Of a stretch of 64,000 nucleotides of DNA, positions 1 to 64,000 are shown piece after piece (within the stretch, counting starts at the first letter, position 1; each line of letters opens with the position of its first letter). The stretch comes from Bradyrhizobium diazoefficiens (GTDB lineage: Bacteria > Pseudomonadota > Alphaproteobacteria > Rhizobiales > Xanthobacteraceae): NCBI RefSeq assembly GCF_016612535.1, contig NZ_JAENXS010000002.1:1364001-1428000 (forward strand). The letters are read 5' to 3'. Below the pieces are notes generated by a model. The model saw only the letters and a list, made by a program, of their open reading frames with translations, ran no database searches and was not told the DNA's origin. The position numbers and the translations under genes were made by a program.

Positions 1-468
1 GTGGCAAATGTCATGGCCTCGTCCTACGTGGGCTTGCGGGTCTCGCTGGGAATGGCGCTCATCGCGCTGATCATGGTGGCGCTCGCCGAGAACGCGCGAA
101 TCCCGGTCGACAACCCGGCCACACATCTCGAGCTCACCATGGTGCATGAGGCGATGGTTCTCGAATACTCCGGGCGCCATCTCGCAATGATCGAATTCGG
201 TGCGTTTCTGAAGCTGTTGCTCTATATCTCGCTGATCGCCTGCGTGTTCCTGCCCTGGAAGATCGCCGTCTTCGGCACCGGCCCGTTGTCGTATGCCATC
301 GGCGCTGGCGCCTATCTCGTCAAACTCGCGGCTGCCGGATTTCTACTTGCGTTGTTCGAAACCGCGACGGCGAAAATGAGAGTTTTTCGTGTTCCTCAGT
401 TTCTCGGCGCCGCGCTTATGCTGGGCTTGCTCGGCACGCTGCTCTTGTTCGTGTCGAGGAGTTTCTGA
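1..468 (+). CDS. hyfC: HyfC/NuoH-like membrane subunit, 5' end cut by window
   Basis: This is the C-terminal 155 residues of a NuoH/HycD-like quinone-pocket membrane subunit. The reading frame is open from base 1, so the true start lies upstream. Recognisable features are the conserved ENARIPVDNPATHLELT segment, the ME/HEAM loop that follows it, and about four hydrophobic helices. In complex-I-like and membrane hydrogenase complexes this subunit anchors the peripheral arm and helps couple redox chemistry to ion pumping. The stop codon overlaps the hyfE start by one base (TGATG), which implies translational coupling. The family assignment is firm; the exact complex type is inferred from hyfG. 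Confidence 0.85.
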   Translation: MANVMASSYVGLRVSLGMALIALIMVALAENARIPVDNPATHLELTMVHEAMVLEYSGRHLAMIEFGAFLKLLLYISLIACVFLPWKIAVFGTGPLSYAIGAGAYLVKLAAAGFLLALFETATAKMRVFRVPQFLGAALMLGLLGTLLLFVSRSF

Positions 469-1136
469 TGCAGATGCACAGCCTCTCCTTCGACGTCTCG
501 CACACGCTCGCCGGCGGACTGGTCCTGATCAGCTTCATGATGCTGTACCAGGACCGGCTTTATTCGCTGCTCAACGTCTTTGCGCTTCACGCGTTGGTGC
601 TCGCGTTTTCCGTCGCTTGGCAGGCTTATATCCAGAATGCGCCTCATCTCTACGTGACCGCGGCGATTGCGCTCGTCTTCAAGGCGATCGTTATCCCGGT
701 GGCGCTGCACCGCATCGTCCAGCAGCTCGGGATTCACCGGGACATCGAGTCGGCCGTGGGGATCGGCCCGACCATGCTGGCCGGGATGGGGCTGGTTGCC
801 CTCTCCATGGTTCTGATGCTGCGGGTCACCGCCGATGCCGACCCGCTCGCGCGCGAAGATCTCGCCTTCGCACTGTCGGTCGTGCTGCTCGGGCTGCTGG
901 TCATGGTGACGCGGCGCAATGCCGTCAGTCAGGTCGTTGGATTCATGTCGCTTGAGAATGGACTGGTGCTGGCGGCTACCGGTGCCAAAGGTATGCCGCT
1001 GGTCGTCGAGATCAGCGTAGCCTTCTCGATCCTGATCGCCTTCATCGTCATCGGCATCTTCCTATTCCGAATTCGCGAGCGCTTCGATTCCGTGGACGTC
1101 TCCGCACTCGACGACTTCCGGGGCGAGCGGCGATGA
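468..1136 (+). CDS. hyfE: HyfE-like membrane subunit (NuoK-related)
   Basis: A 222-residue integral membrane protein with about six to seven hydrophobic segments, matching hydrogenase-4 component E, whose C-terminal half is NuoK-like. The conserved SLENGLVLAATGAKGMPLVVEI stretch near residue 165 resembles the NuoK glutamate helix (only its pattern is cited here). The likely role is in the ion-conducting membrane arm between HyfC and HyfF. It overlaps hyfC by one base and hyfF by four bases (ATGA), so it is part of one tightly coupled operon. Confidence 0.85.
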   Translation: MQMHSLSFDVSHTLAGGLVLISFMMLYQDRLYSLLNVFALHALVLAFSVAWQAYIQNAPHLYVTAAIALVFKAIVIPVALHRIVQQLGIHRDIESAVGIGPTMLAGMGLVALSMVLMLRVTADADPLAREDLAFALSVVLLGLLVMVTRRNAVSQVVGFMSLENGLVLAATGAKGMPLVVEISVAFSILIAFIVIGIFLFRIRERFDSVDVSALDDFRGERR

Positions 1137-2584
1137 GCGTATTCTCCTTCGATCCTGTAACGGCTGTCCTGCTGATTCCGATCGGCTCGGCAGTGTTGCT
1201 CGCCGCGTTGCCCGGCTACCGGCTGACAGCGCGGTTAAACGTCGTTGCGAGCCTGGCGACATTTCTTTCGGCGCTTTCGCTGTTCGTGATCGAACGTCCG
1301 CAGCCCGGGCCGTACGTGCAGATCGACGATCTCAACATCGTCTTCATCGTGCTCAATACGTTCGTGGGTTTCACGACCAGCGTCTTCAGCGCGAGCTACA
1401 TTGCGCACGAGATCGAAACAGGGCGCTTGACCCCGGTCTACCTGCGTTTCTACCACGCCATGTATCAGACCATGATGTTCGGCATGAACCTCGCTTTCGC
1501 GTCGAACAACATCGGTCTGATGTGGGTGGCGGTGGAAGTCGCGACCCTGACGACGGTGCTGATGGTCGGCATCTATCGCACCCACGCCGCTTTGGAGGCG
1601 GCGTGGAAATATTTCATCCTGGGCAGTGTCGGAATAGCGTTCGCGCTGTTCGGCACGATCCTGGTCTATATGGCGGCGCGTCCGATCGTGGGTGAGGGCC
1701 AGGACGGCATGGTTTGGACGGTGTTGATCCAACATGCAGCGAATTTTGATCCTGCCCTGCTTAACGTCGCTTTCATCTTCCTGTTTCTCGGATACGGGAC
1801 AAAGGTTGGGCTCGCGCCGCTGCATGCCTGGTTGCCTGATGCGCACGCCGAAGGTCCAACGCCAATATCCGCGGTATTGTCGGGGCTGCTGCTGAACGTT
1901 GCGCTCTATGCGCTATTGCGCTTCAAGATATTGCTTACCGCCAATCCAGCGGCGATCGCTCCCGGCCCCTTGATGGTGACGATGGGCCTGCTCTCGCTGG
2001 TCTTCGCGTCGTTCATGCTCTACCGCCGCCGCGACATCAAACGCCTGTTCGCCTATTCCTCGATCGAACATATGGGCATTATTGTTTTTGCGTTCGGAAT
2101 GGGGGGCCCGCTCGCTAATTTTGCCGGGCTGCTGCACATGGTGATGCACAGCCTGACCAAGTCGGCAATCTTCTACGCGGTCGGCCATATCTCGCAGATC
2201 AAAGGCACGCAGAGGATCGCCAATATCCGGGGCCTGACGGTGACTCATCCGGCGCTCGGCTGGGGTCTGGTCATAGGCGTCGTCGCGATTGCCGGACTGC
2301 CGCCGCTTGGCATCTTCATGAGCGAATTTCTCGTGGTCAGTTCAACCTTTGCGCGGCAGCCGCTGCTCGCTCTCGCGCTGGTGTTCGGGTTGTTGCTTGC
2401 GTTCGGCGCATTGACTTTGCGCCTGACCAGCGTTGCATTCGGCGAACCCCGCGGCAGCAAGAAGCCTGCGGAAGCCTCTTACGTGCCAATGTTTGCGCAT
2501 CTTGCGCTTGTCTTCGGCGCGGGAATCTATCTTCCCGCGCCGCTCGTGGTCTGGTTCCAGCACGTGGCCCGCCTGCTTGGATAG
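1133..2584 (+). CDS. hyfF: HyfF-like proton-antiporter-type membrane subunit
   Basis: A 483-residue polytopic protein of the NuoL/M/N-MrpA/D antiporter family. It carries the family signature around residues 225-245 (GTKVGLAPLHAWLPDAHAEG), then YSSIEHMG and the HMVMHSLTKSAIFY lysine helix. About fourteen hydrophobic segments can be counted. It would form the ion-translocating module of the complex. It is shorter than HycC/NuoL and lacks a long C-terminal lateral helix, as expected for HyfF. The ATG overlaps the hyfE stop by four bases, and hyfG starts 17 bases after its stop. Confidence 0.87.
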   Translation: MSVFSFDPVTAVLLIPIGSAVLLAALPGYRLTARLNVVASLATFLSALSLFVIERPQPGPYVQIDDLNIVFIVLNTFVGFTTSVFSASYIAHEIETGRLTPVYLRFYHAMYQTMMFGMNLAFASNNIGLMWVAVEVATLTTVLMVGIYRTHAALEAAWKYFILGSVGIAFALFGTILVYMAARPIVGEGQDGMVWTVLIQHAANFDPALLNVAFIFLFLGYGTKVGLAPLHAWLPDAHAEGPTPISAVLSGLLLNVALYALLRFKILLTANPAAIAPGPLMVTMGLLSLVFASFMLYRRRDIKRLFAYSSIEHMGIIVFAFGMGGPLANFAGLLHMVMHSLTKSAIFYAVGHISQIKGTQRIANIRGLTVTHPALGWGLVIGVVAIAGLPPLGIFMSEFLVVSSTFARQPLLALALVFGLLLAFGALTLRLTSVAFGEPRGSKKPAEASYVPMFAHLALVFGAGIYLPAPLVVWFQHVARLLG

Positions 2585-2601
2585 TCTGGAGATAACGAGA
2601 T

Positions 2602-4113
2602 ATGCCGTCGCTGATTGATCTGACCCTGGAGGGCCGCGCGATAGAGCAGCATCACCCGTGGCCGCGTGCGACGGTCGATGCTTCGGTGTGGGAATTTGCA
2701 GCCAGTGAACTCGCCCATGGGCGTTGGAGCCTGCTCGGCCTTTGGGGTGAGCCGTCTACGGTGCACATGGCTATCATGGACGGGGATACGGCTGACATCG
2801 CGATAGTCAGCCTCGATTGCCCCGAACGCAACTATCCTTCGGTTGCCAAGCACCACCGGCCGGCCCTTCGACTGGAGCGCACCATCCACGATCTGTTCGG
2901 ACTATCGGCCGAAGGTTTGCCCGATGCCCGCCCCTGGCTCGATCACGACCGTTGGGGTATCCGCTTCCCGCTGGGAGATCGCGTCAAGGCGTTGTCGATG
3001 GCGGCTCCATACCGTTTCTTGGCGGCGGAAGGCGACGGCCTGCATCAGATCGCCGTCGGTCCGGTGCATGCAGGCATCATCGAACCCGGACATTTCCGCT
3101 TCACGGCCAGTGGAGAGACCGTGGTTCGGTTGGAGCAGCGGCTTGGGTATACCCACAAGGGTGTCGATGGGTTGATGATTGGAGCTAGTCTCGAACGGGC
3201 CGCGCAGCTTGCGGGCCGCATATCGGGAGACAGCACCGCCTCCTATTCCTACGCGTTTTCGCGGGCGGCCGAGGCGGCTCTGGAACTCATTGTGCCGGAT
3301 CGCGCCGTGTGGCTACGCGCCCTGATGGCGGAACTCGAGCGGCTCGCCAACCATCTCGGCGACATCGGCGCAATCTGCAACGATGCCTCATTCGCACTCA
3401 TGCACGCTCATTGCAGCGTCCTGCGCGAGAGCGTCCTGCGCGCATCCCGTAACGTATTCGGCCATCGATTGATGCGGGATATCATTGTACCCGGCGGCGT
3501 GACCCGCGACATCGACGATCCAGGGATAGAGGCCATCCAGTCGATGCTGGATAACATCCGCCGGCGTTTTCCGGCCTTGCTCGAACTATACGACAACACC
3601 GCGTCGCTCCAGGATCGTACGGTCGATACCGGCGTGCTCAAACCTGCGCTGGCCAGGCAATATGCCGCCGGAGGTTACGTCGGCCGCGCCTCCGGGCGCG
3701 CCTTCGACGCGCGCAAAGCCCTTGGCTATCCGCCATACGACAGCTTGAGCTTTGACGCGCCGGTTCTGAACGAGGGCGATGTCAACGCCCGGGTCTGGAT
3801 CCGGATACGCGAGGTCGAGCAGAGTGTTTCACTGATCGACCAGATATTGGACCGCCTTCCCGAGGGCCCAACGGGCACCCTTGCCGGGCATCGGCGGGAG
3901 CCACGGGAGGGCATGGCTGTCGTCGAGGGATTCCGGGGTGACATCCTGGTCTGGCTCCGCCTACGGGATGGCCAAGTAGAACGATGCCACCTACGCGACC
4001 CATCATGGTTCCAATGGCCGCTGCTCGAGGCGGTGATCGAGAACAATATCGTCGCCGATTTTCCACTCTGCAACAAATCGTTCAATTGCTCCTATTCCGG
4101 ACACGACCTTTAG
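2602..4113 (+). CDS. hyfG: HyfG-like large subunit without NiFe cysteines
   Basis: A 503-residue fusion of a NuoC-like N-terminal domain (to about residue 120, with the ERTIHDLFGL motif) and a NuoD/hydrogenase-large-subunit-like domain. The RLGYTHKGVD segment is typical of HycE/NuoD. The proximal metal motif, RxCGxC in true group-4 hydrogenases, reads R206-I-S-G-D-S211, so both cysteines are serine. The C-terminal CxxC motif is also absent (end reads NCSYSGHDL). The protein therefore cannot hold a NiFe centre and fits the energy-converting-hydrogenase-related (Ehr) group. Some genome annotations of such proteins use hydrogenase names, which would mislead here. Confidence 0.85.
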   Translation: MPSLIDLTLEGRAIEQHHPWPRATVDASVWEFAASELAHGRWSLLGLWGEPSTVHMAIMDGDTADIAIVSLDCPERNYPSVAKHHRPALRLERTIHDLFGLSAEGLPDARPWLDHDRWGIRFPLGDRVKALSMAAPYRFLAAEGDGLHQIAVGPVHAGIIEPGHFRFTASGETVVRLEQRLGYTHKGVDGLMIGASLERAAQLAGRISGDSTASYSYAFSRAAEAALELIVPDRAVWLRALMAELERLANHLGDIGAICNDASFALMHAHCSVLRESVLRASRNVFGHRLMRDIIVPGGVTRDIDDPGIEAIQSMLDNIRRRFPALLELYDNTASLQDRTVDTGVLKPALARQYAAGGYVGRASGRAFDARKALGYPPYDSLSFDAPVLNEGDVNARVWIRIREVEQSVSLIDQILDRLPEGPTGTLAGHRREPREGMAVVEGFRGDILVWLRLRDGQVERCHLRDPSWFQWPLLEAVIENNIVADFPLCNKSFNCSYSGHDL

Positions 4114-4122
4114 GGGGAGGCG

Positions 4123-4680
4123 ATGCGCAAACTTCTCTTTCAGAGTCTCTTTAGAGGTCCGCTTACGGAGCAAGCGCCCTCCCAGAGCGAAACTGCCGTC
4201 GAAGAACTCGCGGCCGCGGTCAAGCATGCTGCGCGGTCGCGGCTCGGTAGAAGTCTCTCGATACGGGAGGTCGACGCAGGATCCTGCAACGGCTGCGAGC
4301 TTGAAATTCACGCTTTGAACAACGCCTATTACGACGTCGAACGCTTCGGCATTCGGTTCGTCGCCTCACCGCGCCACGCCGACGTGCTTATGGTCACCGG
4401 GCCCGTGACCAAGAACATGAGCGACGCGTTGGAGCGCACCTATCTCGCAATGCCCAATCCAAAATGGGTTGTAGCCGTCGGAGATTGTGCACGCGACGGC
4501 GGGTGTTTCGCCGGAAGCTACGCAGTGGTCGGGGGCGTCTCACGGGTTATTCCCGTCGACCTTCATATTCCTGGCTGTCCGCCGGCACCCGCAACGATCT
4601 TGCAGGGACTTTTGTCTCTCCTCGATCAAGCGGCCAACAAGGCCGCGACACCGAGCCGTGGCGGCCAAGCACATGAATGA
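4123..4680 (+). CDS. hyfI: HyfI-like 4Fe-4S subunit (NuoB family)
   Basis: A 185-residue small subunit of the NuoB/HycG family. Cluster ligands are visible: the GSCNGCELE pair near residue 53, a cysteine in VGDCARDGGCF, and the PGCPPAP cysteine near residue 152. These would hold the proximal N2-type 4Fe-4S cluster facing the HyfG active-site cavity. Unlike HyfG, its cluster ligands are intact, so electron transfer to a quinone or unknown acceptor is plausible. It starts 10 bases after hyfG behind a strong GGGGGAGG ribosome site and appears to be the last gene of the operon. Confidence 0.87.
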   Translation: MRKLLFQSLFRGPLTEQAPSQSETAVEELAAAVKHAARSRLGRSLSIREVDAGSCNGCELEIHALNNAYYDVERFGIRFVASPRHADVLMVTGPVTKNMSDALERTYLAMPNPKWVVAVGDCARDGGCFAGSYAVVGGVSRVIPVDLHIPGCPPAPATILQGLLSLLDQAANKAATPSRGGQAHE

Positions 4681-4819
4681 GGCACATGAATACGGTGCGT
4701 AACAGCCCCGCCCTGCTGGCTCCGGAGAAACTGGGGTTGTCGCGCCGCCGCTATCCAACCCGCGCGTCGCGCCGTCACCGCCGTGGTCAAATTTTCTGCA
4801 GCTGGTCAAACTCTCCAGA

Positions 4820-5143
4820 CTATCGGGTCCTTGCCACGGCCGCCCGCGACGCGCCGGCCTTAGGCTGTCGGGGACGGATCATCTTCGGGGTTCCGATATG
4901 CTCCCTGAGTCGAACTCCCCGACCGCCCGACGTACTCGATCCGCCAGGCCCGATAAGCTCAATGCCGGCCCCCTCCAGCGCCGAAACAAGCTTCATGAGT
5001 GAGTCCACGTTGCCCCTGATCACACCATCGCTCGCCTCCATCCGCTGAATTGTAGGCACCGAAAGGTCCGCGAGCTCCGCCGTCTTGCGCTGATCGATGT
5101 TGAGAAGGGCCCTTGCGGCCCGAAGTTGATTTGAGGTGATCAT
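4820..5143 (-). CDS. XRE-family helix-turn-helix regulator
   Basis: A 107-residue protein with an N-terminal Cro/CI-type HTH (residues 3-58: NQLRAARALLNIDQRKTAEL, then SVPTIQRME as recognition helix). The C-terminal tail is short and basic with no ligand domain. This compact form is common in alphaproteobacteria as an autonomous repressor or antitoxin-like regulator, but no toxin partner is visible next to it. It is transcribed away from the methyltransferase gene at 5371, sharing an AT-rich intergenic region (5144-5370) in which its operator probably lies. The target is unknown. Confidence 0.8.
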   Translation of the reverse strand: MITSNQLRAARALLNIDQRKTAELADLSVPTIQRMEASDGVIRGNVDSLMKLVSALEGAGIELIGPGGSSTSGGRGVRLREHIGTPKMIRPRQPKAGASRAAVARTR

Positions 5144-5370
5144 CAGAAAAGAAGCCAGCCCTTGAGACGGTAAAGAGTAGTATATACGATCTAAATCGTG
5201 TTCTCAAGTATCGAAACATATATGCAATATATCAAAACGGACTAGACAAGATGTCTTAAACATTAGTCATAACGTTATAAGCACTCATATCGCTGTCTTT
5301 CTCATACTTTCTACCGTATTTGCAGTTATGCTACGACAAGCGCCGGGCGACGGCCTAGTAGCCCTCACAG
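5144..5370. promoter_or_regulatory. AT-rich divergent intergenic region
   Basis: This 227-base stretch between the divergent XRE and methyltransferase genes is strikingly AT-rich for the window, with TATATA-like runs around 5175-5235. It must carry both promoters and is the likely operator region of the XRE regulator. No precise box is claimed. Confidence 0.45.
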
Positions 5371-6123
5371 GTGGGTCTGGGCATGCTCCTGCTCGGTAGA
5401 TTTCAAGGCAAAAATGGACAGATCGACGTTGTCGAGTGCTCGCACGACGGCACCCGCGTCTATTCCGAAGAGGGCGTGCGGCAAAGCCAGGCTACGCCGA
5501 ACGGCGAGAGTGTGTTTACATACATCAACATCATGGAGACCTTTCTCGATCGGTCCGCCAACGTCTTGATACTCGGCTGCGGCGGCGGAAATCTCGCGAC
5601 ACGCCTGACAAGACTCGGCAAGCATGTGACAGTCGTCGATATCAATCCGCTTTCGTTCACGATCGCGCGTAGATTCTTCGGCCTGCCTGGCGACATCGTC
5701 TGCATCACGTCGGACTTCCGAAGCTACGTTCGCGATTGCCGCAGCTCGTACGATGCGATCGCAATCGACGTGGGCGGCCCTGGCTTCTCTTTCGCGACCG
5801 AATTCGACGAATGGACTTGCGACGCAATTCGATCTCGGTTGGCGCCAGCTGGGCGCGTCGTGATGAACGCTCTGGTCGTGCATGACATCGATCCGAATCC
5901 AGACCGCATTACCGCCCGTCTTTCAGGGAACGAACTCCATTCATGGATCGTGGACGAGCCTGGAGTCAGCGATCGAAACGCCATTATCGCCTGCCTTCCC
6001 GAAAAGGTGTTGCCTGCACCGGGGCCGCTGATGCGCATTCTGCAAGCCTCCGATGAAAAGTGGGTCGTCCGCAGGTCCAGGCTTCGCAAATACGATCTTG
6101 GATCGCTGCGTCGGTCCTCATGA
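5371..6123 (+). CDS. Spermidine-synthase-like class I methyltransferase
   Basis: A 250-residue protein with a Rossmann AdoMet-binding core: glycine motif ILGCGGGNLATRL near residue 67, acidic end of strand 2 in VTVVDINP, and YDAIAIDVGG near residue 130. The order resembles SpeE-type aminopropyltransferases, but the family GGGDG motif reads GCGGGN, so polyamine synthesis is not assured. The GTG at 5371 is taken as start; an ATG four codons later (5383) is an alternative. It is divergent from the XRE gene and convergent with the molybdoenzyme operon. GC content is lower than its neighbours, hinting at acquisition by transfer. Confidence 0.65.
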   Translation: MGLGMLLLGRFQGKNGQIDVVECSHDGTRVYSEEGVRQSQATPNGESVFTYINIMETFLDRSANVLILGCGGGNLATRLTRLGKHVTVVDINPLSFTIARRFFGLPGDIVCITSDFRSYVRDCRSSYDAIAIDVGGPGFSFATEFDEWTCDAIRSRLAPAGRVVMNALVVHDIDPNPDRITARLSGNELHSWIVDEPGVSDRNAIIACLPEKVLPAPGPLMRILQASDEKWVVRRSRLRKYDLGSLRRSS

Positions 6124-6216
6124 GCGAAAGGCAGGAAGTCCGGATCACCAGCGTTGGAGTTGCGTCTTCGCCAAGAATCGGACCGGCCAACGTGGGGGAG
6201 AAGGGCGCACGCGTCG

Positions 6217-8469
6217 CTATATCGATGCCTGCTTGATTCGCTCGCGGCTAAGCGGCAGGTCCCTTATCCGTTTGCCAATCGCGTCCGCAACCGCGTTGGC
6301 GACCGCCCCGGCCGCCGGGCCTTGGCCGGTTTCGCCTGCTCCGAGGAAAGGCAGCCCCGGCCGGTTGATGAGGTGAACCTCAATGCTGTCCGGCACCTGA
6401 GCGAACCGCATGATCGGATATGTGGACCAGTCGATGCTGGTGATGCGCGTGTCGTCGAAACTGACGCTTTCATACAGCGTCCAGCTCGCCGATTGCAGGA
6501 TCGCTCCCTCGACTTGGTTGACCAGTCCGTCGGGATTGACTATTTGCCCGCTGTCGACTGCGGCAACGGCGCGCGCGAGCCGCGTGCGGCCGGAGTCGCG
6601 GTCGACCTCGACTTCAGCCGCAATCGCGCAATAGGCCGCGAGGTTCTTGTAGCGGGCGAATGCAAAGCCGCGGCCGCGACCGGCTTTCCTTTGATAACTG
6701 CTCCAGCGGAATTTCTCGGCGGCGGCTGCGACGACGTCTCGCGCACGCGGATCCTCCAGGTGCTTCAGGCGGAATTGGACCGGATCTTGACCTGCCGCCT
6801 CGGCAAGCTCGTCCATGAAGCTCTCGATCGAGAACACGTTCATGTAGGCGCCGAGCGCCCGCAACGCGGAAACCCGGAGCGGCATCGTCGGCAAAAAGTG
6901 GTGCACCACGCGTGCGTTCGGAAACTTGTAGAGCGGGATCGCATTGCGGTCGCCGCCTCCCTCGGGCAAGGGCAGCGGCTTCGGCGCGGGGACGGCGAAC
7001 GCATCAGCGAGGTGCTGAGCTGCCAGCAGCGAACCCGCGCCGCCGGGCCGCATCGAATGCGTGTTGCTCCAGACCTCGTGATACCAGTCGCGGATCGCGC
7101 CGTCTTCTCCGAGGCTGGCCGCGAGATGGGTCACCATGGCAGGGCCGTAAGGCTCCCAGCCATGCTCCTGCTCGCGCATCCACTGAACACGCACCGGCAC
7201 ACCGGGATAGCCGCGCGCGATCAGCGCGGCATCCGCTGCCGCATCGTCGGCGCCGTTGTGTCCATAACAGCCGGAGCCTTCGACATGAATGCAGCGGACG
7301 TTCTCCTTCGGCAGGCGCAGCATCTCGGCGATAGCATCGCGGTCAGGAAAGACGCCCTGGGTGTGGGTCCAGACGGTCACCTCGTCTCCGCTGGCCTGCG
7401 CCACCGCACACGATGGTCCGATCGAGCCATGTGACTGGTAGGGCCGGGTGAACCTGGCCTCGAGCCTGCGTCCGCCGCTGCCCCCCGGCTGCCCCTGCTT
7501 CAGGATCTCGAAATCCTGCGACGGCAGCGAGGTGATGGCGTCACGCAGCTCAGGGAGCCGCGGCAAGGTGGCATGCTCCTCCCACGTCGCCGCGGCCGCG
7601 AGACGCCGCATCGCCTTGACCGCCTGATACTCGCCTTTGGCGATGACGGCGAGGAAATTGCCGTCGCGCACCACCTTGACCACGCCGGGCGCCCTCTCGA
7701 CCTGGCTCGTATCGATCGAAACCAGCCGCGCTCCGTAGCTCGGCGGCCGGATAATTCGCGCGTGCACCATATCGGGTGGTCGCATATCCTGAACGTAGGC
7801 GGCGCCGCCGGTGACTTTGGCCGGAATGTCCACGCGCCGCACCGCGATGTTCATCACCGCGAAGGTGCTTGGATCTTTCAAAGGTGAGTTCGGCTGCGCC
7901 CGAACGTGGAGCATCTGGTCGGCTACGAGCTCGCCGTAGGACAGCTTGCGTCCATCCGGAGCTGTCACGGCCCCGCCACTGGTCTTGAGCTGATCTGCCG
8001 GCAGACCCAAACGCCGGCCGGCCTCGGCGATCAGGAGCATCCGGACCTGGGCAGACGCATGCAGGATGGCGGTACCGCTGTCCTGCATGGAATGGCTGCC
8101 AGCCGTAAATCCCTCGTTCGCGGTCAGCGCGGTGTCCGCGGTCTGCAGGGCGAGAGCCGCAAGCGGCACATCGAGCTGTTCGGCCGCCACCTGCAGCAGC
8201 GCGGTCTTGATGCCCTGCCCGAGTTCGGCCTTTCCGGTGAAGACCGTGATCGCGCCGTTGGCGTCGATGCGGATCCAGCTGTCGAGCAACGGCGCATGCT
8301 TCAGGCTGCCGGGTAAGGACTCCGGCGGTGGCACGCGCGCACCGGACGGGACATGCTGGGCCGCACCGTCCTCCTGTGCCAGCACCCGCGCCGCGGCGAA
8401 GCTGACGATCAGCGCACCGGCACCGGCGACAACATGCCGACGGGAAAGAACGACGGGCATGCCGGTCAT
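6217..8469 (-). CDS. Molybdenum hydroxylase large subunit (aldehyde/isoquinoline oxidoreductase-like)
   Basis: A 750-residue catalytic subunit of the xanthine-oxidase superfamily (IorB-like). The N-terminus carries a twin-arginine signal (SRRHVVAGAGALIVSFAA) ending near AQ, so the folded cofactor-loaded enzyme is exported to the periplasm. The body has an a/b hammerhead region (about residues 200-290) and molybdopterin-binding domains; GAGETGQGPA near residue 720 contains the catalytic glutamate expected for the family. It is the last gene of a three-gene operon (cytochrome c, 2Fe-2S, Mo subunit), overlapping the 2Fe-2S gene by four bases. Substrate unknown: an aldehyde or N-heterocycle is inferred. 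Confidence 0.82.
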   Translation of the reverse strand: MTGMPVVLSRRHVVAGAGALIVSFAAARVLAQEDGAAQHVPSGARVPPPESLPGSLKHAPLLDSWIRIDANGAITVFTGKAELGQGIKTALLQVAAEQLDVPLAALALQTADTALTANEGFTAGSHSMQDSGTAILHASAQVRMLLIAEAGRRLGLPADQLKTSGGAVTAPDGRKLSYGELVADQMLHVRAQPNSPLKDPSTFAVMNIAVRRVDIPAKVTGGAAYVQDMRPPDMVHARIIRPPSYGARLVSIDTSQVERAPGVVKVVRDGNFLAVIAKGEYQAVKAMRRLAAAATWEEHATLPRLPELRDAITSLPSQDFEILKQGQPGGSGGRRLEARFTRPYQSHGSIGPSCAVAQASGDEVTVWTHTQGVFPDRDAIAEMLRLPKENVRCIHVEGSGCYGHNGADDAAADAALIARGYPGVPVRVQWMREQEHGWEPYGPAMVTHLAASLGEDGAIRDWYHEVWSNTHSMRPGGAGSLLAAQHLADAFAVPAPKPLPLPEGGGDRNAIPLYKFPNARVVHHFLPTMPLRVSALRALGAYMNVFSIESFMDELAEAAGQDPVQFRLKHLEDPRARDVVAAAAEKFRWSSYQRKAGRGRGFAFARYKNLAAYCAIAAEVEVDRDSGRTRLARAVAAVDSGQIVNPDGLVNQVEGAILQSASWTLYESVSFDDTRITSIDWSTYPIMRFAQVPDSIEVHLINRPGLPFLGAGETGQGPAAGAVANAVADAIGKRIRDLPLSRERIKQASI

Positions 8470-8960
8470 GGCGACGCCCTCCCGCTTGTGCCGGCGTCCG
8501 CCGTCTTCATCAGCGCTGCTGCGCGCTTGATGGCTCGCATGATGCGCATATGGGTCCCGCAGCGGCAGAGGTTCGGCTCCATCGCGGTTCGGATGTCAAC
8601 ATCCGACGGGCTGGAATTCTTTCTCAGGAGTGCCTGCGCCCGCATCATCATGCCGGCAATGCAGTAGCCGCACTGCGCAGCCTGTTCCTCGATGAAGGCA
8701 CGCTGCATCGGGCCTGGCGAGCCCTCTGTGCCCAAGCCTTCGACGGTGGTCACCTCCTTGCCGGCAGCGAGCAGCAGCGGCGTCAGACAGGAAAACACCG
8801 CCTCGCCATTGAGCAAGACCGTACATGCGCCGCATTGGCCAAGACCACAGCCGAATTTGGGGCCGTTCAGCCCAAGCTGGTCGCGCAGGATATAGAGTAG
8901 AGGAGTATCGGGCTCCGCACCGAGCGTGTGCTCGTGCCCGTTGCCGATGAGCTTGATCAT
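8466..8960 (-). CDS. 2Fe-2S subunit of molybdenum hydroxylase
   Basis: A 164-residue IorA/CoxS-type iron-sulfur subunit. A plant-type 2Fe-2S motif lies near residues 40-65 (GCGLGQCGACTVLLNG then a fourth cysteine), and a second cluster is bound by CGYCIAGMMM and CRCGTHMRI in the C-terminal helical domain. It passes electrons from the Mo centre to the cytochrome subunit. It has no signal peptide and is probably exported by hitch-hiking with the Tat-signal large subunit. It overlaps both neighbours by four bases (ATGA). Confidence 0.87.
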   Translation of the reverse strand: MIKLIGNGHEHTLGAEPDTPLLYILRDQLGLNGPKFGCGLGQCGACTVLLNGEAVFSCLTPLLLAAGKEVTTVEGLGTEGSPGPMQRAFIEEQAAQCGYCIAGMMMRAQALLRKNSSPSDVDIRTAMEPNLCRCGTHMRIMRAIKRAAALMKTADAGTSGRASP

Positions 8961-10351
8961 CGCACCTCCCGCTGGCTGACGACGCCGAGAGCCGGATCGG
9001 TGCTCGGCGCCGGATAGATGCCGACGTCGAACTTGCCGGTGCGCGCATCGCGGATGTCCTGATCAATGTTCGTCCAGGCTGGTCCGTCACTGAACCGCTG
9101 CCGGACATAGGTCACGAGAGCCCGGAGTTGCTCGTCGCTCATGGCCTCGCTGAAGCCCGGCATGATCGGGCTGCGCAGACCATTGGACGGTGGCAGGCCC
9201 CAAAGCACCACATTGATCAGATTGCGGGCCGTGGGGCCGTTCGGCCCCGTGCTCCGCGCCAGATCGATTCCGCCATACGGCACGGCGCGCCTACTCTCGT
9301 GGCATGGTGCGCAGGTCGCGGTATAGATGGCACCGCCCGTGGTCGTCATCGTCGGTGTCGTGGTCTCGGTGTCGCCGCTCGTCGATCCCGCGCCGCGACC
9401 AACCTCGGTCGTGGATTTGAGGATTGCGCGTCCTCGCTGCGCCCGCTCAAGCGAAGGTGGGCCGGCGATGTCGGCGACGTACGTGGCCATCGCCGCAAGG
9501 TCGTCGTCGGGCAGCACGCCGAGATTGTCGATGACCGGCGCCATGGGACCGCGCGCGGCGCCGTGCGCGGCATGCCAGCCGTGGCGGAGATAGTGAAAGA
9601 GAGCATCCTTGTCCCAGGGGACGGAAGACGGCGAGTTGGCGTTCAGCGCGTAGGCGGTCCAGCCCTCGGCCTCACCACCAGTGTAGGGTTTGTTGCGCTG
9701 CTCAGCCCCGAGGGTATTGCGCGGGGTGTGGCAACTGCCGCAGTGGGCAAGGCCCTCGACGAGATAGGCGCCGCGATTCCACGCCGCATCACGCTGAGAG
9801 TCTGGCTGAAATACGCCCGGGCGGAAAAACAGGAGCTTCCAGCCGGCGACCGCAAAGCGCAAGTTCAAGGGAAACCGGAGATCGTTGGGAGGTGCCTCCG
9901 CGCGCACCGGCTGACGGGTCATGAAATAGGCATACAGCGCACCGATATCTTCGCCGGTGACGTGCGTGAAGTGATCGTAAGGGAACGCGGGATAGAGATG
10001 TCGGCCTTCCCGGTCGACGCCATCGTGCATGGCCCGCGCGAACGCCGCCTCCGACCAGCGGCCGATTCCGGTCTCGGCGTCAGGTGTAATGTTGGTCGTA
10101 AAGATCGACCCGAACTGGGTCGGAATCCGCAATCCACCGGCGAAACTCGGCCCGTTGGCTCGCGTATGGCAGGTGTTGCAGTTGCCGATCGACGCGAGCA
10201 CGTCGCCGCGACGCACGAGCTCCGGATCGAAACTGGATGCCTTTGGCGGATCGATCGCGGGGATCGCGGAATGCCAAGCGAACACGCCGTAGCTGCCGGA
10301 TACGAGCACGACCAGCAAGACCACCAAGCCGATCAGCCGAGATAAGACCAT
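8957..10351 (-). CDS. Tri-haem cytochrome c electron acceptor subunit
   Basis: A protein with three CxxCH haem sites (CNTCH, CGSCH, CAPCH), the layout of cytochrome subunits of membrane alcohol and aldehyde dehydrogenases. An N-terminal hydrophobic segment begins with MVLSRLIGLVVLLVVLV, so I place the start at 10351; an upstream in-frame ATG at 10420 would add 23 polar residues ahead of the anchor. It accepts electrons from the Mo/Fe-S pair and delivers them to quinone or a downstream cytochrome. The haem domain spacing includes a low-complexity threonine/glycine linker before the third haem. Confidence 0.85.
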   Translation of the reverse strand: MVLSRLIGLVVLLVVLVSGSYGVFAWHSAIPAIDPPKASSFDPELVRRGDVLASIGNCNTCHTRANGPSFAGGLRIPTQFGSIFTTNITPDAETGIGRWSEAAFARAMHDGVDREGRHLYPAFPYDHFTHVTGEDIGALYAYFMTRQPVRAEAPPNDLRFPLNLRFAVAGWKLLFFRPGVFQPDSQRDAAWNRGAYLVEGLAHCGSCHTPRNTLGAEQRNKPYTGGEAEGWTAYALNANSPSSVPWDKDALFHYLRHGWHAAHGAARGPMAPVIDNLGVLPDDDLAAMATYVADIAGPPSLERAQRGRAILKSTTEVGRGAGSTSGDTETTTPTMTTTGGAIYTATCAPCHESRRAVPYGGIDLARSTGPNGPTARNLINVVLWGLPPSNGLRSPIMPGFSEAMSDEQLRALVTYVRQRFSDGPAWTNIDQDIRDARTGKFDVGIYPAPSTDPALGVVSQREVR

Positions 10352-10639
10352 CCACACGTGTCCGCCGCGCCTGAATTTGACAACGGCGCCCGATCGCCCG
10401 AGTTCCTCACAGCGTCCCACCGGCTTTTCTCGTCAGGACCGAAGCTGGAATTGCACGTCCCACAACGCATTTAGTCCCAATGCAGTTCATATAGTTGCCG
10501 ACCGAAATTAACCCCGGGATGGTTTCGTTGCGACATCGGACGGAGTGTCTTCAACGTCGCAAGCAACGTATTTGCGACCCACGCGTTCTCCGCTGGATTC
10601 ACGGCTTCACAAGATCGCAGTTCATGACGGCATTCGAAC

Positions 10640-11407
10640 ATGGCACGCGTCCTGATCGGCACGTCCGGCTGGCATTACCAGTCCTGGCGCGGCTCCTTTT
10701 TTCCGGAAGGTTTGCCGCTGAAACAGCAGCTTCGTTTTTACGCCAGCCAGTTCGAGACCACCGAGCTGAACGGTGTCTTCTACCGCACACCGACGCCCGA
10801 GGCGGTGAAGGCTTGGCGGGAGCAGACCGGCGAGGACTTCATCTTCGCCTGGAAGGCGTCCAAATTCATCACGCATTGGAAGCGTCTGTCCGATGCCAGC
10901 GAAAACAGCCTCGCGCTGCTGGAGGATCGCGCTTCCTTACTTGTCGGCAAGGTTGGTCCGATCCTGTTCCAGCTGCCGCCGCAGTTCGAAGCCAATGCCG
11001 ACAGGCTTGCCTCCTTCTTCAAGCTGCTGTCGAAGAAGCGCCGCTACAGTTTCGAGTTTCGGCATCCGAGCTGGTATCAATCCCGCATCCTGCGGATGCT
11101 GGCGGACGAGAACATCTCGCTCTGTCTGTCAGATCATCACGATGCACCGGCGCCCTGGAAGCGCACAGCCGACTTCGTCTATGTGCGCGGTCACGGCCCA
11201 AGCGGGCGTTACCACGGCCACTACACCAAGCCCACGCTCGCGCAATGGGCGAGGCGCATCACATCCTGGAAGCGGCAGGGCTGCGACGTCTATGTCTATT
11301 TCGACAACGACCAGAAGAGCGCAGCGCCAGCCGATGCGCGGAAGCTGAAGGCGTTGCTCGAGCCCACGCTCAGGGACCACCCGCAACCGAACCGGCGATC
11401 ACCATGA
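10640..11407 (+). CDS. DUF72 (YecE-like) protein
   Basis: A 255-residue DUF72 TIM-barrel protein. Family hallmarks are IGTSGWHYQSWRGSFFPEGL at the N-terminus, FETTELNGVFYRTP, the FEFRHPSW motif, and YVYFDNDQ near the C-terminus. The biochemical role of the family is not settled; homologues often sit near DNA-repair or stress genes. Its 3' end overlaps the minus-strand small gene 11370-11543 by 38 bases. The 219-base leader holds an imperfect inverted repeat around 10528-10567 of unknown meaning. Confidence 0.85.
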   Translation: MARVLIGTSGWHYQSWRGSFFPEGLPLKQQLRFYASQFETTELNGVFYRTPTPEAVKAWREQTGEDFIFAWKASKFITHWKRLSDASENSLALLEDRASLLVGKVGPILFQLPPQFEANADRLASFFKLLSKKRRYSFEFRHPSWYQSRILRMLADENISLCLSDHHDAPAPWKRTADFVYVRGHGPSGRYHGHYTKPTLAQWARRITSWKRQGCDVYVYFDNDQKSAAPADARKLKALLEPTLRDHPQPNRRSP

Positions 11408-11543
11408 CGAGATCGGCAAGATCGACCTTTCCGTTGACGATCAGCTCCTCCGAGGAACCTTCAACCTTCAGCGATTGCGGCCGGTTGGCCGCCTGACGCA
11501 TCAACTCGTCCAAAATTGCTTCCTTGAGTTTTTCTTCCAGCAT
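11370..11543 (-). CDS. Small acidic protein downstream of copper-storage-like gene
   Basis: A 57-residue protein starting at the ATG 11543 (MLEEKLKEAILDELMRQA). It ends in a hydrophobic stretch (DLADLVMVIAGSVAGGP). The start lies 11 bases after the stop of the cysteine-rich gene at 11554, so the two are probably co-transcribed. No family was recognised. The charged N-terminus and helical pattern look protein-like, although it overlaps the 3' end of the DUF72 gene on the other strand. Confidence 0.5.
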   Translation of the reverse strand: MLEEKLKEAILDELMRQAANRPQSLKVEGSSEELIVNGKVDLADLVMVIAGSVAGGP

Positions 11544-11553
11544 CGGCTTTCCC

Positions 11554-11883
11554 TCAGGTCGCCATGGCGCGGCAGGACTCGGCACACGATCGGCACATCG
11601 CGACGCATTCATCCATGCCGCCAAGGCGCTCGCAGTCCTGCGCACATTCGGCGCAGATCTCGGCACACTCGCCGCAGGTATGCTTGTGATGCGGGGTGTT
11701 GATGAGCATAAAGTGCGCTGATGTCCGGCACATTTCGGCGCACGCCATCATCAGGCGGAAATGCTTCGGCTCGACATGCTTTCCGCCGGTCTCAAGGCAG
11801 TGGTTCATGGCCGTGCCGAGGCAGGCCTGATAACAGCTCATGCAGAGCTCGATACAACGGGTCATATCTTCGATACGGGCCAT
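11554..11883 (-). CDS. Four-helix-bundle cysteine-rich copper-binding protein (Csp-like)
   Basis: A 109-residue protein with 16 cysteines arranged as CxxxC and CxxC pairs along helices, plus several histidines between helices 2 and 3 (TPHHKHTC). This is the DUF326/Csp3 signature, in which cysteines inside a four-helix bundle store many Cu(I) ions. There is no signal peptide, so a cytosolic copper store is expected. It may protect against or buffer copper for the copper oxidase encoded at 31-34 kb, though this link is inferred. A CDF metal exporter lies upstream. Confidence 0.85.
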   Translation of the reverse strand: MARIEDMTRCIELCMSCYQACLGTAMNHCLETGGKHVEPKHFRLMMACAEMCRTSAHFMLINTPHHKHTCGECAEICAECAQDCERLGGMDECVAMCRSCAESCRAMAT

Positions 11884-11999
11884 CTATAGTAACTCCCATT
11901 GTCCTGGAGACACGCCCCGCCAACCAAAGCCACGCGCAGCGCTTGGTTCCTGGAGCCAGACTTGGTTGCGTTCTCTTCATCTCCTCCTCTGAAAGCGCT

Positions 12000-12953
12000 C
12001 TAGGACCTCGTTCCCCGGCGCCGCGCACGAACGGCGCGGTAGCGCGCGTTGGTCTGGGGCTTGATGAACAAGGCTGCGACGCTAGGATGTCGCTTGCGGA
12101 TCTCATTCTCGATCGAGATGACGGACTGTTCGATGTCATCAGCGCGCCTGTCGTCCGCGAACTCGACGCTCAGCGCGGCAACGACTTCGGCCGGCGATAG
12201 TTGCACGGTCAGGAGTCCGTTGGCCCGAAGCACGCCGGGCGAATGACGTGCGATATCGAGGATGGAGCGCGACAGTTCCGTATGAGCGGGCTCGCCGATC
12301 AAGAGACTCATGCTCTCTCTTGCGAGCCCGATGGACGCAACCCCGAGCAGGAGGCCGATCAGGATCGAGCCGACGCCATCCCAGACCGGCTGCGCCAGCA
12401 ACATCGCCGCGGCGGTCGTTGCAGCCGCAATCACGATACCGACCAGCGCGGCGCTGTCTTCCAGCAGCACCATGAAGGCCGGAGGGTCCTTGCTGCGCAC
12501 GAAGGCTTCGTACCAGCCAAGCCGGGCGTGCTCCGACCCGAAGTGGCGCAACGCAAACAGCCACGAGACGCCCTCGAACACGAACGATAGGCCGAGCACG
12601 ACGAAGCTGATGACGGGATCCTGTATCGGCTCGGGTGCAGTCACATGCAGGACGCCCTGATAGAGCGAGACGCCGGCGCCGAGCGCGAAGATCAGGAGCG
12701 CGACGATGAAGCTCCAGAAATAGAGTTCGCGCCCGTAGCCGAGCGGATGGGATTCGTCGGGCGGACGGCTCGCGCGGTAGTAACCATAGAGCAGCAGCAC
12801 CTCATTGGTGGTATCGACCACCGAATGCACGGCCTCGCTCATCATCGCGGAGCTTCCGGTCCAGGCGGCGGCTGCGATCTTGGTGGCCGCAACCAGGCTG
12901 TTGCCGACGAGCGCAGCATAGACGATAGTCTTCGACGATCCTTCTGCGGCCAT
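12000..12953 (-). CDS. Cation diffusion facilitator transporter
   Basis: A 317-residue CDF-family metal exporter. The first metal-site helix reads SEAVHSVVDTTNE (near residue 40), the second has LLEDSAALVGI (near residue 165), and the cytoplasmic C-terminal ferredoxin-like domain follows the last helix (from about residue 215). The long TM3-TM4 region and overall layout resemble the SLC30A9/ZitB-like subgroup. Substrate is probably zinc, iron or another divalent ion. It stands next to the copper-storage-like gene but no metal-responsive site was recognised. Confidence 0.83.
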   Translation of the reverse strand: MAAEGSSKTIVYAALVGNSLVAATKIAAAAWTGSSAMMSEAVHSVVDTTNEVLLLYGYYRASRPPDESHPLGYGRELYFWSFIVALLIFALGAGVSLYQGVLHVTAPEPIQDPVISFVVLGLSFVFEGVSWLFALRHFGSEHARLGWYEAFVRSKDPPAFMVLLEDSAALVGIVIAAATTAAAMLLAQPVWDGVGSILIGLLLGVASIGLARESMSLLIGEPAHTELSRSILDIARHSPGVLRANGLLTVQLSPAEVVAALSVEFADDRRADDIEQSVISIENEIRKRHPSVAALFIKPQTNARYRAVRARRRGTRS

Positions 12954-13023
12954 TTCACCAAAACTCTCTGTTCACATCGCCGAGTCCATCCGCACCGGTC
13001 GGACGTCGAGCGGTTCGGCGGTC

Positions 13024-14100
13024 TCACTTCGGAATTGGATCGGACAGGCCGGCTCCGGGGTGCTGGAGCCGCCCGCTCCGAGCCAGCTTCACGGCGTGGC
13101 CCAACGCGCGGGCTGCATTCAGCACCTGCTGTTGGAATGCACGGTCTTCATCCAGATCGTCATGCGACGTCGCGTACGGCTCCATGTAGCCGACATAGCC
13201 GTCCATCTCGCCCAAGCGGCCGGCGGAGATCAGGTGCATGTCGGTCAGCCAGTCGGACAAGGTTCTACGCACGCCTTCAGCGCCGACGCTGTCGCCGTGC
13301 ACGACGAGCCCGAAATGGCGCCCGGCGAGATGGCGCGGATAGGGCCAGCCCTTCAGCTCCAGTGCCTTGGCCTCGGTGACTTTCTTGCCGTGCGTCGATG
13401 TCGGATCGGGATTACCGCCGTCGGCGCAGACCAGACGATCCATCATCGCCTTGAGTCCGCCCGGCACGTGATACCAGTTCACCGGTGTCACGATCAGGAT
13501 GCCGTGCGCTCCGACCCAGAGCGGGTAGATCTCGTTCATCCAGTCGCTACTCTGGCCGAGTGAATAGTTCGGATAGCAGCTGCACGGCCAGTGGCACAGC
13601 GGCATGGCCGTGGAGACGCAGGATTTGCAAGGGTGGATGTTCACGCCAAGCTCGGACGTGAGGCGCGACAGATCCAGGATATCGACGACAAAACCCATCT
13701 CGGCGAAAACGGGCTCGGCCAGATTGACCATGCGCCAGGTCTTGGACATCTCGCCGGGACAGGTGTGCTCGCTGCGGGCTGAGCCGTTGATGATGAGGAT
13801 CCGCGGCACGCTACTGGCATCGTCGTGCCGCCGCTGCGCCTCGATAATGGCGGCGCGCGTTGCCAGCCAATCCGTGGCAAGATCGTAGTCGGGATCGGCG
13901 AAGCCAGGGCCCGCCTTCCGCGTCACTGGCGACTTGCGCGAATGGCTGTAAGCGTCCCAGGCCGCGCCTACGATCGCATCGAGCTCCCGCTTAAGGGAAG
14001 CAAAGGCGGGATCGATGAACTGGCTTCTGTAACGCCGCTCGAATGCCTCGCGCGACAGCTTGACGGGCGGCATCCCTTTGCGAACGTCCGGTTCCGTCAT
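13024..14100 (-). CDS. Flavodoxin-fold NAD(P)H-dependent reductase-like protein
   Basis: A 358-residue protein with a central NADPH-dependent FMN-reductase/flavodoxin-like fold (about residues 95-300): ILIINGSARSEHTCPG is the phosphate-binding loop and VTPVNWYHVPGGLKAMMDR the conserved active-site loop. It is longer than typical members, with an N-terminal helical extension of about 90 residues and an extra cysteine cluster (HPCKSCVSTAMPLCHWPCSC). A GGAAC-N17-GGTT site lies upstream (14133-14158). A quinone or metal reductase role in stress is inferred. Confidence 0.75.
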   Translation of the reverse strand: MTEPDVRKGMPPVKLSREAFERRYRSQFIDPAFASLKRELDAIVGAAWDAYSHSRKSPVTRKAGPGFADPDYDLATDWLATRAAIIEAQRRHDDASSVPRILIINGSARSEHTCPGEMSKTWRMVNLAEPVFAEMGFVVDILDLSRLTSELGVNIHPCKSCVSTAMPLCHWPCSCYPNYSLGQSSDWMNEIYPLWVGAHGILIVTPVNWYHVPGGLKAMMDRLVCADGGNPDPTSTHGKKVTEAKALELKGWPYPRHLAGRHFGLVVHGDSVGAEGVRRTLSDWLTDMHLISAGRLGEMDGYVGYMEPYATSHDDLDEDRAFQQQVLNAARALGHAVKLARSGRLQHPGAGLSDPIPK

Positions 14101-14132
14101 GCTGCTCCTCGTGAGATTGGTATGATCGTGCC

Positions 14133-14158
14133 AACCCGAGAGACCACGGTGCGGTTCC
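14133..14158 (-). promoter_or_regulatory. Candidate EcfG-type promoter (flavodoxin gene)
   Basis: Minus strand reads GGAAC (14158-14154), 17 bases, GGTT (14136-14133), 33 bases before the ATG at 14100. It matches the alphaproteobacterial general-stress sigma EcfG consensus GGAAC-N16/17-CGTT with one change in the -10. Confidence 0.5.
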
Positions 14159-14209
14159 TCGGCGCGATCTTCGCCGATCCCTTCCGCGATCAGGACGCGA
14201 ATTCGCGTT

Positions 14210-14732
14210 CTCGCGGCGCGGCACGCCCGAGCTTTACCTCAATGCTTCACCCTCAATTGAAAGAGGGTGCAGGGAAGACCGGGTGCCGGCTGGCACCCGC
14301 GGTCCACTGTGCGAAATTGCAGATAGAAGAACTGCACAGCGGCACACAGGTGAAGCCAAAACATCCGGCCTTCCCTGCGCAGTGGTTTGACGGCTTATGT
14401 CGTGATCTCCCCGGGGAGCGATGCACTATTGCCCCCGTCGCCTTGCGGATGACTGATGCGCATGTCCGGTCGGACAGCACGCATCACCACAGACTTGGCG
14501 CACAGGCTCCGGGCGCCAGGACCACACGATTTTGCCGTACGCCGATCACACCGGTCGTGCGCGCGACAGCCTCGCTCACGGTTGCCCGCCCTGCAAAACC
14601 CTTCGCGCCGATGTGACCCACGCCCACCGCAATCCAGCCCGCGTTCGTGACGATCGCGATCGCCCCTCTTCCTTGGACCGGAGTAAGCGACACATACGCC
14701 GTTTCCGAATTTCGGTAAAGTGGAATATTTTT
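14210..14732. repeat. Dispersed structured repeat, copy 1
   Basis: This gene-free stretch between 14101 and 14924 is filled by a repeat that recurs at 53449-54066. Shared blocks are: a GCCCGAGCTTT head; a long inverted repeat (14270-14283 with 14365-14378, one mismatch) enclosing a GGGTGCC...GGCACCC hairpin; an ACGGCTTATGTCGT hairpin; a CTCCCCGGGGAG palindrome (14407-14418); the block CAGGACCACACGATTTTG (14517 on); and a 43-base tail (14690-14732) containing CCGAATTTCGG that is identical to copy 2. Several short open frames run through it but none looks coding. Confidence 0.8.
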
Positions 14733-14924
14733 GGCCGCGCACATTGCCCCACGCCTAGCGTGTTTTGTCCGTCAGGTAACGCAAGGTCTTGTAGCCCAAA
14801 ATCGAACCAAAACTGCCAAAGAGGTAGATTCCGATACCGCCGGGCGCGGTATCGCACCGGGTATGCAGATCCCGCGCAGCAAGTCAGGACCGGCCCGGCT
14901 TGAGCCGGGACGGTCCCGAGCGGA

Positions 14925-15173
14925 CTACCACTCCACCCAATCATCACCGCGCCAGTAGCCTCGCCCCTCGTGCTCGCGGAACGTGATACCCGGACCAGCC
15001 CTCCAGGAGTCCTCGTGAATAATCACGCCAGCACCAGGTGGATAAGCGTATCGCTCGTGAGTGTGCCAACAAACGTCGCCGGTGCACACCACCGCCGCCG
15101 ATGCGCCCATTGTGGAACCTATCAACAGTCCGCAGCAAACAGCCGCTGCTCGAAGACTGCTGAATGGGGTCAT
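14925..15173 (-). CDS. Small secreted protein of unknown function
   Basis: An 82-residue protein. The ATG at 15173 is chosen because AAAGGAGAA sits just upstream and the first 27 residues form a clear signal peptide (RAAAVCCGLLIGSTMGASA). The mature part is short, with CTGDVCWHTHERY containing a likely disulfide, and ends in tryptophan/glycine-rich WRGDDWVEW. No family was recognised. A GGAAC-N16-CATT motif lies upstream (15206-15230). It resembles the other small secreted genes at 16162 and 38598 in design, not in sequence. Confidence 0.6.
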   Translation of the reverse strand: MTPFSSLRAAAVCCGLLIGSTMGASAAVVCTGDVCWHTHERYAYPPGAGVIIHEDSWRAGPGITFREHEGRGYWRGDDWVEW

Positions 15174-15205
15174 GTGCCTTCTCCTTTGAATACTGCCCCG
15201 GACGA

Positions 15206-15230
15206 AATGCTGCATTGGCAGCGACGTTCC
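15206..15230 (-). promoter_or_regulatory. Candidate EcfG-type promoter (small secreted protein)
   Basis: Minus strand GGAAC (15230-15226), 16 bases, CATT (15209-15206). The -10 differs at one position from CGTT. It lies 33 bases before the ATG at 15173. Confidence 0.4.
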
Positions 15231-15410
15231 TGTCGCCGAGACGTTCGATTCTAGATCGAATGGGAACATCGGGGACCACGCGGCGATTGCAGCACAAGGC
15301 TCGGCTGGTACCGCCATGAACCACCTCGACCTTCCGGGCGGGCAATAGCGTGTGTTGGGTCTTGCAGCCGATTGCCCGAAGTCCCGACATCGTGATTTCG
15401 AGCCATAAAA

Positions 15411-15435
15411 GGAACCTCTGCTTTCGATTTTGGTT
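15411..15435 (+). promoter_or_regulatory. Candidate EcfG-type promoter (CBS gene)
   Basis: GGAAC (15411-15415), 16 bases, GGTT (15432-15435), 20 bases before the CBS-protein ATG at 15456. One mismatch to the -10 consensus CGTT. Confidence 0.5.
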
Positions 15436-15455
15436 GGCGGCCAATCAGTGAAAGG

Positions 15456-15905
15456 ATGGCTTCAATGAGAGTTTGCGATGCAATGACTCCCAGCGTTCAG
15501 CTCTGCACTCCGCAAGACAGCATCAGGGATGCGGCCGAGGCGATGACGGCGCTCAATGTTGGACTCCTGCCCGTGGCAGACAACGACCGTTTGGTGGGAA
15601 TGATATCCGACCGCGATATTGCTACACGCGGTGTAGCGATGGGCCGAGGTCCGGATGCGCTGGTGCGCGATGTCATGACCACCGATGTCAAATACTGCTT
15701 CGAAGACCAGGACCTCGATGAGATTACCCGCAACATGGCCGATATTCAGGTGCGGCGGTTGCCCGTGCTCAATCGAGACAAGCGGTTGGTCGGCATCATT
15801 GCGCTTGGCGATATTGCCGTTTCCAAGGCAGGCGACGGCGCAACAACGGCCCTGTGTGGAATCTCGCAGCCAGGCGGACAACACGCGGGCTCGGTCATCG
15901 GCTAA
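15456..15905 (+). CDS. CBS-domain protein
   Basis: A 149-residue protein consisting of two tandem CBS motifs (about residues 8-62 and 75-130), each with the GMISDRDIATRG / GIIALGDIAVSK type end. Such stand-alone CBS pairs bind adenine nucleotides and are common stress-associated proteins in rhizobia. There is no fused catalytic domain. ATG at 15456 follows GAAAGG; a second ATG three codons on (15465) is possible. It has its own EcfG-like promoter. Confidence 0.85.
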   Translation: MASMRVCDAMTPSVQLCTPQDSIRDAAEAMTALNVGLLPVADNDRLVGMISDRDIATRGVAMGRGPDALVRDVMTTDVKYCFEDQDLDEITRNMADIQVRRLPVLNRDKRLVGIIALGDIAVSKAGDGATTALCGISQPGGQHAGSVIG

Positions 15906-15968
15906 GGCAATAGGTCGAGCTTAAGATCAGCAGTGGAGTCCGCGGGCTGACACCTTGAAAATTTTCGG

Positions 15969-15993
15969 GGAACGACTGCCAAGGACCAATGTT
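15969..15993 (+). promoter_or_regulatory. Candidate EcfG-type promoter (glycine/tyrosine-rich protein)
   Basis: GGAAC (15969-15973), 16 bases, TGTT (15990-15993). The next gene on this strand starts at 16162, leaving a leader of roughly 160 bases, which also holds a CCCCG/CGGGG hairpin followed by TCTTCTTTT (16052-16090). Confidence 0.4.
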
Positions 15994-16161
15994 ATCAACA
16001 CAGAGCAAATAGCTTTTCAAAGGCGCAATCCTTGAAGAGCGAAAGCCCGAGCCCCGTCATTCACATCATGTGGTGGCGGGGTCTTCTTTTGCGGGCGAGA
16101 AAGTCGGAAACCCATGAGGCGCTGGAGGGTTGTCCACGCGCACCTAGCGAAAGTAGGCAAC

Positions 16162-16461
16162 ATGAACCGAGTTCTATGGTCAGCCGTGCTGGCAGTTGCG
16201 TGCGCAACGGGAACAAGCAGCTTTGCTGCCCCTCTGGTTCATTCGTCCGAGATAACGGAGGGAACAACCGGGGTGCAGCAGGCGAGACTGGTTTGCGACG
16301 ACTACGGCAATTGCTATCGGACCGGAGGCCCACGCTACATCGAGCGTGATTACTATGACGATTACTATGGTCCGCGCGGCCCAGGTTTCGGCGTCTATGC
16401 GGGTCCGAGATACTACGGTGGCCCGCGTTTCGGCTTCGGGGTCGATATTGGCCATTGGTAG
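16162..16461 (+). CDS. Small secreted glycine/tyrosine-rich protein
   Basis: A 99-residue protein whose start at 16162 is set by a signal peptide (MNRVLWSAVLAVACATG to SFAA). The mature protein has one CDDYGNC motif, an acidic DYYDDYYG patch and a C-terminal YGGPRFGFGVDIGHW repeat-like glycine-rich tail. An upstream in-frame ATG (16114) would put a charged stretch before the signal and is rejected. No known family; cell-envelope location is inferred. Confidence 0.6.
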   Translation: MNRVLWSAVLAVACATGTSSFAAPLVHSSEITEGTTGVQQARLVCDDYGNCYRTGGPRYIERDYYDDYYGPRGPGFGVYAGPRYYGGPRFGFGVDIGHW

Positions 16462-16522
16462 TGCGGGCCAACCGAGCATCCTTGAACGCGTCTCAGGCCT
16501 CGCTGCCCTGAACCGAGACAGC

Positions 16523-16590
16523 GAAGCCTTGGCATCCGAAGCCTTGGCATCCGAAGTGGGCTTTCAGCAGAGCAGCCCTGTGAGCCCACT
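16523..16590. repeat. 15-base tandem duplication and 8-bp inverted repeat
   Basis: A 15-base unit beginning GAAGCCTTGG occurs twice in direct tandem (16523-16537, 16538-16552). It is followed by an inverted repeat AGTGGGCT (16555-16562) / AGCCCACT (16583-16590). It lies between convergent genes, so the inverted repeat may act as a shared terminator, although no T-run follows. Confidence 0.5.
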
Positions 16591-16600
16591 CCCGACCTAC

Positions 16601-17287
16601 TCAGGCGGGCGTGAAGCGGGCAAGATCGTGGATCCCGAATGTCTGCTCGATCGCCGTCACTCTCGCCACATACCTCTCGAATCCGTCCTCTCCGAATTTG
16701 CGCCGTTCGTCGCGCTCGAAGTCCTCTGCCATGGCGTCGAACTCATGCGCGGAGACGATGCCGCGCAGCTTTGGAAAGAGCTCCGTGTCCTCGCGCGCCT
16801 CGTGCGGCCTGTACATAGACACGAAGCTTTGAATGCACGCGATCAGGCGACTCCGGCTTTCACCCGGCACCTGGCTTGGCGGCACCAGGCCTAGAATTGT
16901 ATCGGTGAGACGGCGGCCAGCCTGATGCTGCTGGTAGAGTACATTGACGAGCTCGACCATCTGCCCGGCTTTGCGAAAACGGGGAAATAGCTGCTGTTCC
17001 TCGTTACGCTCGTGATAGTCTTCGATGAATTCGTGAATGATGCCAGCGGCGCGCGCCAGGATAGCCACATCGAAATCCTCGCCGCGTGCAAACTTTTGCA
17101 AGCCCGCTTCGTAGACCAGCAGGACGCGGTTGAGCACTCCGTGCTCGCGCATCAGGTCTTCGGATGGCGTCACCGCCGTGGCCGGATCGGTCTCCGCCGC
17201 GTGCGCGCGGCTCGGACCGGCGGCGCTCGCGATCAATAATCCCGAAGTCGCATGAACAAGATGTCGACGGTCGAAAATGGGGTTCAT
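16601..17287 (-). CDS. Secreted hemerythrin-domain protein
   Basis: A 228-residue protein beginning at the ATG 17287 behind AAGGAGTT. It has an N-terminal signal (SGLLIASAAGPSRAHAA) followed by a hemerythrin HHE domain (about residues 45-205). Iron ligands are visible in REHGVLNRVL, HEFIEDYHERNEEQQLF, QQHQAGRR and RPHEAREDTELFPK. It probably binds a di-iron centre and senses or scavenges O2, NO or peroxide in the periplasm. The frame runs on to 17917 upstream but that part is opposite the cytochrome gene and non-coding. Promoter candidate at 17352-17376. Confidence 0.8.
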   Translation of the reverse strand: MNPIFDRRHLVHATSGLLIASAAGPSRAHAAETDPATAVTPSEDLMREHGVLNRVLLVYEAGLQKFARGEDFDVAILARAAGIIHEFIEDYHERNEEQQLFPRFRKAGQMVELVNVLYQQHQAGRRLTDTILGLVPPSQVPGESRSRLIACIQSFVSMYRPHEAREDTELFPKLRGIVSAHEFDAMAEDFERDERRKFGEDGFERYVARVTAIEQTFGIHDLARFTPA

Positions 17288-17351
17288 CGCCGAACTCCTT
17301 GCTGAAGGCACCAGCGCGTCGTCTACGGCGCGTGCCGGGCTGTTGCAGTCC

Positions 17352-17376
17352 AACAGGCCCGATGCAGCGCAGTTCC
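17352..17376 (-). promoter_or_regulatory. Candidate EcfG-type promoter (hemerythrin)
   Basis: Minus strand GGAAC (17376-17372), 16 bases, TGTT (17355-17352), 65 bases before the hemerythrin ATG. It is back-to-back with the plus-strand site at 17392, the two -35 boxes forming a palindrome GTTCCTGA...TCAGGAAC. Confidence 0.5.
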
Positions 17377-17391
17377 TGACGCGGGGAGTCA

Positions 17392-17416
17392 GGAACCGAC
17401 CCTGCCGGGAAGTGTT
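17392..17416 (+). promoter_or_regulatory. Candidate EcfG-type promoter (cytochrome c operon)
   Basis: GGAAC (17392-17396), 16 bases, TGTT (17413-17416), 30 bases before the cytochrome c ATG at 17447. Mirror image of the hemerythrin site. Confidence 0.5.
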
Positions 17417-17446
17417 GTCGCCGCTATCAAAGAAGGAGTGACGCCC

Positions 17447-17845
17447 ATGCGCCAGTCGCTGCTCGCGTTCACGCGAGTTCTGGCCTCGCTGGCGGCAGCA
17501 ATGACGTTTGGCGCAGGACTTGCTTTCGCCGCCGGCGATCCCGCGGCGGGGGCAGCGGTTTTCGAGCGGGAATGCGCGTTGTGCCACACCATCGCCAAAG
17601 GCGACCCAAATCGCTTCGGACCCAATCTGTTCGGCATTGCCGAGCGCAAGGCCGCCACCGTGCCGGGATACGAGTACTCGCCGGAATTCATCACCATGGC
17701 GATCTGGACCTGGAGCCCCGACGCCATCGCGTCTTTCGCAATTGCCCCTGCTCTCACGATTCCCGGCAACAGGATGTCCATGTTCCAGGGCGTTCCGGAT
17801 TCCGAGCTTGACGATCTCATCGCCTATTTGGCGGCCCAGAAATAG
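17447..17845 (+). CDS. Small class I cytochrome c
   Basis: A 132-residue periplasmic cytochrome. The ATG at 17447 is preferred over a GTG nine bases upstream because the AAGGAG ribosome site is correctly spaced only for the ATG. A signal peptide ends at AFAAGD. One haem site, CALCH, lies near residue 44; the distal methionine is probably in the GNRMSMFQG segment. The fold resembles mitochondrial-type cytochrome c552. The gene is eight bases upstream of the large haem/propeller protein, for which it is the likely electron partner. Confidence 0.85.
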   Translation: MRQSLLAFTRVLASLAAAMTFGAGLAFAAGDPAAGAAVFERECALCHTIAKGDPNRFGPNLFGIAERKAATVPGYEYSPEFITMAIWTWSPDAIASFAIAPALTIPGNRMSMFQGVPDSELDDLIAYLAAQK

Positions 17846-17853
17846 AGGCGCCC

Positions 17854-20091
17854 ATGAGACTGCCGGTAGGGTTGCTCGCAGCCGTCGCTTTCGTTCAATT
17901 GTCCGTGCGGCCGGCATCCGTGTCGGCCCAGGAGACCGCCCAACCGGCTCCCGTCGAGATCGACGCGCATGACATCGGCGGTGCGGTCACAAGTGCGAAC
18001 GGACCAGAAGTCGGCGTGTGGGTGATCGCCGAGACCCGAGATCTCGGGACGCGCTTCGCCAAGATCGTCGTGACGGACGATCTTGGCCGTTTCATAATCC
18101 CCGATCTTCCTGCGGCGCGCTATCAGGTCTGGGTCCGCGGCTATGGTCTTGTCGATTCACCGAAAGTCGACGGTGAGAGAGGGCAGCGGTTGAACCTGGA
18201 GGCGGCGGTCGCACCGGACCGTGCTGCGGCGGCGCAATACTATCCTGCAATCTACTGGTTCTCGCTGCTTAGGACTCCCGGACCGGACAAATTTCCCGGC
18301 ACCGGCCCCAACGGCAATGGCATGCCGCGCGAATTCAAGACCCGCGATCAATGGCTCGACGTCATCAAGACCAATGGCTGCGGCAATTGTCATCAGATCG
18401 GCAATTATGCCACGCGCACAATGCCGCCGGCGTTCGAGCATTTCCAGTCCAGCATCGCCGCGTGGGCGCGCCGCCTGCAATCGGGCCCTGGCGGCACCAC
18501 CATGGTTCGCACCATGGGACGCCTGTTGGCTCCCGACGGCGGCCATCTCGCCGCGCTCGCGGATTGGACCGACCGCGTCAAGGCGGGCGAGCTCCCGAAG
18601 TCCGCGCCGCCGCGGCCGACAGGCATCGAGCGCAATCTTGTCCTCACGGTGCGTGACTGGCTTGATCCAAAGCACTACCTGCACGACCTCGCGGCGACCG
18701 ACAAGCGTCAGCCGACGGTGAATGCGAACGGCCCGCTCTATGGCGCGACCGAACTCTCCAGCAACACGATGCCGGTGCTCGATCCGATCCACAACGTCAA
18801 GAAAGTCATCTCCGTGCCGGTCCGCGAGCGGGAGGACACGCCGAGTTCGGCGCTGGCGAATCCGGTGTTCGCGTCCTCACCTTATTTCGGTCGCGAGCAA
18901 GTGTGGGACAGCCAAGTCAATGCTCATTCGCCGGCGATGGACCAGGAGGGCCGCATCTATTTCACCGCCCAGCTTCGCCCGCCGGCGGAGATCCCCGCCT
19001 ATTGCGGCAAAGGCTCGCCGCTCCGTTCGGCGCAGCTTTATCCGCTGACGACGAAGCCAGAGGGTTTCAATCAGAACTCGCGTCAAGTGACGGTCTACGA
19101 TCCGCGCAGCGAGAAGTTTACGTTCATCGACACCTGCTTCGGCACCCAGCACCTGAACTTTGCCGAAGACGATGCGAACACGCTCTGGTTCAGCAATAAC
19201 ACGCAAGGCAAGAACGCCGTCGTCGGTTGGTTGAATACCAAGAAGTTCTGGGAAACGCGCGATGCGGCGGCGGCGCAGGGCTGGAGCGCGCTCGTGGTCG
19301 ACACCAACGGCAATGGCAGGCGCGATGAAGATTACAACGAGCCTGGCCAGCGGGCCGATCCCGGCAAGGATACCCACATTTCGTTCGGCCTTTATGGCAT
19401 TTCCGCAAGCCCGCTCGACGGCTCGATCTGGGGCTCGAGCCTGCCGCATCCCGGCTACATCGTTCGCATCGATCCCGGAACGAATCCACCCGATACGGCG
19501 CTCGCCGAAGTCTACAAGGTGCCGTTGCCCGGCTACGGTATTCGCGGCATGGACGTTGATCGCAATGGCGTCGTCTGGGTGCCGCTCGACAGCGGGCATA
19601 TCGGCAGCTTCGACCGGCGCAGATGCAAGGGTCCTCTCACCGGCCCGGGAGCCGAAACGGGCGACAAATGTCCCGAAGGCTGGAGCTTCTACCCGCTGCC
19701 GGGCCCGCCGCTGCAGGGCGACACCGGCGCGGCCGAGAACCCGTATTACGCCTGGGTCGATCAGCACAATATCCTCGGGCTGGGGGCGAACATACCGATC
19801 GCTACCGGCAATCAGTCCGATTCCCTGCACGCGCTGGTGGATGGCCGTATCGTCGAGCTGCGAGTGCCCTATCCCATGGGCTTCTTCGCCAAGCAGATCG
19901 ATGGGCGGATCGACGATCCAACCGCGGGATGGAAGGGCCGCGCGCTCTGGGTAACCTCAGGCAATCGCACGCCCGTTCACATCGAAGGCATCGATGCATC
20001 CCATCCGGGCGCGCCGGGAGCAACCGATGATGCGCGGTCGAGCCCGCTGGTGGTGCAATTCCAGCTTCGTCCAAATCCGCTCGCGCACTAG
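17854..20091 (+). CDS. Secreted carboxypeptidase-regulatory-like / mono-haem / beta-propeller protein
   Basis: A 745-residue exported protein. After a signal peptide comes a carboxypeptidase-regulatory-like beta-sandwich (about residues 35-120: DDLGRFIIPDLPAARYQVWV). A haem site CGNCH lies near residue 176. Residues about 300-740 look like a beta-propeller (repeated GxIWGSSLPHPGYIVRIDP, NGVVWVPLDSGHIGSFD, IDGRIDDP). The combination suggests a periplasmic dehydrogenase or sensor that donates to the adjacent cytochrome c. Substrate unknown. The gene is in one operon with the cytochrome. Confidence 0.65.
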   Translation: MRLPVGLLAAVAFVQLSVRPASVSAQETAQPAPVEIDAHDIGGAVTSANGPEVGVWVIAETRDLGTRFAKIVVTDDLGRFIIPDLPAARYQVWVRGYGLVDSPKVDGERGQRLNLEAAVAPDRAAAAQYYPAIYWFSLLRTPGPDKFPGTGPNGNGMPREFKTRDQWLDVIKTNGCGNCHQIGNYATRTMPPAFEHFQSSIAAWARRLQSGPGGTTMVRTMGRLLAPDGGHLAALADWTDRVKAGELPKSAPPRPTGIERNLVLTVRDWLDPKHYLHDLAATDKRQPTVNANGPLYGATELSSNTMPVLDPIHNVKKVISVPVREREDTPSSALANPVFASSPYFGREQVWDSQVNAHSPAMDQEGRIYFTAQLRPPAEIPAYCGKGSPLRSAQLYPLTTKPEGFNQNSRQVTVYDPRSEKFTFIDTCFGTQHLNFAEDDANTLWFSNNTQGKNAVVGWLNTKKFWETRDAAAAQGWSALVVDTNGNGRRDEDYNEPGQRADPGKDTHISFGLYGISASPLDGSIWGSSLPHPGYIVRIDPGTNPPDTALAEVYKVPLPGYGIRGMDVDRNGVVWVPLDSGHIGSFDRRRCKGPLTGPGAETGDKCPEGWSFYPLPGPPLQGDTGAAENPYYAWVDQHNILGLGANIPIATGNQSDSLHALVDGRIVELRVPYPMGFFAKQIDGRIDDPTAGWKGRALWVTSGNRTPVHIEGIDASHPGAPGATDDARSSPLVVQFQLRPNPLAH

Positions 20092-20336
20092 ATGTGAGCC
20101 CAGTCGGCTCTTTGCGAAAAACCGGGTAGGAGGGGGGTCTACGTGCTCGATGAACGTGTGCCGCCGTCGGTCATCGTGTCCCAAAGGTTAAGGCCGAACT
20201 TCTGGATCATCAGCTTCCACAGATCCTCAAAGATCTTCGCTCGCGGTTTTCGCCGCGGTCGTCGCGGCCACGCGAAACATGCTTGGGAGACCATTCAATT
20301 GATCGCGAGCCCGGACCGGGGGCTGTCTCTTCAATA

Positions 20337-20361
20337 GGAACTCGCTTCGTGCTGATGCGTC
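20337..20361 (+). promoter_or_regulatory. Candidate EcfG-type promoter (MDR-oxdC operon)
   Basis: GGAAC (20337-20341), 16 bases, CGTC (20358-20361). The -10 lies only seven bases before the ATG at 20369, so transcription from it would give a nearly leaderless mRNA or the real start is further in. Confidence 0.45.
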
Positions 20362-20368
20362 AGCTGAT

Positions 20369-21304
20369 ATGGCAAAGCTCGTCAAGATCCGATTTCACCA
20401 GTTCGGCGGCAATGACATGCTACGCGTCGACCGGCTCGAACAATCAGGTCCCGACGCGGGCCAGATCCTGGTCTCCGTCCGGGCCGCAAGCGTCAATCCC
20501 GTCGATTTCAAGATAAGGTCGGGCAAATACCCTTCCGTGCGGGAAGACCGCTTGCCCTATACGCCCGGCCGGGACGTCTGCGGAATCGTCACAACATGCG
20601 GCGCGCAGGCGACGCGCTTTCGTGTCGGCGACGAGGTCTTCGGCATGGTTCCTGTGTTCGGCGGCGGCTACGCCCAGCAGGTGGTCCTCGACGAGCGCGG
20701 GGCCGCGCACAAGCCCGCTCGGCTCGATCACGTTCATGCCGCCGCCATTCCGCTGGCAGGACAGACGGCGCATCAGGGCTTGTTCCGACACGGCCAGCTC
20801 AAGGCCGGAGAGACCGTCCTGATCCACGGCGGATCTGGCGGGGTCGGCCATTTCGCGATTCAGTTCGCCAAGGCAAAAGGCGCTCGCGTGCTGACGACGG
20901 TCTCGACGGAACATGTCGAGTTTGCGCGATCGCTCGGGGCTGACGTGGTGATCGACTACAAGACCCAGCGCTTCGAAGAAGTCGCCAAGAATGTCGACAT
21001 GGTGTTCGACCTGATCGACGGCGAGACCCGCGAGCGTTCCTGGGCGCTTCTCAACAAGGGTGGTCGCCTGATCTCCACGTTGACAGCGCCCTCGCAGGAT
21101 CGCGCAAAATCGCTGGGCGTGACGGCCATGCGCTACACCGTCGAGCCCGACGGCGAGGAACTGGCCGAGATCGGGAAGCTCGCCGACAGCAGCAAGCTCA
21201 CGCCGCACATTCAAGCCACGTTCCCGCTCGAGCAGGCAGGACAGGCCCTGGCGACTGTGGAGCGCAGCCATACCGCCGGCAAGGTCGTGCTGACATGCGG
21301 ATGA
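20369..21304 (+). CDS. NADP-dependent zinc-free MDR oxidoreductase (quinone reductase-like)
   Basis: A 311-residue medium-chain reductase of the zeta-crystallin/QOR type. The catalytic GroES-like domain occupies about residues 1-125 ([14 protein letters not shown]), and the NADPH-binding Rossmann domain has [20 protein letters not shown] near residue 153. No structural zinc cysteine cluster is present. It likely reduces quinones or reactive enones. No clear ribosome site precedes the ATG at 20369. It is followed 13 bases later by the bicupin gene and shares its promoter. Confidence 0.83.
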
Positions 21305-21317
21305 GCAGGAGCGCCTC

Positions 21318-22523
21318 ATGAATACACCGAACCGCCGATCCCTGCTGGCCGCCGCGGCCGCTCTTGGCGCCACCGCAGCCGCCTCGGCGCAGCCGCGCAA
21401 CGAGCCGGTGATCGGCGACAAGGGCGCGACCATCGTCGGGCCTCGCAACCCGGAGCGGGAGTCGCAAAACCCGGACATCTTACGGCCACCGTCGACCGAC
21501 CATGGCTCGGTGCCGAACCTGCGGTTCTCGTTTGCGGATGCGCATATGAAGATCCGCACCGGCGGCTGGTCGCGCGAGGTCACGCAGCGAGAGCTGGCGG
21601 TTTCGACCACGATGGCCGGCGTGAACATGCGCCTGACCTCGGGCGGCGTCCGCGAGCTGCATTGGCACAAGCAGGCCGAATGGGCCTTCATGCTGGCCGG
21701 CAAGGCCCGCATCACTGCCGTCGACAATGACGGCCATAGTTTCATCGCCGATATCGGCCCCGGCGATCTCTGGTATTTTCCATCAGGCATTCCCCACTCG
21801 ATCCAGGGACTGCCAGACGACGGTTGCGAATTCCTGCTGGCGTTTCCGGACGGCGAGTTCTCCGAGGACAGCACGTTTGCGATCACCGATTTGTTCGCCC
21901 ACAACGATCCCGGCGTGCTGGCGAAGAACCTTGTCATCGATACAACGGCCCTCGGTCAGCTTCCCAAGCAGGAGCGCTTCATCTTTCAGGCCGGGCCGCC
22001 GCCACCGGCTCTCGAGGCAGACGCGGTGCACGACGCGCTCGGCGCCGTACCGCTCGATATGGTGTTCCACCTGACGCAGCAGCCGCCGGCGTCATCGCCA
22101 GGTGGCAACGTCCGCATCGCCGACACCCGCAACTTCAAGATCTCGACGGACGTTGCGGCGGCGCTGGTGGAGGTCAATCCCGGCCACATGCGCGAGCTGC
22201 ACTGGCATCCGAACGCCGACGAATGGCAATATTACATCGCAGGCCAGGCGCGGATGACCGTATTTGCAGCCGAGGCGCGGGCGCGGACATTCGACTACCG
22301 TGCCGGCGACGTCGGTTACGTCCCGATGTCGATGAGCCATTTCATCGAGAACACCGGCGAGGAGCCGCTGCGCTTTCTCGAACTGTTCAAATCGCCGCGC
22401 TTCATGGATGTCTCGCTCGCGCAATGGATGGCGCTGACCCCGCCCGAGCTCGTTGCGGCGCATCTGAACATCGATCGAGCCGTGATCGAGAAACTGCGCA
22501 AGGACAAGCAGCCGGTTGTGTAG
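21318..22523 (+). CDS. oxdC: Oxalate decarboxylase-like bicupin
   Basis: A 401-residue secreted bicupin with a twin-arginine-type leader ([20 protein letters not shown]). Both cupins have manganese ligands: [10 protein letters not shown] (near residue 113) and [11 protein letters not shown] (near residue 294). The lid loop reads SEDST near residue 181, close to the SENST lid of Bacillus OxdC whose glutamate is the proton donor for decarboxylation, so decarboxylase rather than oxidase activity is favoured. It would convert oxalate to formate and CO2 in the periplasm. Operon partner of the MDR gene. Confidence 0.85.
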
Positions 22524-22880
22524 TCACTTGCGCCAGACGTCCATCAGCTCCTCGGCGGTCACCGGATCGACCTGCCCGTGAAAGCGCGCGCGGTACATCG
22601 TCATGAGGGCATCGTGCCCGACGTCGGACGAGCTGCACAGCGCGTCCTCGACGATGACGACCCTGAAGCCGAGATCGACCGCGCTCAGCACCGTCGAGAG
22701 ACCGCAGATGTCGGTCTCGGCGCCGGTGATGACCATCGTGCCGATCCCCTGCTCGATAAGGAGACTTGCGAGCGCCGGATTGCTGAACGCCGAATAGGCC
22801 GGCTTGTCGGCAAACCGGCGGCATGCCGCGGGCGAGCTCCGGCACGGCTTCAAAGAGCGGGTAACGGATCAGGAGGACTG
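22524..22880 (-). pseudogene. Isochorismatase-family hydrolase remnant
   Basis: The minus strand from about 22830 down encodes the C-terminal half of a cysteine hydrolase: DKPAYSAFSNPALASLL, VITGAETDICGLSTVLSAV (catalytic cysteine region) and VVIVEDALCSSSD. The preceding family segment, YPLFEAVPELARGMPP, is found just upstream but one frame off, so there is a frameshift near 22820. The N-terminal part with the catalytic aspartate is missing, replaced by the start of the divergent SCO gene region. It directly abuts oxdC (stop codons adjacent). Confidence 0.7.
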
Positions 22881-22896
22881 ACGATCCCGACCGGCT

Positions 22897-23802
22897 ATGC
22901 CATTATCGCTTGGAACCATCATCGGGCGCGGATGTTCGTTCCGGGCATCAGAGGAAACCCCGAGGCGCGATTTGCCGGTCCAGCGTTCGCTCGCCACCTC
23001 CACAAGGCGGCCCCGCGCGACAGCCGCGGGATGGATCATCGCGCTCATGGCCTGGGTCGCACTATCGCCGGCACAGGCAGCTCTCACCACTTCGCAGCTC
23101 GAACAGACTACCCTCGCGCCACACGTCAACGCGCAGCTTCCCATGCAGCTGCGTCTCAGCGATGCGAACGATCGCGCGGCACCGCTTGCGAGCTGGCTCG
23201 GGGCCGTCCCGACCGTGTGGATCCTGGCCGACTACACCTGCGAAACGCTGTGCGGGCCGGCGATCTCAATCGTCTCGAACGCGCTGGCCGATACCGGCCT
23301 CAATGCCGGCAAGGATTTTCGGCTCATCGTTGTCGGCTTCGATCCCAAGGACACCGCCGCCCAGGCGCTGGCCATGAAGAATGCGCAGCTGAGCCCAAGG
23401 AACGGACTCTCTGAACACACCGTGTTCCTGAGGACCGCTGCACCGGATGTTGGCGCCTTAACCGACGCATTCGGCGTGCGGCCCGTCTACGATCGCGAGC
23501 ATGACCAATTTGCCCACCCCGCCGCCGCCTTCGTCGTGACGCCTGACGGGCGGATTTCTCGCACGCTCTCGGCCCTTGCGGTCGATGCCGCCAGCCTGCG
23601 GCTTGCGCTGGTCGAGGCGGGCCAAGGTCACGTCGGCGGCTGGAGCGACCAGATTCATCTACTCTGCTACGGCTTTGATCCCGCGAGCGGGACCTATACG
23701 CTCGCCGCGCGGCGGCTGCTGATCGCGACGTCCTCCGTCAGCATCGTCGTCCTTGCCCTGCTGATCGGGCTTCTGTTCCGGCGCGAGCACGCCACCAGAT
23801 AG
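22897..23802 (+). CDS. SCO1/SenC-family copper chaperone-like protein
   Basis: A 301-residue membrane-tethered thioredoxin-fold protein. The metal motif CETLC (near residue 113) matches SCO CxxxC. An N-terminal signal/anchor (WIIALMAWVALSPAQA) and a C-terminal hydrophobic helix (about residues 270-292) flank the domain. SCO proteins load copper into the CuA centre of cytochrome oxidase subunit II, here plausibly coxB at 31290. It is convergent with actF and the two coding regions overlap tail-to-tail by 65 bases. Confidence 0.8.
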   Translation: MPLSLGTIIGRGCSFRASEETPRRDLPVQRSLATSTRRPRATAAGWIIALMAWVALSPAQAALTTSQLEQTTLAPHVNAQLPMQLRLSDANDRAAPLASWLGAVPTVWILADYTCETLCGPAISIVSNALADTGLNAGKDFRLIVVGFDPKDTAAQALAMKNAQLSPRNGLSEHTVFLRTAAPDVGALTDAFGVRPVYDREHDQFAHPAAAFVVTPDGRISRTLSALAVDAASLRLALVEAGQGHVGGWSDQIHLLCYGFDPASGTYTLAARRLLIATSSVSIVVLALLIGLLFRREHATR

Positions 23803-24850
23803 CGCCAAAAGGTTCCCCCTCCTCGGACCGCGTGAGAACCGCATCGAATGCCAGCCAGAAGATCGTGCCGAGGCAGAGCCCGGCCGCAATCAGCATTGCG
23901 CCCGTGATAGCCACGGACAGCCCACGAATTGCCGGCAGGATGAGGATCGCGGCTTCGAGCCAGCGCATCGCCAGCGTCAGTCCGCACAGCGCCAGCAGCC
24001 AATACGGGTCCGATCGCACCCGGCTGCTGAGCAGCGCGCAGAAGGGAAAGACGAACTGCCCGAATGAGAGCGCGGCGAGGACGAACTGCCAGCCGTTCTT
24101 CGATCGCGCCAGATACCAGGTGACCTCCTTGGGGATATTGCCCGACCAGATCACGATGTACTGCATGGCGTGGAGATAGCACCACAGCAGCAGTGCCGAG
24201 AGCAACAGGCCGCTATAGCCGCGGCTCGGGCCGATCTGTCGCATCGACAACAGGCCGGCCGCGATGACGAACGCGGTACCGTTGACCAGCAGGAAGCTGA
24301 GAAAGATCAGACCATAGATCGAGGAGTGAAATTCCGGTTCCAGCGATTCCAGCCAGTCGACCCCGGCGAACGAGACGGTGAGAGTCCACACGATCGATCC
24401 GACCGACGCGGCGCGCACCATGGCCTCGTCGTTGCGCCAGGCGCGCCGGAGCCATTGGGCGAGCGCGATCCAGATCAGGAAATAGAGCGCGGTCCGCAGC
24501 AGGAAGAACCACGGCATGAACCAGCGCGCCTTGAACGGCGGCAATGAGGAGCCGTCCGCGATCGCCGGATAGATCTCCCTTGTGAACAGCAGGATGGGAA
24601 TGAAGGTCAGCGCGACGACGGGCAGGATGCCAGTGGTCGCGACGAAAACCGTGTGCAGCGTCTCGGTCCAGCGCCGGCGTACCAGATAGCTGGTCATGAA
24701 GACGATCAGCGCTCCGATCGGAATGGCGCCCCAGGCGCTCCAGGCGACGAGATAGGCCGCCGTGGTCGACCTGACGTCGATAACGAAGCCGGCGATCAGG
24801 ACCAGACCCGACACCGCCGCCACCCCCCTCCTCGCGCTGCGACTCGTCAT
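23738..24850 (-). CDS. actF: Alternative complex III subunit ActF
   Basis: A 370-residue polytopic quinol-site subunit related to NrfD/PsrC. The start at 24850 overlaps the actE stop by four bases; the longer open frame upstream is not coding. About ten hydrophobic segments are seen (for example ALIVFMTSYLVRRRW, RWFMPWFFLLRTALYFLIW). ActF and ActC are the two paralogous membrane subunits of the complex that oxidises menaquinol or ubiquinol and reduces cytochrome or an oxidase directly. Its 3' end overlaps the convergent SCO gene. Confidence 0.85.
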   Translation of the reverse strand: MTSRSARRGVAAVSGLVLIAGFVIDVRSTTAAYLVAWSAWGAIPIGALIVFMTSYLVRRRWTETLHTVFVATTGILPVVALTFIPILLFTREIYPAIADGSSLPPFKARWFMPWFFLLRTALYFLIWIALAQWLRRAWRNDEAMVRAASVGSIVWTLTVSFAGVDWLESLEPEFHSSIYGLIFLSFLLVNGTAFVIAAGLLSMRQIGPSRGYSGLLLSALLLWCYLHAMQYIVIWSGNIPKEVTWYLARSKNGWQFVLAALSFGQFVFPFCALLSSRVRSDPYWLLALCGLTLAMRWLEAAILILPAIRGLSVAITGAMLIAAGLCLGTIFWLAFDAVLTRSEEGEPFGAIWWRARAGTEARSAGQGRRC

Positions 24851-25377
24851 GGCTGGCTCTCCAGCCTGGCACGTTCGTCCGCCGGTACGTCGTCGAGCGA
24901 AGCCTGACGGCTGAGCTGAAGCGCGCGGATATAGGCAACGATCGCCCAGCGATCTGCTGGCGGCACGCGGGCCGCATAGGAATACATCGCACCATGTCCG
25001 TTGGTGATGACGTCGAAGAAGTATTGATCTTCCGCGCTGCGCAACCGATCGTCGTGATAGCTCGTCGGGCGCGGCATGCCGCGCTGGACGACCATACCGG
25101 TGCCGTCGCCGCCAGCGCCGTGGCACGGCGAGCAGAAAATGCCGAAGCGTTCGCGCCCCCGCGCCAGCAACCCGGCCGACAGCACAGGTTTCGTGTTGCT
25201 TGCCTTCTCCCGCTCCAAATCATCGCGAGCGACCGTGTTTTCCGGCGGCCGCCGCAGCACGCTGCCGCGGAACAGCGGCGCGCGCGAGTATTCGCTGTAG
25301 CGCGGCTGCTCGTCCATGTTCTGGTCACAGCCGGCGAGCAGACCGGCAAGCGCAACGAGGGCCAGCCACCAGTTCAT
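24847..25377 (-). CDS. actE: Alternative complex III mono-haem lipoprotein ActE
   Basis: A 176-residue cytochrome c. The start at 25377 gives a lipoprotein signal with the lipobox LLAGC; the frame continues upstream but overlaps actD. The haem site is CSPCH near residue 81 and a likely axial methionine lies in the GMPRPTSYHD region or later. It is held to the outer face of the membrane and passes electrons onward from ActA/B. It overlaps actD and actF by four bases each. Confidence 0.87.
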   Translation of the reverse strand: MNWWLALVALAGLLAGCDQNMDEQPRYSEYSRAPLFRGSVLRRPPENTVARDDLEREKASNTKPVLSAGLLARGRERFGIFCSPCHGAGGDGTGMVVQRGMPRPTSYHDDRLRSAEDQYFFDVITNGHGAMYSYAARVPPADRWAIVAYIRALQLSRQASLDDVPADERARLESQP

Positions 25378-25904
25378 TCCGGCACGAGCTCCACGGACAG
25401 CGCGCCGATCCCGTTGAGAAAGGCCAGCGTCTCGCTTGCGTCGAACCTGGCGTCCTCCGCGCTCACGCACAGGAAGAAGCGGTCCTTGCTGGCGCGGTGA
25501 AACCGCTCGCCGTTGAACACGGGATAGCTGAGCCGCGGCAGCCAGTTCTGCCACAGCATCCCGAACAGCATGGCGAGCGCGGAGAACAGGATGGTGAGCT
25601 CGAAAGTCACGACCGCGAAGGCCGAGACCGGATAGATCGGACGTCCCCCGACATTGAGCGGGTAGTCGAAATTCGTGAAGAACTGCATGGCGAGCGCGGT
25701 GCCTGCGCCCGCGATGGCGCCGCCGAGCCCGATGAATGAGATAGTCGGCCGCGGAAACCGCGAGATGCGATCCAACCCCTCGACCGGGAACGGCGTGAAG
25801 GCATCGAGATAGCGGTAACCGGCCTCCCTCGCCTTGCGAGTTGCCGCCAGCAGGTCCTCCGGGGTGCTGAATTCCGCCAGTGCGCCATAGAGCTGCTCAG
25901 CCAT
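25374..25904 (-). CDS. actD: Alternative complex III subunit ActD (DUF3341)
   Basis: A 176-residue DUF3341 protein with two central hydrophobic helices (about residues 55-80 and 95-120). The start at 25904 (MAEQLYGALAEF) is preferred over an ATG eight codons upstream because it fits the family N-terminus; either way the gene overlaps actC. In the complex ActD is a two-helix membrane subunit near ActF. Characteristic motifs: YRYLDAFTPFPVEGL and the C-terminal FFLCVSAEDARFD. Confidence 0.87.
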   Translation of the reverse strand: MAEQLYGALAEFSTPEDLLAATRKAREAGYRYLDAFTPFPVEGLDRISRFPRPTISFIGLGGAIAGAGTALAMQFFTNFDYPLNVGGRPIYPVSAFAVVTFELTILFSALAMLFGMLWQNWLPRLSYPVFNGERFHRASKDRFFLCVSAEDARFDASETLAFLNGIGALSVELVPE

Positions 25905-27248
25905 GCTGATGCTCCTCCTTCTCCTCATGGAGAAGCTCCTTGCTCTCGAAGATCGAGATCATGGGAACGAGCCTGATGGCGATGAGGAACGGCACGAGGA
26001 ACAGCCCAATCGTGCCGAAATAAGTCGACCAGTCCCAGAAGGTCGGCGTGAAGTGGCTCCACGACGAGACCAGGAAGTCGCGATAAAGGCTGGTGACCAG
26101 GATCATGTAGCGCTCGAGCCACATTCCGACCACGACGGACGCCGAGATCAAGAGCAGCATCCATCCGCTTCGCCGTACCCTGCGTAGCCATAGCGCCTGC
26201 AGCGGGATGAAGTTGAAGATGACGGCGCCCCAATAGGTCCAGGCGTAGGCGCCGGCGAAACGATCGACCAGCGTCTGTATTTCGTGAGGCTCACCCGAAT
26301 AAATCGCGTCGAACACCTCGAAGACGTAGCCGTACCCCGTCATCAGGCCGGTCGCGAGCAGGACCACCCCCAGCACATCGAGATGATCGTCGGTCACAAG
26401 GTTCTTCAGCCCGAACCAGGAGCGTAGCGACACTGCGATGATAGAGACGACCGCGAAGCCGGAGAAGGCCGCGCCCAGCACAAAGTATGGCGGGAAGATC
26501 GTCGAGTGCCAGCCCGGGATCTGCCCGGCCGCGAACAACAACGACACCTCGCTGTGAACGGAGACGACCAGCGGCACGGCGAGCCCAGCGGTCAAACGGT
26601 ACGCCTGCTGCCAGCGCTGCCAGTGCCTGGCCGACCCGCGCCATCCGAGCGCCGCGACGCCGAAGAAAATCTGCCAGCCGCGCCGCGTTGCGCGATCACG
26701 TGCCGCGGCTAGATCAGGGATCAGACCGGTGTACCAGAAGGCCAGCGAGACCGTCAGATAGGTCAGCACCGCCCAGATGTCCCATTCCAAAGGGCTGCGG
26801 AATTGCGGCCACACGCCCATCGTCGCCGGATAGGGCAACATCCAGTAGACGTACCAGGGCCGGCCGAGATGCAGAATCGGATAGATGCCGGCGCAGACCA
26901 CCGCAAACAGCGTCATGGTCTCGGCGAAACGATTGAGCGAATTCCGCCACTCGCTGCCGGTGAGCAGCAGCAGCGCGGAGATCAGCGTGCCGGCATGGCC
27001 GATGCCGAGCCACCAGACGTAATTGTGGATGGCGAAGGCCCAGTTGACGGGAATGTTGATGCCCCAGATGCCAACGCCGCGCGTGAACAGCTCGACCACC
27101 GAAACTATCAGCAACAACAGCAGCGCGCTCGCGACCGTCATCGCGATCACCCAGCGCCGGTCGGCCGGAAAATGCAGGGGAATGCCAGTGAGCTGCTCGG
27201 CGATGCCGCCCATGCTCTGGCGCGTCGGCAGGATCTCGGATTGCTCGC

Positions 27249-27252
<4 letters not shown>
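25897..27252 (-). CDS. actC: Alternative complex III subunit ActC (NrfD-like)
   Basis: A 451-residue membrane protein with about ten transmembrane segments, member of the NrfD/PsrC family. It is the ActF paralogue that sits under the iron-sulfur subunit and provides a quinol-binding site (INIPVNWAFAIHNYVWWLGIGHAG near residue 48-70 is the family signature, cited as a pattern; ≤20 residues: NWAFAIHNYVWWLGIGHAG). It overlaps actB by four bases. Confidence 0.88.
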
Positions 27253-30130
<2,878 letters not shown>

Positions 30131-30134
<4 letters not shown>

Positions 30135-30787
30135 CGGTGACACACGTAGCAATACGTGAGCTCGCCGAAGCGAATGCCGTCATGGGCAGCGATCGCGTCG
30201 CCCTCCCTGCGCGCATCCGCGGGCGGCGTCCACGCCATATCTGTGATGTGGTCCGGTGGACGTAGATGAGGTGCAGGATCGCGGTGGCAATCGATGCAAA
30301 ACTGCATCGTGAACGCCTTGGCGCGATAGGTCAGCGCCATCTGGTCGATACGGCCGTGGCAGTTTTCACAGCCGACGCCCTTGGCAATATGGATGTCGTG
30401 CCGGAAGAACACGTAGTCCGGCAGTTTCGCGACGCGCGTCCATGGGATCGGCGCGTTGTCGGCAAGGCTCTTTCGCACCGGTTCCAGCATCGACGCGTTG
30501 GTCCATATCTGGGAGTGACATGTCATGCAGGTCTCGGTCGGCGGGAGGCCGGCTTGCAGGCCGGCCTCGACATTGCTGTGGCAATAGCGGCAGTCGATAC
30601 CGAGTTCCCCGGCATGGTGGCGGTGGCTGAACGGCACCGGCTGATGCGGACGTATGTCGGTCTCGGTCATGTACGTCGAATGCGCGAAGCCGACAGCGGC
30701 CACGATGCTGCCGCCGGCAAGCGACAGGCCGCCGATCAGGAACAGGCGAATCCACGTGTCCGCCACAGGTGAGAATATTTGAGCCAT
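30131..30787 (-). CDS. actA: Alternative complex III penta-haem cytochrome ActA
   Basis: A 218-residue cytochrome with five CxxCH motifs: CRYCH, CMTCH, CENCH, CIDCH and CYVCH. The N-terminal membrane anchor is LFLIGGLSLAGGSIVAAVGFA. It is the first gene of actABCDEF and collects electrons from ActB. The upstream region 30788-30909 is shared with the divergent oxidase operon and holds two back-to-back EcfG-like sites. Confidence 0.9.
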
Positions 30788-30823
30788 TCTCGCCGTGACC
30801 TGAGAGCGAGCTGTCCGGTCGAC

Positions 30824-30848
30824 AATCTGGTTGCCCGGCGTTGGTTCC
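30824..30848 (-). promoter_or_regulatory. Candidate EcfG-type promoter (act operon)
   Basis: Minus strand GGAAC (30848-30844), 16 bases, GATT (30827-30824), 36 bases before the actA ATG. Two -10 mismatches make it the weakest listed, but its -35 is in a palindrome with the oxidase site. Confidence 0.35.
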
Positions 30849-30855
30849 TAAGGTA

Positions 30856-30880
30856 GGAACACAAGCCTTAGGATCGCATT
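30856..30880 (+). promoter_or_regulatory. Candidate EcfG-type promoter (caa3 operon)
   Basis: GGAAC (30856-30860), 16 bases, CATT (30877-30880), 29 bases before the ATG at 30910. The -35 boxes of this and the act site are GTTCC-7 bases-GGAAC. Confidence 0.4.
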
Positions 30881-30909
30881 GTCTTGCCGCGACCGAGGAC
30901 AGCACACCG

Positions 30910-31263
30910 ATGGCGGACATCAACCACGTCGACTATGAGCGGTCGGACGTCGGAATCCGACTTGTCGGCTGGCTCGCGGCAGGTCTTGCAACTTTCGTCG
31001 TAGTGACGCCGCTCGTGCTGCCCATCCTGTTTCCATCGTCGACCAAACCCATCACACCCGCGAGCCGTCCGGCGATAAGGTCCAATGCACCTCCGCTCGA
31101 GGTCAACCCTCAAGCCACGTTGCAGGCGACACGACAGGGCGAAGCGCAAATCGAGCGCGGCTACGGCTGGGCCGATCGCGGTCGAGGACAAGTCCGCATC
31201 CCGATCGATCGTGCGGTCGATATTCTCCTGCGCAAAGGCCTGCCGGGATGGCCGTCTCAATGA
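30910..31263 (+). CDS. Small membrane-anchored protein preceding oxidase genes
   Basis: A 117-residue protein with one hydrophobic helix (about residues 20-42: LAAGLATFVVVTPLVLPILF) and a soluble tail with PPLEVNPQATLQATR and a C-terminal VDILLRKGLPGW. This resembles small proteins found beside SCO/caa3 and cbb3 genes in other proteobacteria, but I do not assign a name. It is the first gene of the oxidase operon, 26 bases before coxB. An assembly or accessory role is inferred from position only. Confidence 0.6.
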   Translation: MADINHVDYERSDVGIRLVGWLAAGLATFVVVTPLVLPILFPSSTKPITPASRPAIRSNAPPLEVNPQATLQATRQGEAQIERGYGWADRGRGQVRIPIDRAVDILLRKGLPGWPSQ

Positions 31264-31289
31264 GCGCGCTCCGATCGAGGTTGCCCTAG

Positions 31290-32231
31290 ATGTGGCGCCA
31301 GTGGATCCCGTTCTGGCGTCCCGGCCTGTCGCCGCATAGCGGCGACGTCGATCTGTTGTTCGCCGGCCTTTTGATCGCAAGCGCGCTGGTGCTCGCGCTG
31401 CTGTTTTTTCTGCTCGTGCTGTTTTGCGCCCGCTATCGCGCGGGAAACCAGATCGATCGAGACCATCGCGTCAAGAAGAGCTGGCACTGGGAAGTAAGCT
31501 GGACCGCCGCCTCGTTCGTTTGCTTCCTCGGCCTCTTCGTCTGGGGCGCGAGCGTCTATTTCCAGATCTACCGCACGCCCGCGGACGACAACGATGTGTT
31601 CGTCGTGGCGAAGCAGTGGATGTGGAAGACGCAGCATCCCGGCGGCCAGTCCGAGATCGACGCGCTGCACATCCCGGTCAAGCGCCCCGTCCGCCTGGTG
31701 ATGGCCTCGCAGGACGTCATTCACAGCTTCTTCATTCCCGCACTTCGGCTGAAGCATGATGTGGTCCCAGGCCGCTACCAGGACCTCGAGATCGAAGTCG
31801 ACAAGCCCGGCCACTATCATTTGTTTTGCGCCGAATATTGCGGCACCGATCACTCCGGCATGATCGGCGAGATCGTCGCGATGGAGCCGGCCGATTTCTC
31901 CAACTGGCTGACGCAACAGGCACCGTCGAGTCCGCTCGCGAGCGAAGGCGGCCAGCTGTTCCGCGAACTCGGCTGTAGCGGTTGTCACGGTGGTGGCGGC
32001 ACGATCCGCGCGCCTCCGCTCGAAGGCGTCTACGGCAAGCCGGTGCCGCTCTCGGACGGCACCACCGTGATCGCGGATGACAAGTACATCCGGGATTCCA
32101 TCCTGATGCCGCGCAGCCAGGTGGTCGCAAGCTATCAACCGCTGATGCCCTCGTTCGAGGGCAAGGTCAGCGAGGACCAGCTGTTGCGGCTCGTGATCTA
32201 CATCAAATCGCTCGCAGGGCACCCATCATGA
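31290..32231 (+). CDS. coxB: caa3-type cytochrome oxidase subunit II with fused cytochrome c
   Basis: A 313-residue subunit II. Two N-terminal helices precede a cupredoxin domain with the CuA site [12 protein letters not shown] (near residues 180-192). A C-terminal cytochrome c domain has CSGCH near residue 230, which defines a caa3 oxidase able to receive electrons directly from alternative complex III or a small cytochrome. No lipoprotein cysteine is obvious. It overlaps coxA by four bases. Confidence 0.9.
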
Positions 32232-33835
32232 GCGACAAGAACTATCTCACCACCGACTACACGCTGAGATCCTGGTTCCTGACGACGGATCACAAGAGGA
32301 TCGCGATCCTCTATTTCGCGAGCCTGATCTTCTTTTTCTTCATCGGAGGCGCGGCTGCGACCGCAATCCGGATCGAGCTCGCCACGCCGCAGGCCGATCT
32401 CGTCAGCTCCGACGTCTATAACCGCCTCTTCACCATGCACGGCATCATCATGGTGTGGTTCTTTCTGATCCCGTCGATCCCCAACACGCTCGGCAATTTC
32501 GTCGTCCCGCTGATGATCGGCGCGCGAGACCTGGCCTTCCCCCGGCTCAATCTGATGAGCTGGTACATCTTCATGCTCGGCGGCTGCATCACGCTGTTTG
32601 CGATCCTCGCCGGTGGTGTCGACACCGGCTGGACCTTCTACACGCCGTTTTCGACGCTGTATTCCAACAGCTATGTGATCGTCGCCGCCGCCGGCATTTT
32701 CATTGCCGGCTTCTCGTCGATCCTGACCGGCCTCAATTTCATCGTCACCATCCATCGCCTGCGTGCGCCCGGACTGACCTGGTACCGCCTGCCGTTGTTC
32801 CTGTGGTCGCTGTACGCAACATCGGTCATCCTGGTGCTGGCGACACCGGTGCTCGCGATCACGCTGCTGCTGATGGCGACGGAACGTTTCTTCGGCGTCG
32901 GCATCTTCGATCCCAGGATCGGCGGCGATCCGCTGCTGTTTCAACACCTGTTCTGGTTTTACTCGCATCCCGCAGTCTACATCATGATCCTGCCGGGCAT
33001 GGGGGTGATCAATGAGCTGGTCTCCTGCTTCTCGCGCAAGCAGGTGTTCGGCTACAAGTTCGTGGCATGGTGCAGCCTGGCCATTGCGGCGGTCGGCTTT
33101 CTGGTTTGGGGCCACCATATGTTCGTCAGCGGCCAGTCGCTGATTGCGAGCCTCGTATTCTCCTTCATGAGCTTCATCGTCGCGGTGCCCTCCGCGATCA
33201 AGGTGTTCAACTGGACCGCAACCCTGCACAAAGGCTCGATCCATTTCGACGCGCCCATGCTCTATGCGCTGGCCTTCATCGGCCTGTTCACGATCGGCGG
33301 CCTCACCGGCCTGTTCCTGGCGTGCCTCGCCTACGACGTGCATGCGACCGACACCTACTTTGTCGTCGCGCATTTCCACTACATCATGGTCGGCGGCATG
33401 GTGACGGCCTATTTCGGCGGCCTGCATTACTGGTGGCCGAAGATCACCGGCCGGCTCTATTCCGAATATTGGGCGCGCACCGCCGCCGTGCTGATCTTCT
33501 TTGGCTTCAACCTCACTTTCTTTCCGCAATTCATCCTCGGCGCCGAAGGCATGCCGCGTCGCTACCACGTCTATCCCCCGGAATTTCAGGTCTGGAACGT
33601 ATTGTCGTCCGGAGGCGCTGCGATCCTCGCGGTCGCCTATCTGATGCCGCTGTTCTATCTCGGCTACTCGGCCTTCTTTGGCCGTCGCGCGCCGGCAAAC
33701 CCCTGGAACGCGCCTGGGCTCGAATGGCAGACTTCCTCGCCGCCACCGGAGTTCAACTTTGCAAGCCAGCCCGTGGTGACGCGCGCCCCGTATCAATACA
33801 ACGAGCATTTCCAGGCGGAGCCACAAAATGCCTGA
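32228..33835 (+). CDS. coxA: caa3 oxidase subunit I, A2-type haem-copper oxidase
   Basis: A 535-residue subunit I with twelve helices. Haem a ligand is in [10 protein letters not shown], CuB ligands in YSHPAVY (with the His-Tyr crosslink pair) and WGHHMF, and haem ligands in [16 protein letters not shown]. The motif before the CuB histidine is YSHP-x-V where A1 oxidases have GHPEV, so the D-channel glutamate is replaced and the enzyme belongs to the A2 family, like the Rhodothermus caa3 oxidase that partners alternative complex III. It overlaps coxC by eight bases. Confidence 0.9.
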
Positions 33836-34472
33836 GAGCTCCGCATTCGCGCCCCAATACGCATCTGTCCCCCATCGCGACCACACCGCCGAACTCGGCA
33901 TGTGGGTGTTCATCGCCACGGAAGTACTGCTGTTCGGTGGCCTGATCCTCGCTTATCTGGTCTATCGGCACGCCTTCCCGCAAGGCTTCGCCGCAGGCAG
34001 CCGGCACACCAAGATCGTGATCGGAACCACCAATACGGCCGTCCTGCTGACATCGAGCTTTCTAGTGGCGTGGGCCGTCGAGATCTTCTCGCCCGCTACC
34101 ACCAAGATCGTCACATGGCTGCTTGTGGGAGCGGCCTGTCTCGGCCTTGTCTTCATCGTGCTCAAGGGCATCGAATACGGCAAGGAATATGACGAACATC
34201 TCGTTCCCGGGATCGACTTTCAGTTCGCTGGCCCAAAGGCCAACGGCGTCCAGCTGTTCTTTGTCTTCTACTTCGTCGCCACCGCGATCCACGCCCTGCA
34301 CATGCTGATCGGGGTCTGCCTGCTGATCACGCTTGCGATCATCTGCCGGAGGGCACCGACGACGCGCCATCATGCGGCGCTGCACAGCGCGGCGCTGTAC
34401 TGGCATTTCGTCGACGTGGTCTGGATCTTCCTGTTCGCGCTGATCTACCTGCCGGGACGGTCCTCGTCATGA
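33828..34472 (+). CDS. coxC: Cytochrome oxidase subunit III
   Basis: A 214-residue subunit III-type protein with about five to seven helices. Signatures: [20 protein letters not shown] near residue 24, [13 protein letters not shown], and the C-terminal [18 protein letters not shown]. It stabilises subunit I and supports proton uptake. Translation is coupled to coxA by overlap, and the next gene overlaps by four bases. Confidence 0.9.
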
Positions 34473-34744
34473 CGGAATGGCGGCCGCCATTTGCCCTCGT
34501 CGGAGCCTGGCTTGGCCTGCTGGTTTTGCTGGCGCTAACCGTGACTCTGGCTTACGTCCCGCTTGGGGCCGCCAACGCCGTCGTGGCGCTCGGCATCGGC
34601 ACGATCAAGGCGGGACTGGTCGCGGCCATCTTCATGGAACTGCGACATCGCAGCGGCCTCACGCTCATTTTTGCGGGCGCAGGCCTATTCTGGCTCGGCA
34701 TCCTGCTGTGGCTGGGGTCCATGGATTTCCTGACGCGGACGTGA
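34469..34744 (+). CDS. Cytochrome oxidase subunit IV-like protein
   Basis: A 91-residue three-helix protein of the bacterial oxidase subunit IV/CyoD-like family (LVLLALTVTLAYVPLG, IKAGLVAAIFMELRH). It closes the oxidase operon. Its stop is only three bases from the stop of the convergent tri-haem cytochrome gene, so terminators must lie inside the opposing genes. Confidence 0.8.
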   Translation: MTEWRPPFALVGAWLGLLVLLALTVTLAYVPLGAANAVVALGIGTIKAGLVAAIFMELRHRSGLTLIFAGAGLFWLGILLWLGSMDFLTRT

Positions 34745-34747
34745 AGG

Positions 34748-35977
34748 TCAGTTGGTTCTCGCGTCGAGTTGCGCGCGCTCCTTCTTCGCCTCGTCCTCGC
34801 TGACCGGCGGCGCCTTGCCCCAATGGTTGCGGACATAGGTCGCGACCGCCGCGACCTGCGCGTCGTTCAATTGCCAACCAAAGGCAGGCATAGCGGGGCC
34901 AGTCGGCTCCTTGTCGGTTGCCACGCTCTGCGCGCCCTGGAGGACCACGCGCAACACCGTCGTGGGATCGTCAGTCTTGACCGTCGCGGCGTTGGCGAGG
35001 TTTGGAATGAGGTTGGGAACGCCAGTCCCGTCCGATTTGTGGCAGGCCGAGCAGAGATCCTGATAGATTGCGCTGCCCGCGGCCATGACATGGGAATCCG
35101 CCGAACTGTCCGCCGCAGGCTTCGGTCCGGATATATCCTTCAGATAGGCCGCTATCGCCTTGGTGTCGTCGTCACTGAGTTTCGATGTCGAGAGGTCGAC
35201 CACTTCGCCCATCAGTCCGGCCGCCGCCGCAAACCGGTTGTGGCCCGTCTTAAGGTATTGCGCGATATCATCGGCTGACCAGGCCGCGAGCGGACCTTGC
35301 CCGCTGGTGATATCAGGCGCGACCCATCCCTGGAGCGTATAGCCTTGCAGCGGCTTGTCCGACTTGTCGCCGCCCAAAGCAGTCTTCGGTGTATGGCAGG
35401 CGCCGCAATGACCCGGGCCTTCGACAAGATAGGCGCCGCGATTCCATTCTTTCGACTTGTCCGGCTGCTTCCTGAACTCGCCCGGCATGAAATAGAGCCT
35501 GTCCCAGACTGTCATCGCCATCCGCTGGTTCAGCGGGAACGGCAGTTTGTTGACGCTGACGGGATTGTGAACCGGCTCGACGGTCGACAGATAAGCGCGG
35601 ATGTCCATGACGTCCTCTCGCGCCATTCGTGCGAAATAAGGAAACGGCATGGCCGGATAGAGCCGCTTGCCGTCGCGGCGCACGCCCTTGCGCACGGCTG
35701 CGTCAAATTCATCGTCGCTCCAGGCGCCGATCCCGGTCTCGCGATCGGGCGTAATGTTGGGCGCGACCAGCACGCCGAACGGTGTCTCGATGGGACGGCC
35801 GCCGCTGAAGGGATGATCGCTGCCCGGGATCGTATGGCAGCTGCCGCAATCGGCAGCGGCGGCCAAATACCGCCCGCGCTCGACGGACGCAAAGTCTTGC
35901 AAGTCTGCGCTCGCGGCCCCGCCCGCGCTGGCCGCCAGCGTGAGCATCGCCAAAGCGAGTTTCGCAACTCTACGCAT
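34748..35977 (-). CDS. Tri-haem cytochrome c subunit of GMC dehydrogenase
   Basis: A 409-residue periplasmic cytochrome with a signal peptide (MRRVAKLALAMLTLAASAGG). Three haem sites: CGSCH, CGACH and CSACH, the same architecture as gluconate/alcohol dehydrogenase cytochrome subunits. The start at 35977 follows from the signal; the frame continues upstream to 36076 but overlaps the GMC gene. It accepts electrons from the flavoprotein and passes them to quinone or the caa3 oxidase. It overlaps the GMC gene by eight bases. Confidence 0.85.
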   Translation of the reverse strand: MRRVAKLALAMLTLAASAGGAASADLQDFASVERGRYLAAAADCGSCHTIPGSDHPFSGGRPIETPFGVLVAPNITPDRETGIGAWSDDEFDAAVRKGVRRDGKRLYPAMPFPYFARMAREDVMDIRAYLSTVEPVHNPVSVNKLPFPLNQRMAMTVWDRLYFMPGEFRKQPDKSKEWNRGAYLVEGPGHCGACHTPKTALGGDKSDKPLQGYTLQGWVAPDITSGQGPLAAWSADDIAQYLKTGHNRFAAAAGLMGEVVDLSTSKLSDDDTKAIAAYLKDISGPKPAADSSADSHVMAAGSAIYQDLCSACHKSDGTGVPNLIPNLANAATVKTDDPTTVLRVVLQGAQSVATDKEPTGPAMPAFGWQLNDAQVAAVATYVRNHWGKAPPVSEDEAKKERAQLDARTN

Positions 35978-37748
35978 TGATGAGCTGCCCGGGGTTCCTG
36001 AGATATTTGGAGCGGATGGCATCGGCCGTCCAATAGGCGAGCGCCGCAACCGTTCCGGTCGGGTTGTAGCCGGCATTTTGCGGAAACGCGCTGGCGCCCA
36101 GCACGAACAGGTTCGGTACGTCCCAGCTTTGGAGATAACGGTTGAGCGCGCTGGTGTTGGAATCCGTTCCCATGATCGCGCCGCCGCAGAGATGCGTCGT
36201 CTGGTATTTTGTGATGTCGTAGGGCGCCTTGCGGTATTCCTTGTGGACCTGTTTTGCGCCCATTGCCTGAAAGATCTCGGCGAACTTGTCGGTCAGGAAT
36301 TTGTTCTGCTTGATCTCGTTGTCGTGGAAATCCATGGTGATCCGCGCCAGCGGCCGGTTGAAGCGATCTTTGTAGGTGGGGTCGAGATCGACATAGACGT
36401 CGCGGTAGCTGTACATGCTGCCATGGACGCCGGTCCCGGGCTTGATCGCGCTCTGATAGTTCTCCTTGACGGCCTTTTTCCATGCCGCGCCCCAGAGCGG
36501 CGTACCCGGCGGCACCGGCGTGGTTTCGATCGGCCGGCCGTTAGTCTGCACATGTCCCATGTAGCCGCCGCCGACGAAGCCATGCGGCCCATGGTCAAAA
36601 TTATCGCCGTTGAACTCGTCGATGCACATTCCGATCGCGCCGGAGGCGATGAAGGGATTGAAGACAAATTTTGCCGGATCGAAGAAACTGACGACGTCGG
36701 AGATGGTCTGGTGGGTGAAATTGCGGCCGATCACGCCGGTGTTGGCCGCGGGATCATAGGCCTTGCCGATGCCTGACAGCAGCAGGAGTTGAACATTGAA
36801 GATCGTGTAGGCCGAGAGCACGACGAGGTCGGCGGGCTGCTCCCACTCGTCCCCCGCGGCATCGACAAAGGTCACGCCGGTGGCGCGCTTGCCGGAGCTG
36901 TCGAGATTGATCCGCGTGACCTCGCTGTTGTCACGGGCCGTGAAGTTGGGTTTGCGAACGAGCGCTGGCAGCACCGTGGTCTGCGGCGAGGCCTTTGAAT
37001 AGTTGCCGCAACCGAACCACTCGCAGAACCCGCAATAGGTACATGGCCCGAGCCGAACGCCGAGAGGATTCTGGTACGGCCGCGACATATTACCGGAGGG
37101 CTGCGGAAACGGCTTGTAGCCGAGATCGCGCGCCGCCTTGCCGAACAGCGTATGGCCGAACGGCTGATCCTGCGGCGGATTCGGATAGGCCCGCGCGCGC
37201 GGTCCCTCGAACGGGTTGCCGCCATCCATGATCGTGCCGTTGATATTGCCGGCCTGACCGGACGTGCCACAGAGATATTCGAACTTATCGTAATGCGGCT
37301 CGAGCTCGTCATAGGTCACGCCCCAGTCCTGGATGGTCATGTCCCCGGGCAGGAAGTTTGCCCCGTAACGCTCGGTCAGATGCGTCTTCAGCACGAAATC
37401 CGACGGCAGGAAGCGCCACGTCTCCGCGTTCCAGTGCACCCCGCCGCCGCCGACGCCGTTCGGCGGCATGAACGCACCCCAGCTTCTGATCGGCAGCGCG
37501 GCCTCGCTCATCTTGTTGCGGAAGGTGAAGGTGGTCTGGCTCGGGCTCAGGAACAGCTCGTGACGGATGCGGTAGCGCAGCTCATCAGCCGCGTAACCCG
37601 GCGGGTAGTCCGTCGCCGTATTGCGCCACGGGCCGCGCTCGATCGCAATCACGTCGAGCCCGGCGTCGGCGAGCTCGTAGGCCATGATCGAGCCGGTCCA
37701 GCCCAGCCCGACGATGACGACGTCCTTCCGCGGGAGCTTACGGGCCAT
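35970..37748 (-). CDS. GMC-family FAD dehydrogenase (gluconate 2-dehydrogenase-like large subunit)
   Basis: A 592-residue flavoprotein. The FAD dinucleotide motif VIVGLGWTGSIMAYELADAG opens the sequence, GGGGVHWNAETW lies near residue 100, and a cysteine-rich segment (CTYCGFCEWFGCG near residue 240) may hold an Fe-S cluster as in related three-component dehydrogenases. The C-terminal active-site region has HLCGGAIMGTD. It oxidises a sugar acid, sugar or alcohol in the periplasm. It has no signal peptide of its own and is probably carried by the subunit-3 Tat leader. Confidence 0.83.
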   Translation of the reverse strand: MARKLPRKDVVIVGLGWTGSIMAYELADAGLDVIAIERGPWRNTATDYPPGYAADELRYRIRHELFLSPSQTTFTFRNKMSEAALPIRSWGAFMPPNGVGGGGVHWNAETWRFLPSDFVLKTHLTERYGANFLPGDMTIQDWGVTYDELEPHYDKFEYLCGTSGQAGNINGTIMDGGNPFEGPRARAYPNPPQDQPFGHTLFGKAARDLGYKPFPQPSGNMSRPYQNPLGVRLGPCTYCGFCEWFGCGNYSKASPQTTVLPALVRKPNFTARDNSEVTRINLDSSGKRATGVTFVDAAGDEWEQPADLVVLSAYTIFNVQLLLLSGIGKAYDPAANTGVIGRNFTHQTISDVVSFFDPAKFVFNPFIASGAIGMCIDEFNGDNFDHGPHGFVGGGYMGHVQTNGRPIETTPVPPGTPLWGAAWKKAVKENYQSAIKPGTGVHGSMYSYRDVYVDLDPTYKDRFNRPLARITMDFHDNEIKQNKFLTDKFAEIFQAMGAKQVHKEYRKAPYDITKYQTTHLCGGAIMGTDSNTSALNRYLQSWDVPNLFVLGASAFPQNAGYNPTGTVAALAYWTADAIRSKYLRNPGQLINA

Positions 37749-37757
37749 GTGCGGCGC

Positions 37758-38483
37758 TCACGATTTTGCAGGGGTCCAATCCGCGCGCCCGGCGATGCTC
37801 ACGGGCGGATGCGGATAGCGTTCGTTGTGGCGATTGACCCAGTCGCGATAGTCGTAGCGGATACCGGGAAAGCCGATCATCTTCCATCCGACCATGTCGA
37901 TGTTGCCGCCGTGAACGGGATCAGCGAAGAAGCCTTCCGGTACGTCCTTCAGCAGGGCGGAGAAGAACCCCTTCGCATCGACCGTCTCGAACTTGACCTC
38001 GCCTGACTCGATTTTCCGCAACACGTCGTCCTGTGCGGCCGCATCGAGCTCCGCGAAGGATTTTCCAGCCTGGGTCGACTTGCAATGCTTGTCGAGCGCA
38101 GCCAGCGCGTTGCGATAGAGCTCGGAATGGGTCAGCGCCGATTGCGGGCCTTGCTCCTGGGTGCCTTTGGTGTGCGGTCCAAGCGTGTAATGACCCTGGT
38201 TAGAGCCGTACGGTCCCTTGAGCTGGCGATCGATGAAGACGGCGCAGCCGGCGATCTTGCCGCCAGGCGTCTCCGGGTCGGGCGGGATAATGCGATCGAC
38301 GATCGCTTCCATCGCGCGAGCTTCATCAAGCGTAAAGAACTGCCACGGACCCGGCCGCACCATCTCTGGCGCAGAGTTCGGATGCGGCGCCCACGGCACA
38401 CGATTGTGGATCACGGTCGCGCGCGTCAGGGAGGTGGTTCCGACAAGCCAGGCCGCGAGTGCGAGAAACGTTCTGCGCTGCAT
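37758..38483 (-). CDS. Gluconate 2-dehydrogenase subunit 3-like protein
   Basis: A 241-residue protein beginning MQRRTFLALAAWLVG, a twin-arginine leader. The body matches the small gamma subunit family (FFTLDEARAMEAIVDRIIPP, then FADPVHGGNIDMVGWKMIGF near residue 185). It exports and stabilises the FAD subunit. It is the first gene of the three-gene operon and has an exact EcfG-type site just upstream (38510-38534). Confidence 0.85.
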   Translation of the reverse strand: MQRRTFLALAAWLVGTTSLTRATVIHNRVPWAPHPNSAPEMVRPGPWQFFTLDEARAMEAIVDRIIPPDPETPGGKIAGCAVFIDRQLKGPYGSNQGHYTLGPHTKGTQEQGPQSALTHSELYRNALAALDKHCKSTQAGKSFAELDAAAQDDVLRKIESGEVKFETVDAKGFFSALLKDVPEGFFADPVHGGNIDMVGWKMIGFPGIRYDYRDWVNRHNERYPHPPVSIAGRADWTPAKS

Positions 38484-38509
38484 GGAACATCCATCTACCC
38501 CGTGTCGCC

Positions 38510-38534
38510 AACGTGAGCCGGATTTGGATGTTCC
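38510..38534 (-). promoter_or_regulatory. EcfG-type promoter (GMC dehydrogenase operon)
   Basis: Minus strand GGAAC (38534-38530), exactly 16 bases, CGTT (38513-38510), 26 bases before the ATG at 38483. Exact match to the consensus. Confidence 0.7.
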
Positions 38535-38595
38535 TATGCGCTCGCTCGTCTTTGGTCGGAACGCGTGACATTACAATCGCGCGAGCAAGGGGCCA

Positions 38596-38874
38596 CTACC
38601 GGCAGCGGTGTCGTCGCCCATCCGGACCGCGGAACCACATTCCCGGACGGCAGTCCGACCGATCATAGGCGTACGAGTTCCGGAACGGGGCGGTGGCGAT
38701 CGCACCGGCGGTCCCGATCGCCGCGCCGGCGATTCCGGCGGCGGTATCGGCCGCGGCCCCCACGGGGCCGCGGTGATAGCAGCGATGCGTATCGCAATAG
38801 TCGCGTGCGAGCGCAGGCGACAGGGCGGTGGCCATCACCATCGCGGTTCCGGCGATCAATCCCAACGTCTTCAT
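38596..38874 (-). CDS. Small secreted glycine/alanine-rich protein
   Basis: A 92-residue protein whose ATG at 38874 follows GGAGG and opens a signal peptide (MKTLGLIAGTAMVMATALS). Cysteines CDTHRC flank the start of the mature part, followed by a hydrophobic alanine/glycine stretch (about residues 38-62) that could insert in or lie on the outer membrane, and a basic tail ending RHRCR. No family recognised. An exact EcfG-type site lies at 38903-38927. Confidence 0.65.
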   Translation of the reverse strand: MKTLGLIAGTAMVMATALSPALARDYCDTHRCYHRGPVGAAADTAAGIAGAAIGTAGAIATAPFRNSYAYDRSDCRPGMWFRGPDGRRHRCR

Positions 38875-38902
38875 TGAAGCCTCCATGTTGGTGTGGTTCT
38901 TC

Positions 38903-38927
38903 AACGACCAGCAACGACCGGCGTTCC
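38903..38927 (-). promoter_or_regulatory. EcfG-type promoter (small secreted protein)
   Basis: Minus strand GGAAC (38927-38923), 16 bases, CGTT (38906-38903), 28 bases before the ATG at 38874. Exact match. Confidence 0.7.
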
Positions 38928-38990
38928 GGGTATCGCGCTCCGGCAACGCATTGCGCAACGCGGCATTGGCGACCATTGTCGGTCGCGAGT

Positions 38991-39182
38991 TCATCCGCCC
39001 GAAGGTCGGGCGCCCTCATCGACCTCCTGGACGTGATAGCCGGCCGGCAGCAGCCGACCGCCCTCCTCGTCTGCAACCGGAACGTCTGTGACAAGCCCTT
39101 CGATCAACGCGGCCTCCCAGACCTCCTTCTCCGTGGCAAACGGGCTGCCGATCTGTCTTTCACCTTCAAAAAGCGCGTACAT
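38991..39182 (-). CDS. 63-residue hypothetical protein downstream of DUF296 gene
   Basis: A short acidic protein (MYALFEGERQIGSPFATEKE, then GYHVQEVDEG) starting at the ATG 39182 behind a strong GGGGAGG ribosome site. It starts 14 bases after the DUF296 stop, so the two form an operon. The translation is compositionally protein-like, but no family was recognised. Confidence 0.6.
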   Translation of the reverse strand: MYALFEGERQIGSPFATEKEVWEAALIEGLVTDVPVADEEGGRLLPAGYHVQEVDEGARPSGG

Positions 39183-39196
39183 GTCGCCTCCCCTGG

Positions 39197-39631
39197 CTAG
39201 ATGCTGATCAACGCAATGCCAAGGTCGGGCCGCTTCTTGCGGCGCAGGTGAACCACGGTCTCCGTGATCGTGACCTCGAGCGTGGGTTGGACCGAGCCGG
39301 ACAGAAGGTGGCCACCGCGCAGCGTGCCGTCCTGCAAACCCAGCACGGCGTGAAGATGCAGGCTGGCCTTGCCGTCGTCGCCTTGCGCGACATCGCCCAG
39401 CAGGCTCAGCACCTCGCATTGCTCGCCGACCTCGATCGGCTTGTACTTCTTGGCCGCGAAATCGAACCAGCCGACCTTCGCCTGCGAGAAGGCGCCGATC
39501 GCCGAGACCGAGGCGCCAGTGACCTTCTCGCGATCGGCGAATTCGGCGACAGTCCTGAAGGCCTCCTCGCCCTGATCCAGAATCAGGACAAAGACCCGCT
39601 CCGCGCCGTCGTTGATCATTTTCGATTTCAT
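39197..39631 (-). CDS. PPC-domain (DUF296) protein
   Basis: A 144-residue single-domain PPC/DUF296 protein. Conserved features: REKVTGASVSAIGAFSQAKV, the histidine-rich LHLHAVLGLQDG near residue 94, and GGHLLSGSVQPTLEV. In plants the domain is fused to AT-hooks; bacterial stand-alone forms are trimeric and of uncertain function, with histidines that may bind metal. It lies 27 bases after the YdeP-type gene and is probably transcribed with it. Confidence 0.82.
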   Translation of the reverse strand: MKSKMINDGAERVFVLILDQGEEAFRTVAEFADREKVTGASVSAIGAFSQAKVGWFDFAAKKYKPIEVGEQCEVLSLLGDVAQGDDGKASLHLHAVLGLQDGTLRGGHLLSGSVQPTLEVTITETVVHLRRKKRPDLGIALISI

Positions 39632-39658
39632 CCCAGACTCTCGCCGTTGTGACGTCTA

Positions 39659-41980
39659 TTAGCTGGCCGAGATCGGCATCTCGCCGCCCTCGATGATCTC
39701 GGGCGGCACATCCTTGAAGAGCCGCACCGGAACGGACTTTGCCGCCGGCACCTTGCTGCCTTCCGCGTAATGCCACAGGGGAATAAGCCCGTTGCATTCG
39801 GGATAGTAGCCGGCAATGCTCCGGCGCGGGATGTCATAGGGCACGACCTGGAGCTCGCTCAGGCTGCGCTCGACGCCGTCACTGGCCTCCGTCACCAACG
39901 TGACGGTGTCTCCGGATTTCAGCCCGTCCGCTTCCATATCAGCCGGATTCATCAGCACGACGTAACGGCTGCCTTCGATGCCGCGGAAGCGGTCGTCTTC
40001 GGTGTAGATCGTCGTGTTGAACTGCCCGTCGGCGCGCATGGTCATCAGCTCATAGACGCCATCACTCTCCTTTGGCGGCGCGAACGCCGACTTTGGCACG
40101 GTGAAGTTGGCCTTGCCGTTCGGCGTCTTCCACTTGCGCTCGCGCGCCGCCAGCGGCCGCGGAAATCCGCCGGGCTCGAACATGCGCTTGTTGAAATCCT
40201 TGAACTGGTCGGGATAGGTGCGCTCAATGGCATCCCTCACGCGCGAATAATCGGCGATCCAGCCGTCCCAATCGACTTTAGAGTTTGCCTTCAGCGTTGC
40301 TTTGGCAAGTCCGGCGATGATCGCAGGTTCCGACAGGGCATGCTGGGTCACCGGCTTGCGCTGCCCGCGCGAGCCGTGAATGCATGCGGTTGAGTCTTCC
40401 ATCGACACGGCCTGCGCACCGCTGGCCTGCTCGTCGATCTCGATGCGGCCGAGACATGGCAGGAGATAAGTCACCTCGCCCGGCACGATGTGGCTGCGGT
40501 TGAGCTTGGTCGCGATTTGCACCGACAGACGCAGGCCAGACCAGGCCGGCTCCATCAGCGATCGCTCCGGGATCGCGCGCACGAAATTGCCGCCGAGACT
40601 GATGAAGCCACGGACGTCGCCCTTCAAGATGCCCTCGCAGGCATCCACCGTCGAAAGACCATCCCAGCGTGGCGGCTCAAAGCCGTAGAGTTCGGCGAGC
40701 CTGTCGAGCGGCACGAGCTTTGTCTTCTCGGAGATCCCGACCGTACGTTGGCCCTGGACATTGGAATGACCGCGGATTGGCGAGATGCCCGCGCCAGGTT
40801 TGCCGATGTTGCCACGGAGCAGCAGTAGATTGACGATCATCTTGGCCGTCTCGACTCCGTGCTTGTGCTGGGTGACGCCCATGCCGTAGTTGGCGATCAC
40901 AGCGTTGGCAGCCATATAGACATTGGCGGCCTCGAGCATCGCCATGCGCGAGAGGCCCGATGCGCGCTCGATTTCGTTCCAGTTCTGCGCGCGGCAGAAC
41001 GCGGCGAACTCCTCGTAGCCAGCTGTATGCTGGGCGATGAACTCGACATCGACCACACGCGGCCTGCCGTTCGCCTGTGCCAGATCGTCCGACTCGATCA
41101 CCGACTTGCAAATCCCGGCGATCGCCGCGGCGTCGCCGCCGACGCGGACCTGATGATATTGCGTGCTGATGCGCGTGCCGCCCGTGATCATCTGCATCGG
41201 GTTTTGCGGATTGACGAACCGCTCGAGGCCCCGCTCCCGGAGCGGGTTGAAGGTCACGATGGGCACGCCGCGCTGGGCTGCCTCCTGGAGCGGATGCAGC
41301 ATCCGTGGTGCATTCGTCGTCGTGTTGTGACCAAAGAAGAAAATGCAATCGGTGTCGCTGAAATCCTTGAGCTGCACGGTGCCGACCGGAACCCCGATGA
41401 CTTGAGGCAGGGCCACTGAAGTGGTCTCATGACACATGTTGGAGCTGTCGGGGAAATTGTTGGTGCCGTACATCCGGCCGAACAGCTGGTACATGTAGCT
41501 GGCCTCCAACGAGGCGCGGCCGGACGTGTACATGACCACCGAATGGGGATCGAGCTTGTTCAGCTCCGCGCCTATCTCGCGAAACGCCTCGCTCCAGTCC
41601 ACCGCGACGTATTTGTCGCTGACCGGATCATAGCGCATCGGATTGGTCAGCCGCCCTTGCTCTTCCAATCGATGATCGGACCAGGAGCGCAGCTCGGTAA
41701 GCGTATGCCCGGCGAAGAACTCCGGCCCGACGGTCTTGCCTGTCACCTCCCAGGCGGTCGCCTTGGCGCCGTTCTCGCAGAATTCGAACGGATGCGGGCT
41801 TGCCGGCTTGGCCCAGGAGCAGCTCACGCACATGAAACCGCCGGGCTTGTTCTGCTTCAGCAGGATCTCGCTGCCGAGGAGGGCAACCTCTTCCTGCGTC
41901 AGGATATGAACGACGGCGTTGAGCGATCCCCAACCGCCGGCGGGAGCGTTGTAATTTTCGACTTTGGCTTTCTGCCGCAT
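39659..41980 (-). CDS. YdeP/FdhF-like molybdopterin oxidoreductase
   Basis: A 773-residue member of the YdeP-type branch of formate-dehydrogenase-like molybdoenzymes. Near the N-terminus CVSCSWAKP and FCENG supply cysteines for the Fe-S cluster region; the body has the usual bis-MGD domains (YTSGRASLEASYMYQLFGR, FFFGHNTTTNAPR, SNVQGQRTVGIS) and a C-terminal nucleotide-binding barrel. E. coli YdeP is linked to acid resistance; the substrate is unknown. No signal peptide, so it is cytoplasmic. FdhD is divergently encoded next door and would be needed to sulfurate its cofactor. Confidence 0.83.
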   Translation of the reverse strand: MRQKAKVENYNAPAGGWGSLNAVVHILTQEEVALLGSEILLKQNKPGGFMCVSCSWAKPASPHPFEFCENGAKATAWEVTGKTVGPEFFAGHTLTELRSWSDHRLEEQGRLTNPMRYDPVSDKYVAVDWSEAFREIGAELNKLDPHSVVMYTSGRASLEASYMYQLFGRMYGTNNFPDSSNMCHETTSVALPQVIGVPVGTVQLKDFSDTDCIFFFGHNTTTNAPRMLHPLQEAAQRGVPIVTFNPLRERGLERFVNPQNPMQMITGGTRISTQYHQVRVGGDAAAIAGICKSVIESDDLAQANGRPRVVDVEFIAQHTAGYEEFAAFCRAQNWNEIERASGLSRMAMLEAANVYMAANAVIANYGMGVTQHKHGVETAKMIVNLLLLRGNIGKPGAGISPIRGHSNVQGQRTVGISEKTKLVPLDRLAELYGFEPPRWDGLSTVDACEGILKGDVRGFISLGGNFVRAIPERSLMEPAWSGLRLSVQIATKLNRSHIVPGEVTYLLPCLGRIEIDEQASGAQAVSMEDSTACIHGSRGQRKPVTQHALSEPAIIAGLAKATLKANSKVDWDGWIADYSRVRDAIERTYPDQFKDFNKRMFEPGGFPRPLAARERKWKTPNGKANFTVPKSAFAPPKESDGVYELMTMRADGQFNTTIYTEDDRFRGIEGSRYVVLMNPADMEADGLKSGDTVTLVTEASDGVERSLSELQVVPYDIPRRSIAGYYPECNGLIPLWHYAEGSKVPAAKSVPVRLFKDVPPEIIEGGEMPISAS

Positions 41981-42013
41981 GGCGGGCCCTTCAACTGCAA
42001 GCCCCGCACGGAA

Positions 42014-42038
42014 AACCTGAGAAGCGCTCGCTGGTTCC
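42014..42038 (-). promoter_or_regulatory. Candidate EcfG-type promoter (ydeP-like gene)
   Basis: Minus strand GGAAC (42038-42034), 16 bases, GGTT (42017-42014), 33 bases before the ATG at 41980. Paired back-to-back with the fdhD site. Confidence 0.55.
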
Positions 42039-42047
42039 TAAGACTTC

Positions 42048-42072
42048 GGAACCTTCGCGCGCATCGCGCGTC
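42048..42072 (+). promoter_or_regulatory. Candidate EcfG-type promoter (fdhD)
   Basis: GGAAC (42048-42052), 16 bases, CGTC (42069-42072), 26 bases before the fdhD ATG. The two -35 boxes form GGTTCC-9 bases-GGAACC. Confidence 0.5.
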
Positions 42073-42098
42073 GATAGACCGACGTTAGGACGAACCTC

Positions 42099-42923
42099 AT
42101 GCACGGCTCACAACTCGGCCAGCGCGACCGCGCGCTCGCGCGCACCGCTTCCACCAGCATGCCAAGGCTTACGTCAGGCCGAATGCTTGACCAGCGCATG
42201 ATGGCCGAAGAGTGTCCGGTCGCACTGGTCTACGACGGCACGACGCTGGCGGTCCTCATGGCGACGCCCGGCGATCTCTCCGATTTCGCAATCGGCTTCA
42301 GCCTGACCGAAGGGATTATCGACGATGTGGGCGAAATCGCCGAGCTCACGGTCGATCCCAGTCGCGACGGCATCGAGCTGCGCGTATGGCTGCGGCCGAG
42401 GGCTGGACGGCAATTGAAAGAGCGGCGGCGGCGATTGGTCGGGCCAACCGGCTGCGGCCTGTGCGGGATCGAAAGCCTGCGCGAGGCCAGCGCGGCCATT
42501 CGTCCCGTGGCGCGGCGGATCAGGCTCACTCCCGAACAGATTGGCTCCTCAATCGAGCGGACCGCCGCGTCACAGATCCTCGGCCAGTCGACGCGCGCGA
42601 CCCATGCCGCCGGATTCTTCGCGCCCGGCGCCGCCAACCTGGTCGTCCGTGAAGACGTCGGCCGCCACAACGCGCTCGACAAGCTCGCCGGTGCCCTCGC
42701 AGCAGCGGGGATAGCAGGACATTCCGGCGCCGTTATACTAACCAGCCGGATATCGGTCGAGATGGTGCAGAAGACTGCCGCGATCGGCGCCGGCCACATC
42801 ATCGCGATTTCAGCGCCGACCGCACTCGCAATCCGGACGGCCGAGACGAGCGGCATCACGCTGGTCGGCGTCGCTCGCGGGCGTGAGTTTGAGATATTCA
42901 GCCATTTTGACGGAGTTGCCTGA
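42099..42923 (+). CDS. fdhD: FdhD sulfurtransferase
   Basis: A 274-residue FdhD-family protein. The catalytic loop reads TGCGLCGIES (near residues 121-130) with the CxxC pair, and the cofactor-binding C-terminal part has VREDVGRHNALDKL. FdhD moves sulfur from IscS to the molybdenum cofactor of formate-dehydrogenase-like enzymes, so it likely activates the adjacent YdeP-type protein. An internal ATG (codon 21) is an alternative start since the first 25 residues are poorly conserved in character. Confidence 0.88.
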   Translation: MHGSQLGQRDRALARTASTSMPRLTSGRMLDQRMMAEECPVALVYDGTTLAVLMATPGDLSDFAIGFSLTEGIIDDVGEIAELTVDPSRDGIELRVWLRPRAGRQLKERRRRLVGPTGCGLCGIESLREASAAIRPVARRIRLTPEQIGSSIERTAASQILGQSTRATHAAGFFAPGAANLVVREDVGRHNALDKLAGALAAAGIAGHSGAVILTSRISVEMVQKTAAIGAGHIIAISAPTALAIRTAETSGITLVGVARGREFEIFSHFDGVA

Positions 42924-42992
42924 TAATGGCGCGGACGGAATCCCGACAACGACCGAAGCAGCAATTCAGTCTCAAGTTTCCCTGACCAACGC

Positions 42993-43178
42993 TTACTTGC
43001 CGCTTTCCGTGGCTGGCTTCCTGATCAGCTTGCCTTCGTGGACCTCATGAGCTGAGTCGCCCTCCGTGACTTCCGTGCGCCGTGTGGACGACCTCTCGGT
43101 CGCGCCGCCTTCCGCACCCTTGTCGCGTCGGCGATCTCTGGGCTGCTTGTTGTTTTTCTCGGGCGACCTGGACTGCAT
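42993..43178 (-). CDS. Small highly charged hypothetical protein
   Basis: A 61-residue, lysine/arginine/glutamate-rich, apparently disordered protein (MQSRSPEKNNKQPRDRRRD). It begins 28 bases after the stop of the large flavo-Fe-S gene. The composition resembles small stress-associated disordered proteins of rhizobia, but no family is recognised and it could be non-coding. Confidence 0.4.
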   Translation of the reverse strand: MQSRSPEKNNKQPRDRRRDKGAEGGATERSSTRRTEVTEGDSAHEVHEGKLIRKPATESGK

Positions 43179-43205
43179 ATCTGACGCTCCTGATTGCGTG
43201 CGATC

Positions 43206-46190
43206 TCAGCGCACCGCGCTGGTCGAGCTGACCGCGTTCGCCAGCAACTCGGCGATGTGCTTCGTCCTGCGCCCGGAGCATTGTTCGATCTGCTCGCGGC
43301 AACTGAATCCGTCTGCCAAAATGACCGTATCGGAGCCCGCGTTTCTGATCAGCGGCAACATCGCGCGTTCGGCCGCGGTGATGGAGACGTCGTATTTATC
43401 GCGCTCGAACCCGAACGCCCCGGCCATTCCGCAGCAGCCGGATTTCATGACCTCGTAATCAAGCCCAACGTGATCGAGGACGTGTCGCTCCGCATCCGGC
43501 TCCAGCACTGCATGGTGATGACAGTGAATCTGCACCAAGGCCGAACCAGAGACTCGGCCGAGTTTCTGATGGGGAACATGCCGATCGAGAAACTCGGTGA
43601 AGAAGAGCGTCTGGCGTGAGAGGCGTTCGGCATGCTCGTTCCCGAGCAGCAGGCTCGGCAATTCGTCGCGGAAGGCGCTGACGCAGGCCGGCTCAAGGCC
43701 GACGATCGGCATACCGTCCCTCATGACGGGCGCCAGCGTCTCCAGGGTGCGTCCCCACAGCCTCTTCGCCTGATCGAGCATGCCCCAATCATACAATGGC
43801 CGCCCACAACACAGGTTTCGGTCGGGAATCGTGATCGTATAGCCCAGCGCCTCGAGGACCTCTGTGGCTGCAATGGCGGTCTCCGGCCTGAAATAGTTGT
43901 TGAATGTATCCGGCCACAGCATCACGGGCTTACCGCCCTGGCGCGCGCCCCGGTCGCGAAACCACTGCACGAACGAGCGGCGGGCATAGCGTGGCAACCT
44001 GCGTTGTGGCGCGATCCCACCGGCCCATTTCGCCGCAGCCGACAGCCCCGGCCACCGAAAAACGGCATTGGCCAGCCAAGGCGCAGAGCTTGCGATGCGC
44101 GACCATTCGTGGATCAGCCCCATCGAATAAGCCGCACGCGGGCGCAGGCGTGCCTTGTAATGATGCGCGCGGAACTCCGCCTTATAGGTCGCCATATCGA
44201 CTTGCACTGGACAATCGCTCTTGCAGCCCTTGCAGCCGAGGCAGAGATCGAGCGCCTCCTCGACTTCGGTGCTGCGCCAGAGATCGTCAATCGGCCCGCC
44301 GTGCAGCATCTCGAACAGCAGCCGCGCGCGACCGCGCGTCGAGTACTTCTCCTCGTTGGTCGCCATGTAGCTCGGACACATCACGCCCTTGTCGCTGTCG
44401 CGGCGGCGGCACGAGCCCACGCCCACACAGCGGCGCGTCGCCGTGGCAAAGCTGTTGTGGTCCTGCTGATAGGAGAAATAGGTCGGCAGGTCAGGCGGCT
44501 GATAGTTGGGGCCAAGCCGCAGGTTCGACGTCGGCGGAAACGGCTCAAGCACCTTTCCCGGGTTCATCTTGCCGGCCGGATCCCAGATCGCCTTGAACTC
44601 GCGGAAGGCCTGCATCAATTCGGGCCCGTACATTTTCTCGAGCAGGCTCGCCCGCGCCTGACCATCGCCGTGCTCGCCCGAGAGCGTGCCGCCATAGCGC
44701 ACGACGAGATCGGCGGCCTCGTCGAGGAAGTGTTGCCAGTTCGCGAGGCCCAACTCGGTGCGCAAATTGAACGGCACCCGGCAATGCACGAGGCCGTCGC
44801 CAAAATGGCCGTACACCGAGGCCAAATAGCCGTATTTGTGATAGAGCGCCTTGAGCTCGCGCAGATAACGGCCGAGATTTTCCCGGCTCACGGCACTATC
44901 CTCCCATCCGGGATGGGTTTCCGGCTGACCCGGCACATGCGCCGTCGCCGCCAGCGCCGCTTCGCGGACCTCCCAGATCTTGGCCTGTGGCCCGGGATCG
45001 GCGACCAGATTCGCATCGAGTCCGCGTCGCTTGAATTCCTGGGCCAGCGGATTGGCTTTCGCCGTGGCGTCCTCGCGCGTATCGCCGCCGAATTCCGCAA
45101 TCAGCCAGCCACCTCCGGGCGGCAGCACTTTGACGTCTTCGGGATGGAGGTGTTTCTTCTTGACGAATTCGACGAGCAACTCGTCGAACCCTTCAAGCCC
45201 AATTGGCTCGTAAGGGAGTACGTCAGGCACGGCGTCGGCCGCGTGATAGACGTCATCGAAGCCGATGATGACAAGCACGCGGTACCTTGGACTTGCTATC
45301 AGGTTCAGACGGGCACCGAGAACGACGGCGCACGTCCCTTCCGTTCCCACAAGCGCACGCGCGACGTTGAACCCGCGTTCGGGCATCAGCTCGTCCAGAT
45401 TCTCGTAACCGGACACCCGCCGCGGAATCTTCGGGTATTTCGCCAGGATGAGATCGCGATAGCGCCTGCGGAATTCATCGAGCTGCTGGTAGATTTGCGC
45501 CCGGCGTCCGCCGGCGGCGAGATGCTGGCGAAATTCGTCTTCCCCAGTGCGGCCAACCTCAAGGCGAAGGCCGTCATAGGTGAGAATATCCAGGGAATCG
45601 ACGTTGTCGGAGGTGCGCCCTGCCATCACCGAATGCACGCCGCAGGAATTGTTGCCGATCATGCCACCAAGCGTGTTGTGGTCGTGCGTGGCGGGATCGG
45701 GGCCAAAGGTCAGCTGATGGCGTTCGGCGGTCCCGCGCAGATTATCCAGAATGCAGCCGGGCTCGACCTCCGCAATCCGCGATACGGCATCGATCGCGAT
45801 CACGCGATTGAGATATTTCGAGCAATCGATCAGGACAGCGAAGTTGCAGCCCTGGCCGGCGAGGCTCGTCCCGCCCCCGCGCATGACGATCGGTGCCTCG
45901 AACTTGCGGCAGAGCTGGACGGTCCTGACGATGGCCGCGGCCGACCGGGGGATTACCACGCCGATTGGCACCTGCCGATAGTTCGATGCATCCGTGGCAT
46001 AGAGCGCCCGATCGCCTGCGTCGAACCGCACCTCGCCGTCGACGGCAGCCGCGAGTTCTCGGCCGAGATCCTCATATTGTCCCGGAGACGCTGCCATCTC
46101 ATCGCTTGTGATCCTGCCGTCGGGCGCCCGCTCGATACGGCGTTTTGAAGCGCGCGTCTTGCTGTGGTCGACTTCGAGAATGTGGCTCAT
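43206..46190 (-). CDS. FAD/Fe-S D-lactate dehydrogenase-like fusion (GlcD-GlcF type)
   Basis: A 994-residue fusion. Residues about 50-500 are a PCMH-type FAD domain (PIVMRGGGTSLAGQGCN) with the FAD-oxidase C-terminal cap. Residues about 600-990 are an iron-sulfur part with CLGCKGCKSDCP and two CCG motifs (CCGRPLYDWG, CCGMAGAFGF). The architecture is that of respiratory D-lactate or 2-hydroxyacid dehydrogenases feeding quinone. The ATG 46190 follows AAAAGGAGAA; the frame upstream of it is non-coding. It lies 93 bases after the TPP enzyme gene and may be co-transcribed. Confidence 0.83.
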   Translation of the reverse strand: MSHILEVDHSKTRASKRRIERAPDGRITSDEMAASPGQYEDLGRELAAAVDGEVRFDAGDRALYATDASNYRQVPIGVVIPRSAAAIVRTVQLCRKFEAPIVMRGGGTSLAGQGCNFAVLIDCSKYLNRVIAIDAVSRIAEVEPGCILDNLRGTAERHQLTFGPDPATHDHNTLGGMIGNNSCGVHSVMAGRTSDNVDSLDILTYDGLRLEVGRTGEDEFRQHLAAGGRRAQIYQQLDEFRRRYRDLILAKYPKIPRRVSGYENLDELMPERGFNVARALVGTEGTCAVVLGARLNLIASPRYRVLVIIGFDDVYHAADAVPDVLPYEPIGLEGFDELLVEFVKKKHLHPEDVKVLPPGGGWLIAEFGGDTREDATAKANPLAQEFKRRGLDANLVADPGPQAKIWEVREAALAATAHVPGQPETHPGWEDSAVSRENLGRYLRELKALYHKYGYLASVYGHFGDGLVHCRVPFNLRTELGLANWQHFLDEAADLVVRYGGTLSGEHGDGQARASLLEKMYGPELMQAFREFKAIWDPAGKMNPGKVLEPFPPTSNLRLGPNYQPPDLPTYFSYQQDHNSFATATRRCVGVGSCRRRDSDKGVMCPSYMATNEEKYSTRGRARLLFEMLHGGPIDDLWRSTEVEEALDLCLGCKGCKSDCPVQVDMATYKAEFRAHHYKARLRPRAAYSMGLIHEWSRIASSAPWLANAVFRWPGLSAAAKWAGGIAPQRRLPRYARRSFVQWFRDRGARQGGKPVMLWPDTFNNYFRPETAIAATEVLEALGYTITIPDRNLCCGRPLYDWGMLDQAKRLWGRTLETLAPVMRDGMPIVGLEPACVSAFRDELPSLLLGNEHAERLSRQTLFFTEFLDRHVPHQKLGRVSGSALVQIHCHHHAVLEPDAERHVLDHVGLDYEVMKSGCCGMAGAFGFERDKYDVSITAAERAMLPLIRNAGSDTVILADGFSCREQIEQCSGRRTKHIAELLANAVSSTSAVR

Positions 46191-46283
46191 CGATTCTCCT
46201 TTTGCCGCGTGAATGCGCGGCCGGGCGCGCCTCCGTGGACGCAAACCACAGCGGTCGCCACCGAGCCGGTATGCTGTGCGGCC

Positions 46284-48041
46284 TCAGGTAATCTCGCGGA
46301 CGACGTCAGAGGCAATCGTCCAAGCGATCTTCTTGGCTGCCGGTGTGCCGCGAGCCAGCGACTCCGCAAAGTTCTTGACCTGCTTCATGGTCGCCTTGGG
46401 CGGCATTGGCGGCTCATGCGGGTCGACGGTCGCCTCGATCAGGACAGGGCCACGCATATTAAGTGCTTCGCGCAGCGTATCGCCGCAGCGCTTGGGATCG
46501 TCGATGCCGAAGGCGTTGACGCCGAAGCCGCGCGCCACAGCGACGAAGTCGATCGGCTGGAGATCGCAGACATATTCCGGGTTGCCCAGAAACACCATCT
46601 GCTCCCACTTGATCTGACCGAGCGCGTTGTTCTTGATCACGACGATCTTCACATCGAGACCGTACTTGACGCAGGTCGCGAGTTCCCCCATCAGCATGGT
46701 CAGGCCGCCGTCACCGACGAAGGCCACAACTTGCCGGCCTGGATGCGCAACCGCAGCTGCGATTGCGTAAGGCAGGCCGCAGGCCATCGTGGCCAAATTG
46801 CCCGAGCACGAGAACATCATGTTCCCGCGCATGATCAGATGACGCGCGATCCAGGTGGTGATCGTGCCCGAGTCGGTCGACACGATCGCATCGTCCGTGA
46901 GCAGCTTGTTGAGCTCATGGGCGACGACCTCGGGCTTCATGGGCTTGTCCGTCCGCGTGCCGCGCTCGGTCATCAATGCTGTCCACTCCTTCATGCCGGC
47001 CTGGGCCGTCTCCAGGAATGAGCGGTCGTCGCGGTAGTTCAACCGGGGCAGCAGCGCCTGCAACGCCTTTCCGGTATCGCCCACGAGACCCGCCGCAACG
47101 GGATAGCGCAGGCCCACACGCATCGGGTCGAGCTCGATCTGCACGGCCTGTGCCTGAGCCGGCTTCGGATAGAACTCGATATAGGGGAATGAGCTGCCGG
47201 CAATCAGCAGCGTGTCGCAGCTTTCCAGCGCCTCCTGCGCCGGCTTGGTGCCAAGCAACCCGATGCCGCCCGCCGAGAATGGGCTGTCGTCGGGGACGAC
47301 ACCCTTGCCGAGCAGCGGCTTGATCACCGGCGCTCCGAGACGCTCCGCCACGGCCAGCACCTGTTCACGCGCGTCAAGCGCGCCGCGGCCGGCGAGGATT
47401 GCCGTCTTCTTGCCCGCGTTGAGGATTTCTGCGGCACGACCGAGTTGCTCCTCACTCGGAGCCTGCGCGGAACGGGCCATCAGATCCGGCACGTGATGCG
47501 GGATGTTGCGCTCCGATCGCGTGCCGGCGCTGACGGGTTGGGACTGCATGTCGACGGGCAGCGTGACGTGCGCGACGCCGCGATAGGCGAGCGCCGTGCG
47601 GCAGGCCAGTTCGACCACGTTCTCGACGTGCTGCGGCCCCATGATGCGGCTGTTGTAGACGCAAACATCCATATAGAGCTTGTCCAGTTCCACATCCTGC
47701 TGGGTGAAGGTGTGAAGCAGGTCGTGGAATTGCAGTCCGGTGATCGCAAGCACCGGCTGTCCATCGAGCTTGGCGTCGTAGAGGCCGTTCAGCAGGTGAA
47801 TGCCGCCGGGGCCGGAGGTCGCAATGCAGACGCCGAGCCGCCCGGTCCACTTGGCATAAGCGCACGCGTTGAACGCCGCGGCCTCTTCGTGCCGCACCTG
47901 GATGAATTTGATCCGGTCCTGGCGCGTACGCAGCGCCTCGATGATGCCGTTGATCCCGTCGCCCGGGATTCCGAACACGGTGTCTACGCCCCAGTCGAGC
48001 AGTGTCTCGACCAGAATGTCTGATGCAGTGGGAGATGCCAT
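46284..48041 (-). CDS. Pyruvate oxidase-like thiamine-diphosphate enzyme
   Basis: A 585-residue enzyme of the PoxB/acetolactate synthase family. The catalytic glutamate is in QVRHEEAAAF (near residue 51), and the ThDP-binding motif GDGGLTMLMGE ... IKNN lies near residues 440-470. FAD-type central domain from about residue 190. It probably oxidises pyruvate to acetate and CO2 and delivers electrons to quinone, bypassing pyruvate dehydrogenase. The C-terminus lacks an obvious PoxB-style amphipathic membrane helix. An exact EcfG-type site is at 48083-48107. Confidence 0.8.
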   Translation of the reverse strand: MASPTASDILVETLLDWGVDTVFGIPGDGINGIIEALRTRQDRIKFIQVRHEEAAAFNACAYAKWTGRLGVCIATSGPGGIHLLNGLYDAKLDGQPVLAITGLQFHDLLHTFTQQDVELDKLYMDVCVYNSRIMGPQHVENVVELACRTALAYRGVAHVTLPVDMQSQPVSAGTRSERNIPHHVPDLMARSAQAPSEEQLGRAAEILNAGKKTAILAGRGALDAREQVLAVAERLGAPVIKPLLGKGVVPDDSPFSAGGIGLLGTKPAQEALESCDTLLIAGSSFPYIEFYPKPAQAQAVQIELDPMRVGLRYPVAAGLVGDTGKALQALLPRLNYRDDRSFLETAQAGMKEWTALMTERGTRTDKPMKPEVVAHELNKLLTDDAIVSTDSGTITTWIARHLIMRGNMMFSCSGNLATMACGLPYAIAAAVAHPGRQVVAFVGDGGLTMLMGELATCVKYGLDVKIVVIKNNALGQIKWEQMVFLGNPEYVCDLQPIDFVAVARGFGVNAFGIDDPKRCGDTLREALNMRGPVLIEATVDPHEPPMPPKATMKQVKNFAESLARGTPAAKKIAWTIASDVVREIT

Positions 48042-48082
48042 GGCGCCTCGTCCGTGATTTCAACCCGCCCTCTTGATCGAAG

Positions 48083-48107
48083 AACGGATAGTCGCCGGGA
48101 GCGTTCC
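48083..48107 (-). promoter_or_regulatory. EcfG-type promoter (pyruvate oxidase-like gene)
   Basis: Minus strand GGAAC (48107-48103), 16 bases, CGTT (48086-48083), 41 bases before the ATG at 48041. Exact match to the consensus. Confidence 0.7.
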
Positions 48108-48148
48108 TACCGACCTTCGACGAAGATGCAGCCGGCTTCGATCCCCAA

Positions 48149-48174
48149 GGAACCCTCTGGTGCCGCGCGTGGTT
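48149..48174 (+). promoter_or_regulatory. Candidate EcfG-type promoter (SDR gene)
   Basis: GGAAC (48149-48153), 17 bases, GGTT (48171-48174), 23 bases before the ATG at 48198. Divergent from the pyruvate oxidase site. Confidence 0.5.
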
Positions 48175-48197
48175 GGCCCACAGAACCGGCCGGACGA

Positions 48198-49241
48198 ATG
48201 GTGAGATCAATGCCGCGTGAACTTCAGAACCGCACAGTCGTGATTACGGGCGCATCCGCAGGCGTGGGCCGCTCCGCGGTCCACCGCTTTGCACGCGGTG
48301 GCGCAAAGATCGGGCTGATCGCCCGCGACAAGGATGCCTTGAACGACGTGAAGGACGAGATCGAGCGGCTTGGCGGCCGCGGCTTCGTAATGCCAGCCGA
48401 CGTTGCCCACGCCGATCAGGTCTTTGCTGCCGCCGATGCCATCGCCGAACATTTCGGGCCGATCGACGTCTGGATCAACGATGCGATGGTAACCGTTTTC
48501 TCGCCGGTCTGGGACCTGACGCCGGACGAATTCCGCCGCGTGACCGAGGTGACCTATCTGGGCGTGGTTCACGGTACGATGGCGGCCTTGCGCCACATGC
48601 GTCCGCGCAACCGTGGCACGATCATTCAGGTCGGATCGGCCTTGGCATTTCGCGGCATCCCGTTGCAGGCCGCCTATTGCGGATCGAAACACGCGATCCG
48701 CGGCTTTACCAACTCGCTCCGCACCGAGCTAATCCATACCGGCTCTCGCATCAACGTCACGATCGTGGAACTGCCGGCCGTCAACACGCCACAGTTCGAT
48801 TGGGCACGCACCCACCGGACGCACCAGCCACGTCCGGTGCCGCCGGTCGTCCAGCCGGAGGTGATCGCCGACACGCTCTATCGCGCCGCCTTACAGCCTG
48901 CGCGAGAGTACTGGATCGGCGCGAGCACGCTGGCCGTCGTGCTCGGAAACATGCTGGCGCCGGGCCTGTTCGATCGCTACCTCGCACGAACGACATTCAA
49001 CGGCCAGGAAACCGGCACACCTGTCGCGCCTTACCGAAAGGACAACCTTCTGGAGCCCGTCCGCGACCTGCATCGCACCCGCGGCAGCTTCGGCAGCGAA
49101 TCCAGCAACAGTGCGATCGTGGTCCGCGGCACCGTTGCCCGCCTCGCACCGGTCATTGCATGCGGAGCAGCGCTTCTGATGCTTGGCCGGATCGCCCGGC
49201 CCCTTCCTCCTCGCAGAGCGCTGCGCAGGCGATACGACTAG
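48198..49241 (+). CDS. Short-chain dehydrogenase/reductase with C-terminal membrane helix
   Basis: A classical SDR core: NAD(P) motif TGASAGVGRSA, NNAG-equivalent INDAMV, catalytic YCGSK in QAAYCGSKHAIRG. About 100 residues follow the core and end in a hydrophobic segment (APVIACGAALLMLGRIA) that may tether it to the membrane. I take the ATG at 48198 or, four codons on, 48210 (MPRELQNRTVV) as start; the frame opens at 48054 but the extra N-terminus overlaps the promoter region and looks non-coding. Substrate unknown. Confidence 0.8.
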   Translation: MVRSMPRELQNRTVVITGASAGVGRSAVHRFARGGAKIGLIARDKDALNDVKDEIERLGGRGFVMPADVAHADQVFAAADAIAEHFGPIDVWINDAMVTVFSPVWDLTPDEFRRVTEVTYLGVVHGTMAALRHMRPRNRGTIIQVGSALAFRGIPLQAAYCGSKHAIRGFTNSLRTELIHTGSRINVTIVELPAVNTPQFDWARTHRTHQPRPVPPVVQPEVIADTLYRAALQPAREYWIGASTLAVVLGNMLAPGLFDRYLARTTFNGQETGTPVAPYRKDNLLEPVRDLHRTRGSFGSESSNSAIVVRGTVARLAPVIACGAALLMLGRIARPLPPRRALRRRYD

Positions 49242-49249
49242 ACGCCGGC

Positions 49250-49756
49250 TCAAGAGCTCATCCAATTTGCGACCTGAACGAAACCCCCGAGCGTCATCCC
49301 ATAGACGATCTGGGCGAACAGTGTGCTCAGGGGCGTATGGTAGCCATAATTCATGGCCAGAAACCCGGGCGGCTCAAGTTGCCGGATTGCGCTTGCGGAA
49401 TGATATTCCGATGCCATCCGCGGATGCACGAACGGCAGCAGTGGCAGCGCGCAGGTCAGGAGAAACAGTCCGTGGACCAGCCCCGCAAGCGCACCGAACC
49501 ACCATGTATAAATCCGGACGCTCGCGAACAGCAGAAAATAGACGAACGCAAATAGCCACCCGCCGAGCGTATAGACAACAAAGCCAAGGATGACCGCGCG
49601 TCCGCGCTGAGCCGTGAAGAACGTGCCGATCAGGAGCGGCAAGCTCAGGCGGGAGAAGCCAAGCCCCCGGCTCGCTTCCAGAATGGAGGTCATGGTCAGC
49701 GTCGCGACCAGCGCCCAGAGCGGCAGAAACCAAGAAACTCCGTCCAGCGCGCTCAC
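49250..49756 (-). CDS. Four-helix integral membrane protein
   Basis: A 168-residue hydrophobic protein with about four to five transmembrane helices (WFLPLWALVATLTMTSILEA, VILGFVVYTLGGWLFAFVYF, LVHGLFLLTCALPLLPF). No conserved catalytic motif was recognised. It overlaps the GH15 gene by four bases and is the last gene of the lldD-GH15 operon. Confidence 0.65.
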   Translation of the reverse strand: MSALDGVSWFLPLWALVATLTMTSILEASRGLGFSRLSLPLLIGTFFTAQRGRAVILGFVVYTLGGWLFAFVYFLLFASVRIYTWWFGALAGLVHGLFLLTCALPLLPFVHPRMASEYHSASAIRQLEPPGFLAMNYGYHTPLSTLFAQIVYGMTLGGFVQVANWMSS

Positions 49757-51561
49757 GAACCTACCCTCCGGCGCGCACGCGCGATGCCAAGGGCGGCATG
49801 GATCAGCCCGACATGGGTGAAGGCCTGAGGGAAGTTGCCGAGCGCGTGCCCGGATCCAGGCTCGATCTCCTCGCCAAACAGCCCGACGTCATTGCCCAGC
49901 GCGCACAGATGATCGAAGCGCTGTCCCGCTTCGTGGAGGAGGCCGCGGTCAGCCAGGTGCACGATTGCAAAGAAGCTGACGGTGCCGAAGGCGCCTTCCC
50001 TGCCCTTTAAGCCGTCATGTCCAGGCCGATAGCGGTACAGCAGCCCATCACCGCAACCGAGTTGCTGCTCGATGCGATTGCAGGTCGTAACCATCCGCCG
50101 GTCCGATGCGGCCTTGTAGCCGAAGTGCACCAGCAGCAGTAGCGCCGCGTCGACCTCGCTCCCATCGAGTTCGGCGGTATAGCTGTCGAGATCCGTATTG
50201 AACCCGCGGCTCTCGATACATTCGGCGATCTCGGCGCGGACTTTCCGGAATGGTGCCTCGCGCGCTCCGATATCGATCGTGCCCCGCTCGTGCAGGGACA
50301 GTAACCGATCCATTGCGACCCAGCACATGACTTTCGAGAAGGTGTATGAGCGGCGGTCCCCCGGGATTTCCCAGATGCCATTGTCCGGCTCGCGCCACCG
50401 CTTGCTGACGACATCCCCGAAGCCGACTAGCATGCGCGCCTCCAGTGGGCTGAGTTCACATCCCGAGGCAGCAAAGATCTGGGCGGCGGCGATCACCTGG
50501 CCGTGCACGTCGAGCTGGCGCTGCGTGATCGCGTCATTGCCAAGACGAACCGGCCTCGTACTCCCATAGCCGGCAAGCCAACCGGCCATCCGCTCGCGCA
50601 CGTCAGTGCGACCATAAACATCGTAGAGGATGCTCAAATTCGGCCGCGTCAGCCGCGTCGCATGCAGGAGCCAGCCGAGATATGTCGCGGCCTCTTCGTG
50701 GAAACCGAGATCGACTAGCGAGCTCATGGTCAGCCCCGCGTCGCGGAGCCAGCAGTAGCGGTAATCCCAATTGCGCGCGCCGCCCACCACTTCCGGCAGG
50801 GACGTGGTGGGCGCCGCCACGATCGCACCGGACAGACAGAACGTCATGAGCTTGAGCGTGATCGCGCTGCGCAGCACGGCGTCCCGCTCGCGCCCGGAAA
50901 AATTGCAGGTATTGCTCCAATTGCGCCACCAGGCGATGGTGCGGTCGCACCGGCCATCGGCCTCCGCACCGACCGGCGCGATCGTGCCGATGTCGCACTC
51001 GACGTAAGCGAGGCTGAAATGCCGACGCTCTCCGGAAGAGATGCGCGGCGCTGCTCTGAGCATTGGTCCGTCATCGGCACATTCGACGTTGCTGTTGAGG
51101 AGCAATAAATGGCGCCCGCCATCGCAGCGCCACACCGTATCGGTCAACCTGCATATCGGAGCTAGCACGCGCCCATAGTCCAGTCGCGGCGCGAATTCGA
51201 CCTCCAGGTCCACGACGCCGTCAACGCCCTCGACGATCCGCAGGATCTCGCGCATCGGGAGCAGCGATCCGACGCTGTCCGAGATGGGGCAGAGATCGAT
51301 CAATCGTACAGTGCCACTGTCGGTCTTGAATGTCGTCTCGAGCACCGCCGTCTCCGGTACATAGCGACGTTGGACCGCGAAGGAGCCACGCGGCCTGATC
51401 GAGAAGTGGCCGGCATTGGGGTCAAGCAGACGGGCAAATGCGCTGGGACTAGAAAAGTTCGGCAGGCACAGCCAATCGAGCGAACCTTCTCGCGAGATCA
51501 GAGCCGCTGTCCTGCAATCGCCGATGATGGCGTAGTCCTTGATGTTCGGTTGCCGGTTCAC
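49753..51561 (-). CDS. GH15 glucoamylase/trehalase-like protein
   Basis: A 602-residue glycoside hydrolase family 15 protein. The N-terminal beta-sandwich opens with DYAIIGDCRTAALISREGS and LDWLCLP; the (alpha/alpha)6 catalytic barrel has the signature GGARNWDYRYCWLRDAG (about residue 272). The start is the GTG at 51561, preceded by GGAGG, in place of an ATG 24 codons upstream that overlaps the lldD-like gene. No signal peptide, so it acts in the cytoplasm, probably on trehalose or maltodextrins during osmotic stress. Confidence 0.85.
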   Translation of the reverse strand: MNRQPNIKDYAIIGDCRTAALISREGSLDWLCLPNFSSPSAFARLLDPNAGHFSIRPRGSFAVQRRYVPETAVLETTFKTDSGTVRLIDLCPISDSVGSLLPMREILRIVEGVDGVVDLEVEFAPRLDYGRVLAPICRLTDTVWRCDGGRHLLLLNSNVECADDGPMLRAAPRISSGERRHFSLAYVECDIGTIAPVGAEADGRCDRTIAWWRNWSNTCNFSGRERDAVLRSAITLKLMTFCLSGAIVAAPTTSLPEVVGGARNWDYRYCWLRDAGLTMSSLVDLGFHEEAATYLGWLLHATRLTRPNLSILYDVYGRTDVRERMAGWLAGYGSTRPVRLGNDAITQRQLDVHGQVIAAAQIFAASGCELSPLEARMLVGFGDVVSKRWREPDNGIWEIPGDRRSYTFSKVMCWVAMDRLLSLHERGTIDIGAREAPFRKVRAEIAECIESRGFNTDLDSYTAELDGSEVDAALLLLVHFGYKAASDRRMVTTCNRIEQQLGCGDGLLYRYRPGHDGLKGREGAFGTVSFFAIVHLADRGLLHEAGQRFDHLCALGNDVGLFGEEIEPGSGHALGNFPQAFTHVGLIHAALGIARARRRVGS

Positions 51562-51592
51562 GATCGGCCTCCGTGCCTCGTTGGATTGGCTT

Positions 51593-52954
51593 CTAAGCCG
51601 CCCGCCCCTGATGGGCGAGCAGGTGCGGACCAAGCTCGTCCACGCGGTTCACGCCCAACAGACCCACTGCATTCTCGGCCTCGGTCTTGAGGATCTCGAG
51701 GGCGCGGGCGGCGCCTGCAGCTCCGGCGGCACTGAGGCCGTAGAGCGGTGCACGCCCCACCCAGACGGCATCGGCGCCGAGCGCGCAGGCCTTGAGCAGA
51801 TCGGTCCCTCGTCGCACGCCACCGGACATGTAAAGCGCGATCCTATCGCCGACGATCTCGCGCGCGACCGGCAGCAGATCGAGCGGTGAGATCGTCCAGT
51901 CCAGCTGGCGGCCGCCGTGACTGCTCAGCACGACCCCGTCCACGCCGCTATCGACGGCGCGCCGCACGTCGTCGGGGCAGAGAATGCCCTTGAGGACGAA
52001 CGGCTTCTTCCAGCGTTGCCTGATCTTTGCGACCGTGTCCCAGCTCAGCGAGGTCGGCTGGTTGGCACGGACCCAGCTCGAGGCTGCGAAGAAGCTGCGC
52101 TGGTCTTTCGGCACGAAGTCGATGATGTTGGCGAAGCTCGGCAGCCCATGCGAGAGCGGATTTTCGGCGAACCAGCGCGGATGCGTCAGGCTTTCCAGCG
52201 CCGCAAGCACGGTGAGCCGGCTCTTTCCCACCTGGTTGCGACGCTGCCACTCGCGATCACCAAAGATCTGGGCATTGGTGGTCAGCACGAGAGCCTCACA
52301 CCCTGCACCGTCGGCGCGCCGGAGCAGTTCCTGCCAGATCTCATCGCCGCCAAATACATAGAGCTGCCACCAGTGGCGAACGCCAGGCGCCGCGCGGGCG
52401 ACCTCCTCCATGGTGTCGTTCGACATCGTGCTTTGCACGAATGGAACATCCGCGCGCAGCGCCGCCTCCGCCAGCAAGCTGTCGCCATGGACATGAAGGA
52501 TGCCGTTCAGACCGGTCGGGGACACCACGAGCGGCATCGCGGCGGATCGTCCAAGGATGTCGGTGGCCAGCGTGCGCCGAGACACATCGACCAGGGTTTT
52601 CGGCATGAAGCGCCAGTCGGCGAATGCGCGCTGCTCGCGAAACATCGCGGCTTCGTCCTCAGCTCCGCCCTCGAGATATTCGAGCGCAAAGCGCGGCAGC
52701 CGCTTGTGGGCCATGGCGCGGAGGTCAGCGATGGCGATCGCGCGCTGCGGATTGAAGCCGGCGTAGTAATGTCGCGCAGGCGTGCCATCGAGCTGCGCCA
52801 ATTGCGTGTGGCGATTGGACTCAAACCCGCTTCGGCGGGCTCCCCGCGCGAGTGAAGCACCCGCAACCGCCCCTGCGAGGCTTGCGAGACCACAAGCCAA
52901 CAGATGGACACTGCCGTGGTCGAAAGTGCGGCGGTTAGATATCCGATACGGCAT
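51593..52954 (-). CDS. FMN-dependent alpha-hydroxyacid dehydrogenase (LldD-like) with N-terminal anchor
   Basis: A 453-residue FMN oxidoreductase of the lactate/mandelate dehydrogenase family. Catalytic and FMN residues are seen in SPTGLNGILHVHGD, LTTNAQIFGDRE, and SSHGGRQLDW, with MSGGVRRGTDLLKACALGA as phosphate site. The N-terminal 45 residues are unusual: an NRRTF twin-arginine-like motif and a hydrophobic alanine/glycine helix, suggesting membrane anchoring or export. Start at 52954. Promoter candidate at 53021-53045; operon with GH15. Confidence 0.82.
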   Translation of the reverse strand: MPYRISNRRTFDHGSVHLLACGLASLAGAVAGASLARGARRSGFESNRHTQLAQLDGTPARHYYAGFNPQRAIAIADLRAMAHKRLPRFALEYLEGGAEDEAAMFREQRAFADWRFMPKTLVDVSRRTLATDILGRSAAMPLVVSPTGLNGILHVHGDSLLAEAALRADVPFVQSTMSNDTMEEVARAAPGVRHWWQLYVFGGDEIWQELLRRADGAGCEALVLTTNAQIFGDREWQRRNQVGKSRLTVLAALESLTHPRWFAENPLSHGLPSFANIIDFVPKDQRSFFAASSWVRANQPTSLSWDTVAKIRQRWKKPFVLKGILCPDDVRRAVDSGVDGVVLSSHGGRQLDWTISPLDLLPVAREIVGDRIALYMSGGVRRGTDLLKACALGADAVWVGRAPLYGLSAAGAAGAARALEILKTEAENAVGLLGVNRVDELGPHLLAHQGRAA

Positions 52955-53020
52955 CGCAGCCTCGCTATGATCGCCGGCTTGCCGCGGAGCGTTCGCCAAG
53001 CCCAGCTTCTGTCCCGGACA

Positions 53021-53045
53021 ATCGCGCGCAAATCGCTCTGGTTCC
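53021..53045 (-). promoter_or_regulatory. Candidate EcfG-type promoter (lldD-like operon)
   Basis: Minus strand GGAAC (53045-53041), 16 bases, CGAT (53024-53021), 66 bases before the ATG at 52954. Confidence 0.4.
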
Positions 53046-53448
53046 TAGTCCGAGCACCTGCACTTCGTACGAGCCGGAACGTTACCGCATCGTCATGGCA
53101 CCCGCGTTCGCGTTCCAGCAACAGGCTCATCCGGCTTGCGCGGGATCCGCCGATGGCAAACGTCAGATCCGCGGCGGCTGATTTGACCAGAAGGGCCGTC
53201 CCGATAACGCCAGTTGGGATCAGCACCAGGCGGAGATGGTGACCAAGGCCCGCGCGCATGGCTGGATCGATACCGAGCGCGACGCGATCCGAGCCCACGT
53301 CGAACGAGCACTCCAGGCCGCAGGCTTCGACGGCCTCCCGCACGCACTTCGACCGCGCCGTTGCAATCAAGCCTTTTGGACCGGGGGAAGGATTTCCGAC
53401 ATACCATTCAAAGCGAGGTCTTCGCGGCGATGGACACACCTTCTCGCC
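53046..53448. other. Gene-free stretch
   Basis: No gene is supported here. One plus-strand frame from 53182 reads protein-like for about 55 codons (WDQHQAEMVTKARAHGWIDT, then RDAIRAHVERALQAAGFDG) before dissolving, which could be a fragment of a lost gene; no family was recognised. Confidence 0.4.
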
Positions 53449-54066
53449 CTCGCGGCGCAATTCGCCCGAGCTTTGCTTGATCTCTTTCGTCTCTTGTCAC
53501 CCTCTTGTCCGAGAGGGCGCAGGGAAGGCCGGGTGCTGACCTCGCACCCGCGGTCCGCTGCGCGAAGATGGTGCGCAAAAAGACCGCACAGCAGCATACA
53601 GGTGGTGCCAATCACTCGGCCTTCCCTGCGCGATGGGTTGACGGCTTATGCCGTGCTCTCCCGGGAGCCGAGTTCCCTCTGGCCTCCCTCGCCCCGCGAA
53701 TTGACGATGCGGTTGACCCCGGTTGGGCGCTCCACATCTCCGCGAAAGCTTGACCGTAGCGACGACGGCCAGGACCACACGGTTTTGCCGTACGCACGGC
53801 TCGCTTGTTCGCCGCATTATTCCCCGGCTTTGTCGAAATTGCCGAGAAAATGCTGGCGAGACGAACCTGACAGCGCCGCTCGTCGGCACGCGGTTTCGGG
53901 CTCACAGGGACTACCCGCCCTGCCCGCACCTCTCGCACCCGACGCTGCCCGCGTCCACCGCAAGCCCGGCTCGCAATCAAGACGACACGAGATCGCCCCT
54001 CAAGGATGAGCCGGGATACCACGACACATACGCCGTTTCCGAATTTCGGTAAAGTGGAATATTTTT
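53449..54066. repeat. Dispersed structured repeat, copy 2
   Basis: A second copy of the repeat at 14210. The inverted repeat is perfect over 15 bases here (53517-53531 with 53617-53631) and encloses a CGGGTGC...GCACCCG hairpin; then come ACGGCTTATGCCGT, the palindrome CTCCCGGGAG (53658-53667), CAGGACCACACGGTTTTG, and the 43-base tail ending near 54066 with CCGAATTTCGG. It is about 95 bases longer than copy 1 in the spacer before the tail. Confidence 0.8.
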
Positions 54067-54160
54067 ACGGAGAGGGGTTGACGGCGTGGCGGGTGTTTTG
54101 CCCGACGTAACCTGATCACGCAGCTGCGCGCGTCGTAATCCCAGATTCTCCTCGCGAACT

Positions 54161-54688
54161 CTAGCCTCCCGCAACAGCCGCGCGCCGCGGCAACTTCCAA
54201 TCGGGCCGGATGAAATGACAAGTGTAGCCGTCGGGATAGCGTTCGAGATAATCCTGATGCTCGGGCTCGGCCTCCCAGAATTCGCCGGCCGGCGCGACTT
54301 CCGTCACCACCTTGCCGGGCCACAGACGCGACGCCTCGACATCGGCAATGGTGTCTTCAGCGACGTGCTTCTGCTCGTCTGACGTGTAGAAAATCGCCGA
54401 GCGGTAGCTCGTTCCCAGATCGTTGCCCTGGCGGTTGAGCGTCGTAGGATCGTGGATCTGGAAAAAGAACTCCAGCATCGTCCTGAAGCTGGTCTTCACG
54501 GGATCGAAAATGATCTCGATCGCTTCGGCATGGCCTTCGTGATTGCGATAGGTGGCGTTCTTCACCCGACCGCCGGTGTAGCCAACGCGAGTTGAGATCA
54601 CGCCGGGTTGCCTGCGGATCAAATCCTGCATGCCCCAGAAGCAGCCTCCTGCCAAAACTGCGCGCTCTGTCGTCATTTGATGCTCCAT
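54161..54688 (-). CDS. msrA: Peptide methionine sulfoxide reductase A
   Basis: A 175-residue MsrA. The catalytic motif [10 protein letters not shown] lies near residue 14, followed by GYTGG and EAIEIIFDP; the conserved [11 protein letters not shown] region follows. It repairs methionine-S-sulfoxide in oxidised proteins. Two in-frame ATGs (54688, 54676) are possible starts. No EcfG-like site was seen nearby. It lies next to an OsmC-family gene, forming a small oxidative-repair pair. Confidence 0.9.
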
Positions 54689-54838
54689 CTGGTCAATTCG
54701 GATGATCTCACCTTACTGCGTGGCCGCGCGCAAGCGAGGATCATCTTGGTGATCGTGATACCTCAGGCAAAATCGCCCGAACCCTGTCTTCATCTAGCTG
54801 ATGTTGGCAAGGCACGGGGCGACTGCCCCGGGGTCCGG

Positions 54839-55261
54839 CTAGATCAACTTGGCGTCGAGCGTGATCGCGGCGTTGAGCACTTTCGACACCGGACAGTTCT
54901 TCTCGGCCTCGCCGGCAATGCGAGCAAAACCGGCGTCGTCGAGGTTGGGAACCTTGGCGCGCAAGGTGAGCGCCGATTTGCTGATCTTGAAACCCTTGCC
55001 TTCCGGATCGAGCGTGACCGCAGCTTCCGTCGAGAGCTCGGTCGGCGTGAAGCCGGCGAGTTGCAGGCCAAACGCCAGCGCCATCGTGAAGCAGCCGGCG
55101 TGGGCGGCTGCGATCAATTCCTCGGGATTGGTCCCCTTCTCGTTCTCGAACCGCGTCTTGAACGAATAGGGTGTCTCGGCGAGCACGCCGGATTCGCTCG
55201 ATAGATGGCCGCTGCCGTCGCGACCGGTGCCCTGCCATACTGCTTTCGCTTTGCGGATCAT
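54839..55261 (-). CDS. OsmC-family peroxiredoxin-like protein
   Basis: A 140-residue OsmC/Ohr-fold protein starting at the ATG 55261. The two catalytic cysteines are in AAAHAGCFTMALAFGL (near residue 58) and EKNCPVSKVL (near residue 124). The family detoxifies organic hydroperoxides. The longer open frame upstream is non-coding. It is probably a stand-alone gene, 150 bases upstream of msrA on the same strand. Confidence 0.87.
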   Translation of the reverse strand: MIRKAKAVWQGTGRDGSGHLSSESGVLAETPYSFKTRFENEKGTNPEELIAAAHAGCFTMALAFGLQLAGFTPTELSTEAAVTLDPEGKGFKISKSALTLRAKVPNLDDAGFARIAGEAEKNCPVSKVLNAAITLDAKLI

Positions 55262-55572
55262 CTCATCTGTCCTTTTTGTGTTTGCGGGTCGTTCAGCGAC
55301 GCTCCGCACCGGTGGAAGGCGGCCTTGGCGTGACCGCCCCGCCCTCCAACCGGTCGAGCGCCGCAGCGGTTCCGTCAGTCGCCGATCTGTCCGACGTGGA
55401 AGCCCAGCCGGTTCTCGACATCGCCGGCACGGTGGAAGCTCCGCACCATCATCCCGGTTGGGCTCGCAGGACGAGGGACGCCAAGAACACGGCCCCCTCC
55501 GGCTTGATCTCGGCATCGGGCGGCAAGCTCGTGACGCCAGTATGACGGCAGGCGGCGCTCCAGGCGGATGGC
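55262..55572. other. Gene-free stretch upstream of OsmC gene
   Basis: I see no supported gene. Both strands have open frames because of the high GC, but neither gives a recognisable protein. It presumably contains the OsmC-gene promoter. Confidence 0.4.
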
Positions 55573-55853
55573 ATGGCGCCGGTCCTGAAGGGCGATGAGC
55601 CCCGCCCGCGTCCGGCAGCGGGCCGGACGAAAGGTAGACGCGCGGGCCTGGTCTTCTTCTGCGGCGTCGCGATCTGGAACTATCTCACCACCCCGTTCCT
55701 CCTCGCGCATCCCGAGATGGTGGTGGAGGAGTTGCCGCCGTGGCAGGAAAATGCCGACCGTGGCGACGTCTTCGCGCGCAATACCCGCCGAGCCTCATCA
55801 CCATGAACGACAAATACGCCATTTCGCATTTCGGTAGAGTGGACTCTTTTTAA
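55573..55853 (+). pseudogene. Frameshifted fragment of a hypothetical protein ending in a repeat tail
   Basis: The plus strand encodes LVFFCGVAIWNYLTTPFLLA and HPEMVVEELPPWQENADR in one frame, then WRRLRAQYPPSLITMNDKYA in the next frame. Joined by a one-base shift near 55757 they read as one continuous conserved-looking protein; homologues in memory continue well past this point, so it is both frameshifted and truncated. The last 40 bases (55811-55853) are a diverged copy of the tail of the dispersed repeat. Confidence 0.5.
55809..55853 (+). repeat. Tail-only copy of dispersed repeat (copy 3)
   Basis: About 36 of 44 bases match the tails of copies 1 and 2 (TACGCC-TTTC...ATTTCGGTA-AGTGGA-T...TTTTT). 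The rest of the repeat is absent. It coincides with the break in the pseudogene. Confidence 0.55.
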
Positions 55854-55901
55854 AGAACGATTGAGCGCAGGCGAAACAGACCCGCCGCCTGCAGGGGTCG
55901 C

Positions 55902-56054
55902 CTACCCCGCCGGCAGCGCGTCCAGATGGCAGGCCACCCATTGCTCGCCCTCAGCCGAACGAAGCTGCGGCTCGTCCGTCCGGCAGCGATCGAACACGTA
56001 GGGACAACGGGTGTGGAAGCGGCATCCGCTATCTTCATCGCGCCGGATCCACAA
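55902..56054 (-). pseudogene. C-terminal remnant of an oligopeptide ABC transporter ATPase
   Basis: The minus strand encodes GCRFHTRCPYVFDRC (56027 down) and EGEQWVACHLDALPAG with a TAG stop at 55902. This is the oligo_HPY C-terminal motif of Opp/Dpp-type ABC ATPases. The remnant is in frame with, and begins directly after, the TGA stop of the hydantoinase gene. The rest of the ATPase and the other transporter genes are gone, so a deletion has joined the hydantoinase 3' end to the last 50 codons of the ATPase. Confidence 0.8.
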
Positions 56055-57524
56055 TCACAGCAGTCTTGCTCCGAAATTCCGCTCAGGATCCATGTCCGCC
56101 ACGAGCCGACCTGTCGGCTTTGCCGCCTCGCCGCCGCTGCGCGCCAGGAACTTGCCGCTGCCGGCGGATGCGAGGCACTTGTCGCCGTCGATGATCACGC
56201 GTCCGCGCGACAGCACCGACACCGGCCAGCCCTTCAGCTTGCGGCCCGCAAACGGCGTATAGCCGGTGAGGTCGTGCATCATCTCGTCGGCGATCGTGGT
56301 CTCGCGATTGGGGTCCCAGATCGCGATATCGGCATCGGCGCCGACAGCGATCGAACCCTTGCGCGGATGCAGATTGTAGATCTTTGCCGGCGCGGTCGAC
56401 GTCAGCTCCACGAACTTTTCCAGGCCGAGCCGCCCCTTCGACACCATCGCATCGAACAGCAGCGGAAGCCGCAGCTCCAGTCCCGGCAGGCCGTTGGCGA
56501 CCTGCTTGAAGTTCGGATTGGGCCCGGCGCGCAATTTGCCGGTCTCGTCGTAACGATACGGCGCGTGGTCCGATGAGATGGTCTGGAGATCGCCGAGCGA
56601 CAGCGCCTGCCACAGCGCCTCCTGGTCCGCATGCGCGCGCGGCGGCGGGCTGCACATCCACTTGGCGCCCTCCGCGCCGGGCTTGTCGAGATCATCGGCC
56701 GTAAGGAACAGGTATTGCGGACAGGTCTCGGCGAATACCTTGAGCCCCTGCCCGCGCGAGTCGCGGATGACCTTGGCGCCTTCGGCGGTCGAGACATGGA
56801 AGATCATGATGGGCTGATCGATCAGCGCCGCCATGCCAATCAGCCGGGTGAAGGCTTCCGCCTCCGAGACGCGCGCATGACTGACAGCGTGGTATTTCGG
56901 CATGGTGTAACCGCGCGCAAGCAGCCGCTTGACCATCCAGGCGATGATGCCGTGATTTTCGGCATGGGCGCACAACATCGCGCCGGACTGGCGTGCGGCC
57001 AAGAGGATGTCGAGCAGCGGTTCGTCGTCGACCCTGAGCCGGTCGTAGGTCATGAAGACCTTGATCGAGGCATGGCCCTGCTTCACCAGCGCCGGGATGT
57101 GCTCCTCGACCGTCTCCCTGGTCGCATCCGCAATGATCATGTGGAAGGCGTAGTCGATCACGGCGCCCTTCCTGGCCAGCGCGTGATAGTCCGCCACCAC
57201 CTGCGGCAGCTTCATGCCGACGTGCTGGGCCGCGAACGGGATCACCGTGGTCGTGCCGCCAAAGGCCGCCGACACGGTCGCGCTTTCAAAAGTGTCGGCA
57301 TTCATGATGCCGGCGGCAGACAGCTGCTCGATATGCGCATGACTGTCGACGCCGCCGGGCAGTACCAGCTTGCCGCGTGCGTCGATCTCGCGCCTGGCAG
57401 GTGGAAGCCCGCGGCCGATGGCCGCGATGGTCTCGCCGGAGATGGCGACGTCGGCCTCGAACACATCGGTCGTGGTCGCAACGCGACCGCCGCGGATGAT
57501 CAGATCGTAAGTGGGTTCAGTCAT
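56055..57524 (-). CDS. hydA: D-hydantoinase/dihydropyrimidinase
   Basis: A 489-residue amidohydrolase. Metal ligands HxH are in GGVDSHAHIEQ (near residue 60), the carbamylated lysine in SIKVFMTYD (near residue 152), further histidines in HAENHG and the IFHVSTAEG loop, and the aspartate in SSDHAPY. It opens 5-substituted hydantoins or dihydropyrimidines to N-carbamoyl amino acids. It starts 60 bases after the carbamoylase gene, forming a two-gene catabolic operon whose transporter has been lost. Confidence 0.87.
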   Translation of the reverse strand: MTEPTYDLIIRGGRVATTTDVFEADVAISGETIAAIGRGLPPARREIDARGKLVLPGGVDSHAHIEQLSAAGIMNADTFESATVSAAFGGTTTVIPFAAQHVGMKLPQVVADYHALARKGAVIDYAFHMIIADATRETVEEHIPALVKQGHASIKVFMTYDRLRVDDEPLLDILLAARQSGAMLCAHAENHGIIAWMVKRLLARGYTMPKYHAVSHARVSEAEAFTRLIGMAALIDQPIMIFHVSTAEGAKVIRDSRGQGLKVFAETCPQYLFLTADDLDKPGAEGAKWMCSPPPRAHADQEALWQALSLGDLQTISSDHAPYRYDETGKLRAGPNPNFKQVANGLPGLELRLPLLFDAMVSKGRLGLEKFVELTSTAPAKIYNLHPRKGSIAVGADADIAIWDPNRETTIADEMMHDLTGYTPFAGRKLKGWPVSVLSRGRVIIDGDKCLASAGSGKFLARSGGEAAKPTGRLVADMDPERNFGARLL

Positions 57525-57584
57525 GAGGAACTCCGTGATAGGCCTGCGCGCAATGATTACCGATTTGCAGTAAGACCGTCGGCA

Positions 57585-58517
57585 TCACTTCTCCGGCGGC
57601 GGCACCGCGCCGGTGCGGCTGGTGATCAGGCCGTAATGCTCGATGCGGCGGTGCTGTGCAAAGTTGAATATCGTGGTTTTGCCGAAGCTGGTGGCATCGA
57701 GGTCACAGGGATAGACCAGGAGTTCGTCCTCCTCGGTCTTGGCTTCGGCGACGATCTCGCCATTGGGATCAACGATCAGGCTACCGCCGAACAGCGGGTG
57801 GCCGTCCTCGACGCCGGCCTTGGCCACCGCGACCACCCAGGTCGCGTTCTGATACGCGCCGGCCTGCACGGAGAGACGGTTGTGAAACAGCCGCTTCTCG
57901 ACGCCCTCTTCGCTTCGCTCCGCATTGACTGACGGCGTGTTGTAGCCGATCAGCACCATCTCGACGCCCTGCAGGCCCATCACGCGATAGGTCTCGGGCC
58001 AGCGCCTGTCATTGCAGATGGCCATGCCGATGATGCCGTCCAGCTCGCGCCAGACGTTGAAGCCGAGATCGCCCGGCTCGAAATAGCGCTTCTCCAGGTG
58101 TTGATGCGAGCGCTTGGTGTCGTACTCCACATGGCCCGGCAAATGGACCTTGCGATATTTGCCGACGATCTTGCCGGATTTGTCGGTCAAGATCGCGGTG
58201 TTGAAGTGATGGCCATCGGGCGTGAGCTCGGCATAGCCGAAGTTCATCGCCATCTGATGTTGCGCCGCACGTTCGAACAGAGGCTTGGTCGCCGCGTTCG
58301 GCATCTCGCGCTCGAACCAGTTATCGAACTCGGCCCGATCCTCGGCGTACCAGCGGGGGAAGAACGTCGTCAGCGCCAGTTCCGGGTAGACGATCAGGTC
58401 GGCGCCTTTGGCCTTGGCCTCGTCCATCAGCGCGATCATGCGCTTGACCGCGGACTCGCGGCTATCGGCTTTCTGGATCGGGCCCATCTGGGCGGCGGCA
58501 ACATTGACGATACGCAT
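57585..58517 (-). CDS. N-carbamoyl-D-amino acid hydrolase (nitrilase superfamily)
   Basis: A 310-residue carbon-nitrogen hydrolase. The catalytic triad is visible: E46 in VYPELALTTFFPRW, the lysine in GKYRKVHLPG, and the cysteine in MAICNDRRWPE. The motif HVEYDTKRSHQHLEKRYFEPG and the C-terminal FNFAQHRRIEHYG match D-carbamoylases rather than general nitrilases. It releases the amino acid, CO2 and ammonia from the hydantoinase product. The ATG at 58517 is chosen by homology; the frame extends 38 codons upstream. Confidence 0.86.
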   Translation of the reverse strand: MRIVNVAAAQMGPIQKADSRESAVKRMIALMDEAKAKGADLIVYPELALTTFFPRWYAEDRAEFDNWFEREMPNAATKPLFERAAQHQMAMNFGYAELTPDGHHFNTAILTDKSGKIVGKYRKVHLPGHVEYDTKRSHQHLEKRYFEPGDLGFNVWRELDGIIGMAICNDRRWPETYRVMGLQGVEMVLIGYNTPSVNAERSEEGVEKRLFHNRLSVQAGAYQNATWVVAVAKAGVEDGHPLFGGSLIVDPNGEIVAEAKTEEDELLVYPCDLDATSFGKTTIFNFAQHRRIEHYGLITSRTGAVPPPEK

Positions 58518-58810
58518 CAGCGAGTTCCTGATTTTTTTGCAGATTTCTTGGGCAGATTTCTCTTCAGGGGCGTGCCGGCCCGCGCAGCATAACGCGGCCC
58601 CGCACCGTTTTTCCAGCCAAGCAGTTTTCATGCCGTCCGCCCCGTTCAGCGGAACTGAGAAGCACCTGATACGTCATGTCATATGTCGCACCAGTTGTTC
58701 GAACCGACAAGTCGCTCCATTCGAGCTACAAGCACGCGGAGCATCTCTCCTCGCCTCGGTTGATAACTGCGCCCTCTCTCTCCTCCCCAATCCTCTCCGG
58801 AGCCTCACGA

Positions 58811-59944
58811 ATGACATCAGCCGACCGGCCGGCGACGCGGCTCGCCACCCGCCTCTCGTTCCTGGTCGCCGGCTTCGGCATCGCCTGCTGGGCGCCGCTG
58901 GTGCCGTTCGCGAAGGAGCGGCTCGCGGTCGATGACGCGGTCCTTGGCTTGCTGCTGCTCAGCCTCGGCATCGGCTCGGTCGTCGCGATGCTCGCGACCG
59001 GCATTTTGAGCGCACGCCACGGCACCAAGCCGATCATCATCGCAGGCGGGATCGGCCTCGCATTGGTCTTGCCTCTGCTGGTCATGGCCGGCACGCCTGT
59101 GACATTGGCGATTGCCTTGCTCGCATTCGGCGCTGCGCTCGGCTCCATCGACGTCGCCATGAACATCCATGCCGTCGACGTCGAACGCGCGGCAGGACAA
59201 CCGCTGATGTCGGGCTTTCACGCGCTCTTCAGCATTGGCGGCTTCGCCGGATCGGCGGTGATGACGGCGCTGTTGTCGTTTCATCTTGGTCCGCTCGCAT
59301 GCGCATTGATCTGCTCCGCACTGATGCTGATCGCGATGGGGCTTGCCTGGCCGCGCCTGCTGCGTTCGGCAAAGGCGCAGGAGGGACCGCTGTTCGTGCT
59401 GCCGCATGGCATCGTGCTGCTGCTGGCGCTGCTGGCGGCCATCACCTTTCTGATCGAAGGCGCGATGCTCGATTGGGGCGCACTGCTCGTCATCGGCACG
59501 GGTCTCGTCAGCGAGACCCAGGGCGGGATCGGTTACATCGTGTTCTCGATCGCGATGACCGCCGGGCGGCTTGGCGGCGACGCCGTCGTGGCGCGTCTCG
59601 GCGATCGCACAACGCTGGTCGGTGGAAGCCTGCTTGCCGTCGCAGGCCTTGCTGTGTTGCTGCTCGCGCCGAGCGCGGCCATTGCCATCGCCGGTTTCCT
59701 GCTCATCGGCCTTGGCGCGTCGAACCTCGTGCCGGTGCTGTTTCGCCGCGCCGCCAGGCAGACCGCGATGCCCACCGGCCTCGCGGTAGCGTCAATCACC
59801 ACTGCCGGCTATGCCGGCATTCTGGTCGGCCCCGCCGGCATCGGTTTTGTCGCCCACGCCGCCGGCCTGCCTATGGCGTTCTGGATGCTCGCGGCGCTGA
59901 TGTGCCTGGTCACGCTGTCCGCGCGCGCCGTGACCACAAAATAG
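58811..59944 (+). CDS. MFS transporter (YbjJ-like)
   Basis: A 377-residue major facilitator with about eleven to twelve helices. The start at 58811 (MTSADRPATRLATRLSFLVA) fits the first helix; the upstream extension of the frame is non-coding. Motifs GILSARHGTKPIIIAGG (loop 2-3) and GDAVVARLGDRTTLVGG (loop 8-9) are MFS signatures. Divergent from the carbamoylase gene; substrate unknown, possibly amino acid or hydantoin related by position. Confidence 0.8.
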   Translation: MTSADRPATRLATRLSFLVAGFGIACWAPLVPFAKERLAVDDAVLGLLLLSLGIGSVVAMLATGILSARHGTKPIIIAGGIGLALVLPLLVMAGTPVTLAIALLAFGAALGSIDVAMNIHAVDVERAAGQPLMSGFHALFSIGGFAGSAVMTALLSFHLGPLACALICSALMLIAMGLAWPRLLRSAKAQEGPLFVLPHGIVLLLALLAAITFLIEGAMLDWGALLVIGTGLVSETQGGIGYIVFSIAMTAGRLGGDAVVARLGDRTTLVGGSLLAVAGLAVLLLAPSAAIAIAGFLLIGLGASNLVPVLFRRAARQTAMPTGLAVASITTAGYAGILVGPAGIGFVAHAAGLPMAFWMLAALMCLVTLSARAVTTK

Positions 59945-59962
59945 AAAGGCACGTCATGCCGC

Positions 59963-61393
59963 TCAGGTCGCAAATTTCGCTTGCAGACGCCGCCACCCGA
60001 TCGCGATGCCGGTGACGGAGAACACCAGGCCGAGTGCGCAAAGCCCGACGATCAGGACATCGCGCAGACGCCGATGCGCCATGAGGACCGGGAAATCGAG
60101 CGTGTGCAGCGCGCTGTAGGCCCAGCGATAGGCCCGCCGCGAGGCATCCAGTCTTTGCAAGACGCTGCCGTCGGCGCCATCGATGTCGAACCAGAGATCC
60201 CCGCAGCGCGAACGGTAGACGGGCGCCTGGGGAATGATCGACTGAGCGGGATAATCATCGTTATCGGCTAGAACGGACGCTGCGCCGCAGCCTGCCGCAA
60301 GGCGCGTCGTCAGGCTGAGGACGTCCTGCTCAGCCAGGAACGCCATCTGCGGATTACGGCCCGGCTCGCCCGCTTCGGTCAACGTCTGACTGTTGAGGCC
60401 GGTCCGGTCGCGCCGATAGACGCTGCCATTGAAAGCAAACCATTCGACCTCACGCACAGAGGACGGTACGAGCAGCCGATCGAAGGATGAAGTCGCTCGC
60501 CAATCCGGCACAGCGTTTGTCACGCCCGCTTCTGCTGGCGTCAACTGCCCGCGCGAGAACAGCCGGCCGTGATCCATGGAGAGCCAGCCACTGAAAATCC
60601 AGGTCAGCACGAAAACGGTCGATACGAGGCCAATGACGTGATGCAGGGCATGCCAGCCGCGATAGGGCGAAATCCGGCGCCCTCGAATCCTGATCCTGAT
60701 GATTCCAAGCACCGCCCCCAGCACCGCCGCGATCAAGGCCGCCAGCGATAATGTCGAGACCACCTGGTCCCACAGCGACCAGTTGCTCCTGAGGACCGTC
60801 GGGTAGATCCAGTGCAAGACGCTGCCGGCCCAATTCCAGCCGCGCTCGCTGCGGGTCGTATCCAGCACGACCTCGCCGGTGCGCGACGAGACGTAGATTT
60901 CTGTTCCGAGTGTATCGCCGAGAGCAATGCGGAATATAGGCCGGTGTCGATCGAACCCGTTGGATACGCTCCACTGGTCGTAACCGGCGCGTGCAACAAT
61001 CGCGGCGCGTGTGGCATCGAGCCCGCGTCGGTCGGCGTGGGCGCGCGCGATGGCGAGCGCGACATCGGGAACCGTAACCGATGCGTCGTCCCGATCCGAA
61101 GCACGGATCGATCGCGCAATTGACGGCCCCGACACGACATAGACTGGCCCGTCGCTGCGCTGGATCAGGCGAACGCGCGTGACATCCTTCATCCCGCTCG
61201 CAGCCACGGCGTCGGCAACCGGCATAATCGCCGGTCCGCGATCCAGCGGGGCAAGCCCGGCAAAGCGCTCCGCTTCCGTCAGCGACGGAAACGGAACGAA
61301 GTGCATCACGATTCCGCTGGCGAACCACATCGCGAACAGCAAGCAGAACGCGATCCCGAGCCAACGGTGCAGCAGGACAATCACGCTCATCAT
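59963..61393 (-). CDS. PepSY-associated membrane protein
   Basis: A 476-residue protein with four or so transmembrane helices (LHRWLGIAFCLLFAMWFASG at the N-terminus; LSLAALIAAVLGAVLGIIRI; HHVIGLVSTVFVLTWIF; VGLCALGLVFSVTGIAIGW) and a periplasmic PepSY part. Conserved histidines in the helices suggest a haem- or flavin-linked ferric reductase-like role. It follows the TonB receptor gene by 13 bases and is likely co-transcribed, so it would act on the substrate that the receptor imports. Confidence 0.8.
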   Translation of the reverse strand: MMSVIVLLHRWLGIAFCLLFAMWFASGIVMHFVPFPSLTEAERFAGLAPLDRGPAIMPVADAVAASGMKDVTRVRLIQRSDGPVYVVSGPSIARSIRASDRDDASVTVPDVALAIARAHADRRGLDATRAAIVARAGYDQWSVSNGFDRHRPIFRIALGDTLGTEIYVSSRTGEVVLDTTRSERGWNWAGSVLHWIYPTVLRSNWSLWDQVVSTLSLAALIAAVLGAVLGIIRIRIRGRRISPYRGWHALHHVIGLVSTVFVLTWIFSGWLSMDHGRLFSRGQLTPAEAGVTNAVPDWRATSSFDRLLVPSSVREVEWFAFNGSVYRRDRTGLNSQTLTEAGEPGRNPQMAFLAEQDVLSLTTRLAAGCGAASVLADNDDYPAQSIIPQAPVYRSRCGDLWFDIDGADGSVLQRLDASRRAYRWAYSALHTLDFPVLMAHRRLRDVLIVGLCALGLVFSVTGIAIGWRRLQAKFAT

Positions 61394-61406
61394 GTGGTCA
61401 ACGGCC

Positions 61407-63740
61407 CTACCATTTGAACGCCGCGCAGACCTCGTAGGTGCGCGGCGCACCGAGCAGGATCTGATCAGGATAGAACGGATCGCCCCAGATCGCGTAGCGC
61501 TTGTCGGTGAAGTTACGCACCCGGAAGGTCACGCGGGCTTGGTCGATCGCATTGAAGACCATCTTGGGGATGTCGACGAAGGCGTAGACATCGCCGACCG
61601 TATAGGCATTCATCGTGACGGTGTTGGCATCGCTGTTATAGCGGTCGCCGACATGGCGGCCGGTGATGCCGACCTCCACCGGCCACGCCGTAGCGAAGCG
61701 CCAGGACGCGCCGGCATTGGCGACGATGCGCGGCACGTTCGGCGGCGTGTTGCCCGAGAACGAGCCGCCGGCGAAGTCGTAATCGGCGTAGCGCGCATCG
61801 ACATAGGCGATGTTGCCCCACAGACGCAGAGGCTCGATCAGGCGGATTGATCCAGCAAGCTCGACGCCCTTCGATTCCTGCCGTCCCGCAATGTTGAGCG
61901 TCATGCCGCCGGCTGCGGCATAGACGTTCTTGCGCAGGATGTCGTAGGCCGAGAACGACCACTCCGCCCGGTTGTCCCAGAGCACATGTTTGACGCCTGT
62001 CTCATAGGTGCGCGCGGTCGTCAGATCGAGCGGCTGGGTCGGTCCGAGCAGGAAGATATTGTTGGCCGAGATGTCGGCACCGGTCGCGTACTGGCTGAAG
62101 AAGGTCAGGCCGGCTATGGCCTCCCAAGTGTAGCCGATGCGGCCGGTGACCGGTGCCCAGGATCTCGAGAACGGGAAATCGGCCTTCTCTAGGCCGTTGA
62201 CGTCGGTCGAATTGCGGTCGAGCCCAATGTGCTCGACGCGCAGGCCGCCGATCAGCGAGAAGGTGCGCGTCAGCTTCAATCGGTCCTCGAACGACAGCGC
62301 CTCGTTGTCGATACGAGCTGTCTGCTGCTGCGTCGAGAGCAGGCCGTAAAGGCCGCGGTTAGGATCGACCAGGTCAACGGAGTCGGCAGGAAAGTTAGCG
62401 GCGCCGGGCCTGACAAAGTCGAGGTAGCTCGACGACAGCGTCGTGACGAGGCGATTGTCGAAACCTGCGATGTTCGCATCCCAGGTCAGGTCGGTGATGT
62501 TGCCGACCAGGCGCTGGCTGTGCGCCACATAGAAGCGACTGCGATCAACCGTATTCGTCGCCGTGTTGAACGCCTCGACCTCGTTGTTGAACCAGCTGCG
62601 CTCCGCGCCGTAGGCATAGGCCTGGCTCTTCAGCGTCAGATCGGGCGCCAGCTTCAGCTCGAAGCCGCCGCGCAGCCAGACTTCCTGCGCCACGTTGCGA
62701 TTGTCGAGGACATTGTAGTTTGTGTTGAAGGTGCGGTCGTCGATCGTGACCGGCCCGAGATTCGATCCGTTAGAGGCAATATAGGTGCCCGAGATGATAC
62801 CCGCTGTGGCGTGCGCGCCGCTGAAGGCCACCGGCACCAGCGGCGCACCCCAATAGGCTTTGGAGCGGTCCTCGCGATATTCAATTGCACCCCAGACCTT
62901 GAGACCGTTGGAGACGCGGTAGTTGAGCTGGCCAGACACGTCGAGCGTCTTGGTGTTTGTGTCGTCGGCAAAGCCGTTGAGCGAGGAACGGCTGACATCG
63001 AAGCGGTAGTCGAGCCCCTGCACGTTGGTGCTGCCGCCGGATCCGTAATGGGCGCGGAACGAGTTTAGTGAGTCGTACGAGAAGTCCGCCTCGTTCTGGA
63101 CTGGACCCGTGTGCGGCTGCTTGGTGACGAAATTGATCGCGCCGCCCGCGGCGCCTTCGCCGGACATCAGCGAGGCCGGGCCTTTCAAAATTTCCACGGC
63201 TTCGAGATTGGCCGTGTCCATGATCCGCGAGGTCATGTTCTGCGGACCGATCTTGATGCCGTTGTAGAGCGTGTTGATCTGGCTGTTGGTGAAGCCGCGC
63301 ATCGAGAAGGCCGAGGGTTCCGCGGGATTGTCGCCGGCGGTGACGCCGACCGCGCCCTGGGCCACCTCGGAGACGGTGCGATAGCCCTGCTCGCGCATGG
63401 TTTCGGCGGAGATCACCTCCACGGTCGCGGGCGTCTCGCGCACGGTTAAACCGAGGCGCGAGGCGCTTTCGGCGACGGCGTTGCTGTTGAGCGGCGTCGG
63501 CGCCGCGGCGTTCGGCACGACGGGCTTTGGCGCAGCCGGTGCCGCAACAAGCGTGCGGCGGGCGTTTGCCGCGTCCCGGCCGGCCTGTTTGCGGGATTGC
63601 GGGGGCGACACCTCCACGGGCGGCAGAGACTCGCGGGTCTGCTGCGCCAACGCGGCCGGAATATCGACGACGGCGAAGCATGTGAGGGCGGCGGACGCGA
63701 GCAGAAAACGGCGCGATCGCGCAATACGGACGGAAGACAT
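61407..63740 (-). CDS. TonB-dependent outer-membrane receptor
   Basis: A 777-residue TonB-dependent receptor of the siderophore-receptor subfamily. A signal peptide (RRFLLASAALTCFAVVDIPA) precedes a plug domain (about residues 85-210: TVSEVAQGAVGVTAGDNPAE, MRGFTNSQINTLYNGIKIG) and the 22-strand barrel, ending in the aromatic FKW. The N-terminal linker is proline/alanine-rich with no clear TonB box. Although the sequence subfamily suggests ferric siderophores, the cobalamin riboswitch upstream points to a corrinoid-regulated uptake role. Confidence 0.85.
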   Translation of the reverse strand: MSSVRIARSRRFLLASAALTCFAVVDIPAALAQQTRESLPPVEVSPPQSRKQAGRDAANARRTLVAAPAAPKPVVPNAAAPTPLNSNAVAESASRLGLTVRETPATVEVISAETMREQGYRTVSEVAQGAVGVTAGDNPAEPSAFSMRGFTNSQINTLYNGIKIGPQNMTSRIMDTANLEAVEILKGPASLMSGEGAAGGAINFVTKQPHTGPVQNEADFSYDSLNSFRAHYGSGGSTNVQGLDYRFDVSRSSLNGFADDTNTKTLDVSGQLNYRVSNGLKVWGAIEYREDRSKAYWGAPLVPVAFSGAHATAGIISGTYIASNGSNLGPVTIDDRTFNTNYNVLDNRNVAQEVWLRGGFELKLAPDLTLKSQAYAYGAERSWFNNEVEAFNTATNTVDRSRFYVAHSQRLVGNITDLTWDANIAGFDNRLVTTLSSSYLDFVRPGAANFPADSVDLVDPNRGLYGLLSTQQQTARIDNEALSFEDRLKLTRTFSLIGGLRVEHIGLDRNSTDVNGLEKADFPFSRSWAPVTGRIGYTWEAIAGLTFFSQYATGADISANNIFLLGPTQPLDLTTARTYETGVKHVLWDNRAEWSFSAYDILRKNVYAAAGGMTLNIAGRQESKGVELAGSIRLIEPLRLWGNIAYVDARYADYDFAGGSFSGNTPPNVPRIVANAGASWRFATAWPVEVGITGRHVGDRYNSDANTVTMNAYTVGDVYAFVDIPKMVFNAIDQARVTFRVRNFTDKRYAIWGDPFYPDQILLGAPRTYEVCAAFKW

Positions 63741-63753
63741 GGTCCTGGACCTC

Positions 63754-63778
63754 GGTGTGACGTCAGTGGCACGTCACC
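63754..63778 (-). promoter_or_regulatory. Hairpin before the TonB-receptor ribosome site
   Basis: On the minus strand a stem GTGACGT...ACGTCAC (seven pairs, extended by two G-C pairs over a bulge) ends next to the GAGG that precedes the ATG at 63740. It could be the expression platform of the cobalamin riboswitch. Confidence 0.4.
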
Positions 63779-63867
63779 GCGAACCAAGGTCCCATCGTCT
63801 GGCTTGTCAGCCTTCCGAAGAAGCCGAATGTCTGTACTCCCCGACCGACATCTTCGCGTGTGACCAC

Positions 63868-64000
63868 GGCTGACGGCAGGTCTCCTGGCTCGCGGGTCGT
63901 GACCGCTTCGTCGCCTTCCCGGGGACCGAGGACCCAGTGGCTTGTGACGAAGGATTCACCGCTTACAGTTGCGGGGGCAGCTACGGCATTGGGGACAACG
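63868..64000 (-). promoter_or_regulatory. Cobalamin riboswitch (5' end cut by window)
   Basis: Minus strand reads from the window edge GCTGCCCCCGCAACTGTAAG, then GCCACTGGG, GGGAAGGCG and finally GAGCCAGGAGACCTGCC (63891-63875). These are the ordered core elements of the AdoCbl riboswitch. The first helices (including the P1 5' strand) lie beyond base 64000. It sits about 130 bases before the TonB-receptor start and would repress it when B12 is plentiful. Confidence 0.9.

Follow-up and report, generated by a model that had tools for sequence, protein, structure and literature searches.

In enterobacteria, RpoS drives genes for pyruvate oxidase, a YdeP-like enzyme, DUF892/YciF, catalase and trehalose, and stress islands are known. 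Alternative complex III in the Alphaproteobacteria is not known to have an established role alongside the ordinary bc1 complex. Among described regulatory systems, the closest to the locus presented here is the EcfG (ECF15) regulon of S. meliloti (where the factor is RpoE2), B. diazoefficiens and S. melonis. In the consulted portions of published work, EcfG/RpoE2 dependence is given for treS (PMC8092242), for a CoxL-type dehydrogenase and glycosyltransferases (PMC6599016), and for a CBS-domain protein and a short-chain dehydrogenase (PMC6180224). The closest described respiratory arrangement is the subtype a-I cluster, which joins alternative complex III to an A2 oxidase (PMC6431628).

The locus described here, from the soil bacterium Bradyrhizobium, is, very probably and as read from its sequence, an accessory general-stress-response island of modular build, with a stress-induced respiratory chain at its centre and EcfG-type promoters serving it. 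The cluster of EcfG-type sites spans C2:1,315,109 to 1,419,373, about 105 kb of the chromosome, and the size of 40 kb given in a first-pass annotation was thus too small. Island counts were taken over C2:1,313,000-1,420,000, edges that were drawn once the sites were known, and the window (the whole 64-kb stretch of DNA first analysed) covers the right half of that interval. Gene starts are those of our own gene calls, trained on 1.28 Mb of the same genome. No tRNA was found in the eight stretches searched as an integration target for the island, and base composition shows no clear break (GC 0.59-0.65 in 5-kb steps vs 0.63).

Gene modules and promoter candidates

The right-hand part of the island carries a chain of periplasmic dehydrogenases, alternative complex III and an A2 oxidase, and an A1 oxidase is encoded in the left half. 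The dehydrogenases available to an alternative electron path are of the Mo-, GMC- and PQQ-types, accompanied by cytochromes c. Further island genes encode YdeP/FdhD, a pyruvate-oxidase-like enzyme, Mn-catalase, DUF892 proteins, an alpha-amylase-family enzyme that is probably TreS, and an HWE kinase with a FATGY receiver. The respiratory and enzyme modules of the window are:

6217..10351 (-): molybdenum dehydrogenase, comprising MoCoBD (6217-8469), 2Fe-2S (8466-8960) and cytochrome c (8957-10351) genes
23738..30787 (-): alternative complex III (act) operon, comprising ActA-like multihaem cytochrome (30131-30787), ActB-like Fe-S subunit (27249-30134), NrfD-like (25897-27252), ActD (25374-25904) and cytochrome c (24847-25377) genes, and 23738-24814
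31290..34744 (+): A2-type cytochrome c oxidase, comprising COX2 (31290-32231), COX1 (32228-33835), COX3 (33828-34472) and 34469-34744
34748..38483 (-): gluconate-2-dehydrogenase-like enzyme, comprising subunit 3 (37758-38483), GMC flavoprotein (35970-37748) and cytochrome c (34748-35947)
39659..41980 (-): FdhF/YdeP-family molybdopterin oxidoreductase
46284..48041 (-): thiamine-pyrophosphate enzyme, nearest to pyruvate oxidase models

The A2 assignment, already made in the first-pass annotation, agrees with the YSHPAV motif in COX1, which we take to mark an A2-type oxidase. Act subunits (ActD Pfam, NrfD, the Fe-S subunit and the multihaem cytochrome) adjoin this COX1, which places the pair in subtype a-I; the act-operon gene 23738-24814 has no Pfam match. 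The product of 39659..41980 scores above the TIGR01701 cut-off and under that of the YdeP equivalog model, and the product of 46284..48041 falls under the cut-off of every pyruvate oxidase model. Predicted EcfG-type promoters and sites in the window, each with its -10 form where given, are:

10382..10406 (-): exact GGAAC-N16-CGTT, 30 bases before the cytochrome c/2Fe-2S/molybdopterin dehydrogenase operon (10351-6217)
14133..14158 (-): promoter, N17, GGTT, of the FMN_red-domain gene 13024-14100
15206..15230 (-): promoter, CATT, 32 bases before an 82-aa ORF (14925-15173)
15411..15435 (+): promoter, GGTT, of the CBS-domain gene 15483-15905
15969..15993 (+): site, TGTT; the closest small-ORF ATG (16114 or 16162) is 120-168 bases off
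17352..17376 (-): promoter, TGTT, of the hemerythrin gene 16601-17287
17392..17416 (+): promoter, TGTT, of cytochrome c 17447-17845 and a 745-aa protein (17854-20091)
20337..20361 (+): promoter, CGTC, of Zn-alcohol dehydrogenase 20369-21304 and cupin 21318-22523
30824..30848 (-): promoter, GATT, of the act operon
30856..30880 (+): promoter, CATT, of the small gene 30910-31263 and the oxidase operon
38510..38534 (-): promoter of the gluconate-dehydrogenase-like subunit 3 gene (37758-38483), an exact GGAAC-N16-CGTT
38903..38927 (-): exact GGAAC-N16-CGTT, 28 bases before a 92-aa ORF (38596-38874)
42014..42038 (-): promoter of the YdeP-family gene
42048..42072 (+): promoter, CGTC, of fdhD 42099-42923
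48083..48107 (-): exact GGAAC-N16-CGTT, promoter of 46284-48041
48149..48174 (+): promoter, N17, GGTT, of the short-chain dehydrogenase 48210-49241
53021..53045 (-): site, GATT, 21-66 bases before the long form of the FMN-dependent dehydrogenase 51593-52954

All but the first of these had been proposed in the first-pass annotation, and GGAAC is present at each of the 16 coordinates on the implied strand. Fourteen fit GGAAC-N16/17-xxTT as claimed, and the other two (20337 and 42048) read GGAAC-N16-CGTC, a -10 form that occurs also before phyR of the same genome. The three sites put forward as exact (38510, 38903 and 48083) are indeed so, and the window has one more exact site, at 10406 on the minus strand, beyond the range first annotated. 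The claim that the sites stand close upstream of genes holds for 15 of the 16, which have a possible start codon 7-66 bases downstream, though 53021 does so only with the longer gene form, the gene calls having taken a later start; it fails for 15969, which is farther off and is the weakest of the 16. A site at 36056, returned by the scan, was rejected, as it lies within the coding sequence of the upstream gene and is kept in 2/13 homologous starts. The single sites 15969, 53021 and 36056 can possibly be chance matches. By eye, the N-termini of the 82-aa and 92-aa ORFs look signal-like, and a further site at 55373 stands 86 bases before an OsmC gene.

Enrichment and conservation of the boxes

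Upstream regions of operon-first genes contain GGAAC-N16/17-(xxTT or CGTC) in 23/39 cases in the island vs 43/917 elsewhere (odds 29, P 6e-19). The 917 background regions derive from 84 stretches of 20 kb plus the window, minus C2:1,300,000-1,430,000; some stretches had been selected on account of regulators, flanks or pattern hits, and any bias from this choice would inflate the background. Permuted -35 boxes over the same 39 regions gave a mean of 0.38 and a maximum of 2, spacer 16 by itself accounts for boxes in 20/39, and 2000 label shuffles over the sampled genome placed at most 11 boxes in 39 consecutive promoters as against the 23 observed. Since the part of the island beyond the range first annotated is itself boxed in 13/25 cases (P 8.5e-11), the main cluster is replicated. 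The enrichment over controls that the first-pass annotation had predicted was recovered within the window: GGAAC-N16/17-NNTT occurs up to 150 bases before a called start 12 times vs 2.55 expected from the 1.28 Mb, a background that includes the left half of the island, while no more than 4 sites were obtained with any of 29 permuted -35 boxes, and 0-1 with four wrong spacings. Moreover, among words found in at least five island regions, GGAAC emerged without prior choice as the top 5-mer upstream of island operons (P 2e-11), with AGGAA a near tie (3e-11), both values being uncorrected for multiple testing. At the -10 place, likewise without prior choice, G reaches 0.73 and the two following T 0.86 and 0.95.

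Box columns are better conserved than spacer columns in all six alignments (fdhD, 1.00 vs 0.77; pyruvate-oxidase-like gene, 0.84 vs 0.56). Boxes precede 81/160 homologous starts of island genes that have one vs 12/548 of those that do not, counts in which some genomes figure under two or three locus ids. The act operon provides the widest comparison. After removal of identical upstream sequences, the actA box is found at 18/24 distinct alphaproteobacterial loci vs 1/54 others (P 1e-11), and 6/24 alphaproteobacterial act operons are without it. The neighbourhoods of actB hold 27 sites on 285 genes at 16 alphaproteobacterial loci (permuted mean 3.0) and 5 sites on 821 genes at 64 other loci (permuted 9.3); long ActB matches occur in five other genomes of a 385-genome class sample.

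Other promoters differ in how far their boxes are kept. The gluconate-dehydrogenase promoter (38510) has its box in 10/10 of the homologous starts first compared and in 3/14 class-wide relatives, and the YdeP-family promoter (42014) in 11/12 and 7/20, respectively, the latter against a permuted mean of 0.79 and maximum of 5, with a single genus contributing three of the seven. For both modules the box is kept patchily outside the genus, and the claim of class-wide conservation is consequently limited to the act operon. The fdhD promoter (42048) retains the box in 10/11 homologous starts, and that of the pyruvate-oxidase-like gene (48083) in the best-scoring 10/10 relatives (once further upstream) and in 2/19 of the next loci. 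The box of the FMN_red-domain gene recurs in L265, G009 and G002, that at 20337 is kept in the sole homologous start compared (L097), and that at 30856 is invariant in 2/2 aligned relatives. The short-chain dehydrogenase (48149) has a box within 200 bases in 1/5 homologous starts; an additional gene intervenes in G009, G018 and G484, and in G484 it is this gene that has the box. Relatives carry the same modules in different combinations. Neither G009 nor G018 replicates the whole island, only blocks being common, and the module-bearing regions of G009, G018 and G484 are not box-rich overall (2/83, 6/65, 8/115 and 5/65 operon-first genes).

Which factor reads the boxes

The -35, the -10 and their spacing match the EcfG consensus in the consulted portions of PMC6599016 and PMC8103513, as the first-pass annotation had supposed, and the in silico evidence for EcfG promoters is strong: the motif arises without prior choice, the boxes are conserved, the act box is nearly confined to Alphaproteobacteria, phyR, nepR and ecfG are present in the genome (outside the island), and the oxidase is of the A2 type. 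Support comes also from the island gene classes whose EcfG/RpoE2 dependence is published. EcfG is nevertheless named as the candidate reader, since the genome also encodes an EcfG-like paralogue and further ECF factors. Were the promoters real and read mainly by such a factor (EcfG-like at C2:2121521, or ECF26-type), the island would not belong to the core general stress response. Sigma70_r2 matches number 14 in this genome, the paralogue among them, and in the consulted part of PMC6180224 the S. meliloti ECF26 factor RpoE6 shares 27/40 targets with RpoE2. We consider this reading unlikely, as none of the 14 matches falls within the island, a -10 GTT at N16 is the EcfG form whereas the ECF26 form is given as GGAATA/GT (PMC6180224), B. 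japonicum EcfF is described as using GTAAC-N14/15 (PMC3420878), and the region between phyR and nepR contains boxes of this type.

An alternative view, in which the back-to-back GGTTCC/GGAACC pairs serve a transcription factor as palindromic operators and are not -35 boxes, draws on the closest divergent pairs, which leave 8 and 10 bases between GGAAC ends (30848/30856 and 42038/42048). The seven divergent pairs, however, vary widely (8, 10, 16, 31, 42, 71 and 271 bases), and on this variable spacing the operator was rejected; many sites are also unpaired and a -10 generally follows at N16/17, leaving it very improbable. Coincidental matches in GC-rich DNA, or selective choice of the motif by the first annotator, are more improbable still. 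When position is ignored, neither the exact motif (94 forward plus reverse vs 122 for the reversed pattern) nor the looser one (328 vs 454) is enriched genome-wide, as such an account would have it; the signal is therefore one of position before genes, and there it exceeds permuted, mis-spaced, other-region and shuffled-label controls and is conserved in relatives.

The first-pass interpretation is thus supported in silico, with corrections. No box precedes the called start of 16 of the 39 operon-first genes (for 31290 and 51593 one is present before an earlier small gene or start), and an estimated 160 or so further EcfG-type promoters lie elsewhere in the genome, so that the island represents one dense portion of a larger regulon.

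A proposed stress-reserved respiratory chain

Under the EcfG reading, stress would lead to phosphorylation of PhyR, which would take NepR away and free EcfG, and 23 of the 39 operon-first island promoters would then fire together. Joint firing would supply an alternative electron path of dehydrogenases, cytochromes c, alternative complex III and the A2 and A1 oxidases, with the pyruvate-oxidase-like enzyme, YdeP/FdhD, Mn-catalase, DUF892 proteins and TreS-like enzyme co-made as protection. The island may have grown by gathering self-contained modules, each with its own EcfG promoters. We lean, with some reserve, towards a broader view in which rhizobial stress genes accumulate in accessory islands of interchangeable EcfG-promoter modules, alternative complex III and the A2 oxidase form a stress-reserved chain across much of the Alphaproteobacteria, and the HWE kinase and FATGY receiver are the island's own sensor pair. 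A stress-sigma box before 18 of the 24 act loci offers a testable role for alternative complex III, namely respiration under general stress. The island also suggests that stress regulons are assembled from modules bringing their own promoters, which could be relevant to strain differences of rhizobia in drought and salt survival. In the open-access literature searched, no paper was found joining 'alternative complex III' with 'EcfG', or 'pyruvate oxidase' with 'EcfG', and no description of such an island was recognised by title and abstract start among the matches listed.

Compared with enterobacterial RpoS stress islands, the working is analogous, the sigma factor and signalling chain are unrelated, and no regulatory homology is claimed. 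With the EcfG regulons the island shares -35, -10, spacing and start distance, the core regulators, and the classes treS, CBS domain, short-chain dehydrogenase and CoxL-type dehydrogenase. In the consulted portions of their published accounts, we found neither some two dozen EcfG promoters in one accessory stretch nor alternative complex III as a target. With subtype a-I clusters it shares the Act subunits beside an A2-type COX1 and a sparse occurrence in Alphaproteobacteria, as seen in the class sample above. The consulted part of PMC6431628 treats such clusters in terms of oxygen and not of a stress sigma factor. Here, in contrast, act and oxidase are divergent units with back-to-back EcfG-type promoters, set among stress genes.

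Enrichment of EcfG-type boxes before genes

The signal of the EcfG-type promoter motif lies in its position relative to genes, not in its total count. The motif is not enriched genome-wide when position is ignored (94 exact sites against 122 for the backwards pattern), but enrichment emerges before gene starts, predicted by a script for which 1.28 Mb of this genome served as training sequence. In the window, 12 sites lie at most 150 bases ahead of a start, against an expected 2.55; by the same count, the highest of 29 permuted -35 boxes reached 4, and four wrong spacings gave 0 or 1. Across the island (C2:1,313,000-1,420,000 in contig coordinates), 23 of 39 operon-first upstream regions are boxed, compared with 43 among 917 from other sampled parts of the genome (odds 29, P 6e-19), with permuted boxes averaging 0.38 (maximum 2) in the island and 10.2 (maximum 26) in the background. 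Label shuffling never yielded more than 11 matches per 39 consecutive promoters in 2000 trials. A spacer of 16 bases recovers 20 island regions and one of 17 recovers 4; spacers of 10-15 or 18-22 recover 0 to 2. With no prior choice, GGAAC is the top enriched 5-mer (AGGAA is a near tie), and in 22 occurrences aligned on it the -10 position stands out with G 0.73, T 0.86, T 0.95.

All 16 sites listed by the first-pass annotation (14133-53045) carry GGAAC on the implied strand. The claimed GGAAC-N16/17-xxTT form applies to 14, those at 20337 and 42048 being GGAAC-N16-CGTC. The exact GGAAC-N16-CGTT reported at 38510, 38903, and 48083 is present at all three, and a fourth lies outside that range:

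10406, minus strand: exact GGAAC-N16-CGTT before the cytochrome c/molybdenum dehydrogenase operon

Fifteen of the 16 stand shortly before a possible start; 15969 alone has no ATG or well-scoring start within 66 bases. Downstream of 15206, 30856, and 38903 are small genes missed by the gene caller, and 53021 agrees with the long form of the FMN-dependent dehydrogenase gene at 51593. The boxed share is 10/14 in the listed range and 13/25 in the remaining island (P 8.5e-11).

Island sites span C2:1,315,109 to 1,419,373, with 22 kb on the left and 92 kb on the right before the nearest site beyond, and the window covers the right half of the island. Judging by how far the counts exceed those for permuted boxes, a rough estimate on a 1.6-Mb sample, the island holds about 23 EcfG-type promoters and the rest of the genome about 160, so that roughly one eighth occupy 1.3% of the genome. 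The B. diazoefficiens regulon is described as exceeding 100 genes (PMC8092242). A second, smaller cluster occurs at C1:425644-462408 of genome G000 (loci L093, L019, L020), where 6 of 12 consecutive operon-first promoters are boxed.

Gene content and modularity of the island

Boxed genes and operons of the right half (window positions)
6217-10351: Mo-dehydrogenase with cytochrome c
13024: FMN_red-domain gene
15483: CBS protein
16601: hemerythrin
17447-20091: cytochrome c and 745-aa protein without family above cut-off
20369-22523: Zn-alcohol dehydrogenase and cupin
23738-30787: alternative complex III
31290-34744: A2 oxidase, small gene in front
34748-38483: gluconate-dehydrogenase-like GMC enzyme
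39659-42923: YdeP-family oxidoreductase and FdhD
46284: pyruvate-oxidase-like enzyme
48210: short-chain dehydrogenase
51593, long form: FMN-dependent dehydrogenase

The 745-aa protein (17854-20091), which follows the cytochrome c, gives only a weak CarboxypepD_reg match, which stays below cut-off, and falls into no NCBIfam family. A 70-aa ORF (22524-22736) matches, at 81%, part of a 202-aa EcfG-boxed gene of genome G009 (44209-44817 of a stretch from 5,520,001), and is either a shortened copy or a gene whose start was missed. Small ORFs at 14925-15173, 16162-16461, and 38596-38874, each downstream of an EcfG-type box, have signal-like N-termini and, queried as somewhat longer ORFs, no Pfam match; boxes likewise precede similar small ORFs in genome G027.

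Boxed units of the left half include DUF892, Mn-catalase, a short-chain dehydrogenase, an A1 oxidase (GHPEV), an HbpS-like protein, a PQQ-type dehydrogenase, a formate/nitrite-transporter-family protein, inositol-phosphate synthase followed by glycosyltransferases, and an alpha-amylase-family enzyme read as TreS. Between the box-rich halves, a gene run without boxes (window -2473 to 4113) includes a Proton_antipo_M membrane protein, the one gene searched; the others look hydrogenase-4-like by eye. Also between the halves (L015:9850-13361; window -10150 to -6639) are a CheB-CheR-PAS-HWE histidine kinase and, next after it, a single-domain receiver, whose PFVFATGY we take to be a FAT GUY-type motif (FATGY). 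In S. melonis, FAT GUY receivers and kinases of the HWE kind feed PhyR (PMC5898713), and by analogy the island pair could possibly provide local input to PhyR.

Window 30131-48300 was searched in 116 other Bradyrhizobium genomes. Among the matches listed, the actA-to-gluconate-dehydrogenase block is nearly whole in at least 4 and present in its first part in at least 3, and the YdeP/FdhD block (77-85% identity) occurs in at least 15. The blocks appear accessory and occur in varying combinations: G009 has act and YdeP with the pyruvate-oxidase block 2.6 Mb off, and G484 and G018 have act and pyruvate oxidase. Box-rich neighbourhoods occur in G027 (11/45 operon-first genes) and G002 (8/27), where N-termini suggest Ku-, LigD-, and DUF892-like genes; those of G009 (2/83 and 6/65), G018 (8/115), and G484 (5/65) are not box-rich. 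Neither a tRNA nor a clear base-composition break was found for the island, and therefore no single insertion is demonstrated.

Conservation of the boxes

Among 177 loci from other genomes, homologous starts are boxed in 81/160 cases for boxed island genes and 12/548 for unboxed ones, counts in which some genomes were entered repeatedly; actA homologues, mostly non-alphaproteobacterial, make up 81 of the 160. Boxes precede fdhD in 10/11, the YdeP family in 11/12, the gluconate-dehydrogenase subunit in 10/10, and the pyruvate-oxidase-like enzyme in 15/18, and the short-chain dehydrogenase at 48210 in only 1/5. For the pyruvate-oxidase-like enzyme, all 10 best-scoring relatives (43-92% identical) are boxed vs. 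2 of the next 19 loci. Box columns were better conserved than spacer columns in 6/6 alignments not selected for the box.

Distinct actA upstream regions are boxed in 18/24 alphaproteobacterial cases vs. 1/54 others (P 1e-11; permuted-box means 0.5 and 0.9), and in 11/17 where the alphaproteobacterial proteins fall below 80% identity. The 18 include records labelled Rhizobium, Mesorhizobium, Microvirga, Sphingobium, and Nitrobacter; the six act operons without a box include Methylobacterium, Altererythrobacter, and one Microvirga. Counting against class-wide conservation, class samples gave 7/20 for the YdeP-family promoter (permuted mean 0.79; 3 of the 7 from one genus) and 3/14 for the gluconate-dehydrogenase operon.

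The probable sigma factor and a predicted stress regulon

The genome has a phyR-nepR-ecfG locus, in which back-to-back EcfG-type boxes (L013:8659-8801) lie between phyR and nepR. The nepR box has AATT as its -10, read by eye, and the phyR box has CGTC, which supports CGTC as a usable -10 in this genome. An EcfG-like paralogue is also present, and none of the 14 Sigma70_r2 matches in the genome lies inside the island. The motifs described for B. japonicum EcfF (GTAAC-N14/15; PMC3420878) and for ECF26 (GGAATA/GT; PMC6180224) differ, and EcfG is therefore the best-fitting candidate to read the island boxes.

Judged from sequence, the island promoters have the EcfG form and are both packed and conserved. 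Under stress, freed EcfG would switch on an alternative electron path to the A2 oxidase, fed by periplasmic dehydrogenases via cytochromes c and by quinol via alternative complex III. The pyruvate-oxidase-like enzyme may act as carbon-overflow and electron source, and peroxide and osmotic protection would accompany this path. The gene set of the island may be comparable to the RpoS-driven genes of enterobacteria.
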